Assembly: GCA_964017185.1 (NCBI GenBank)
Contig: OZ024876.1
Coordinates: 10,665,726-10,729,725, forward strand
Length of the DNA: 64,000 nt
Direction of reading: 5' to 3'
Origin: Rugalucina vietnamica
Taxonomy: Eukaryota > Mollusca > Bivalvia > Lucinida > Lucinidae
Below are positions 1 through 64,000 of the stretch, piece by piece. How positions within the stretch are numbered: position 1 is the stretch's first letter; each line of letters begins with the position of its first letter. Under the pieces are notes generated by a model. The model had not been told where the DNA came from, searched no databases, and saw only the letters and a list, made by a program, of their open reading frames with translations. Made by a program: the position numbers and the translations under genes.

Positions 1-78
1 TGCATAGCCTGTGTTTCACTGTCAAAGAGAGTTGGATATGAGACACTGAACGAGTATGGTACTGAAGGTGCCTATCAG
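1..78 (+). CDS. DHX34: DHX34 exon a (first copy of an 81-bp in-frame array)
   Basis: This encodes the stretch just after helicase motif Ia ([16 protein letters not shown]...AYQ). It ends in CAG followed by GT, phase 0. The window opens inside this exon. The same sequence repeats three more times without a break to position 321, each copy ending in CAG|GT, so the real donor could be at 78, 159, 240 or 321. All four options keep the frame into the next exon. Confidence 0.85.
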
Positions 79-321
79 GTATGCATAGCCTGTGTTTCAC
101 TGTCAAAGAGAGTTGGATATGAGACACTGAACAAGTTTGGCACTGAAGTTGCCTATCAGGTACGTATAGCCTGTGTTTCACTGTCAAAGAGAGTTGGATA
201 TGAGACACTGAACGAGTATGGCACTGAAGTTGCCTATCAGGTACGTATAGCCTGTGTTTCACTGTCAAAGAGAGTTGGATATGAGACACTGAACAAGTTT
301 GGCACTGAAGTTGCCTATCAG
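1..321 (+). repeat. Four tandem 81-bp copies of a helicase exon
   Basis: Units start at 1, 82, 163 and 244. Each is 27 codons and the whole array is open until TAG at 325-327. Copies 1 and 3 read NEYGT and copies 2 and 4 read NKFGT, so the array is built from a two-unit (162-bp) repeat. Copies 1 and 2 start with TGCATAGCC, copies 3 and 4 with CGTATAGCC. The window starts in the array, so there may be more copies upstream. Confidence 0.95.
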
Positions 322-3300
322 GTATAGAACGTTCAGACTCTGGTTGACATCCCTACTAAGCAGATGGTACATTCCTTCTTCTTCTTAAGTCCTAAATTTC
401 AAGCTTATAGCCTGCTTCTGTTATTGTACAGGCCGGTTTGTGTCGGACCTGGTCTGAAACCCAAATTGTTGGTTTTCCTCATACAAAGGCTCATATTATA
501 GTATAGAATTACTTATTGATTTGCAGGTTAGATTTGAGAAGACCAAGTCAAGATTTACAAGAATATTGTTTCTTACTGAAGGTAAGCATCTCACATATTC
601 AACCATTACAAAAACACACCAATGCAAGGTATAGATTTTTCATACACAGTAAAATCTGAAAATTTTCAGTTGAAAATTTTTTATATTTTTGCTCAAAACA
701 TTGATTTTGGGTACCCATTAAAACAGCCCCACTGAGGCAGTTCTAACTAGTACCCACAATCTATGTTCTCGATCAAAAATAAGGAAAAATGTAAAAACCT
801 TAACATCCCAGTTGTGCTATATGAATGTCACCGTTTGCTGCGCCGTCATGAATTAATACATCGCAATCTGCCGTCAAACATTCTGCGTTAATCACGATAA
901 TTCACAGTAAAGTAAAATTATTAGCTCGCCTGCACTAAGTGCACAGAGCTATTGTTGTCACCTCGGTGGTACCCGTTTACGTGTACGTTTACGTGTACGT
1001 CCGCGTCACACTTTCGGTTAAAGTTTTTAAAATTGTTATATCTTGATAGTCACTGACCAGAAATCATTCATATTTGGAACATTGCTGCATATGAGGGTTC
1101 TCTGTGATTTAGTGTGAAGGGACCCGTGGGGTCATGCCTGGGGGCGGGGCTAGAGGTCAATATCTAGAGCACCTTTGTACAATGCTCAGATGCTGTGTTA
1201 GTTTCTCATCAACTGTAAAGCCTAGAACTGTCAAACCTTACATATGACTTCTCCTCGATGTCCCGACTCGGTACCCACATTGACCTACTGACCTTGACCT
1301 ATATTTCATGCTCCAGTGACTTTGTCATTTTTGAAGCCAACCCTTAATATCTCATCAACTATAAAGCCTACAACCATCAAACCTTGCATATGGCTTCTAC
1401 TTGATGTCCCGACTCGGCACCCACATTGACCTACTGACCTTGACCTATATTTCATGCTCCAGTGACTTTGTCATTTTTGAAGCCAAATCTTAATATCTCA
1501 TCAACTATACAGCCTACAACCATCAAACCTTGCATATGGCTTCTCCTCGATGTCCCGACTGCACCCACATTGATCTAGTGACCTTGACCTATATTTCGTG
1601 CTCTAGTGACTTTATCATTTTTGAAGCCAAATCTTAATATCTCATCAACTATAAAGCCTACAACCATCAAACCTTGCATATGACTTCTCCTCGATGTCCC
1701 GACTCGGCACCCACATTTACCTAGTGACCTTGACCTATATTTCGTGCTCTAGTGACTTTGTCATTTTTGAAGCCAACCCTTAATAGTGTTGCAGATTTAC
1801 CTCACACGTTCATCTGCAATTCTCATTACGCAGTATACATTTCCACTCTAGTTATTAATAGTTTGTTTACAAGCAGTCTGTCTAAAATTAGATTATATTT
1901 TAGGATGATCGATTTAGGTTCTAGCTGGCTGCTTCGCTACTTTCACAGTGACTGGTTTCTTTCCTATGCATGAGTGAATGTTCCGGTGTATCTGATCTGG
2001 CCAAATACTGGGATCAGTCTCTGTGACGGTTGTGATGCAGAAATATAAATTCGGCTTGCGCGGTTGTCCGGGAAGAGAGAGGAGTGATGTGTGAAAGATG
2101 CTTTAGCACGCTTTATAATACTAGGATAATAAAGAAAAATGTTTCATTGTGGCTTCATTATTTTGTTTAAAATGAATGTCTCCTGCGGAGTAGAATAAAC
2201 TACAAAACAAGAGATTATTCATGCGGTCTTCGCTACCTCAATTTTAATAGCAACTAAATCTTGACGAAGATTTAACACTGGTGGCAGCGGCGGGATTACG
2301 ATCTTTAACATGGTTTCTGAAGAGAAATTTAAAATTAGTGTCTATTTTCGGCTTTATCAAGACAAATTCGAGGCACTTTTAAAGGAAAAGAACGAAACCA
2401 ACGAAAAGTTACTAAGAGATAACGCTCGCATTTCAGCCCATTTCCTTGGAGATGACGCGCCAGTTCTAGAGCATAAATATTAAGATATTTTGCTAGACTA
2501 AACATCAAATTTTCGGAAACACGCAACCTATGTGATTTATTACTGTTTTGTTTTACTCTTAGTTAAGGTTCAGTGCCACAATGGTATTTTGTGATCATTA
2601 TTGTGTAAGGATTTTCAAGTAAGAATTTGTGCATTTTGGCTGAGTAAGCATTCATTGATTTGTAAATGGCCGTGAGTATTGTGTCTAAATAATGGGCCCA
2701 AAAAAGAACATGAATTCAAATCAGGACAAATCGGGAGCTGCAGTCGATGTCGAGAGTGACACTGACGACGAGCAGCTGAGGCAGACTATTCAACAGCTAG
2801 AAGAAAGATTAAAATTAGCAAATGAAGAGAAAAATAAGGAAAGATCAAGAGCGGCAGCAAGAGAAAGAGAACTGGACACGTTAACAAACACCCTGAGGAG
2901 ACAGGAGAACAACGCAGCTGTAGAGAGAGACGCTTTGGTCAGAGAATATCAGGGTCGAATAAATGAACTCACGGCACTGTCAGACACGCAGTCAAATCGG
3001 GCACGCTCGCCAGAAGTTAGACCACATGATCAGGGGTTTCAAGCAAGAGCCCATGATGGTTTTCGTGGTCGCGTCCGTTTACAACCAAATTATGAAGTGC
3101 CAATGCCTAGACAGGCATTGTTTGATGGAAAAACATCGTGGGAAAGCTTCTTTCAGCCGTTTGAAGCATTGGCAGTTGCATGTGGATGGGACAGAAACGA
3201 GAAGTTATTTCGGTTAACGAGCTGTCTACGGGGTGAGGCAGCTGAATATGCGTTTGGGCAGTTGCCCCAAGACACACTTGGCAACTATACAGAGCTCGAA

Positions 3301-6300
3301 TGAGCGTTGGAGGCACGGTACAAGGAAAAACGTACGAGTTCATCCTATGTAGCCGAGCTGGAAAATCGACGCATGCAATCAAAGGAAAAATTGGCGGATT
3401 ATGTGGCGGATATTAAACGGTTGGTAATAAAGGGCTATCCAACCGCAGATTCCCAAACAAGAGAGAAAATAAATGTCAGACATTTTCTTAAAGGATTGCC
3501 CGATCAACAGATGGCCGTTGCAGTTGGCATGCGTGAACCTGGCACAATTGATGAAGCACGGCAAATTTTGGAGATGTATAATAGTTTAAAAGACGAAGTG
3601 AAAGGTAGTCGTGTTAGAATTGTGCAGCCAGGGGAGGAAGTGGATTCCCAATTCGTGACTGAGAAACGTCTAAAGGAATTCGGAAACGAAATAAAGTCCA
3701 ATATTGGCAAAAGGATAGATATTCTGTCACAAAAACTTGATAAAAGTACGGGAAATACGACAAGAGCAAAGTCACCGATTAGTCCGAGGCAGGACCAGGA
3801 AAATGGTGCATTTGGTGGTGCTCGCCCAAAAAGGCAAATTCGGTGCTATTCATGTAACGGCGAAAACCATATTTCGAGGAATTGCCCCAATAAGCAGCCC
3901 CAGGGCAATAGGAATAATGGTGTTCGAAATCAGGAAAACTAACTTGTGCCACTGCTGACGGCCTAGTGGTGGAACAAGACAAGTTTTGTAGTGTTAGTAG
4001 CATTAAACATGGAATGTCGATTTTGCTGCCTGTTGTAATTAGTAATTTGAGTGCTCAGCTTGTTTTAGATACGGGCGCGTGTGCCAGTATTTTATCAAAT
4101 GGATTGTATTATAGAATTCCACCTGAAAGACGGCCTGAGCTAAAACCGATTTCAAAATCGTTTAAACTGGAAGAAGCGAATGATAGCTTGTTACAAATAG
4201 AAGGCATGACGACCTTAGAATTCAAGATTAAAAACGATGCGTTTTCGTGGGATTTTTATATTGCTCCTATACGGGAAGATGGGCTAATAGGGTTGGATTT
4301 CTTGCAAGCTAACGAGTATGTGATGGGCGCAAAATCGGGTTTAAGATTGAATAATCGACGATATGAAACAGTAGTGGAAAAAGTGCCGTTGCGAGCTGTT
4401 AGGGTATTATGCAAGGAGAACGTTACAGTGCCGGCTGCATCAGAATTCATTCTTGAGGGTGAAGGAAATTATATGTCGCTATGTTCGGACTTTGCATTGA
4501 TAAGTCCCTGTCAGGATACAGACATGGGTGGTCTTATAATAGGCAATACCTTGGTTAAGACAAATCAAAATGGAGCTAATTTACCAGTTAGGGTAGCAAA
4601 TGTTTTGAGTGAAAACCTTGTCATTAAACGGGGGACAATCTTAGGCTATATGCAAAGTGTTGATGAAGGTGATATTATGGAGGACAATCCTGTAAATGAA
4701 ATGTGCCAAAAACGACCGAACATAAGTCGTGTTTCTAAAGGAAATAATGTTGACACGTCCTTGTGGTCCAAACCATTAAAGGAGCTTTTCGATAGATCAT
4801 GTGAAAACCTCACTGAAGATCAGAAAATAAGTTTAATGGAAGTGTTGGATAAATATAAAGAGGTTTTCTCCAGTTCTCCAATGGATTTAGGACGTACCAA
4901 TGTGGTTCATCATTCGATTCCCACAGGTTCTGCTCGTCCTATAAAACTTCCACCAAGGCGAACGCCGAGGGCATTTGTCGAACAAGAGGAGAAAATTATA
5001 AAGGACCAATTGGAGGCCGGGCTTATAAGAGAAAGTAATAGCCCCTGGAGTGCGGCTTTGGTGTTCGTGAAGAAAAAGGATGGAACGGTGAGGCCCTGTG
5101 TAGACTATAGACGATTAAATGCTGTAACAGCTAAAGATGCCTACCCCCTTCCTCGTGTACATGATTGCTTGGATAGTTTAGAGGGAGCACAGTGGTTTTG
5201 TAGCATGGATCTTACTCAAGGATTTTTCCAAATACCGGTCAAGGAATCCGACATAGAAAAGACAGCATTTTCTACTAGTAAGGGAGGCCTTTACGAGTAT
5301 GTTGTTATGCCCATGGGATTGTGTGGGTCGGCGAATACGTTCCAAGGTTGTGTTGAGTTGATTTTCAGAGGATTGAACTGGAGAACGCTTTTAGTATACA
5401 TGGATGACATAATATGTTTTGGGTCGACATTTGAGGAAACGTTGCAGAGGCTTGAAGAGGTCTTAAAACGTTTAATGTCTTCGAACTTGAAGCTGAAGGC
5501 TACCAAGTGCACTCTGTTTCAGCGTAGTGTCTCTTTCTTGGGATATAGGGTGACTAGCGACGGGATAATGCCTGCAATTGACAAAGTGAAGTACATTCAA
5601 TCCATTCCTGTGCCGAAAAACCTAACTGAACTTCGTCATTTCCTTGGATACTTGGGGTATTATAGGCGGTTTATACGCAACTTTTCAGAGAGAGCTGCCC
5701 CTTTGAATCGATTGATGGAGGCCGGTCAATCATTCATATGGACAGAGGATTGTCAAAAAGCATTCGTTGATTTAAGATCAGCATTGTTTGGGGACGAAGT
5801 GATGGCGTATCCAAGATTTGATGAAAAGGGTGGCATATTTATTGTGGACTGTGATTCAAGCAATTATGCTGTAGGCGGGTGCCTCTCACAGATGCAATGG
5901 TGTGAGCAAAGTCAGAGCGAGGTAGAGAGACCCATAATGTTTGCGAGTAAAACATTGGATAAGAGTCAACGACAATACTGCACAACTAGGAAAGAATTAT
6001 TAGCTGTCGTTACTTTTGTTCAGCAGTTTAGGCATCTGTTGTTGGGACGGAACTTTGTCATCAGGAGTGACCATTCGAGTTTGCGATGGTTAATGCGATT
6101 TAAGTCACCAACAGATCAACTTGCTAGATGGCTAGAAGTGTTATCTCAGTACGACTTTGTATTGTGTCATCGCAAGGGAAGTAAGCACGGCAACGCTGAT
6201 TTTTGGTCGCGAGTTGGTTGCGACCCTTACGAATGTGACTGTTATGACAGGAGTACCATTCTCGAAGAACTTCCTTGTGGAGGGTGCAAAACATGTCGGA

Positions 6301-9300
6301 AACGTCAGGAACAATGGAGCATTATGGAAGATGTGGATGATGTTGTTCCACTATTTGCTAGGTATGTTGGTGGCCGAGGCATGTCACGGGGGAAAGTGTA
6401 TCACTCTTGTGTCAACGCTTTCCTAACTCTGATTACCATGCTTTGTTGTGTCGTGAAAATCAGTACATATAGGATAAGGGGAATTATTGCTGGCTCCAAT
6501 AAGCTTTTCAACAGTGGCGTTGCAAAAGCATCGAGCGTCATTAAATCGGTCTGGTCAAAACGACTGAGACGTTTGAAACCGAGGATGTGCAACGAGAGTC
6601 TCACTGAACCACTCGTGTTCCAGTTTGGCTTAGGAAGTGATAGTAAGTCTGATGGAATCATAAGCCAAAGTGACAAAGTTTCGTCGAAAAATGGCAGTGT
6701 TCTATTGGAGCTGAAAAGATCATTTTTGGCAAGCTATCAACCGGAACAGGTTCAAAAGATGCAAAGGGACGATCCTGATATTGGGAAATTAATTCAGTGG
6801 AAATTGCATTCTGAAGTGAGACCTGGTCGTGATGGGGTGGCTGGAGAGTCGCCGTACGTGAGACATTTGTGGCTATTATGGGATCAGCTCTGTTTCAAGG
6901 ACGGGGTTTTATTCAAACAATGGGTTGCACACAAAGGGACGGAGTCATACCTTCAACTTGTACTGCCTTCATTTCTGAAGAAACAAGTGTTGGAGTCGGC
7001 ACATTCGGCTATAAGTTCAGGTCACCTAGGTGTGCAGAAGACAGCTTCGAAAATTCAACGAATGTTTTATTGGTACCAGTGGAAAAACAATGTTGAAGAG
7101 TATATCAGGAACTGTACAAAATGTGGGTCACGTAAGCGGCCCGCAAAAACGCCAAAGAGTCCATTGAAGGAGTACACGGTTTCATTTCCCATGGATAGAA
7201 TAGTCACAGACATCTGCGGGCCTTTTCCTGAAACTGACCGTGGCTCGAAATACATTTTGTGCGTGCAGGACTCTTTTACAAAATTTGTGGAATGTTATGC
7301 GATTCCAGACCAGAAAAGCAGTACAGTGGCTAGCAAAATAGTGTTTGAATTCTATGCCCGATTCGGCTGTAGTTTGGACATACATTCCCACAGGGGAAGT
7401 ACTTACATGTCGGAGCTGTTCAATGAGGTATGTCGACTTCTAGAGATAAAGAAGACTTCTACTTCAGGATTTAGGCCACAAGCAAACGGCCAAATTGAAA
7501 AATTCAATTCTGTGCTACTTAATATGATCTCTGCTTACGTAGATAAAGATCAGAAAAACTGGGATTTGTACCTTTCGTTGCTTACTATGGGTTACAACTC
7601 AACAGTCAATCCCTCGACAGGATATACACCTTGCAAGCTGTTCTTCGGAAGGGAGTTTATTCTGCCAGTTCAGCTACAAATTGGCTGTTTACCCGATAAT
7701 CCAGGTAAAAACTCGTACAATGAATATACGCAGAATTTGGATTTTAAGTTACAACAGAGCTTCCAAATAGTTCGAGAGCAATTAAAGAAGAACGCTTCAC
7801 GTATGAAGCGTGATTACGACACGAGAATCAGTCAGCACAATTATGAAGTCGGTGACCTTGTTTATTGTGTAGACCTGACAAAATCTGTAGGGCACTGCAA
7901 GAAGATTGACCCGAACATTTGGCGGGGACCTTTTGTTATTGTGAGAAAATTTAGTGACTTACTGTTCGAAATACAAGGGAAGCCGGGAACGAGATCAAAA
8001 ATTGTTCACCATGACCGAATAAAGCGTTATTTTTCAAACATCCTACCAGACTGGCTCCATCATAAAACTGGTTCGTTCCCGAAGGCGGAGTGCAAAACCA
8101 ATACTAAGAGACATGTTCGGAAGAAAGTTCCACTGTTTTCGCCTGAGAAGGGAGCCCCAAAGTCACGGAAAAGGAACAGTGAACAAAACAAGCAGAATAG
8201 GAACAAGAATGTAGGAAACAGTGAAAAGTCAGAGCAGGTTCAGGAACCGTTACCACTACGGAGGGGCTTGCGACAACGCAGGCCACCTAAGTTTTTCGGG
8301 TTGTAACTGTGTTCGCAGATGACGGCAGCTATCTTTATTCCCGGAATAAAACTTTCACATTTAATGGCGGTTTGGCACTAAATCAAGCAAACTTACATTC
8401 ACCATGAAATTTGTTTACATTTTTTACAAGTCAAAATTTTAACGACATATCATGGTTTTCAGATTATGTAGGGACAAAGCGGGGCGTGGGTCATATAAAA
8501 GAGCTTGATCTGGAATCCCCGGGCATTCTACGATTTTCACTTCTCTGAGAAATATTGTTCTAGTGATTCTAATTATAACGTAATGGATACAAGTGTGCGG
8601 TCGGACACTCCAGTTCAAGATGAGCGGAGGTTCAACTACTCCCCGGTGTCTGACCCATGGGGAGAGTTCGCCTTAACACAGTCAGGAACAGAGCAGGTGT
8701 TAAATAGGCTCAATAGCTTAGAAACTTTGGTGAGGGAACAACATCTAACAACGCGGGAATGTACATCAAAAGCGTTGAGAGAGTGCATTTGCATCGAACG
8801 GGGGATGCATGAAAAGCTGTGTAAGCAGCTGCAGTTAGTGAGCGAAGGCATATCTGCCATAAGGGACAGACATCAGGCAGACCCCGTGTTGATGTCGGGG
8901 ATTCTCGGACTTGTGAACTCGGCATTATTATACCTCCAAACAACAACACCTGCTACCGCCCCGGTGGTATCGTCAGTAAATATGGGTTTGCTGAACACGA
9001 GTGATAGTTCGTCGTCAGTACAAAAACAACAGCAACAACAACAGCAGCAACTGCAGCAACAACAACAGCAACAACAACAACAACAGCAACAGCAGCAACA
9101 ACAACAACAGCAAAAAAAAAACATTGATTGAAGCTGTGACAGGAATAAATGGGGACGGTTATAAAGATATAGTGGAAATTTTAGTTAAAATTTGATTCTA
9201 GTTTTATTGGATGCAGTTAGTAATTTAGTGCTTCATGTAGCTTGTGCTTTTATACATGTGTGAATGAGAATTATTGTGTGGATTTCATTTAAAGCAAGAA

Positions 9301-12300
9301 ATGTTCTAGTGCTGGTTTTCTTCGAGGTCAAATATTGGGAATTAATTGGATTCAAGACGGCTTGTATTCAGTAAAAGGGAGTTTTAAATTTACAAGAAAT
9401 GAATATGAATAATTGTTTGTTTCAGTCGTAGTGCTTGGATATAGTTATTGTTCTCTACTGTGTGGATATAAATGTGTAGTGTGTGTTATATAGAAATAAG
9501 ATTGGGAAGTAATACCAAATCTAAGCAGTGATGTTGGGGTTTCACAGTGAGTAAAACAGAACTCCGTGTTATCGGATGTCAAACTCAAGATTCGAAATAA
9601 CAAGCTATCTTACAACGGATTCCGATGGGTTCTGGAGCATGCTACTGATTGAACTTACTGGCTATACTTTATCAAGATCCTCGTGTGAATGATGGGGAAT
9701 GAAAGAACATTTGTAAGAAGAATAACTGCGACGCTCGGGTATGGTTAATATATGCTAGGACAATGGTCGAATGAACTAAACTTTTTACAACGAATATCCA
9801 GACTAACGTCTGATCGCTTGGAATTATGGTAAAACGTTCCATATGTGATGAGGCACGCGAGTAAAATTCCGGGACATACAATCATTACTCAGTAGTAACC
9901 TTGAGTAGAATTGAGACACAATATAACATTCTTGAACTCGGATAACCTGTAATGCGTGGGAAAATTGATCTAAAAGGAACTTATACTCGCTTAGTGGAGC
10001 GGCGGAAGGATAACGATACGAACTGTTGGCACTGGGACTTATCTGTAGGAAAATAACGCATGAACTGTGTTCTGAGATCAACGAATAAACTCACGATAAG
10101 CTTACGATAAAATCTGGGTATGACGGGCGGTTGGGAGCCGGGGCGATAAGAGGCCGGGATACGTTGCGCTCAAGGGATTTTACACACTTGCAGTTCGGCG
10201 GGCGGCCTGACGTGGCTGGCACTGATCTGTGTCGACGTTGGACGAGGCGTACGGGTCGGGGAGCTATGGTGGAAATTATGAAATGACTGTAGTGCCATTC
10301 GAATTGAAATATTGATTGCATGCTCATTTCTAAAATACGAAATCACTTTATTAGTTTAACTTAAACATTTATTAGTTTAACTAAATTAATTGTGGCACCT
10401 GTACTGAGCGACTTTGACATTAAAATACCGATATGGTGAACATATGGATAATGCATGCATGCGTGTAAGGGCTGAGTGATGGATATTGCAAGACTTATTT
10501 AGAAGGACATTAATGTGAGTTTGTGTGAGGATATAATATCCTATTCAAAGACGATGCCTGTGTTATTTGGACTTAATTCGAACTGATCGACAGGAAGAAA
10601 AACCGAGGACGGTTTGGTTTTAAGGGTGGGGGAGTGTTGCAGATTTACCTCACATTCTCATTACGCAGTATACATTTCCACTCTAGTTATTAATAGTTTG
10701 TTTACAAGCAGTCTGTCTAAAATTAGATTATATTTTAGGATGATCGATTTAGGTTCTAGCTGGCTGCTTCGCTACTTTCACAGTGACTGGTTTCTTTCCT
10801 ATGCATGAGTGAATGTTCCGGTGTATCTGATCTGGCCAAATACGGGGATCAGTCTCTGTGACGGTTGTGATGCAGAAATATAAATTCGGCTTGCGCGGTT
10901 GTCCGGGAAGAGAGAGGAGTGATGTGTGAAAGATGCTTTAGCACGCTTTATAATACTAGGATAATAAAGAAAAATGTTTCATTGTGGCTTCATTATTTTG
11001 TTTAAAATGAATGTCTCCTGCGGAGTAGAATAAACTACAAAACAAGAGATTATTCATGCGGTCTTCGCTACCTCAATTTTAATAGCAACTAAATCTTGAC
11101 GAAGATTTAACAATATCTCATCAACTATAAAGCCTACAACCAACAAACCTTGCATATGGCTTCTCCTCGATGTCCCGACTCGGCACCCACATTGACCTAC
11201 TGATCTTGACCTGTATTTCATGCTCCAGTGACTTTGTCATTTTTGAAGCCAACCCTTAATATCTCATCAACTATAAAGCCTACAACCATCAAACCTTGCA
11301 TCTGGCTTCTCCTCGATGTCCCGACTTTGCACCCACATTGATCTTGTGACCTTGACCTATATTTCGTGCTCTAGTGACTTTTTCAATAAAGTTTTTAGAA
11401 GTCTATATCTCTTGAACATGTTGATGGATCAAGTTGATACTTTGCATGTTGGTAGATATTGGTCTGAAATTTTATGCAGTACCATCATGACCCATCCTTG
11501 GTGACCTTGAGGTCAAGGTCACAGACTTAGAATTTTTTTGTTAAAGTTTTCGGTTAAAGCCTTTAGAAGTCTATATCTCTTGAACATGTACATTGATCAA
11601 GTTGATACTTTGCATGTTGGTAGATATTGGTCTGAAGTTTTATGCTGTACCATTGTGACCCACCCTGGGTGAACCTGAGGTCAAGGTCATGGCCTTAGAA
11701 ATTTTTGGTTAAAGTTTTGGGTTAAAGATTTTTGAAGTCTATATATCTCTATGTTGATGGATCAAGTTGAAACTTTGCATGTTTGTGGATATTGGTCTGA
11801 AATTTTATGCTGTACCATCACAACCCACCTGAGCGACCTTGAGGTCAAGGTCATTGGTCATAGATTTTGATAAGTTTAGTGGCAAAGCACAAGTCAGGCG
11901 AGCTACGCTGTCCTGCTACAGCTCTTATTTCTTAAATACACTTTTCACAAATAACTTCAAGGCTTACAGGCACATTAAGCTAACATGTATCATAAAAATT
12001 CCTTTAAACACTCACACTGTAATAAATGCCCATACCACTATTTGGATGCCAAAGCTTGCCATTTTATCCGTGTGTTTTGGAATTTCAGGAACCTCTAATA
12101 AACACACACTTTAAAAATTTTGGGAAAAATCCTTTATTTTAAGCGGTAAATGTCTAATTTTGCTGCTTTATTACATAACACACAAATCTATTTTTCTCTT
12201 GTAGTCCAAATAAATGAGCCGCCTCATGGGAAAACCAACAATCTGCATATGCGAAAACAAAGGCGCAGATCAGCTTCGCAGTAACCGCGAAGCTGATCAG

Positions 12301-15300
12301 CGCCTTTGTTTTCGCTACTCGGATAGTACAATTCCTCTTCTTCTTAAATCCGAAATTTCAAGCTTCTAGCCTGCTTATATGCTTGTACAGGCTGGTTTGT
12401 GTCGGACCTGTTCGGAAACCAAATTGTTGGTTTTCCCACGAGGTGGCTCAAATGGTAATACATGGGATACTCAAACACCTACGTGGAACAAAAGTCCTGT
12501 CTGGGGCAGAGCGAGATCCACCAATCATTTAGTTCCTATTTATGAATTATTGAATGTTGCCCTACATTGTAGCCTCCAATAAACTCCCATCCCCTACTCT
12601 TTTAAATAAACACCCTGTCATTTAATATTTTTTACAGTATCTGTGTAATACTGCACTTTTCACAGTGACAATTTTTCAGCTGAAAATGTCGAATAATTGT
12701 TTCCTAATTTCTGTCCTAAAAGTTGTGGGGAGCATGATGGCCATATTGTATTGGTCAGTGAAGAATCAGTGACATTCTTAGGGGTTTTATGCCTCGTTTT
12801 CAAAATACCATAACAATGTATCAAAGGTTCTGGTGGTGGTATTTTATAATTAGGGCAAAAGCCCAATGTATTCTGAACCTATAACTATTAAAAGTTTTGA
12901 CTATTTCCTCCATATAGTGTAAAAAAGGCGATTTTAGCGGGGGTGGGGGTCAAAATTTCATATGTGAGAAAATTTAAATTTTTCGCTTTTCCTTGCTTGT
13001 AGTCCTTTAATTCCACTATTGTATCATATTTTGTGCATGCAACACTGTGTAAAGTGCGATAAACATGCATAATGCCACTGAAATAAAATTGAAATATTAC
13101 AACGTCAACATTTTGGGTACAAACCTTTAGCAGTTACCTGTATAATATTATTGTCTAAGTACTACCAAACATTATACAAGGCACTGTTAACTGATAAGAA
13201 AACCTGCTATCTGTTATATGCAAAACCTTATACCCAGATCAGAGATGACCAGCCAGCTACTCAGAATTGCGTCTACTCATTAATTAACAAAACTTCAATC
13301 CATCTTCTATGTCTTGCACAGCTTGATTAGAGTTCGATCTTAACCAAAAACATTTTCTCCAGACACGGCCCATTGTGACAAAACTTGGTCACACATGAAT
13401 ATTTATTTACCTGTATAAACCTGTTACAACACGGCCTTCAATGTATTTATTTTTCTGAGTCACTTTAATGTCCCTTTCAAGATTATTTCAGCTCATATGA
13501 GATTGACCAATCAGTAGGTGGACGAAAACATGAGAACCCAGAGAAAACCAGAGGACCAATGGTCCTGTAAACGCTCACCTGAGACCTGAGATTTATACCA
13601 CTAGAATGGCAATAAACATGTATATAACCCCAGAACAACCTCTGGAGGCAATTTCTTTTTTAAATCATAAAGATTCAGTCCATTTGCCAATTTACTGCAA
13701 GTTTTGCCCTAACAATTTTCCCCATTCAAATGCGTGGGCAACCTAAGTTGACCTTGCTGTAAAAAGGTAAAGGTCATCCCAGGGTCATGATTTATACACA
13801 CTTTGTAGAGTTCCATTGCCTGATGCTTCATGCCAATTTGCAAAATCATAGGCCTTCTGGTTCTGGAGAAGACGATTTTAAAGGTTTTTGCTATTTATAG
13901 CCATGGCGGCCATCTTGGTCATGTGACCTGGACCGTTTATACAAACTTTCGTTCCCCCTTCCTAAGGATGCTCCATATGAAGTTTGGCTTTGATTGGCCT
14001 AGCGGTTTCAGAGGAGAAGATCTTTGAAATTATGGATGGACGGACAACGGACAACAGAGCATGGGTATACTATAAGTTCACCTGTGAGCCTTCGGCTCAG
14101 GTGAGCTAAAAACTCCAGGCACACCCGCAAACAGAACTTGGCTTGTCTTACATGTGTCTCGTTTCAGTATAATGGTTGTGTCGAAGTGATTATAATCATA
14201 AAAGTTATTTTTGATTCGATTAGATTATGGCCGAGCATCCTTTAATAGGAACAGTTTTTCAGTCATTTTGGGATTCAGCCACGTATTACTTCCTGTACCC
14301 AGTACTCTGGGGGGGGGGGGGGGGGGGGGGTTAGTGTGTCTCAGGCACAGCATGGCTCCCCACGATTGAATCAAACCCAGGGCCTCTATTTAGAATCACT
14401 TTCATTAAAGAACTGAATGCCTAACTTCTTGTTTTGATGCCTAACGTGATATAATAAGCAAATAGTTTTATGAGAATGAATGGAAAATTGTGTAAACACC
14501 CTTAAAGTTGGTGATTTAAAACTTTACGTCACTGTATTGTACCAATGACAAAGACATTTCCAGTTCCAATGGTACTGGCTAATACCAAGACAGTGATGGC
14601 ATCGTACTGACCTGACTGAAAAGTTGTTGATTTGGAAGTTAATACATTATTTTTTTTAAAAAAATAGGAAAACAGTCCACCAATGTTACTGTTTGTGGTG
14701 CAAGAGGTTATTGGCCGTGTAAACAAGTGGACAATATTAGTATAGAATGATTACAAAAGTTTGTTCCACAGAATGTACAGTACCCTCATTTTCTGGGGAA
14801 TGAAACATAAAAAGTGGTTATGAATCAAGCAGATTTGGGTTAATGTATATATCCATTTTTTGTACTATATATATGGCATACATCTTAACTGCTGTTTTGT
14901 TTTCTTTTTAATTTTAAGTTAAAAACAATTTCAGATACTTGGGCTCTAGTACTGATATAACATTTTGGGCTGTAGGGTACTGTTCCCCCCCGAGTCCCAG
15001 AACGCCATTCACATATATTATGTATAATATGACAATTCATTCATATGCAAAGGGATTTCTTGGGACTCGGGGGGGAACAATGTTAAATAAATACTTTTCT
15101 ATTTTTCTATATGTTTAATTCAAAATATGCCCATTTTAACCCAAAAATAAAGCAGTACTTCTTTTGAAACAAGAACCTCAATCCAATATCATAAACTATG
15201 GACTACCAGCAAACATGTATACAAAAACAGAAGCATTTGACCAACGTTTATTTATATCAAAATCTGAGGCAGCTATGCATTATGGCCCCCATTACCACCG

Positions 15301-18300
15301 TCAGAGGTCCTTTGAATGGTTTACTGATGACATGCCAAATTGACAATACTTCACCAGGGAGGTGCACCAGGAGAGAAATTAGTCGCTAACTAGAATGAGA
15401 AGTCAGAGATTTATAACTAACCAACACATGAGCTGTGCCAGTGTTGTTGAGGAAGACACTTTCTCTCTTGGACATACTCACCTTAGTACTGGTTAACAGT
15501 CAGGATGAAAAGTCTCTAGACTTGTGTAGACCACGGACACATTACGAAAACACGCCCATGCAATATACAAAGATTTTTAAAGTTGTAAAATAATGAAAAT
15601 TTTCAGTAGAAAAAATTTGATATTTTTCATAATTTTGCTCAAAACATAGATTTGGCTGAGGCGGTTCTAACGAGTACCCACAATCTATGTTTTGGTCCAA
15701 TAGGTTTACCCCTATAAACCCCAGTTTTGCTATATAAAAGTGGGGTTTAAGGAGGTATTCATTGCAGGGGCCTGTTTTCCTGATGACGGTTATTTTACAT
15801 TGTGGCTCATTTTGTTAATTCGTTATTACATGTATATTTCTACAGGTTTACTATTGCGACAGATGACGAGCGATCCTCATCTATCCATGTACAACGTGAT
15901 TGTAATAGACGAGGTCCATGAACGACACATACACACCGACTTCCTACTAGGGATCCTAAAATGTCTTATCGTTCATCGAGATGACATCAAAATAGTTCTG
16001 ATGTCCGCAACAATAAACATTGACCTGTTCAGTGGATATTTTGAAGATGCCCCCGTTGTAAAGGTTCCTGGCCGACTTTATCCCATAGAGCTAGAGTTCT
16101 GTCCAATACAGAAGGATTATTATAGTTCTAAAGCTGAAAGGCTTGACCCATCACCTTATCTTAGAATTATGCAGAGAATTGAGAAAAAGGTCAGTGTAAC
16201 ATAACAGATGTTGATTTTGAATCATGAGAAAACGAACAATGCTTTTCGGAACAGTTTGACACAGAAGATGGCTAGAGGCTGGAAATTTTAGATTAGAAAG
16301 TAGAAGAATTGTTCTATCCGCGTAGTGAAAACAAAGGCGCTGATCAGCTTCGCAGTTACTGCTAAGCTGATCTGCGTCTTTGTTTTCGCATATGCAGATT
16401 GTTGGTTTTCTAGCGGCTCATGGCTCATTTTAATCCTGAAGCCGATCAGGGCTGTGAAAAGAAGATGGGCTGCTATAACTGTATATTTCAGCACATTAAA
16501 CATGTTTAAATAACAAAGTGTTTGGTAGAAGTCCCAGAAACAAGGAAGCCACATCCTGATATGATCTTACCAACTAGCTGGGATAAACAACAACAACAAC
16601 ATAAAAAAGGGTCCAGCCTTTGTGTCAGTGCTCCCTCCTGGGTTTACAAGATGCTTTATTAGCTCAACGTTACCTGTGCTGAAGGCTCAAATATGAAAAT
16701 TGCCACTTTTTATATCTTGCAGATATTCGAATATCGTTTTTGTAGAAATATTCATTGTGCAGGTCACCATGCTTGAAATGACTTTGCTTAGTTTGATTGG
16801 TTGCTGGGGCCCCATAAAGGGTGCATTTTAAAAAAAAAATATTAAAAAAAACTCAGAAGCTTTAGGGAATGAGGCCTCTACTGTGTATACATGTTTGTTA
16901 CTGACATCAGCCTCTACATAAATTTTACTTTAATTCTAGTCAGATAAGAACTCTGGTTGCTATGGCAACTTAAAATTTAATACCCAAATGTTGGAATTGA
17001 CTGTTTCTGCTGTCTCATTGGGGATGCTTGATTTTTTATTATCAGAAATGATTATTGAGCAGTCCTGTATTCTGTTAATTTCTGTATGACTTTTCATCCA
17101 AATTACTTTATTGCATAGTTGTTTGGCCATTACTTTCATTAAGCGATAGTAACTTGTTAACTCAAGTGAGCATTGTTACCCATGGGCCCAGTTAAATAAT
17201 CACAGCATGATCAACTAAAAATTGAAAACATAGCAGTATATGCCTAGCCATGTTATCAGAACATTTTTCTGTATTTCAGTATCCTACGACAGAGAGGGGT
17301 GATTTACTGATCTTTCTCAGTGGTATGTCTGAGATAATGAGCGTCGTAGAGGCCGCCAGAACCTACGCACAACAGAATAAAGGCTGGATTATCTTGCCGC
17401 TTCATAGTTCACTATCTGTGGAGGAACAGGAGAAGGTATCTTTTTGTAGATGAGCCTGTGCATGAGAAAACCAAAATTTGGGTTTCTGACCAAGCCAGAC
17501 ACAAACTGCCCTGTACAGTCACGTAAGCAAGCTAGAAGCATGAAATTGTGGTTACTGCGAAGCTGATCTGCACCTTTGTTTTCACCTATGCAGACTGTTG
17601 GTTTTCCCATGCGGCGGCTCAGATATTACAAAACATGCCTATGCAATGTACAGCCATTTTTGCAGCTGTGAAAAATGATAATTTTCTGTTGTTTCTTTTT
17701 TCTTTTTTGCTCAAAATAGTGATTTTGGATGCACGTTAAACCCTTAGAACTGCTTCTACACTCTGAATAATGATAGAAGTATGTATATTTCGTATAATGT
17801 ATTGAATTAGCTTGTTAGCTAGTTTCAGTAAAGCATGCAAAGTATTGAGGTCAACAGTGAAGCAAATAAAAATTAAAACAACAACATTGGTTTGTAAAAA
17901 TGCATGCAGTCAAACTTGTATCCTTAAATGAACCATGTTATGAGAAAAAATAACATTTTACATATTGGAAAACAAAGGTGCAGATCTGCTTTGCAGTAAC
18001 TGCGAAGCTGATCAGCGCCTTTGTTTTCGCTACATGGATAGTACAATTACTTTGCTTTCTAAATCTAAAATTTCCATCCTCTAGCCATTTATTGTGCTAC
18101 AGTACAGTTCAGGAGGATTTTCAAAAGCCCGCCCAGCCCCGCGGACGATTTCTCTGAGTCCCCCGCAATCCCACTCACCTGTCCGCTTATAATCCCACCG
18201 CAGAATATTTTAATCCCGCCACGCGTTACCTGTATAATTCCACCGCGGGTTTGCAGAGAATTTCCAATGAAAAGTAATGTCGTCATAATGATTGACAGGT

Positions 18301-18350
18301 AAGCAATTAACTATGTTAACCTTGTGTCTATTATTGTCACATGAAAATAA

Positions 18351-18395
<45 letters not shown>

Positions 18396-21300
18396 GCCTT
18401 TAGGTGTGCGTCGTACCATATCTTATATCTTTCACTGAAGTGATTCTACAACCATGCAGAATCTGGGATTTTCGTGACGGAAATGCATTTACACTTTATG
18501 ATCGTAAAACATTTTTAATTAAGATACATGAAACAAAAATAATAATCGAATTAGATTTAAACTTGGGTCTAAGTACAAGTATGCATTACAATAAATTGGA
18601 AATCAGCCCCGCCCACTTTCCTTATTCATCCTCATTCCACCGCAGACCCGCGGTGGAAAGTTAGAGACAAAAAATACAGGTAAGCGCGGATGATAAAATT
18701 TCTACTTCTTTACCCCACCGCAGAAACTCCGCAATCCCGCCGACTAGGGCGTTTCCGCGGTGAATATTAAAATTTTAATCCTTTTTTAGCTCACCTGAGC
18801 CGAAGGCTCATAGGTGAGCTTATAGTATACCCATGCTCCGGCGTCCGTCCGTCGTCCGTCATACACAATTTCAAAGATCTTCTTCTCTGAAACCGCTGGG
18901 CCGATTGTTCTCATATTACACATACACCATCTATAGGTAGGGGGAAAAAATAATTGTGTTTTTTGTTTTGATCGGATAAGGACTCTGGTTGCTATGGCAA
19001 CTTACGCTTCCCATAGACTTATAATGGAAAAAAGTGAAAATTGCCAGTTTTTGCTGTCTTGTTAGAGATATTTGAATTTTGTTTTTGCAGAAATGTTTAT
19101 TGAGTAGTCCTCTACGTTTCATGTGACTTTTGTCCTAATCCTTCATTTTGATTGGTTGCAGGGGCCCCATATAGGGCAAAATTTCGAAAAACATTCAAAA
19201 ATCTTCTTCTCAGAAACTGTCAAGGGGATGAAGCCTATACTTTGTATACATGTTCCTGACAGTGGCCTCTACATAATTTATGTTTTTTATTCCAGGCGGA
19301 TAAGAACTCTGATTGCTATGGCAACTTAAAGTTTCCATAGACTTATAATGGGAAAAGTGGAAATCATGGGAAAAGTGGAAATCGGCTATTTTTCCGCTAA
19401 AATTGCAGACATTTGAATTTTGTTTTTGCAAAAATGTTTATTGAGTAGTGTTTGACGTTTCTTGTGAGTTTTGTCCTAATCCTTTATTTTGATTGGTTGC
19501 TGGGGCCCCATAAAGGGCAAAATTTTGAAAAAAAAAACATTAAAAAATCTTCTCCTCAGAAACTGTCAAGAGGATGAATCCTGTACTTTGTATACATGTT
19601 CCTGACAGTAGCCTCTACATAATTTGTGTTTTTTTATTCCAGTCGGATAAGAACTCTGGTTGCTATGGTAACTTTAAGTTTCCATAGACTTATAATGGGA
19701 AAAGTGGAAATTAGCTATTTTTTGAAAACTATTGCAGCCTGAGATCTGAAAAGTGGTAGATGCAAACAACTAATGGATTAGATGAAGGTATATGATTAAT
19801 TTAGGTCAAGGTCATCTCTTGACCTTGGCCGGTCTGTCGTCCATACACACTTTTCAAAGATTTTTTTCTCTGAAACCACTTGGCCAATCAAAGCCAAATT
19901 TTATATGAAGCATCTATAGGAAGTGGGAACCAAAGTATATATAAATAATCCAGGTCACATGACCAAGATGGCCTCCATGCCCATATATGGTAAAAACCCT
20001 TAAAATATCTTCTTCTCCAGAACCAGTGAATCAATTTCAACGAAACTTTGCATGAAGTATGGATGACTCAAGTACTACAATGTATATATAAAACATGACC
20101 CTGTGGTGACCTTGACCTATTTTATGGCAAGGTCAACATAGGTCGTCAATGCATTTGAATGGGGAAAACTTTTAAAATGCCATTTTAAGTGAAAGTCTTG
20201 CAGGAAATAGGCAGTATGACTGAAACTTAATGATTCTGAAAAAAAATGGACCCCAGGGGCTCATCTGCTTTTAAAAAATTATTTGAAGGGGGAAATCAGC
20301 AGGAAATTGGCAAATGGACAGAATATTGATTATTCTGAAAAAAGAAATTGGCCCAAGGGCTTCATCTGCCCCTGCACTGGGGTTAAATACCATAATATTC
20401 AAATATGTTTATTGGTATATGAAGCAGATCTCAGGTGAGCGTTTACAGGACCATTGTTCCTCTGGTCTTGCAGTCCCCTCTCCGCAGGGGTGGGCGGGCT
20501 GGTGAAAATCCCCCTGGACTGTACTGTACTACAGTTCAGTTTTTGTCGGACCTGTTCGGAAACCTCATTTTTGGATATCATGGTGCTGCTCAAACGAATT
20601 TCCAGCAAATGGTTTACTGAATTTCTACATTGTATTACATCCTTTAAGTTGGAAACCTGAAACCATAGTGTGATCATTTGATTTGGATTAATATCATCCT
20701 AACCTGGTCCCCAGGTTATAAAACTTTTTCATGCTCAACTCAGCTGAGCATGAAATTTCCACTGCTCATAAATACTGAATTATCCAAAATGTATTGAAGT
20801 TTTGGGTTTAGACCAATAAAGCCAGTAATTTATCCTGCTGATAAATGTTAAAATGCCAACATTGTTGGCATTTTAACATTTATGAGCAGGATAAATTTTA
20901 GTCTCAGCTGAGCTGAGCATGAAAAATTTGCTCACAAATTCAAGAACTTGCTAATAATTTGGTAATTTTCTGTAAACCACTATCATTAGGTTTGGTGCAA
21001 TATTTGAATATAAATTGTTGTAAACCACTAATGTTAGTTATGGTGAAATATTTGATAACTGTCACTGTTCCAGGTTTTTGACATTGCCCCAGATGGAGTG
21101 AGGAAGTGTATAGTGTCCACCAATATAGCTGAGACGTCAGTCACAATTGATGGAGTCAGATTCATTGTGGACTCAGGGAAGGTAGGAATCTTCATGACGA
21201 AAACATGCCCCTGCACTATATAAGGAGAATTTTAGTGCTGTAAAATAGAGAAAATTCAGTTGAAAAAAATATATTTTTCTTCATTTTTCCTCTTCCAAAC

Positions 21301-24300
21301 ATGTATCCATAATCTATGTTTTAGATCAGAAATAATAAAATAGATACGAGCTGTGTCATGAGAAAACCGGATTTTACCTATGCGAAAACAAAGGCACAGA
21401 TCAGCTTTGCAGTAACTGCACAGCTGATCAGCGCCTTTGTTTTCGCTACACGGTTAGTACAATTCCTCTTCTTTCTAAATTTGAAAATACGTCTTTCTTT
21501 ATCGACAACTTTTCAAACTGTGAGGAATTTTTTCCACACAAAGGATTTATTTCAACCAATCAGAATTAAGGAAAACTTTAACCCGAAAGTCGGACTAACT
21601 ACCGAAAGTAATAAACCGAAACGTCCGCATAATTAAACATTTTTAGTTACTAAAAATTTCCCCATTAATTTTTGGGTTAATTCACTTTCATTTTAAGCGG
21701 CATCAGGAGTGATATTTGATTTCTATTACATTTTTAGCTCACCTGAGCCGAAGGCTCACAGGTGAGCTTATAGTATACCCATGCTCTGGCGTCCGTCGTC
21801 CGTCCGTCCGTCGTCCGTCCACAATTTCAAAGATCTTCTCCTCTGAAACCGCTAGGCCAATCAAAGCCAAACTTCATATGGAACATCGTTAGGAAGGGGG
21901 AACGAAAGTTTGTATAAATGGTCCAGGTCACATGACCAAGATGGCTGCCATGGCTATAAATAACAAAAACCTTTAAAAATCTTCTTCTCCAGAACCAGAA
22001 GGCCTATGATTTTGAAACTTGGCATGAAGCATCAGGCAATGGAGCTCTACAAAGTTTGTATAAATCATGACCCTGGGATGACCTTGACCTTTTTTTACGG
22101 CAAGGTCAACTTAGGCCACCCATGCATTTGAATGGGAAAAAGTAGAAAAATGTCATTTAATGGCAGAAAACTTGCTAGGAATGAGCAAATGGACAGAATA
22201 TTCATGTTTATGAAAATATTTTGGGCCCAGAGGGTTGTCTGCCCCTGCCCCGGGGCTATATACATGTGTATGACCATAATATTCAAACATCTTCTTCTCT
22301 GAAACCGATTGACCAATCAAAGCCAAACTTTATGTGGAGCATTCTTAGGAAGAGTGAATGAAAGTTTATATAAATGGTCCAGGTCACATGACCAAGATGG
22401 CCACCATGGCTATAAATAACAAAAACCTTTAAAAATCTTCTTCTCCAGAACCAGAAGGCCTATGATTTTGAAACTTGGCATGAAGCATCAGGCAATGGAG
22501 CTCTACAAATTTGTATAAATCATGACCGTGGGATGACCTTGACCTTTTTATGGCAAGGTCAACTTAGGCCGCCCATGCATTTGAATGGGAAAAAATAGAA
22601 AAATGTCATTTAATGGCAGAAAACTTGCTAGGAATGAGCAAATGGACAGAATATTCATATTTATGAAAATATTTTGGACCCAGAGGGTTGTCTGCCCCTG
22701 CTCCGGGGCTATATACATGTGTATGACCATAATATTCAAACATCTTCTTCTCTGAAACCGCTTGGCCAATCAAAGCCAAACTTTATGTGGAGCATTCTTA
22801 GGAAGAGTGAATGAAAGTTTGTATAAATGGTCAAGGTCACATGACCAAGATGGCCGCCATGGCTATAAATAGCAAAAACCTTTAAAAATCTTCTTCTCCA
22901 GAACCAGAAGGCCTATGATTTTGAAACTTGGCATGAAGCATCAGGCAATGGAGCTCTACAAAGTTTGTATAAATCATGACCCTTGGATGACCTTGACCTT
23001 CTTTACAGCAAGGTCAACTTAGGCCGCCTATGCATTTGAATGGGAAAAAATAGGAAAATGTCATTTAATGGCAAAAAACTTGCTAGGAATGAGCAAATGG
23101 ACAAAAGATTTATGTTTATGAAAATATTTTTGGCCCAGAGGGTTGTCTGCCCCTGCCCTGGGGCTATATACATGTGTATGACCATAATATTCAAACATCT
23201 TCTCTGAAACTGCTTGGCCAATCAAAGCCAAACTTTATGTGGAGCATTCTTAGGAAGAGTGAATGAAAGTTTGTATAAATGGTCAAGGTCACATGACCAA
23301 GATGGCTGCCATGCTTATAAATAGTAAAAACCTTTAAAATCTTCTTCTCCAGAACCAGAAGGCCTATGATTTTGAAACTTGGCATGAAGCTTCAGGCAAT
23401 GGAGCTCTACAAAGTTTGTATAAATCATGACCCTGGGATGACCTTGACCTTTTTTACAGCAAGGTCAACTTAGGTTGCCCATGCATTTGAATGGGGAAAA
23501 TTGTTAGGGCAAAACTTGCAGTAAATTGGCAAATGGACTGAATCTTTATGATTTAAAAAAGAAATTGCCTCCAGAGGTTGCTCTGGGGTTATATACATGT
23601 ATATTACCATTCTAGTCAAACAAATTTATTGGTATATATCTCAGGTCTCAGGTGAGCGTTTACAGGACCATTGGTCCTCTGGTTTATGAAACTCCTCTAA
23701 GCAAACAATGTTTTTGTGTCACATCTGGGGCTATACTATTTGCCTTGTGTCCCATGAATAGGATGCCAGTCTTACATGAGTCCATTTTGGTAAAATGGTT
23801 CCAACATATCTGCAGCCTACTTTGAGAGAGTAAGGAAAGCAGATGTCAGCGTAACAGGTCCAGGTATTTTCAAGAGAAAAATAAAAGGTTGAAAAAGACA
23901 AAGTGTTCTATCATTTTCTTGGTTTTCACAGGGTTTGATTAAACCTGTGCAATAGCTATTGTACTGATCATGCATTATTTTGCTGCGTTTACTATATTTT
24001 CAAGGTTCACTGGAAAGTCATGAAATGCCCATGATTTTCAAAGCTGAGTATTGGATGTTCATTGTTAACTCGTATAAGCCTGGTGTCCTTTTTATGAGGT
24101 GTAGGCAAACAGTATAGCCCCAGATGTGACACCAAAGAATGCTGCGTCCCATTCTGAGGCGTCCCATCTGGGGCTATTCTCTTTGCTTAGAGGAAAATCA
24201 CTCCTAACACCCCTAAAACTGAAAGTGGGCTCACCCAAATGATAATGATCGGCAAGTATATTTGTCAGCAAGAACCCTGCTAATTGAACTATCAAGCCAC

Positions 24301-27300
24301 ATGTCAGCTCATTTATTCCCTCAGTTAGGGGACATTGAAGTGAAAGAGTGCAGGACTCAAACAAAGGTGCTGATCAGCTGTTTAGGTTGCGAAAACAAAG
24401 GAGCAGATCAGCTGTGCAGTAACTGCACAGCTGATCAGCGCCTTTGATTTCACTATACCATTAGTACAATTTATCTTCTTCCTAAATCTGAAAATTCAAG
24501 CTTCTAGCCATCTTCTGTAGCTGTTCAGGCTGGTATGGTTTAGACCAGGTTGGAAAACCCCACAACCGATTTTCTTGCATCGCCGCTAACCTGAGATGTG
24601 TTAGCTCTGTCACAAGATGACTAAAAATTTTCTTTGATCGGGGTGTTTGAAATAAAATCATACAAATAGTCCCTGCTGCATAAAAAAACAACAATCTGCA
24701 TTCATATATGTGAAAACAATGGCTCAGCTGATCAGCGCCTTTGTTTTCGCTACACGGTTAGAGCTATCCCTTTTCTTCTTAAATCCAAAGTTTCAAGCTT
24801 CTTGTCTTCTTCTGTCACTGTACAGTTGGTTTGTTTCAAAGCTTGTTGAAAATGTAGGTTGGTTTTCTGATATGAAGACTAATTTCTATGTTGTTGGCAT
24901 CATCAGGATTACGTGTATGTGAAATGTGTACCCCCTTAAACCCCACTTTTACATATTAAAACTTGGGTTTGCAGGGGTATGCCTAGTTTTCATATTTCTA
25001 ATCCAAAACATAAATTGTGGGCACTTGTTAGAAACGCCTCGCTGAGGCGTTTCTAACATGTACCCACAATCAATGTTTTGAGCAAAAATATAAAAATTCT
25101 TCAAATGAAATTTTCAATTTTTACAGTAGAAAAAAAATCTCTATATTGCATGGGCAAAATTTTGTAATGTATTAGGTGAAGGAGATGAGTTTTGACCCGA
25201 AGTACAAGATGCAGAGGCTCCAAGAGTTCTGGATTAGCAGAGCCAGTGCTGAACAGAGGAAGGGACGAGCTGGTATGTAAACAAATTGGAATGTGTTTTG
25301 TTATACATGAGCCACAACACAGGAAACAAGTCTTCCGGGTGTCAGGTGTGCGATAAACCAGTCTGTACAGCCACAGAAGAATGCTAGAAGCTTGAAATTC
25401 CGGATTTTAGGCAAAGAGGAATTGTACTATCTTTGAAGCAAAGACAAAGGGGCTGATCAGCTTTACAGTTATGAGGATGGATCAAAAAGGTCTATCATAG
25501 GTGTATTTCTATTGTTAATAGACATGATAGGCTGTATTATACATTCTTAGAAAGAGTAACATTTTGCCTTTAAATTGGTACCAAAATCATGCCCAAAATA
25601 AACAAATCAATCAATAAGTCTTGAAAGTGTAACCACTGGCATGTTTCCATGAAATGTGAACCTTACATTGTGCCTTTTATTTATAACTACAGGTCACATT
25701 TTCTTCAATATTTAATTCATAAATTCTGTTATATTGACAAAAGTATGTTATGCATCAGAAATAAACGCTACCAGCACGCTGCTACCTATATAATAAAGCA
25801 ATTTATTATATAAGCTACTGAAAATCTCGCTTTTCATTGGCCCAAAGCACCCATGTGGCAAGTCTTCAAATTGTCATATTAACTGGCTAGCGCGTGCTGG
25901 CAGGTCTATATTAGTTACTAAATTTAGAGCTGATGTTCTGGTTCCGCTTTCGCATAGCGCTGCGCATAATCGCGTGTCCAACGCAGGGAACCAGTCGAAG
26001 CCGAGGTCAATATTGGTATTATTCTCGGGTCGATATCACATCATATCCAATGCCTCAAAAGTCATTAATTGTATAATAAATTATGTCATGGGAACATGTC
26101 CCCCTGTAACAATTCAAAACCACTGGGTCATTATATTTGCTGGTATTATTATGGTTTTACTTTAGAGCACACTAAGATGATACAGTTAAATGGTTAAAAG
26201 CATTTAAAGCATAAAAGTTCACGCCTAGATGTCATTTTTTTCTTTGAATTTGAACTGCAGTTTCAAATTATGTCACAACCAGCCCTTTCAACATTTCGTG
26301 ATACATGTACAATAAAACAATTAATCGCAGTTGAATAAGTTTGATTTTTACAGGATATGATCACTCATGTTTGATAAATATATAGCACTAATAGAGCCGC
26401 CTCGTGGGAAAACCAACAATGTGGTTTCCGAACAGGTCTGACACAAACCGGCCCCCTACAGTTACAGAAGCAGGCTAGAAGCTTGAAATTTTGGAGTTAA
26501 GTAGAGGAGGAATTGTACTATCCGAGTAGCGAAAACAAAGGCGCTGATCAGCTTTGCGGTTACCGCAAAGCTGATCTGCACCTTTGTTTTTGCCTATGCA
26601 GATTGTTGGTTTTCCCATGGGGCGGCTCAATAACATTTTATCGAAGTAATTTTTCTGTACTTTATTGCATCTTTTCTTTAAAACATGTTTAGAATGATCT
26701 ATTTTATTTCATTCATGAAGAGGCAAAATTTTTTATCACGAATAATAGCCAGAGAAATGGTCTTTCAGATACAGATATTTTAAAAATAGTTTGCAATGAC
26801 AGGTATAGTCTGATTTTTTTCAATGTGCAGGGCAGGGCTTAGCTAAGCCTAGCCTTGGATGATTTCATTGTTGAGATAGGGTCCCAGAGCTGACAATGTA
26901 TAATTGAGGTAAAGATGACTATGCTTGTTGTCTTTGTGCTATACCTGTGTTTCACCTGAATGATTTCAAAATAAGTGAAGTGTACGGTAGACACACAAAA
27001 ACATAAACATTTTGTTTCTAAAATATAACCATACTGCTACACTCAATTATTTCTATCAAGTTAGCCAATGCCTCTATTTTTGTAAACAACTCTTTGCTTT
27101 ACTGATGGTACAAGACCGCAGTAGAAGGAAATTTGCTGCATCAAAAACGGTGAAGTTAGCAGCAATATAGCAGCAATTTTGCTACAGCAAAAGCAGTCAA
27201 GTTAACGGCAATTTTGCTTGCAGCGTTAGAATTAAATTTGCAGCAGCAAAATACAGTCAAGTTAGCGGAAATTTCGCTGCAGCAAAATTGGTCAAGTAAG

Positions 27301-30300
27301 CAGCTATTTTGCTACAGGGAAAAACAGTCAAGTTAGCAGCAATTTCGCTTGCAGCGAACATTTTTGTCGCAGAATATTTTGGCTTTAATCTAGGTGATAA
27401 CGCATAAGAAAATGACATTTTTTGCCACAATCACATCTTTTCGACGTCACCTACGAAAAAAGTTCCATGTAAGTGGAAATGTTTGTCACCATTTTTTTTT
27501 ATCATTTTATTCTTTTTTTTTTTTTTTTTTTTATTTTTAGTCTGGCTGTGATCGCTATGTAGAAAATGATGATGAATAATGCAACATAACTTTTCTAGAC
27601 CTCATATTACCAACTTTATGGAAAATGTTGCTGATTGTTTACAGTTTCGTCTGGCTGTGAGTGCTATAGGAAACGAATACTTATGCTGCAAACAAGACTT
27701 TCCTATCCCACCCATAACATAGCTTAAGGACAAATGTTCCCTGCCAACATTAAAAGTGTCCATAGACTGGGTAATAGGTGGGATAAGAAAACATCTGTTT
27801 GTGATGACATTCATCATCTTATAGCGCTCATAGACAGACTTAAACGAAAACGAGAGACTGAATTGTGCCGTAGCTCACCTTAGTGATTTGCTCATCAGTG
27901 TAAGCTTCAAGATAGACGATGATACTCTGGAGCCTTGTCTGTATGAACAATAGACAATAGGTGGCTCGCTGCAGCTAACTTGACCGTTTTTTTTTTTTGT
28001 TTTTTTTTTTCTTGCTGCTGCTCCTGCAACAGATTCGCTGCTAACTTTACTGAGCTGTCAGTAGCACTTTACAGATCCATACTGTAGTTATTGCACTTTA
28101 TCTGCCGCCTTCATTAGTAAATTAGTAGTTTAAAGTAAGCCTGCATCATTTGATATTTAATTGTATCAGAATTAAAGTTTTAAACGTGAAACGAAAAACA
28201 GAGAGTCATACAACAAGAATGTTTACCAGGCATTTACTAAGGGAATTTTCAATATGGTCATACATAAATACAGTCATGTCATACAGAATATTTTTTCTAT
28301 GACAGTATGTGTTTACCCATCATTTTCAGTGCATGAGGTTTAATTTTGACACGGATTGGTTCAACAATAACAAGTGTGTCAAAGTAACAGTCCAAGTGAG
28401 AACTACCTATTTTTAAATGTAATGGTCAACTTTGTCATTGTCAATCAAAAATTGACAGGCTCCACCCTGCACATTGAAAAAAATCAGACTATACTGAGAA
28501 AGAAAGGGAATAACAGAACTTTTTGATTGATCCTCTTAGCATAGCTGGTCCATGCCTTTGTTTTCCTATTTGCCAAAAGCCATTTTTCTAATGACACAGA
28601 GGGCCTTGTTTCCGGGCAAGGTGGCTCTAATGAGTACCCACAATCTATGTTTCGGAACAAAATTAAGAAAAATGTATACTCATGTACATTTCAGTTTTAC
28701 AATATAAAAGAATAAGGAGGCATACTTTTCATGGGCGTGTTATCCTGATGTTTACAGGTAGAACAGGTCCAGGGGTATGTTTCCGACTGTACGATGAGTC
28801 AGATTATGAAGCGTTTCAAGAGTACTCAACCCCCGAGATCCAGAGAGTGCCACTAGATTCACTAGTGCTGCAGATGATATCAATGGGGCTGCCCAATGTC
28901 AGAAAGTAGGTGTAGTGCTGCAGATGATATCAATGGGGCTGCCCAATGTCAGAAAGTAGGTGCACTTTGACTCATTAGTGCTGCATATGATATCAATGGG
29001 ACTACCGAATGTCAGAAAGTAGGTGTAGTGCTGCAGATGATATCAATGGGGCTGCCCAATGTCAGAAAGTAGGTGCACTTTGACTCATTAGTGCTGCATA
29101 TGATATCAAGGGGACTACCGAATGTCAGAAAGTAGGTGTAGTGCTGCAGATGATATCAGTGGGACTGCCCAATGTCAGAAAGTAGGTGCCCTTTTATGTC
29201 TTTTGGGTGGGTTGGCTTTGTGGTCATGTTATGATTTAAAGGAAAGTTTAACATAATTCAGCCGCGCCATGAGAGAAGCAACAATGTGGTTTCAGAACAT
29301 GTCCAACACAAACCGGCTTGTACAGTCACAGAATAAAGCTATAAGCTTTAAGGTTTGAATACATGTAGCAGAGGAATTGTACTATCCTAGTAGCAAAAAC
29401 AAATGCAATAATCAGCTGTGTAGATACTGTACTGCATATGTGAAATCAATGAAGCAGATCAGCTGTTCAGTTACTGCACAGCTGATCAGCGCCTTTGTTT
29501 TCGCTACACAGATAGTACAATTCCTCTGCTACTTATATCCAAAATTTCAAGCATTTAGAGTTCTTCTTTTACTGAACAGGCTAGTTTGCTTCGGACCTGA
29601 TTGGAAAAACGCCAAAGACCGTTTTTCTCACATCGCGGCTTTCAAGCATTTAGCGTTCTGTTTCTAAACCGGACCTGATTGGAAATGCCGAAGACTGGTT
29701 CCCTCACATTGCGTCTTATTATCATAGTTAAATTGTTTTTCCAGGTTTCCGTTCATTGAACCCCCAAGTCTACAGAGTCTGGAAAACTCCATCCATTTCT
29801 TGAGGGAGCAGGTATGTTTGAGCATCATCATGAGAAAACAAAAGTTTTGCATATGCGAAAACAAAGGAGCAGATCAGCTTCGCAGTAACTGCGAAGCTGA
29901 TCAGCTCCTTTGTTTTCGCAACACGGATAGTACAATTCCGCTACTTTCTTAATCCAAAATTTCCAGCCTCTAGCCATCTTCTGTGTTTGTACAGCTTGGT
30001 TTGTGTCGGACCTGTTCGGAAACCACATTGTTGGTTTTCTCATGACGCATCCCATTTCACACAAAATGCCAGATACAGTCACAGAAGAAGACTAGAAGGT
30101 TGAAATTTCAGATTTAAGAAGAGAGACTAAGATGCTGATCAGCTGTGCAGTTACTGTGCATTTGTTTTTGCATATGCAAACTGCTGATTCTCAGATAGAT
30201 TTTTTTTTTTCTTATATTAAGTTTCTCATTATGCCATTGCTAAGATGTAAACTACACTTTCTGAATAGATATATGAAGTGGCTTGTCTAAAATGCACCAT

Positions 30301-33300
30301 CCAGTTTGCTGCTAGAAGTATTTATCCAAGACTTTAATAATTTTTCAGTCATATCGGGACATGTCTTGCTCAAGAACACAGCGCTGGGGCCTGAGTGGGG
30401 ATAGAAACCAGGACCTCTCCATTTAAAGTCATACTCTACCACCAAGCCACTGCATCCCCTATACTACAAATGTTTTGAATGAACAATGAATAACTGAGAG
30501 GCCACATGGAGAAACCAACAATCTGCATATGCAAAAACAAAGATGCAGATCAGCTTCGCATTAACTGTGAAGCTGATCACAGAGTACAGTTACTCTACTT
30601 TCTAAATCAATACTTTCCAGCCTCTAACCATCTCCTGGACTTATACAGCTCGGTTTGTGTCGGACCAGTTCAGAAACCCACATTGTTGGTATTCTCATGT
30701 GAAGGCTCATTTGAAATGTATTCCACAGGGTGCTCTGAGAGAAGATGAAAGCCTTACTCCGATTGGTCTAATGTTGTCCAAGCTTCCAATGGATGTTGTG
30801 CTTGGAAAAATGTTAATCATGGGCTCCATCTTTCATGTAAGTGATCAACATGCTTGCTTGTCACCTTTGCAGTCCGGGTCTGAATCATGGCCAAGGCCTG
30901 AGGCCTTGAGAGTTCTATGTTTAATGTTTTAAAGTGAAGGGACAATCAGATTTGTTGTAACTATTGAGATAATCTTGGACATTTTTGTTTTCACTACTTT
31001 TACAATGCAACATTCTCGCTAGTCTAAATCCAAAATTTTAAACCAGTAAATATCCTCTTTGGCTGCACAGACCTGGCACGGAGGTTATAAAACTTTTTCG
31101 TGCTCAGCTCAGCTGAGAATAAAAGGACCGTTGACTATTTAGCCTATATATGCCTATACTTTAGCGGCCCAGAAAACTGTTATCAAGCTCCTGATGCGTA
31201 TCCTTTATACTGAAGACAACAGTTGCATGTCTTATGAAGAGATAAATGTTCAGATATTTACATAATCTGTCATCATTTGGTAGAAATTGAAGTTCAGTGG
31301 GGTTGGGGGTCTAAATTTCATGAATACTAAATGGTAGAAAATTTGTATTTTTCTTGCATGGTGGCGATTGTTGTTACTAATGTTTGTATTTTAGAGCATT
31401 CAGTCGACAGAAACATGTAAAATCGTGTAAAAATGCGCCGAAAATGTTTAAATATCTGCAGTATGAAATATTGTTAGGAAAACTTTTAGGAGGTACCTGT
31501 ATAGCATTTCTGCCTATGCAATATTAGGTTACCATATATACTCTATAAATAACAGTTGTTAAAAGTGCTGAGTTTCCAGTCTTGAATCTGTAAAATTGAA
31601 TTTTTGTAGCCAAATATGTATGATAAATTCTACATTGTTTGTCATGGCCAATGTAGCATAACAGACATATACACCGGCTAACTATCTCCATAATTCAACT
31701 ATGAAATGAATCTTCCAAAATCAAGTATCAAAGTCACAAAAAGTAGATAAGCTGGGCTGCACTTACCATAGCCAAACCCATTTATTGAGCAAAAACCAGG
31801 AACTAGTATAATCAGATCTGAAGACCTGCCCTCACAGTATGGAAATAATAAAACAGAGATAGAATTTTTTAGATATTAGAGGCTGTGCAAAAATAAGGAA
31901 ATATTTGTACAGTGTGTCTCCAAAATTTTGTAACACGAAATGATGGGAACCATAAATGCCCGTGGCCCAAATGATGAAAGTTGATTCTGCAGCATCCAGT
32001 TTCAAGTTAATAACATTTCTAATCATGCATGTTATGACCAAGCTAAACTATTTCATTTTCCATTATTTTATATATGTAAGCTTTGCCTGAATGAGTAGCT
32101 ATAACCGTTTTTCATATTTGGGCTCTGGTTTTTGGGCTCTAGAGTATCGTTCCCCCCAAAGAACCAACACGCCACTTTCATATATTGTGCAATACATGGC
32201 AACACATATGCATGCAAAAGGTTTTGTTGGTTCTCAGGGGGGAACGATACTCTATAAAACATTTTCATATTTACTATATATTTAATACAAAACTTAGACT
32301 GTTTTAGCCCCAAATTCAGATCCTGTGGATAGAAACATGGAAAACAAATTCTGTTATCCAATAGTGCATAATTCAGGGAAGTTAACGTGTGCATAAGAAG
32401 ACAGATGGCTAGCTTTTTGTTTTTCCAAAAACCATTAGCATTTGTAAATAGAAATGGTCAACGCTTCTTTATCCTGTTCATAAATATTAAAATGCCAACA
32501 GTCGTTGGCATTTGAACATTTATGAGCAGGATAAATTACAAGTTTTGGCAATCTTAATCTGAACTTTCAACCAATTTTGGTTATTTCAGTAATTATGAGC
32601 TGTTCAAATTTCATGCTCAGCTGAGTTGAGCATAAAAAAAGTTTTATAACATCGGGACCAGTTTGCATTAAAGTGAAAAAAACCTATGAAGGTTTTCTCA
32701 GACTCTACTCTATTTTCAGATGATTGACCCAGTATTGTCAATAGCTGCAGCCATGAGTGTTCAATCACCATTCACCAGTAGAGCACACACTGATCAAGAA
32801 TCGGTGGTTAGTGGGACATGTTTTATCATCACAGAAACATGCCTATGCAATAAACAGAGATTTTAGGGATGAAAAAGTTGAAAATTTCATCCAAATATTT
32901 TTTATATTTGAGCCACTGCATAAGAAAACCAACAAAATGCTTGGGCAAAAACAAAGGCGCAGATCAGCTTCGTGGTAACCCCGAAGCTGATCAACGCCTT
33001 TGTTTTCACTGCACGGATCGTACAATTCCTCTTCTTCTTAAATACGAAATTTTAAGCTTCTAGCCAGCTTCTGTGACTGTACAGGCTGGTTTGTGTTGGA
33101 CCTGGTCGGAACCCAAATTGTTGGTTTTCTCACGCACAGGCTCATTTTAAATATTTTGCTCACAACCTTGATTGTGGATACACATTAGAACAGACTTGCC
33201 GAGGCGGTTCTAACAAGGACCGACAATCTTTTTTTTGGTACAAAAATAAGAAGCAGTGTATACCCCAGTAAACTCCAGTGTCATGAGAAAACCTGATTTT

Positions 33301-36300
33301 TGCTATACAAAGGCGCAGATCTGCTTCGCAGTAACTGCGAAGCTGATCAGCACCTTTGTTTTCGCTACACACATGTACAATTTCTCTTCTTCTTAAATGC
33401 GTAATTTCAAGCTTCTAGCCTGCTTTGAATTCTGTGATTGTACAGGTCATTTTGTGTCAGACATGGTCGGAAACCCCAAAGACCGTTTTTCTCGCGTCGC
33501 AGCTCATATAAAAATTAGGTGAAAAGGGGGTTTACATAACAAGTGTGATGTATTTTAGCACTGAAAAACATAACTTTCACCATATTTTCTTGTGTGTGTG
33601 TTTTGTTGTTTTTTTTGTTGTTGTTGTTTTTTATTAAATTTATACCATATGTTGATTCATTACAGGCAGCACGCAAGTCTCTAGAGTCGGAGCATGGTGA
33701 CCCGTTTACATTGTTAAATGCCTTTGATGAGTGGATTGACGTCAAGGCCGAGGGGCGGGGAACCAGGAAGTGGTGTAAGAGGCGGAGCCTGGAGGAACAG
33801 AGATTCTACGAGATGACAAAGTTAAAACGACAATTCAAGGAATTATTACAGGTAAACTTGAGTCATGCATGAGAAAACCAGTCTCCAGGGGCCAGTTGTT
33901 CAAAACTTCGTTAGCTTAATGTCGTCGTTAAGACCTCAACTCGTTAAGTAAATGCCACTACATAAGCAAATACACTGTTATTTTTTGTTGATAAAATGTG
34001 AGAATCCTTTGCAATGCAAAGGATTCTCACATTTTTTCAACAAAAAATAACAGTGTATTTGTAATATTCATGTTTGAAATTTTAACAAATCGTTAACTAA
34101 TGGCATCGTTAATTTTGAACAACTGGGCCCTGGTCATAGACGGACCGGCCTGTACAGTCACAGGAGAGTGCCAGAAGCTTGAAATTCTGGATTTAGGAAG
34201 AAGAGGGAATCTGAGGGATTGTACTATCTGTGTTGCAAAAATAAAGCCACTGATCAGCTGTGCAGTTACTGCACAGCTGATCTGTGTCTTTGTTTTTGCA
34301 TAGGCAAATATCCTGTTTTCACATGATACATGAAGGCTTTCGAATTAGACTTTAAACCAGGATCCCATATCCATTGGGACATAAAATGGGAACATCGTCA
34401 TCATCCCTCAACTGTATGGTGAACAACATTTACTGGTTTTTTAGCTCACCTGAGCCGTCAGGCTCACAAGGTGAGCTTATAGGATGGCCATGATCCGGCG
34501 TCCGTCCGTCCGTCGTCCGTCGTCCACCATTTTCAAAGATCTTCTTCTCTGAAACCGCTTGGCCAATCAAAGCCAAATTTTACATGAAGCATCTATGGGA
34601 AGGGGGAACCAATGTGTATATAAATAATCCAGGTCACATGACCAAGATGGCCGCCATGCCCATATATGGTAAAAACCCTTCAAAAATCTTCTACTCCGGA
34701 ACCACTGGACCGATTTCAACCAAACTTGGCATGAAGCATCAATGACTCAAGTACTACAATGTGTATATAAATCATGACCTTGCGGTGACCTTGACCTATT
34801 TTACGGCAAGGTCAACATAGGTCGCCTTTGCATTTGAATGGGAAAAATTGTTAAATTGTCATTTAAAGGAAAAATCTTGCAGAAAATGAGCAATAGGACT
34901 GAATAGTAATGATTCTGAAAAAAATTGGGCACCAGGGGCTCTTCCGCCCCCACCCCGGGGCAATATACATGTATATTATCATAATATTCAAACATCTTCT
35001 TCTCTGAAACCGCTTGGCCAATCAAAGCCAAATTTTACATGAAGCATCTATGGGAAGGGGGAACCAATGTGTATATAAATAATCCAGGTCACATGACCAA
35101 GATGGCCGCCATGCCCATATATGGTAAAAACCCTTCAAAAATCTTCCACTCCAGAACCGGTGGACCGATTTCACCAAAACTTGGCATGAAGCATCGATGG
35201 CTCAAGCACTACAATGTGTATATAATTCATGACCTTTTCATGACCTTGACCTATTTTACGGCAAGGTCAACATAGGTCGCCAATGCATTTGAATGGGGAA
35301 AACTTTTAAAATGTAATTTAAAGTGAAAGTCTTGCAGGAAATGGGAAGTAGGACTGAAAATTAATGATTCTGAAAAAAATTGGACCCCAGGGGCTCATGT
35401 GCCCCCACCCCGGGGCAATATACATGTATATTTCCATAATATATATTCAAACCTCTTCTCCTCTGAAATCGCTTGGCCAATCAAAGCCAAATTTTATGTG
35501 AAGCATCTATAGAATTGAGGAATCAATGTGTATATAAATAATCTAGGTCACATGACAAAGATGGCCGCCATGCCCATATATGGTAAAAACCCATCAAAAA
35601 TCTTCTTCTCTGAAACCAATAGACTGATTTCAAGGAAACTTGGCGTGAAGCATTGATGGCTAAAGTACTCCAATGTATATATAAATCATGACCCTGTGAT
35701 GACCTTGACCAAGTTTATGGCAAGGTCAACATGGGTTGCCTATGCATTTGAATTGGGAAAATTGTTAAAATGTCATTTGAAGGGAAAAGCCAGCAGGAAA
35801 TTGGCAAATGGACAGAATATTGAAGATTCTGAAAAAAGAAAACGGCCCAAGGGCTTCATCTGCCCCTGCACTGGAGTTAAATACCATAATATTCAAACAT
35901 GTTTATTGGTATATGCAGCAGATCTCAGGTGAGCGTTTACAGGACCATTGGTCCTCTGGTATCTGTTTGTATATGGTCATTAGCTTGATGATATCTGACA
36001 GTTTTAAATCATGACGGGGTCTGAAAGCTTGGTCAGTAACATCACCAATGAATTATCATTCATTGTTGGTATTTCAACATTTATGAGCAGGATAAATTTT
36101 AGCCTCAGCTGAGTTGAGCATGAAAAATGTTTTATAATCTTGGGGCTTGATGTATAGGACCATGGTTTACTGGAGAAGGTTGAGGACTCAGAGAAGTATC
36201 TGACCAGTGATGAGAGAAGGAAGAAGCATGGGGAGAGGAAGAGACTGGGGGAGCTGAAGAGAGAACAGAGGAAAGAGGCCAAGAAGAGGAAGGTTCTCAA

Positions 36301-39300
36301 GTTGGAAGAGGAGGTGAGCTCCTTACAAAAACATACCCATGCAATATTTCTTTTTTTTTTTTTTTATAAATATTAGACATAAAAAAAAAAATAAATTTCA
36401 TTTGAAAGATTTTTTTTTTTCTTTTTTTTAATATTTTCCTGAAAAAAAAAATACATTGTGGGTACCAAAGCGGTTCTGACAAGTACCCACAATTTATGTT
36501 TTTGAGCAGAACTGAGAAAAAATGTTTACCCCTGTATACCCCAGTTTTATTTTGTAAAAGTGCGGTTTAGGGGTGAAGCTGATCAGCACCTTGTTTTCGC
36601 TACATGGATAGTACAATTCCTATTCTTTCTAAATCCAAAATTTCCAACTTCTAGCTATCTTCTGTGCTTCTACAGCTCGGTTGGCGTCGGACCTCTTCGG
36701 AAACCACATTCTTGGTTTTTTTGCTAGGTGGCTCAAATCACTATATTGTTTCTAGGATTTTACAATCAGTGATGGAGAGGGAGAAGATACTGGTTCAGAC
36801 ATCAAGGATCTGGAGTTCCGACTCAGTCATAACCTACAGCAACTACAGGTAAATACCATATCAGGCATCAAGGATCTAGTCATAACCTACATCAACTACA
36901 GGTTAATGCCATACCAGGCATCAAGGATCTAGAGTTCCGAGTTAGTCGTAACTCTGACCCATCATAGTTTGTATAAATCATGACCTTGGATTGACCTTGA
37001 CCTATTAAACAGCAAGGTCAAATACTGTTACATAGGCTTTTCAATGGGTAAATCTGGAAACATTTAATTTTTCCAGAAAGTTTTGTATCCTGTGCCCTGA
37101 AAATTGGTAGGTACAGACAGCTTATTATAGTGTTAATAATTGAGCCGCCTCATGGGAAAACCAACAATGTGGTTTCCGAACAGGACAGACACAAACTAGG
37201 CTGTACAAGCACAGCAAAGAGCTAGAAGCTTGAAATTTCAGATTTAAGTAGAAGAGGAATTGTACTATCCGAGTAGCGAAAACAAAGGCGCTGATCAGCT
37301 TCGCGGTTACCGCGAAGCTGATCTGCGCCTTTGTTTTCGCCTATGCAGATTGTTGGTTTTCCCACGAGGCGGCTCAATTATGTAAGTATTTGCGGTCAAT
37401 TTTACTTTTTACCTTGACAAACATGACCTTTGCCAAAGTTCATTTATCAAAGACCAAATCTCAGGTGAGCGATAGCAGGACCATTGGTCTATCAGGACCG
37501 TTGGTCCTCTGGTATAAATCATGACCTGGTGTTGACATTGACCTAATTTTCGCATATACAGATTGTTGGTTTTCTGATGCAGTGGCCAATATTACAATAC
37601 AACAACATGATATGCCACTACCATCTTTGTGTATGCAAAAAAGATGACCAATAATATTTTTTCTTTCAGGAGACAGCCAATAAAAGTCGCAACTTCACAC
37701 TGCGGGATATAAACCTCCTCAAGATAATACTCTGTAGTGGCCTGTATCCTCAAGTTGCCATTGCTGATGATTGTAACTCATACAAGTCAACATCTGAACA
37801 AGCATTTCATACAAAGGTATTTTCTTGTACAGAACATAATTATTTCTATTGGTCAATTGAAACCTTTTCCATATAGCATGTCATGTATCATATGAGAAGG
37901 TACAAGTAGGCAATGATCAGAAAATGGCGTAATCAGAAATTCCAACTCCACAAACCGAGGAGTGGGAAAAAACTAAAATGACACTTAGGTACTTATACCA
38001 AGAAAACATATCATAAGCCCTGTGAGCAGCTATTCCCCAATAGGCAGCCACTCAGTTACCCGAACTGAACTATAAATATGAAAATGTACATAAGACTCAA
38101 ACAGCAAAAAATTCGACTCCAAAACATTCAACAATTAGAACCACAACCCATGACTTGAGAAAATCAGATTTTTGTACTTGCAGAAACAATGACAGAGATG
38201 GGTTTCAAGTCAAACTACCAATACATATAAGCAGTATTGGCTTAGAGGGATGGTTATATTTCAAACACTTGTTGGATATCATGACGTCCCATAAAATGGA
38301 GGCAGCGTCCGGACATGACAACTGCTGTTGATTGGGACGTAAAGCAACTATTCAGACAAACAAACAAAGTTATATTCAACGAGCAGGCTCATTACGTTAT
38401 AAATATTTTCGTCTATCCAAGGTTTTGGTTATCCCCCATATTTCGTACCATGTAATACGAATGGAAAAGTCGCATTATGCATGTTTTTCATTTCTATACA
38501 TGCATAATATCAAATACTATTAATTTGCACGTAAATCACGATCTATACTAGGAACAGATGAATCATAGTGTGGTCATTAAATTAAAAAAAATAATTTTAT
38601 GTTAACATTTACAGGTATTTCGCCGTGTTTCGCGGCGAAATAGGATATTTAAACTTACCTGTTATAAACGTTAAAAAACGAATTTTGCCGCGAAACACGG
38701 CGAAATTTCACCGCGAAAATCGGATTTTCGCGGTGAAAAAATTAACTGATTAAACGTTTAAATTTTCCCTTGGCCTGTGAAATTTCGCGGTGGTTTCGTC
38801 GCGAAAAATCACAAGTGATCAGCGCAAACTGTGCAAAAGTGGGTTTTTAGCCATAACACCACTGTATTTCAGAGCAAGCCATTCATTCTTCTTCACCCTA
38901 CCAGTGTGTTTGCATTTCAACCAGAACTATTACAGCCAAAGGGTACAGAGAAATCTGATGGGGGACATAGCAAGTCTGATCTCCAGGGACAAGTCAGTAA
39001 TAAACATGAGCTTCTAGCTTTTGTGTAAGTAAATGAGCCGCCTCGTGGGAAAACCAACAATGTGGTTTTCGAACAGGTCCGACACAAACCGGCCTGTACA
39101 AGCACAGAAAAGAGCTAGAAGCTTGAAATTTCGGATTTAAGTAGAAGAGTAATTGTACTATCCATGTAGTGAAAACAAAGGCGCTTATCAGCTTCGCGGT
39201 TACCGCGAAGCTGATCTGCGTCTTTGTTTTCGCCTATGCAGATTGTTGGTTTTCCCATGAGGTGGCTCAAATGTAATACACTTCTTCATGATAACATGTC

Positions 39301-42300
39301 TGTTTAATGTGCCATATTCATTCTTTTTAGCGCACATGCTCCAGTAAGCGCACACCCTGATTGTTTCTGAAAAATATGTGGATATAGCCATTGTCTCACT
39401 GGAATGCGACAACTGTAGACTAGTTCACAAATTGCTCACGACTATTTTGCGACAAAGATTAACAATATAAACACAACTTTTAACATTGAAGTCTTATTGA
39501 ATGGACATTAATGCAACGAATTTCGGTCTAATTTTGAAAATATATCTTGTGACTACAAACATCAGAAAAACATGTCCGTGAAATGTATAGCCCCTTCAAC
39601 CCCACTTTTATATAGTAAAACTGGGGTTTGCAGCTGTATACCTAATTTTCTTATTTTTGATCCAAAACATACATTGTGGGTACTAGCCTCAGCGAGGTTG
39701 TTCTAACATGTACACACAAGGTATGTTTTGAGTGAAAATATTATTTAAAAAAATCTGAATTTTCCAATGAAATTTTCAGTTTTTCTCTTCTGAAAAAATC
39801 TCTATATATTCGCAATGGTACTCTTGTGACTCTATATTAGAAAATTCAGAGGTATGCGTTTTAGTATGCCTCTGTTTAACTTCTTGTTAATGTTTTTAAT
39901 TGGCCATCACAAATGTTTTTCCCTTCCTGGCTGAATTTAAAATTTAGCCACCCACCCCATCCCCAAGATGATGATCAGAACTTGAATTACTGAGTATATG
40001 GAATAGATAGTTAGATACCTGAATTTTGCATATGGATCAATAAAGATGCAGATTATCCGTGCAATAAATAAATCACAAGTAGAAAAATAGAAGGTTCAAT
40101 TTTAAGTTTCTGTACAGCAGTTTGTATAAGCAACCCTTTCATGACACAGCTGATTTTTATTTGAGCCTTGCTTAAGAAAACCAACAATTTAGGACCAGGC
40201 CTTCAGGATATATAAAACTTTTTTCATGCTCAGCTCAGCTGAGACCAAAATTTATCCGGTCATAAATGTAAAAATGCCAACAGTTGTGGCATTTTAACAT
40301 TTAATAGCAGGATAAATCACTTGCTTTGGAGTTCTAAACCTTCAATTTCAATATATCTTGGCTATTTCAGTATTTATGAGGAACTGAAATTTCAACCAGG
40401 CTGTACAGCCACAGAAATAGGTAAAAACTTGAAATTTCAGATTTAGAGAGAAGAATAATGTACTATTAGTGTAAGGAAAATGAAGGTGCTGATCAGCTAT
40501 GCAGTTACTGCACGGCTGATTTGCTGATTTGTTTTTCGCAAATGCAGAATATTGGTTTTCTCATGCAGGGACTCACAATTGTCTTATTCCAGGTCAGTTT
40601 TAGAGACTAACAAGCCATATTTGATGAACACAATGAGAGTGCCTGCTCTACAAACTGTCACACTCTTCTCTAACTATATAGATACAAATGCTTCTTGTAC
40701 ACGGTAAGGAAATTTTGGTATTAAAACTATAGAGCAGGGATCAATGTCATTTTTTTATGTTCAATTCAAGTGAGCCTAGAGTTTATCTTGCTCATATATG
40801 TTTAAGTGTAAACAATTGTTTATCAGCAGGACAAGTGATTGACTGTGGTAATCTGAACCTGAAATTTCTGTTAAGATATTGTTTTCAGCTGGGTTGAGCA
40901 TGAAAAATGTTTTATAACCATGGGACCAGTTTACAGTTTGTAAGCCTGTTTAACACTTCACAATCAAGAAGTCCTATGATTGACACTGTGTCTTACATGC
41001 ATTGTCCCAACTTTGTTTTCATGCTCAAGTTGCCAGATCTTGCTGAAGAATTGTCACTTAATTATACTGAATTCATCACGAAAACATGTCCATGTAATGT
41101 ATACCCCATTGAACCCCACTTTTATATAACTTTTATATAACTGGGATTTGCAGGGGTATACCTGTTTTTAGCTCACCTGAGCCAAAGGCTCACAGGTGAG
41201 CTTATAGTATACCCATGCTCCGTCGTCCGTCCGTCCGTCGGTCCGTCCGTCCGTCCGTCGTCCGTCGTTCACAATTTCAAAGATCTTCTCCTCTGAAACC
41301 GCTTGGCCAATCAAAGCCAAACTTCATGTGGAGCATCCTTAGGAAGGGGGAACGAAAGTTTATATAAATGGTCCAGGTCACATGACCAAGATGGCCGCCA
41401 TGGCTATAAATAGCAAAAACCTTTAAAAATCTTCTTCTCCAGAACCAGTGGGCCGATTTCTACGAAACGTGGTATGTAGCATCGGGGAAGCGGGCCCATC
41501 ATATTTTATATAAATCATGACCCTACGATGACCTTGACCTATTTTACGACAAGGTCAACTTAGGTCTCCAATGCATTTGAATGGGAAAAAATGGTAAAAT
41601 GCTATTTAATGGGTAAAACTTACTGGGAATAGGCAAATGGACAAAAGATTAATGTTAATGGAAAATTTTAGCCCCTGGGGGGTTGTCTGCCCCTGCCCCA
41701 GGGCTATATACATGTATATTTTCATAATAATGAAACATCTTCTCCCCTGAAACCACTTGGGCAATCAAAGCCAAACTTCATATGGAGCATCCTTGGGAAG
41801 GGGGAAAGAAAGTTTATATAAATAGTCAAGGTCACATGACCAAGATGGCCGCCATGGCTATAAATAGAAAAAACCTTTAAAAATCTTCTTCTCCAGAACC
41901 AGAAGGCCAACGATTTTGAAACTTGGTGTGAAGCATCAGTGACTGGAGCTCTACCAAGTGTATGTAAATCATGACCCTGGGATGACCTTGACCTATTTTA
42001 CGGCAAGGTCAACATAGGTCGCTCATGCATTTGAATGGGGAAAAGTGTTTATAATTGTCATTTGTAGGGAAAAACTTGCAGGAAATGGGCAAATGGACTT
42101 AAGGTTGATGATTCTGAAAAAAATTGGACCTCAGGGGTCTGTCTGACCCCACCCCGGGGCAATATACATGTATATTACAGTGATATTCAAAGATCTTCTT
42201 CTCTGAAACTGCTTGGCCAATCAAAGCCAAACTTTATGAGGAGCATTGTTAGGAAGTGGGATTGAAAGTATATATAAATGGTCATGGTCCATTTATATAT

Positions 42301-45300
42301 ATAAATGGTCATGGTCACACTTCAAAAGTGTGCTTAATCGACCATCAAGCATCAATCAGGATGCAATCGACAGACTTCCACAGATAGAGTGCAATGTTCT
42401 GTTAGATGAATTTCCTACCGTTACGGAAACAAGAAAAGCAGTTCAACAACTATCATCTGGCAAAGCCCCAGGTGCAGATGCAATTCCTGCCGAAGTTTAC
42501 AAGGCTGGGGGGCTACCCATGGCAGAGAAACTGACAGAGTTGTTTCACTGTATGTGGAGGAAGGAGGCTATCCCACAAGAATTTAAGGATGCATCCATAA
42601 TCCACCTATACAAGCGGAAAGGAAATCCTCAAGTCTGTGACAATCACAGAGGCATCTCCCTCCTATCAATTGCTGGGAAGATATTTGCAAAAATTCTGTT
42701 GAATCGTCTGAATGCTCATCTTGATCAGACGGGACTTATCTGTGAAAGTCAATGTGGATTCAGAAAAGACAGAGGGACAATAGACATGATCTTCACAGCA
42801 AGACAGCTTCAGGAGAAGCACAGCTAAGATGGACTGGCCATGTTATAAGAATGCCTGATGCGCGACTTCCAAAGAAAGTTTTCTATGGAGAACTACAGGA
42901 GGGAAAGCGCTCTCAAGGTGGCCAGAAGAAACGCTACAAAGACACCCTCAAAGCCTCTCTGAAGGATTTCGAAATACCAATGGGGTCCTGGGAACAGACT
43001 GCACAGGAGCGATCAAAGTGGCGAGGTCTCATCAACAAAGGAGCAGCTCTCTATGAAAAGAAGATAATCTGTGAAGCTGAAAGAAAGCGAAGAGAGCGCA
43101 AAGCCAAAACAAATGTGCCACCAGCAGACTCTATGACATTGACTTGCTCTACTTGCAACCGACAGTTTAGAGCCAGAATTGGCCTAGTCAGCCATCAAAG
43201 AACTCACCAACACACATCAGCACTATTCAAGAAATAATGATGGTCTTTCTCATTAGTGAGAGACGAACTATCAAATGGTCATGGTCACAGGACCAAGATG
43301 GCTGCCATGGCTATAAATAGCAAAAACCTTTAAAAATCTTTTTCTCCAGAAACAGAAGGCCTATGATTTTGAAACTTGGCATGAAGCATCAGGCAATGGG
43401 ACATCTACAAAGTTTATATAAATCGTGCCCCTTGGATGACCTTGACCTATTTTATGGCAAGGTCAACTTAGGTCGCCCTTGCATTTGAATGGGGAAAATT
43501 GTTAAAATGTCATTTGAAGGGCAAAACTTGCAGTAAATTGGCAAATGGACTGCAGTTTTATGTTTTCAAAAAGAAATTGACTCCAGGGGTTGCTCTGACC
43601 CGGCCCTGGGGTTATATAAATGTATAGTACCATTCTAGTCAAACAAGTTTATTGGTATATATCTCGGGTTTCAGGTGAGCGTTTACTGGACCATTGGTCC
43701 TCTGGTCTTATTTTTGCTACAAAACATAGATTGTGGGTACTTGTTAGAACTGCCTTGCCGAGGCAGTTCTAAAGTGTACCCACAGTCTATGACCTGAGCA
43801 AAAATAAGAAAAATATCAACACTTTTGTACTGAAATTTTTCATTTTTTACAACTATTAAAATCTCTGTATATTACATGGCCATGTTTTCGTAATGTGTAC
43901 TGAATTTCTGACACCATGCTTGTATACCTTTTGCAGCTGACCTTATCTGGACTCAAAATCAGTGTGTGCTGGCCCTGAGGTTATAAAACTTATCAAGCTC
44001 AGCTCAGCTGATACTAAAATTTATCCTGCTCATAAATGTTAAAATGCCAACAATTGTTAGCATTTTAACATTTATCAGCAGGATAAATTACAGGTTTGAG
44101 TGAAAAAAGTTCTATAACCTCGGGGCCTGGGTTTTGAATCCTACTGGTGCCAGGTTGTGTTTTTGAGCAAAGTACTGTCAGATTAAATCCCCACAGACCC
44201 ACTTGATCAGAGGAACCTGACTCTAAATTGTTGACCAGGACCTTAAATCACAAATGAAACAAACAAATGAGCCGCCTCACCAGAAAGCCAACAATCTGCA
44301 TATGCGAAAACAAATACACAGATCGCTTGTGCAACAAAGACGCAGATCAGCTGTGCAGTAACTGTCGGCTGATCAGCGCCTTTGTTTTCACTACACAGAT
44401 TGTACAATCCCTCTTCTTCTTAAATCCCAAATTTCAAATTTCTAGCCTGCTTCTATGACTCTACAAGCTGTAGTACCTGTTCAGAAACCACATTGTTGGT
44501 TTTCTCATGATGCGGCTCAGTTATGAAAACTGCAGGTTTACTCAGGCTTTGACATTGTCATATTTCAGATTGATATGTGATGGTTGGTTAGAGGTGGGTA
44601 TACCTGATGTAGACTCTGCCCAGGAGATTGTGTCCAGTGTTATACAGTTACGGGCTACCTGGGAAAACCTCCTTAAACTCAGACTTGAAGGTAGGTATGG
44701 ATAGCTGTATCAGTCTAGATGTGACAATGTTATCATTCATCATTTAACATTGACTACAAAAAGGTCCTTTTTTGGGTCTCTATGTCCCCAATCTACAGAG
44801 TAGCTATTCTACTGTGCTCAGCAGTAAGATAGGATGGAACTTAAGCTGTTGTCCATGTGTTATTTCTTAAACATATATTACATTAGCCACATCATGAAAA
44901 AACGGGCTTTTTGCCTATGTGAAAAAAAAGACGCAGATCAGTAACTGCATAGCTGATCAGCACCTTTGATTTTGCTACTCTGATAGTACAATAATTATTC
45001 CTCTTCTACTGCAATCCAACATTTCAAGCATCTAGCCTGCATCTGTGACTGTGCAGGCTGATTTGTGTCAGAACTGGTCTGAAACCCCTAAGACCAGTTT
45101 TCTTGTGTCGCGGCTCACCTGATTTTCCACCTTTTGTGCAGTAAAAATGTCAGAATTTGAATGTCAGAAGGTAGATTTTATCGGATTAATGTTCATATGG
45201 TCTTCAGGGTTTCCGACCAGGTAAGACTCAAACCGGCCTGTACTGTCACAGAAAAAAAGCCAGACACTTGAAATTTTGGATTAAGAGAGGAATTGTACAT

Positions 45301-48300
45301 CCGATTAGGGAAAACAAAGGTGCTGATCAGCTGTGCAGTTTTCTGCACAGCTGATCTGCACCTTTGTTTTTGCATAGGCAAAAATCTTGTTTCTCATGGC
45401 GCAGCTTCTATTGTATTTATACCCCCCGCAAAACGAAGTTTTAGGGGGGTATACTGTTTTCAGCCTGTCCGTCATTCCGTGATTCCGTCATTCCGTGATT
45501 CCGTCATTCCGTCATTCCGTCAACATTTGGACATTTTTGCTGAATAACTTGAGTAGCTTTTGCCTGATTTGTTTCAAATTTTCACCACACTTGCACCATC
45601 AGACAATACATGTGTGGTATGAATTTAGGGGCCAAAGGGTCAGTATTGTAAGAGTTATGGGACTTTTTAAGTCTTCCTATAACATGTTTGCCATAGTACT
45701 GAAAGTACATACTTTGTGAAATCAACTCCTCTTACAGCTTTCATTGTTTCCTTTTAATATATTGCTGATATGTTTCAGATATATTGCAGATGTGCATGAA
45801 TAATTGTCATGCTGAAAAAATCATTTTTGACAAATTTACAGCATTTTTAACTTAGCAAATTTTTCTATAATTGCTTATATTCAATAATGGTTGGTAGTGC
45901 ATACTTTGTGAAATCAACTCCTCCTAGGGCTTTCAGTGTTTTTTTTTCAGTACTTTGCAGACATGTTACAGACATATTGAAGATGTGCATGAAGAATTAT
46001 AATGCTGAAAAAATAATTTTTGACAAATTTACAGCATTTTTTAACTTTGCCATTTTTCGACTATTGCTTACATACATACTTTGTGAAATCAACTCCTCCT
46101 AGGGCTTTCAGTATTTCTTTTCAGTACTTTGCAGACATGTTATAGACATATTGAAGATGTGCATGAAGAATTATAATGCTGAAAAAATAATTTTTGACAA
46201 ATTTACAGCATTTTTTAACTTTGGCATTTTTCGACTATTGCTTACATACATACTTTGTGAAATCAACTCCTCCTAGGGCTTTCAGTATTTCTTTTCAGTA
46301 CTTTGCAGACATGTTACAGACATATTGAAGATGTGCATGAAGAATTATAATGCTGAAAAAATAGTTTTTGACAAATTTACAGCATTTTTTAACTTAGCCA
46401 TTTTTCGACTATTGCTTACATACAATAATGGTTGGAAGTGCATACTTTGTGAAATCAACTCCTCCTAGGGCTTTCATTGTTTCTTTTTAATTCTTTGCAG
46501 ATTTGTTCCAGATATATTGAAGATGTGCATGAAGAATTTTTATGCTGAAAATTTTAGTTTTGACAAATTTACAGCTTTTTAAACTTAGCCAATTTTGACC
46601 ATTTCTGCTTATATTCAATTATGGTTGATAGTACATACTTTGTGAAATCCAACTCCTCCTGGGGCTTTCAGTAATTCTTTTCAATATTTTGCAGACATGT
46701 TACAGACATATTGAAGATGTGCATAAAGAATTTTATTGGTGAAAAAATAATTTTTGACAAATTTACAGCATTTTTCAACTTAGACATTTTTCAACCATCG
46801 CTAATATACAATACGGCTGGTAGAGCATACTTTATGAAATCAAGTCCTCCTAGTGCTTTCATTGTTTCATTTGAATTCTTTGCACACTTGTTCCAGATAT
46901 ATTTCAGATGTGCATGAATAATTCTTATGCTGAATAATTTATTTTTGACAAATTTACAGCTTTTTTTTAGCATAGCCAATTTTTGACCATTTCTCATGAT
47001 AAATAATGATCAACAGTGTACAGTGAAATCAACAATAATTTTACTCCCTGAGCTTTCAGTATATTATTTAATACCTTACAGACATGAGTCAGACATACGG
47101 AGGATTTTCATGAAGGATTATAATGCTGAAAAGATATTTTTGACAAATGTTTTGCATGTTTGAATTAAAGGAAGTTATTGGCCTTAGATAATTTTGCGGG
47201 GGGTATACTGAAAGCCTTGTATTGAAAACTGCACTATAATGAGACACGTTATAATGAGGTTGAACTGTATATATAAATTATGACCTTTGGATGACCTTGA
47301 CCTATTTTACAGCAAGGTCAACATAGGTCGCCAATGCACTTGAATAGGGAAAACTTTTAAAATGTCATTTAAAGTGAAAGTCTTGCAGGAAATGGGCAGT
47401 AGGACTTAATATTAATGATTCTGAAAAAAATTGGACCCCAGGGGCTCATTTGCCCCAGCCCCGGGGCATTATACATGTATATTACCATAATATTCAAACA
47501 TCTCCTCTGAAACCGCTTGGCCAATCAAAGCTAAATTTCATGTGAAGCATCTATAGAATGGGGGAATCAATGTGTATATTAATAATCAAGGTCACATGAC
47601 CAAGATGGCCACCATGCCCATATATGGTAGAAACCCTTCAAAAATCTTCTTCTCCAGAACGGGTGGACCAATTTCGAAGAAACTTGGCATGAAGCATCGA
47701 TGACTCAAGTACTACAATTTATGTGATGACCTTGACCTATTTTAAGGCAAGGTCAACATGGGTTGCCAATATGTATTTGAATGGGTAAACTGTTAAAATG
47801 TCATTTGAAGGGAAAAACTTGTATGGACAGTATATTGATTATTCTGAAAAAATAATGGCACAAGGGCTTCACCTGCCCCTATACTCGGACTATTTTCTAT
47901 AACATTCGTATATACAGCAGATCTCAGGTGAGCGTTTACAGGACCATTGGTCCTCTAGTTAATTACCTTACAGACATGAGTCAGACATACGGAGGATTTT
48001 CATGAAGGATTATAATGCTGAAAAGATATTTTTGACAAATTTTCTGCATGTTTCACTCAAAGGCCTTTAAGTTATTGGCCTTAGATAATTTTGCGGGGGG
48101 TATACTGAAAGCCTTGCTTGCAGCCAATTTCTAGTTTACCATCAGATTGTTTTATGCATGTACATCCTTTTAACCATGCTTTATCTTGTCTGTGGGGAGT
48201 GAAGCATGACTTACATGTAGCATGCACTTTGGAATGCATCTAGTAAGGATTTTACGTAAATAAAGGCTGTGTTAACATCTGAATTCCCTTATGAAAACAT

Positions 48301-51300
48301 GTACATGACTTTTGTCTCCAGTTAAAGATGCCTGTTAGGCTGTAAATATTGTGTGACACTTGTATTGGTGCAACAATCAAGCCGCGTCGTGAGAAAACCA
48401 ACAATGTGGTTTTCGAATAGGTTGACACAAACAGAGCTGCACAAGCACAGAATATAGCTAGAGGCTGGAAATTTTGGATTCAGAAAGTAGAGAAATTGTG
48501 CTATCTGTGCAGAGAAAGCAAAGGCGCTGATCAGCTTTGCAGTTATACTGCAACTTTGCAGTTATACTGCAAATATCGGCTTCGCAGTTACTGTGAAGCT
48601 GATTTGCACCTTTGTTTTCGCATATGCAATATGTTTGTTTGCTCATGAGGTAGCACTTTTTTTTTTTCAAATGACCAGTAATAATGTTTATAGATGCCTC
48701 ATTGTGAAAACACCCGAATACAATTATATACAGTATTTTCAGCTTGACTGCACTAAGTGCGCTCATTCCAAAGCGTGTCACATTTGCGGTATAGTTTTTT
48801 AGAAGTCCAGATCTTGACAACCACTCATCAGAATGCATTCATGCTTGGACCATAGATACTCTGTAAGGGCTAATTCAGTTACTAAGCTTATAAATGACTA
48901 TTTCTACAGATACGTTTTTGTCTATGGAAACAGAGAAGAGGATAAGTCCCAGAGCAAGACGATTGGAGAAAATATTGGCCCAGAAATTGACAGAGTTTCT
49001 CAGCAGTGATGTCCTGTACACATTGAGACGTGTACTGGCTGCAGAGATGAAACATGTTTATGTGGGTCCTGACAAAGTTGGTTAGTGTCACCCCCTACAC
49101 ACACATCCATTGAGGCAGTGAGAAATTGATGGGCTGCTTGATGCAAAAAGCTGATAACAGACTGACCTCCTGAAGTGCACTTCTTTCATATAAATGCCAG
49201 CCCAGCAAACAGTGGTGTTACCCATCTTCACTTTTGTTTAAAAGACATAGTTGGGATTGCATAACACTTTCATGACTGTGAGCAGATAACATATAAGAAT
49301 CTCTATGTGGTATTATAAGAATCTTTAATGGGTGTAGATTGGAGGTACCGCACGGGCCAGTCATCCCGAGGGTGGAAAATGCCTATCTCCAATCGACACC
49401 CATTAAGGATTCTTTTTCTTGCACACCACAATGATTTACAGTCATTTTTAGCTCACCTGAGCCGAAGGCTCACAGGTGAGCTTATAGGATAGGCAGGCAT
49501 CCGTCGTCCGTCGTCCGTCGTCGTCCGTCGTCGTCCGTCCACAATTTCAAAGAAGAATATTTCTGAAGCTAGTGGGCCGATCTTGATCAAATTTAATGTG
49601 AACCATAATTGGGTTGGGGGATTGATGGTATTAGGTTTTGGAGCAGATTGTATCAAAATTGTGGTTTCCATGGCAACAGATAGGTCCCATAGACTTACAA
49701 TGGGAAAAACTAAAAAAATCTTCTTCTCTGAAACCACTAGGCCCACAGCTTTGATATTTGGTATGTAGCAATGGCTAATGGTCCTCTACATAAATTGTGC
49801 CATTCATGCCCCTGGGGTCAAATTTGGCTACGCCCCGGGGGTCGATAGTCTCCATAGACTTACTATGGGAAAAAATTCAAAAATCTTCTTCTCTGAAACC
49901 ACTAGGCCCACAGCTTTGATATTTGGTATGTAGCAATGGCTAATGGTCCTCTACATAAATTGTGCCATTCATGCCCCTGGGGTCAAATTTGGCCAGGCCC
50001 CGGAGGTTGATAGTCTCCATAGACTTACTATGGGAAAAAAATTAAAAAATCTTCTTCTCTGAAACCACAGGGCCCACAGCTTTGATATTTTGTAGGTGGC
50101 AATGGCTAATGGTCCTCTACATAAATTGTGCCAATCATGCCCCTGGGGACAAATTTGGCCACCCCGGGGGTCGATAGTCTCCATAGACCTACAATAGGAA
50201 AAAAAAACTAAAGAAGTCTTCTTCTCTGAAACCACTAGGCCAACAGCTTTGATATTTGGTATGTAGCAATGGCTAATGGTCCTCTACATAAATTGTGCCA
50301 TTCATGCCCCTGGGGTCAAATTTGGCCACGCCCCGGGGGTCGATAGTATCTGGCATAGACTTACTATGGGAAAAAAATCAAAAATCTTCTTCTCTGAAAC
50401 CACAGGGCCCACAGCTTTGATATTTTGTATGTGGCAATGGCTAATGGTCCTCTACATAAATTGTGCCAGCCATGCCCCTGGGGTCAAATTTGGCCACGCC
50501 CCGGGGGTCGATAGTCTCCATAGACTTACAATTGGAAAAACTAAAAAAGTCTTCTTCTCTGAAACCACTAGGCCCACAGCTTTGATATTTGGTATGTAGC
50601 AATGGCTAATGGTCCTCTACATAAATTGTGCCATTCATGCCCCTGGGGTCAAATTTGGCCACGCCCCGGGGGTTGATAGTCTCCATAGACTTACTATGGG
50701 AAAAAAATTCAAAAATCTTCTTCTCTGAAACCACTAGGCCCACAGCTTTGATATTTGGTATGTAGCAATGGCTAATGGTCCTCTACATAAATTGTGCCAT
50801 TCATGCCCCTGGGGTCAAATTTGGCCAGGCCCCGGAGGTTGATAGTCTCAATTGACTTGCTATGGGAAAAAAATTCAAAAATCTTCTTCTCTGAAACCAC
50901 AGGGCACACAGCTTTGATATTTTGTATGTGGCAATGGCTAATGGTCCTCTACATAAATTGTGCCAGCCATGCCCCTGGGGTCAAATTTGGCCACGCCCTG
51001 GGGGTAGATAGTCTCCATAGACTTACAATGGGAAAAACTAACAAAAATCTTCTTCTCTGAAACCAAAAGGCCCAGAGCTTCTATATTTTGTATGTAGGAA
51101 TGTTTGGTAGTCCCCATTATAAATTGTGCCAGTCATGCCCCTGGGTCAAATTTGGCCATGCCCCGGGGGTCAATAGTGTCCATGCATAGACTTTCATTGG
51201 TCGATTCTCAATTAATTTAAATCTCATGAGCTTACAATGTGATAATCTCTCAGGTGAGCTACAGGACCAATGGTCCTCTAGTTTGGCATTCTTTTGCGAT

Positions 51301-54300
51301 GTATTTTATTTAGAACCAGATCACTGCCAGCTTATTTGTTTATACTATCCATGCATTCATGCAGTAGTGTAGCAACTAGCCTTAGTGGAGACAAACAGTA
51401 CGCACCACAAAATAGTGCATTGAATTATCATGATTTCTGAAACAAATATTGACAAAATCTCTATGCGACTATCTGAATTTTTATTAAATGGGCCACAACG
51501 TGAGAAAATGTACCTTCGGACAATTTTTTGAGTATTAGAAAAACAAATTTATTTTGAATGTATGATGTTTCTAGAGTCTGTTAGTTTTTATATGACCAGA
51601 TTTGTTCCGTTATTTTGTGAGTTATGACCAATTTACTATATGAAGCCTACAGACGTTATTGTCCCGAAAAATGACGTCAAAGTTGTGTAATGCATTTCTG
51701 CATGTTAGTAGAGCTTTCAAAACTCGATGCATTTGCTTTAAACTGTTAAAGCACTGGCCAGACCCTATTGTTAGGATATAGATGCATACCATCCTTACAG
51801 GCAATCTGTCGTAATTATTTTGTCTATTTTATGATGATGTGGTTGCTATGGTTACTGTTTAACGATATATATATAGGAAAAGTATGTGTATTATGAGCTA
51901 AAACAAGGGCAGATAACTCCAAATATTGAAAAAAAATATGTTTACAAACTCATTCATTTGGTAGCCCAGTGTTCAAAGATTACAAATGCAGTGTTATTTC
52001 CAAAACTCATATTACATCACTTTTCAGCTTTTTGCTGCTTTCTACTAGTAATGTCAGAATGTCCGAAGGTACATTTTGTCGCGTTGAGGTTCAAATTATT
52101 ATTTACATGATATTTGCAAAGTAAAAACGCGATGTCACGCTTGGTTTAAGCGTCAGTACCCACTGTGATTTTGGAGGCAACGCTCCTTTTAAGTTTGCAT
52201 TTCACATGAGGTCGGGGTCTCATGGTTGAGAATTTTCCATAAAAAGTGGATTTAATCGGTGTCACCTGTATCCAAAGATGGGAATTAATGCAAACTTTAA
52301 TTGGAGTGGTACTAATAGAACGTAAAACAGCATGACTAAAAAGGGATCATAATATTTTCAGGTGAAAACTTGTCAGATACTTTACCATCAGGCTCTGCCA
52401 AGCCACACCCAGTGAAAGGTGGAAGGCAGCTGAATGACTACCTTACTCATGGCTGGTAAGTCACATTACAAAAACGATCCTATACAATGAACAGCACTAT
52501 ATTTTGGGTTGAATTTTTTTCCCATATCCTTCCAAGGCGGTTCTAGCCTTTACCCATGATAAGGCAGCCCCCGTGGCTGAGCGGTTAAGAGCGGGTGTGC
52601 CAGGTGGTTTTTCTTGGGGTTCTCCCGTTTTCGCCCCACCTACTGACTGGCCTGTCTCTTATGAGCTGAAATAATCTGTAAATGGACATTAAACTGAATC
52701 AAAAAAAAATAATATTTACACATGATAAATGTTTTGAGAAAACTATATGAATACTTGAAAAACATTTCAAATACATTTTAGCTGATGCTTTTCTGCTGTT
52801 GTTGGTAGCATGTTCGTTGTATCTTTTGGAAATTTCCCTAATAGAACATGCGATTTTATGATTGTCGGCTGTTTTCCAACATCAAATTACGCCATTTTTT
52901 TTAATATTTTAGGAATGCTTCTGAACTTTTATTCATAGCAATGAAACTATTCTCCCACCAAGGCCCAATCTTTTAGAAAATGAAGTTGATAACATGATTT
53001 CAGGATAAAAATATTTGAATGTTTGTGCATACTTTAGTGCCGTTTCTTAAGGGAAACACACAATTTTTTTGCCCCACTTGTCCCTGCCGCAAAGTAGAAC
53101 ACCGGTTATATCAAGCATCCATTATCATTTCAAATTGAATCAGATTTCTACAATAAGATATTGCTGCTTGGAATAGAATTAAGATTTCCATAATCAGGTT
53201 ATAGAACTGGCAACGCTAGCTAGAAATGATTATGTAATTAAGTACTTTAACTCACCTGAGCTGAAGGATACTAGGTAGTCATCTGGCGTCTGTCCGACTG
53301 TCTTCATCAACAATTTTCAAACTTCTTCTCTGAAACTGCTTGGCCAGTCAAAGCCAAATTTTATTTGAAACATCTTTAGAAAGGGGAACCAATATGTTTA
53401 TGATAATCCAGGTCACATGACCAAGATGGTCGTTATGCCCTTCAAGAATCTCCAGAACGGGTCAACGAAACTTGGCATGTAACATCGGGGACTAAGGTAC
53501 TACAATATGTATAAATCCTGATCCTGTGAGGACCTTGACCTATTTAACAGAAAGGTCAATAAAGGGTGACTATGCATTTGAATAGGGAAAACTATTTGAA
53601 AATGTCGTTTAAAGGGAAAATTTGCAGGAAATGAGCAAATGAACAAGAGTTTTGCTTCTCAAAGCGTATATATTCACCATTTTTGCATTATCGGCTGGTT
53701 TCCAGCTTACAAAAATCAATATTGGAAATACAGGTAACCAAAACCAACCTGACCTTGAGGTCAGGGTGATTTTGGTTACCTGTATTTCCAATATTGGTTA
53801 ATTCTAAGCTGGAAACCAGCCGATAATTCAAAAATGGTCAATAGAGGCAGAAACAAGAGTGCTCAAGAATTCCATACAATTTGTAATGACCACCACATCT
53901 ATGTGTATTAAAGAGAATGAAATTGACATTAAAGAGAATGAAATTGACATTAAAGAGAATGAAATTGACATTAAAGAGAATGAAATTGACATATAGCAAA
54001 AACAAAGGTGCTGATTGATCAGCTGACCTGGGCCTTTTGTTTTACATGTGCAAAAATGTGGTTTTCTCATTATGGGGCTCATGTGTTTAAGCTTGATAGA
54101 CGATGAGACAGCCAGTGCGTTGGGAGAGTATGGCGGCCTGAGTATGCAGCGCCACTGGACGTGTCCCAGGTGTGGGGCAGTAATGCTGGTTACCATCTCA
54201 GAGAGACTGGAACATGAAGCCCAGTGCCAGTCTCAAAACATTACAGGTAATCAGCTAATGATTTACTGAAACTTCACACAGCTTACAGAAAGATGGACCT

Positions 54301-54924: not shown

Positions 54925-54964
54925 CATTGAGTCATTGTTGTGCCTCTTTTGGCCCAACATTCTT

Positions 54965-55054
54965 TGTTTTTTCTGTACTGAGTGTGATAAAAATCTCATG
55001 TTGACTGGTACTGAGAAACGCACAAATATAAAGTTGCATGTAGCAAACAGATAG
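54965..55054 (+). pseudogene. Tandem copy of the last exon's zinc-finger end
   Basis: TTTTTTCTGTACTGAGTGTG, ATCTCATGTTGACTGGTACT and GCAAACAGATAG repeat 54838-54924 at about 80% identity, 130 bp downstream. A deletion and shift destroy the finger. Confidence 0.85.
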
Positions 55055-55208
55055 CTGACTTAGTCCTTTCTGTCTCAAAACGATTTTCCACTCAAACTCA
55101 CACATGCCTTGCAACAGGGAACTACCAACAGGGATTACGGGAGAGAATGTCAGAGTATCTTAAGCTTTGTTCATGTGCCTAATTAATTTTGTATTCTGGT
55201 GTATTTTT

Positions 55209-56530
55209 AGCTCACCTGAGCTGAAGGCTCACAAGGTGAGCTTATAGTATAGTAGTCGAGCCGGCGTCCGTGCGTCGTCGTCGTCGTCAACATTTTCAAA
55301 CGACTTCTCCTCTGAAGCTACCAGGCCGAATCTTTTCATATTTCACATATAGCATCTACAGGTGGGGGGAACAAATATTTGTATTTTTTATTTCGATCGG
55401 ATAAGAACTCTGGTTGCTATGGCAACTTATGCTTCCCATAGACTTATAATGGAGAAAAGTGAAAATTACCTATTTTTGCTGTCTTGTTTGAGATATTTGA
55501 ATTTTGTTTTTGCAGAAATGTTTATTGAGTAGTCCTCTACGTTTCATGTGACTTTTGTCCTAATCCTTCATTTTGATTGGTTGCAGGGGCCCCATATAGG
55601 GCAAAATCTTCTCCTCATAAACTGTCAAGTGGATGAATCCTATACTTTGTATACATGTTTCTGACAGTAGCCTCTACATAATTTGTGTTTTTTATTCCAG
55701 TCAGATAAGAACTCTGGTTGCTATGGTAACTTTAAGTTTCCATAGACTTATAATGGGGAAAGTGGAAATTAGCTATTTTTTGAAAACTATTGCAGCCTGA
55801 GATCTGAAAAGTGGTAGATGCAAACAACTAATGGATTAGTTGAAGGTATATGATTAATTTAGGTCAAGGTCATCTCTTGACCTTGGCCGGTCTGTCGTCC
55901 ATACACACTTTTCAAAGATTTTTTTCTCTGAAACCACTTGGCCAATCAAAGCCAAATTTTATATGAAGCATCTATAGGAAGTGGGAACCAATGTATATAT
56001 AAATAATCCAGGTCACATGACCAAGATGGCCGCCATGCCCATATATGGTAAAAACCATTAAGACTTAAAATATCTTCTTCTCCAGAACCGGTGAACCAAT
56101 TTCAACGAAACTTTGCATGAAGTATGGATGACTCATGTACTACAATGTTTATATAAAACATGACCCTGTGGTGACCTTGACCTATTTTATGGCAAGGTCA
56201 ACATAGGTCGTCAATGCATTTGAATGGGAAAAACTTTTAAAATGTCATTTTAAGTGAAAGTCTTGCAGGAAATGGGCAGTAGGACTGAAATTTAATGATT
56301 CTGAAAAAAAATGATCCCCAGGAGCCCATCTGCTTTTAAAATGTTATTTTTTGAAAACTATTGCAGCCTGAGAACTGAAAAGTGATACATGCAAACAACT
56401 GATAGAGTAGATGAAGGTATGTGATTAATGTAGGTAAAGGTCGATTTTGGAAACATAGGCAAACATGGAAACATGGGAAAAAGTGACAACTAGGTCTCGG
56501 GTAAGCATTTACAGGACCAATGATCCTATG
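55209..56530 (+). mobile_element. Helitron-like element H
   Basis: AGCTCACCTGAGCTGAAGG, GTCGTCGTC microsatellite, units with CTCTGGTTGCTATGGCAAC, then TGACCTTGACCTATTTTATG. The end is decayed (CTCGGGTAAGCATTTACAGG, GGACCAATGATCC). Nearly the same layout as 18788-20465. Confidence 0.8.
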
Positions 56531-56739
56531 GAAACCATTGCAGCCATAGGCCTGAAACTTGACCAAGATGACCGTCATACCCATATATGGAAAAAAAAAC
56601 AACACTTTGTCCAGTGACTGTACTTGTTGACTCTCAGGTGAGCCATCATTGCCCTTGGGCCACTTGTTGTATTTCAGGCCTTGTGATTATTTTTTTAAGA
56701 AACTGCAACCGGAGTGGATATGCCCTAGGTGCAAATTAT

Positions 56740-57760
56740 CAAACTATGCCCCCACCCCTTCAGGGGTAGCAGGCATATTGTTTTTGCCGGGGTCGTTTCT
56801 CTTTCTGTCCGTCTGTCACAAATCGTACTTGCTTAGTAACTTGAAAAATGTTGAAGATATCATGATGAAACTTTATAGGATTATTAAGCATCATAAGTTG
56901 ATTTGCAGAACACGAGAACTCTAGATGACTCTTTGAAATTTAAAATAGTGGAATTCGCATTCTAGTCGTGTGGGCTCTGTAACATGACAATTTTTTTAGA
57001 CAGCTTCATAACACTTCAAAGTTATATCAACCAATAACAAACGATGTGCATAACTCAATAACTGTAACTGTGGGTTGCATATTTTTGGCATTATTGTCCA
57101 TAATAATAAAGGAAGATAAAGGTTTTGCATAGTAAATTTTGTCCAATCTGTAATGTGAAAACCCTACAATGTATCATGATGAAATTTCTTCGCATGTATT
57201 AACTGACATGAGACGATGTGCAGAACTGAGGAACCATAACTATGGATGTCATATGTTTTGAATAATTGCCCTTTAGTATGGCAGTTATAGTACATGCATG
57301 TTTTGATCATAACATTAAACAGATAAGAAGTTTTAAGTGTTCTATTATACTAATTTGCACTTTGCCATTTTTTACATGGCCGCCATCTTGAAAACCATCC
57401 AAAATGGTTGAAACACTGGTTTAATTATCATGAAAATGATAGCTGCATCTCTCTTAATGACTCAAACAACATAGATTTTAGTGAAACTGAAAAAAAAGCT
57501 TTTTGGAAGAAAAATTAACAAAAGTCGCAAAATTTGCTTTTAAATATGGTGGCCATCTTGTATGCCATCATTTAAAGACCTACTTTTGATAGATTTACAT
57601 TAGAAATGCTGTCTAGACACTTTAACTTGCATGTGCTGCTCATAAATGTAAGCAGATTAGAAGTTTCATGAGTTAGATTGTACTAAACATGCGATTTGCC
57701 ACTTTTGCATGGCGGCCATCTTGAAAACCGTCCAGAATGGCGGGTCGGAATGAAGATATC
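56740..57760 (+). repeat. Repeat with GCCCCCACCCCTTCAGGGG start
   Basis: GCCCCCACCCC with AGGGGTAGCAGGC and TTTCTGTCCGTCTGTCAC resembles the head of another Helitron-like family. Inner units repeat GGCCGCCATCTTGAAAACC (57379) and GGCGGCCATCTTGAAAACC (57711). No end found. Confidence 0.5.
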
Positions 57761-58074
57761 AAGTGTTAACATCTTGATTCTTAATCAAGGAGGTCCAATG
57801 AATAATGATATAATACTCCCTGAGTATCCTTGGGAGGTGTGTGGTGAACCCTCCTTGCCCACGGAGGATTTGTGTTATGGCAAATAATAGGCGTGCATGT
57901 GTTTGGACCCATGTGATGAATAACATGAAGAAAGAGAATTTAATCAAATTTTCAATTAGATATATTGGTTATATTCTCCCCTGGCATAATACTGAAAAGG
58001 TGATTCTTATCTCAGATCCAAAATAGCCTTATTGGTTCCGAGTTTGTTAGTAGGTTAGTACGCATACACACTAA

Positions 58075-58455
58075 GTCCATTTTTCCTGCGGTGTTAAAAT
58101 TTCACCACTTCATCTCTGGATCTCGCCAACTGCCCAGTGTGGGTCTGCCAACCAAGGTGGTTTCTTCCAAGTGCACTGCAGTCTTGGTCTATGTCCTTAG
58201 TCAGAAAAACTGCTAACCCTAGCTGACATAGAATGCGTTTGGTCACTGAAAGACTGTCTTCTTGGCAGTGCATAATTAGGCCTACCAGGCCCTCGGCATG
58301 CTGCCATAGTGTAGTTCCTAGAGTCTACTGGTAGACTCGCTTCATCCGAATTGGCCTCGGAAACAGAAACACTCTAACTGTCAGCCTCTGAACAAAGTCC
58401 TCATCAGAGGATGGCATCTTAGTTCGCAGTCATTTTTGATTGCATCTGGCGTTTA
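58075..58455 (-). other. Possible decayed coding sequence, minus strand
   Basis: The complement gives stretches such as EANSDEASLPVDSRNYT and GPGRPNYALPRRQSFSD with a few stops between. It reads like old retroelement protein, but I cannot name it. Confidence 0.25.
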
Positions 58456-58534
58456 TCTGACATTGTTGACTAATTATATACACCAGATTTACCCCGACTT
58501 AGTGTGACATAGTCGGGAATAAGTTATAAGAAAG

Positions 58535-58575
58535 TCTTTTTTTTTTTTTTCTTTTTTTTTTTTTCTTTTTTTTCC
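58535..58575. repeat. Poly-T tract
   Basis: Three T-runs separated by single C residues. Confidence 0.95.
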
Positions 58576-58579
58576 CTGT

Positions 58580-59499
58580 TTCCATCTTTATTTTATACCA
58601 AATTACATAAACATGTAAGTAAATATACAACAATACAATATTGTACACGTCTCTCTCACTTTCACTCATCCATCTTAAGATATTGTTTCCTATGTATATA
58701 TCTTATAAGAAAGTCTGGTTAACTTCTACATTTTTTAAATTTATTTTTTCAATTCTATAGTGTATCTAGTTCTCTAAAGTTATTGTTCTAATGAAAAAAT
58801 AAGAGAGAGGGGTTTAAATGTCTGCACGTAAATGTACAGATACATTTGCAAATTAAATAAGCACCATAAAAGGGATTAAATGTTAAACATACAACTAATA
58901 TCTAATTTGAATTAATGTGACCGTGTATTTTGGTTGGAAATTTTAACCCTAGCATATTCCCGGCACTGCTGAGACTCATCAGAGGTTAAATCCCGGCACT
59001 TAAGCCCCACTGTGTCCATGCTATCCCAGGCCCTAAGGGGACCGGGGATACAAATGACTGGTGCATTATCTGTTCTGCGTTCTATTCTAAGTTCTGTAGC
59101 ATTGTGAATCGTTCTGATGTTCTGAATGAATTGACCTTTACCTAACATTTGAATTTAAAGTATAAGTCAATTATTCTAAATTATTCTGAGACACAATTGG
59201 GTTAATAGGGAAAAAAAGTGACCTAAAAAGCTGAATATTATTTATGCAAGGCATGACCATTCTTGATATTGAATTGAAAAGTGAAATTAAAAGACCATGA
59301 CCTTAAGAAATTCAATGAATACATTAACATGATAAAAAAATCACAATCATACCTAGGACCCAGATCAAGTTGTGGAATATTATTTAGAACATTATAAGTA
59401 CAATCTTCAGCTTTGATACTTTATATAAAGATTCTTGTTACATTAGACCAAGCAGGTTACTGTGCAGAATCCACGAACTTTTCGTACTGCATTTTTTTT
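58580..59499. other. Intergenic DNA without recognised features
   Basis: No gene or repeat recognised. A 78-codon minus-strand ORF (58912-59148) has no recognisable content. Confidence 0.45.
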
Positions 59500-59736
59500 C
59501 ATCAGGAAAACATGTCCGTGTAATATATATACCCCCTTAAACCCCACTTGTATACAGTAAAACTGGGGTATGCCTATTGTTACTTATTTTTGCTCCAAAA
59601 CATAGATTGTGGGTACTCGTTAGAACCGCCTCGCCGAGCAAAAATAAGAAGAATATCATTTTTTTCCAGTGAAAAAAAATTCATTTTTACAACCAAAACA
59701 TTTTTCTGTATATTGCATGGGCGTGTTTTCGTAATG
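59500..59736 (+). mobile_element. MITE-2 copy, centre deleted on one side
   Basis: CATCAGGAAAACATGTCCGTG, AACCCCACTTGTATACAG, AACCGCCTCGCCGAGCAAAA (half the central palindrome is gone) and the end TTGCATGGGCGTGTTTTCGTAATG (59713-59736). Confidence 0.9.
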
Positions 59737-59766
59737 TTCCTGTACAACATACACTTTCAAAATTTG

Positions 59767-59999
59767 AGCCGCGCCATGAGAAAACCGGATTTTTGCCTAG
59801 GCGAAAACAAAGACGCAGATCAGCTTCGCGGTAACCGCAAAGCTGATCAGCGCCTTTGTTTTCGCTACACGGATAGTACAATTTCTCTTCTTCTTAAATC
59901 CGAAATTTCAAGATTCTAGCTTGCTTCTGTGACTGTACAGGTCGGTTTGTGTCGGACCTGGTCGGAAACCCAAATTGTTGGTTTTGTCACGCACAGGCT
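59767..59999 (+). mobile_element. MITE-1, near complete
   Basis: GAGCCGCGCCATGAGAAAACC, hairpin GCGAAAACAAAGACGCAGAT and complement at about 59801-59865, end TTTTGTCACGCACAGGCTC. Confidence 0.92.
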
Positions 60000-60082
60000 C
60001 AAATGATATGACTTGTGTTTCCAGAGGTCGCCAAGCTTTCAAGAGTTTACCATGAGTCCCAGCATTTCTTATTAGGCAGTGG

Positions 60083-60210
60083 CTAGGGATACGGTACCGT
60101 ATCTTTAGCCTGTGGGCTAGGGATACGGTACCGTATCCCTAGCCTGGCGGCTAGAGATACCGTATCCCTAGCCTGGCGGCTAGAGATACGGTACCGTATC
60201 TGTAGCCTAT
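60083..60210. repeat. Array of palindromes GGCTAGGGATAC/GTATCCCTAGCC
   Basis: Four units, each an almost perfect 30-nt palindrome centred on CGGTACCG, the third lacking the centre. They are joined by short spacers (TGTG, TGGC). Confidence 0.92.
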
Positions 60211-60239
60211 ATGTCGGAAATGGCTAAAGGTACGGTATA

Positions 60240-61290
60240 GATCAAAAATCGATAATATAATATTTTCAGGTGAGTTTTAAGGTAAAGAACCATAAAAATG
60301 CTGATCCATAGATTTTTTTTATTTTTTGATATTTTCGAGAAAACATTTTTATATATCGATTCGTGTTATAAAAAAACATGGTTACCAGGTTGGTTTTCCT
60401 GCAAATCGCTCCCCTAAAATGGCTAAAAATGCCGTTATTTGTACGTAACGTAATGGGAAAGTAATAAAAACGCGTCGCTTTTTGCACATGAGCGCCGTTT
60501 ACAAGAGAACTAATCCATAGATTTTTTTTAAAAACCAAATATTGTCTCGTTTTTATATTATGAGTCAAAAAGTAAAATAAAAGTCCTTGACTACCAGGTT
60601 GGTTTGGACGCTATTTGTCAACGAATGAAGACAGGTGAGCTAAAAATCTTAATTTTCCGTAAGTGACGTTGACGTCATAAGGATGGCGCATTTTGACATT
60701 TCGGACGTGTTTCATAAACGTTCGGCATTTGGTTTATTAGAATGAGCTTTAAGTGGCAAATTTAAGATCATTAACGTGTGCTTGTATCTCAATGAGTAAT
60801 TTTCAACTCGAATGACCTTTCAACAGTCATATCACGTACGGTGAATGGTAAATCCGACCTAAGTTCAACAGTATGTATAGAAGTACTTTTAAAAATCTTT
60901 GACCCTAAATTTCAATCAAACGCGTTTGTTTGTTTGAATTGATGCTTAACATCCCAATCAACAGCTATGATCATGCCGGGACGTTGCCTCCATTTTATGG
61001 GACTTTTACCCAAAATTAGGACGTCAAAATTAGGGCTTGAAATAACCACCCAACTAAGCCAATATGGCTGGTTTGACTTGAAATCACTTTTCCTGGGCAG
61101 GCTCATACCTGATCGGTTAACCAGTAATCAGATGGCATTCAATCAAACTTATTCAATTATTCAACATAAATATCATTTCATCAAACGCGCAAAACATGCG
61201 ATGTAATGTCTGTCTTTCTGTACAAACCATTGCTTGTAAAGTATATAATGTGTCTGTTATAGTTTTATTTTTTCCCTTTTTCCCTTGCGT
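60240..61290. other. Intergenic DNA with a direct repeat
   Basis: TCCATAGATTTTTTTT with TACCAGGTTGGTTT occurs twice (60305-60395 and 60512-60604), an approximate 210-bp direct repeat. No gene recognised. Confidence 0.45.
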
Positions 61291-61295
61291 GGCAA

Positions 61296-61450
61296 AAAAA
61301 AAAAAAAGGGAGATTCCCGAGAAAATCCATCCGGCACACCTGCAAGCAGAATTTGGTATCACATGCCTGATGTGGGGCTCGAACCACCAGTACCAGACAC
61401 ACCTGTGAAAAATCGAATGGTTAAGCGCTCTTAACCACTTGACCATCGAC
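61296..61450 (-). mobile_element. tRNA-derived SINE, minus strand
   Basis: The complement has TGGTCAAGTGGTTAAGAGC (A-box), GGTTCGAGCCCCACATCAGG (B-box) and GCTTGCAGGTGTGCCGG, with a T/A-run at 61296-61308. Confidence 0.75.
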
Positions 61451-61602
61451 CATGAGTCGCTGGATACAGTTTTGTCAGATGATTATGTTTAATATAATAC
61501 ATTAGGTCGGTTTTTCCTACATGCTTTTCGTTTAAATTATAGAAGCCGTTAATCTCATTTCAAAAGTGTCTCTCTTTTCTGTACCTTTAAACTAATATGC
61601 AA

Positions 61603-61818
61603 GCCCCTGTATCAGAAAACCAACAAAATGATTATGCGAAACCAAAGGCGCAGTAACTGCACAGCTGATCAGGACCATTGTTTTTGTTACTCGGATATTA
61701 CAATTTCTCTCCTACTTAAATCCAAAATTTAAAGATAATCCTGCTTCTGTGGCTGTACAATCTGGATTGTGTCAGACCTGGTCAGAAACCCCGATTGTTG
61801 GTTTTCTCGTGCAGAGGC
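61603..61818 (+). mobile_element. MITE-1 copy, hairpin shortened
   Basis: AGCCCCTGTATCAGAAAACC, GCGAAACCAAAGGCGCAGTA, GTGTCAGACCTGGTCAG and the end TTTTCTCGTGCAGAGGCT. Confidence 0.8.
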
Positions 61819-61885
61819 TTATTCCAAAACCCAAGTTCGTTCCACGAGGCTTTTAAAGCTCGATCGGAAGTAATCAAAACACCCA

Positions 61886-61918
61886 CGAATAAATAAATAA
61901 ATAAATAAATAAATAAAA

Positions 61919-61961
<43 letters not shown>
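61886..61961 (+). repeat. (AAAT)n microsatellite
   Basis: About 19 units of AATA with one 5-nt slip. Confidence 0.97.
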
Positions 61962-61962
<1 letters not shown>

Positions 61963-62398
61963 ATTTGTAACCTGTTGCAATTTGACGTTTAGATATTGTG
62001 TTCATATAAGAAGCTCAGTTATACCACAAACTTGTATTACAAAGCATGCTTTTAGTAACCCAAAGTATTTGTTGCGTTTCTTTATTCCTTAAGTATATTT
62101 TAGTCTTTCGTTCAACTTATACAAAATACGCACTGTCGCCTTTTCTACACTTCTATCTCTCTTTAACATAGAACTGAACGCTTTCGGCTCAATATCACTT
62201 TCAAGCATAGCACTTTCAAATGCTTGAAAGTTTTCAACTTTTTGTCCGATGTGAAGTATACGAGCCATTCTGACGGTATGAATCAAGATTTGCATGCATT
62301 TTTAAAATTGTACGGCGATTAATTGTTTTATATTGTAGTTACTTACTTAACCATAACAAAAGTTAAAAGCATTCGCCGAATAATAATCACTACTGGGA

Positions 62399-62853
62399 AT
62401 CACGTGGTATTGTTTACATACAAACAGGTAAATGATCGGGTGACACACACTACAATGAGAATGAATTTGACGTAAGATTTTCGAAATTTCTCCTACAGCG
62501 TTTCTTCTACTGACTGATAGATAGGTGCAGTCAATACAGAAATTGAACATGTATTGAAAGAAACTAACATAAGAAATCCCGATTATCTCGTTTTCGCAAA
62601 CACTTCAATACTACTGTATGGGAAGTACTATATGTTCATGGGACGGAAGTGATTGTGAAAACGAAATAATCTGGATTGCATATGTTACTTTCATTCAATA
62701 AATGTTCAATTTCTGCATTGACTGCACCTATCTATCAGTCAATAGAGTAAACGTAATGGGAGAAAACTCAAATTTCTCATCTCAACATTGAACAAAATTT
62801 CATTGTGCGTCACCCGATCATTTATCGATTTGTTGGTATACAATACCACGTGT
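62399..62853. repeat. Long inverted repeat, about 200-nt arms
   Basis: The left arm (62399-62607: CACGTGGTATTG, AATGATCGGGTGAC, GACTGATAGATAGGTGCAGT) is the inverse of the right arm (62645-62853) at roughly 80-85% identity. The loop is about 38 nt. Both arms, read inward from the CACGTG end, can encode HPIIY.FV..QYHV in inverse sense. Confidence 0.88.
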
Positions 62854-64000
62854 TTCTCAGCTGTGTAATTGGCAAATTAAACAATGCCAACTACTGCTGC
62901 TACCATGCCTATTGTCTTTATTTAGATCAGATCTTGGTTTTTGCGAATAACGAGAATCAGCTCAAAAAATGGCAAGGCCCGATTACGATAAGTATCTGTA
63001 GCTGTTTTCATGGGTATTATAACTGTCCCCATACATGCCAAAGACTAAATGATGGGTACAAGTAACACCCTGTCCAACGTTGACGACGGTGAAACGGTCC
63101 CAACACCGGTTACTTTCCGGTGCTTTCGCCACAAAATTTGATGGCTGCGAATAAATTTCTTGTTTTCTTCAATGCTATATAAACGTTTGCGATGAAGTAA
63201 AAAGCGCATCTAATGGATTATTAACTTGACTTTTTATTTCTGCTTGAATGAAAAGCTGTTGTTGTACAATTTCTCCAAACATTCGATCCGAAGTTGGTAA
63301 ACAAGGTTCGGCCAAGGTATATTCGGCCGATTTCTACAGAAACTGTTCGTATTTTCCAAAATACGCACAACATGTAAGCAAACGAGCATTTTGCAATGAC
63401 TTGTATGCAAGATTTTGGGACGTTTGCATCGTTCTCGATAGATTTTCCCCCGAAAAATGCACAGGAAGAATTTTATGGAAAAAAGAAAACACAACGCCGG
63501 TTACTACGGTACCAGAATTACCTGGATTGTTGGATAGATGGGCATTCTAGCTTTACAAGATGCGTAATTTGTTACTAATTCGTGCCCTGCTTCTGCCTAC
63601 ATACCTCTTTCGTGTAGTTTCGGGAACTATACGTTCATTGGCATGGACATCAACCCTAAAATGAAGAGATTCTAATTAAACACTTCCGTATTGTTATGAA
63701 ATAGAAGTGGGTCCAATAGGAAAACATGGCTTGTCCGTGACTCAGCAATTGCACGTAATTATACTTTGAGGTGCCTTGGTATTATAAGTTTCACCAACCT
63801 TTCTGCAACCCTACGTTCTTGCTTGTACTTACTTACTTGCTCAATGACTCTATGACTGACTCATGCATTCGAAAGTTTCGAGTCGAAACATTATCCAATA
63901 TGTCATAATGATAATAATAATAATAATAATAATATAAATAATAGGTTATTGAATGAATGTCGAAAACTATTCTGAATGAGTTCATATGGCGAGGACACAC
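62854..64000. other. Intergenic DNA; one weak ORF
   Basis: ORF 63248-63550 (+, 100 codons, with ATG) has GCTATATAAACG 70 nt upstream, but its product resembles nothing I know and the minus strand is also open. A short hairpin CACCGG/CCGGTG lies at 63103-63120 and an (ATA)n tract at 63915-63945. Confidence 0.3.

What the first reader, a model, noticed from the sequence alone, without database searches (positions are those of the whole stretch)
1..54924. MITE ends lie flush with splice sites throughout the DHX34 gene
Measured from my exon map, ends of MITE-1, -2, -3 fall within 25 nt of about 16 of 40 splice sites, ten of them within 12 nt. After donors 17435 (16 nt), 21181 (11), 29811 (8), 33851 (8), 36313 (8), 39024 (10), 52455 (8), 581 (22), 32803 (23). 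Before acceptors 25176 (6), 28758 (7), 36158 (12), 54092 (11), 40593 (18), 30729 (20), 36756 (21). By a rough count of about 100 element ends in about 52 kb of intron I would expect about two by chance. Six introns have it at both ends (21182-25175, 29812-30728, 33852-36157, 36314-36755, 39025-40592, 52456-54091). Either three unrelated families prefer exon edges (open chromatin, nucleosome linkers, R-loops) or introns arose from or were rebuilt by them, as proposed for introners.
Basis: partly seen in the sequence, partly recalled or inferred. Interest (0 to 1): 0.9.

Follow-up and report, generated by a model that had tools for sequence, protein, structure and literature searches.

The report
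Mobile DNA crowding exon edges, clam
In a clam helicase gene, small mobile DNA elements end only 6 to 25 letters from exon edges far more often than chance, and one of the families shows a similar preference beside splice donors across the genome, the opposite of what is reported for mammals.

Summary
The window carries most of a bivalve DHX34 gene. Of 34 outermost MITE-to-exon gaps, 16 are under 25 nt; shuffling elements inside their own introns gives 4.1 (at most 11 in 20,000 shuffles). Six introns have it at both ends.

Two families carry it: M1 (~237 bp, 4-bp TSD) and M2 (~240-310 bp, palindromic, no TSD found). The third is not significant.

Genome-wide, exact M2 ends follow the donor motif AGGTRAGT at 0-22 nt 64 times, against 26 at 120-142 nt (P 4e-5). 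Exact M1 ends show little (56 vs 46, n.s.). The acceptor test has no far control and shows no excess over a crude estimate.

The introner reading is not supported: an intron's two ends mostly hold separate insertions, M1 TSDs lie inside the intron, and two intron positions appear shared with Mya.

Best explanation: M2, and more weakly M1, entered existing introns with a bias for exon flanks, possibly helped by exons shielding the nearest element end from deletion. The targeting step is inferred.

The parts
527..54924 (+). DHX34 exons 527-581, 15846-16189, 17280-17435, 21074-21181, 25176-25272, 28758-28905, 29745-29811, 30729-30836, 32720-32803, 33666-33851, 36158-36313, 36756-36848, 37670-37816, 38873-39024, 40593-40703, 44569-44690, 48910-49080, 52362-52455, 54092-54246, 54767-54924 (stop)
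   Evidence: tblastn, in-frame joins
604..828 (.). M2, starts 22 nt after donor 581
17451..17621 (.). M1, starts 15 nt after donor 17435, TSD AGAT (read from flanks); inserted at the left end of an M2 remnant (about 17624-17742; inference)
21193..21346 (.). M2, starts 11 nt after donor 21181; M1 21347-21488 abuts it
24901..25169 (.). full-length M2, ends 6 nt before acceptor 25176
28547..28750 (.). M2 (distal part missing), ends 7 nt before acceptor 28758
29819..30054 (.). M1, starts 7 nt after donor 29811
30495..30709 (.). second, separate M1 in the same intron, ends 19 nt before acceptor 30729
32827..33283 (.). M2 starting 23 nt after donor 32803, apparently split by a nested M1 (32909-33144, TSD ATTT)
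   Evidence: nesting inferred from model coordinates
33859..33884 (.). M1 end stub, 7 nt after donor 33851 (found by reading, below PWM threshold)
35918..36148 (.). M3, ends 9 nt before acceptor 36158 (inner boundary set by seed length)
36321..36735 (.). M2 then truncated M1 filling 94% of intron 11; 7 nt after donor, 20 nt before acceptor
39034..39269 (.). full-length M1, starts 9 nt after donor 39024, TSD AAAT
40394..40575 (.). M1 (distal part missing), ends 17 nt before acceptor 40593
52464..52489 (.). M2 end stub, 8 nt after donor 52455
53991..54081 (.). M1 (distal part missing), ends 10 nt before acceptor 54092
12215..12450 (.). M1 reference copy deep in intron 1, TSD AAAT
59500..60001 (.). 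M2 (59500-59736) and M1 (59765-60001) side by side downstream of the gene

Best explanation
Two unrelated high-copy MITE-like families, M1 and M2, inserted into introns that already existed, with a bias for the DNA just outside exons. Insertions inside exons or within the last ~6 nt of a splice site are lost by selection, so survivors pile up directly outside. The enrichment is shown for both families in DHX34, and genome-wide at splice donors for M2. That it comes from insertion rather than survival, and its cause, are inferred: exon chromatin (positioned nucleosomes, gene-body methylation, open linkers) is the likeliest cue. Exons may add to the effect by protecting the nearest element end from deletion. 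In 7 of 19 introns the element ends only 6-20 nt before the acceptor. Because animal branch points usually lie further upstream (general knowledge), the 3' splice signals there would be element-derived (inference, untested).
For: DHX34: 15 of 50-58 TIR ends within 25 nt against about 1 expected; 16 of 34 gaps against 4.1 in own-intron shuffles. Genome: M2 left end after AGGTRAGT 35 at N0-22, 18 at N23-45, 12 at N120-142, antisense control 8. Replicate with the other M2 end: 29 at N0-22 against 14 at N120-142. Pooled 64 vs 26, P 4e-5; 21 of the 64 lie at N0-4, where the far rate predicts 5.7. 22 of 30 fetched loci have an open frame of 40 or more codons up to the donor (no control for chance was run). 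Near and far elements do not differ in divergence (M1 9 vs 20 copies, P 0.52; M2 5 vs 7, P 0.37), as a standing insertion bias predicts. Another repeat family in the same introns has 0 of 9 ends within 60 nt.
Against: Exact-TIR M1 is barely enriched at donors genome-wide: 56 near, 46 far, antisense 26; P 0.19. DHX34 is therefore unusual for M1, and it was picked because it looked striking. M3 is not significant. The M2 excess at N23-45 over far (18 vs 12) is not significant (P 0.18). The acceptor-side M2 count (237) is no higher than a crude density estimate (244), and its far control never ran. Near-donor counts are only 1.9, 1.3 and 1.4 times crude density estimates for M2 left, M2 other end and M1 (18.6, 21.7, 40.2), which rest on 6-13 sampled ends and 8 sampled motifs. 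No chromatin data were available.
Confidence: 0.55

Rival explanations
1. Survivorship: elements landed at random, but deletions removed those deep in introns, while an exon beside an element blocks deletions that would reach the splice site, so exon-side ends survive.
For: Of 14 nhmmer-called elements within 40 nt of a splice site, the exon-side end is intact (within 5 bp) in 13 and the far end in 6; the far-end count would be 7 if the split call at 17451/17550 is taken as one element.
Against: No significant age difference between near and far elements (M1 median divergence 0.288 vs 0.294; M2 0.257 vs 0.240), though samples are small. Genome-wide, 24 of the 30 fetched exact-end M2 beside donors reach the far end of the model, yet such copies are enriched. 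Far elements also keep their exon-facing end more often than the other (19 vs 11 of 27), so the asymmetry is not unique to near ones.
Confidence: 0.2
2. Introns were short when the elements arrived, so any insertion fell near both splice sites; later insertions enlarged them.
For: Intron 11 is 94% MITE with 27 nt left over; the six two-ended introns leave only 16-27 nt outside the outermost elements.
Against: M2 density already falls within the first 22 nt after donors (N0-4 21, N5-10 16, N11-16 18, N17-22 9 hits), which intron length cannot explain, since introns are not that short. In introns 7 and 14 two M1 copies flank the same intron, hundreds of nt apart.
Confidence: 0.1
3. Introner-like origin: the elements created these introns by inserting into exons.
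For: Element ends flush with splice sites at both ends of six introns.
Against: Separate copies, in three introns of different families, at the two ends; perfect M1 TSDs inside the intron; splice sites not in the elements; Mya protein P0101 lacks exactly exon 12, so introns 11 and 12 appear shared with Mya.
Confidence: 0.05
4. M2 recognises a donor-like sequence motif (GTRAG) rather than exon chromatin.
For: Highest density at 0-4 nt past GTRAGT; 3 of 11 full copies in the sampled stretches have GTRAG or GTAA in the 25 nt left of the element (by eye; no control).
Against: 22 of 30 near hits have long open frames up to the donor, as true exons would; two DHX34 M2 copies sit 6-7 nt from acceptors, which lack the motif.
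Confidence: 0.1
5. DHX34 is a chance extreme among many windows read, apart from a mild M2 bias.
For: M1 genome-wide 56 vs 46; the window was chosen by a reader looking for oddities.
Against: M2 alone gives 7 of 15 ends, P 4e-9, and M2 is supported independently genome-wide. M1 in DHX34 has P 5e-7 to 3e-6.
Confidence: 0.1

Closest known systems
Introners / introner-like elements (PMC9860276, passages read)
   Same: Short elements, some with TIRs and 4-bp TSDs, tied to splice sites; introner sites are reported to favour nucleosome linkers.
   Different: There each intron is one element that brings or recruits its splice sites at a new position. Here the elements lie inside older introns, several per intron, and the splice sites are outside them. 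Words beginning with mollus or bivalve do not occur in that paper's main text.
TE depletion zones at mammalian intron ends (PMC3088655, passages read)
   Same: The same quantity is measured: distance from intronic TE to nearest exon.
   Different: Mammalian TEs are under-represented within at least 50-100 nt of exons; here M1 and M2 are over-represented in DHX34, and M2 beside donors genome-wide.
MITE-like repeats in Lucina pectinata haemoglobin introns (PMC4732748, passages read)
   Same: About 210-bp TIR repeat with a self-complementary core in bivalve introns; no TSD could be found.
   Different: No link to splice-site distance appears in the passages I read; I did not compare the sequences.
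Spy transposons (described in PMC4482050, passages read)
   Same: No target-site duplication, as for M2.
   Different: Spy inserts within AAATTT; M2 flanks do not show this by eye.

Membership tests
MITE (M1) | short non-coding element with terminal inverted repeats | tested here: met
   236-239 bp, ~26-bp TIRs
MITE (M1) | target-site duplication | tested here: met
   4-bp TSD in six window copies: AAAT, AGAT, AATA, ATTT, AATT, AAAT (AGAT read from flanks); not seen in all copies
MITE (M1) | high copy number | tested here: met
   36 in 180 kb of sampled stretches
MITE (M2) | short, TIRs, high copy | tested here: met
   palindromic, about 235-308 bp when full, 19 matches in 180 kb
MITE (M2) | target-site duplication | tested here: not met
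   flanks compared by eye: one copy (L036) has a 4-bp match; a 1-bp duplication cannot be ruled out
Introner | element is the whole intron | tested here: not met
   separate elements at the two ends, with other sequence between in five of the six two-ended introns
Introner | splice sites carried by element or TSD | tested here: not met
   near splice sites lie 6-23 nt outside the element; M1 TSD only 4 bp
Introner | intron position is new | tested here: inconclusive
   introns 11 and 12 appear shared with Mya; the other 17 could not be tested
Spy group | insertion within AAATTT without TSD | tested here: not met
   flanks by eye; group definition from PMC4482050
Known transposase superfamily of M1 or M2 | autonomous partner with matching TIRs | not tested
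   no autonomous copy was sought

The most novel reading that the evidence does not exclude
An animal MITE family (M2) whose integration is aimed at exon edges, through exon-positioned chromatin or transcription/splicing-linked DNA states. It would keep rebuilding intron ends across a genome and replace branch-point regions with element sequence, a step short of becoming an introner.
Probability: 0.3. Interest if true: 0.8.

Novelty: new variant of a known kind. Interest (0 to 1): 0.6.

Why it matters
In mammals, transposable elements close to splice sites are depleted and taken to be harmful. An animal genome where a MITE family accumulates within a few nucleotides of donors would be a natural test bed for how transposons meet exon chromatin, how splice signals survive replacement by foreign DNA, and what an introner precursor could look like.

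Tried and rejected
Introner origin was rejected (see rivals). Rfam scan of the window: no match at the gathering thresholds. The 61-nt M1 DNA query against the own genome found nothing, perhaps because common words are skipped, so I used patterns. A 17-base piece of the M1 end in viral contigs: 10 hits, one with a weak M1 profile match, not used. Intron ages from gaps in 120 homologous proteins were informative only for introns 11 and 12; hamster, Alosa and Elysia gaps were ambiguous, and vertebrate gap ends near residues 448, 520 and 654 do not match clam introns. Downstream exons: no Pfam match at E 0.01 in 10 ORFs chosen from 55-64 kb. A gene-family test in other genes (PF00063) did not complete. 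Inferring acceptors in the 30 donor loci gave ambiguous exon starts. The M2 acceptor count (237) is not evidence: a crude density gives 244.

Full report
What is there. The window is 64 kb of contig C8 (63.7 Mb) of a 1.09-Gb, 47-contig assembly and carries most of a bivalve DHX34 gene. The best bivalve relative listed, Ruditapes philippinarum, is 87% identical over 78% of the query.

The elements. M1 is about 237 bp with ~26-bp inverted ends and a 4-bp, A/T-rich target duplication, perfect in six window copies. M2 is about 235-308 bp when full, a near-complete palindrome; comparing flanks by eye I see no consistent target duplication. M3 is about 230 bp, its inner limits partly set by my seeds. 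Densities in 18 sampled 10-kb stretches are 2.0 M1 and 1.06 M2 per 10 kb.

The proximity is real in this gene. End detectors were seeded from ends at least 59 nt from any splice site and then retrained on all hits; one shuffled window gave no false hit. 15 of 50 intronic ends (58 at a looser threshold) lie within 25 nt of a splice site, about 1 expected: M1 7 of 27-35, M2 7 of 15, M3 1 of 8. Keeping each element in its own intron and shuffling positions, 16 of 34 outermost gaps are under 25 nt against a mean of 4.1 and a maximum of 11 in 20,000 shuffles; in introns of at least 1 kb it is 11 of 22 against 0.8. No gap is below 6 nt, which fits selection on the splice sites themselves. Another repeat family in the same introns (Helitron-like is my label, from no call) has 0 of 9 ends within 60 nt, a small control.

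It is not one element per intron. In introns 7 and 14 two separate M1 copies hold the two ends; introns 10, 11 and 18 have different families at the two ends. M1 at 17451 sits at the end of an M2 remnant, and M1 at 32909 appears to lie within an M2, so insertions came in several rounds; in intron 3 the M2 was probably near the donor first. The Mya protein P0101 lacks exactly the residues of exon 12, best read as a skipped exon, so introns 11 and 12, including the one that is 94% MITE, very likely exist in Mya too. The elements therefore most likely entered old introns; for the other 17 introns this is untested.

Genome-wide test. With exact end sequences and the donor motif AGGTRAGT, the left M2 end was found 35 times at 0-22 nt, 18 at 23-45 and 12 at 120-142; the antisense motif gave 8. 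The near count includes one near-identical locus pair, and the mid count a pair plus an overlap with a near hit; after removing these, near against far stays significant (34 vs 12, P 0.0008) and mid against far is not (16 vs 12, P 0.29). The other M2 end gave 29 near and 14 far (P 0.016 alone). Pooled 64 vs 26, P 4e-5; 21 of 64 fall at 0-4 nt, where the far rate predicts 5.7. 22 of the 30 fetched loci have at least 40 open codons running into the donor, as true exons would; no chance control was run. M1 gave 56 near, 46 far, 26 antisense, P 0.19. So M2 has a genome-wide donor-side bias; M1, in exact-end copies, has at most a weak one, and its strong excess in DHX34 remains unexplained. Crude expectations from sampled densities (18.6, 21.7 and 40.2 for the three near counts) are higher than the antisense counts and rest on few sites. 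For acceptors the near count of 237 matches a crude density expectation of 244, and the far control did not complete, so that side is undecided outside this gene.

Mechanism. The simplest account is an insertion bias for exon flanks, with insertions into exons purged, leaving a halo just outside. Similar divergence of near and far copies favours insertion bias over survival. Intact exon-side ends in 13 of 14 near copies, against 6 of 14 far-side ends, suggest that survival may also contribute. Short ancestral introns cannot explain a density that falls within the first 22 nt. Which cue is read (nucleosome edge, methylation, motif, transcription) was not tested here.

Known context. In mammals the zone within at least 50-100 nt of exons is depleted of transposable elements (PMC3088655, passages). 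Introners are linked to splice sites but make new introns (PMC9860276, passages). MITE-like repeats are known in bivalve introns (PMC4732748, passages), and MITEs take a considerable share of bivalve genomes (PMC10294476, passages). The papers listed by searches (capped lists; for instance 6 of 1,105) include none whose title or abstract start reports MITE ends enriched beside splice sites in an animal. One listed, PMC11782384, on direct repeats near intron borders, was not opened. No paper was read whole.

Noticed in passing
window 3304-8306, intron 1: LTR-retrotransposon frames: zinc knuckle, reverse transcriptase, RNase H, integrase domains; the Ty3/Gypsy-like label is mine.
   Followed up: no
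window 1-320: Four tandem copies of a unit of about 80 bp made of a DHX34 exon plus its donor; the true donor of the first exon is therefore ambiguous.
   Followed up: no
window 28906-29190 and 36849-36950: The ends of two exons are repeated in tandem directly into the following intron.
   Followed up: no
window 45706-47038, 49523-51181, 21826-23485, 34529-35877, 41276-42295: Tandem arrays with units of about 174-194, 165 and 455 nt.
   Followed up: no
window 17621-17624, 21346-21347, 24882-24901, 59736-59765: M1 and M2 ends lie next to each other (0-28 nt), also outside the gene; no formal test was done.
   Followed up: partly
G000:C8:10659366-10659394: M2 end just before an acceptor-like TTTNCAGG about 6.4 kb upstream of the window, possibly in the 5' part of DHX34; letters could not be fetched.
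   Followed up: no
L033 and L034 (C4:17.88 and 18.03 Mb): Near-identical sequence with the same M2 one nt past GTGAGT at two places about 140 kb apart, probably a duplicated gene.
   Followed up: no
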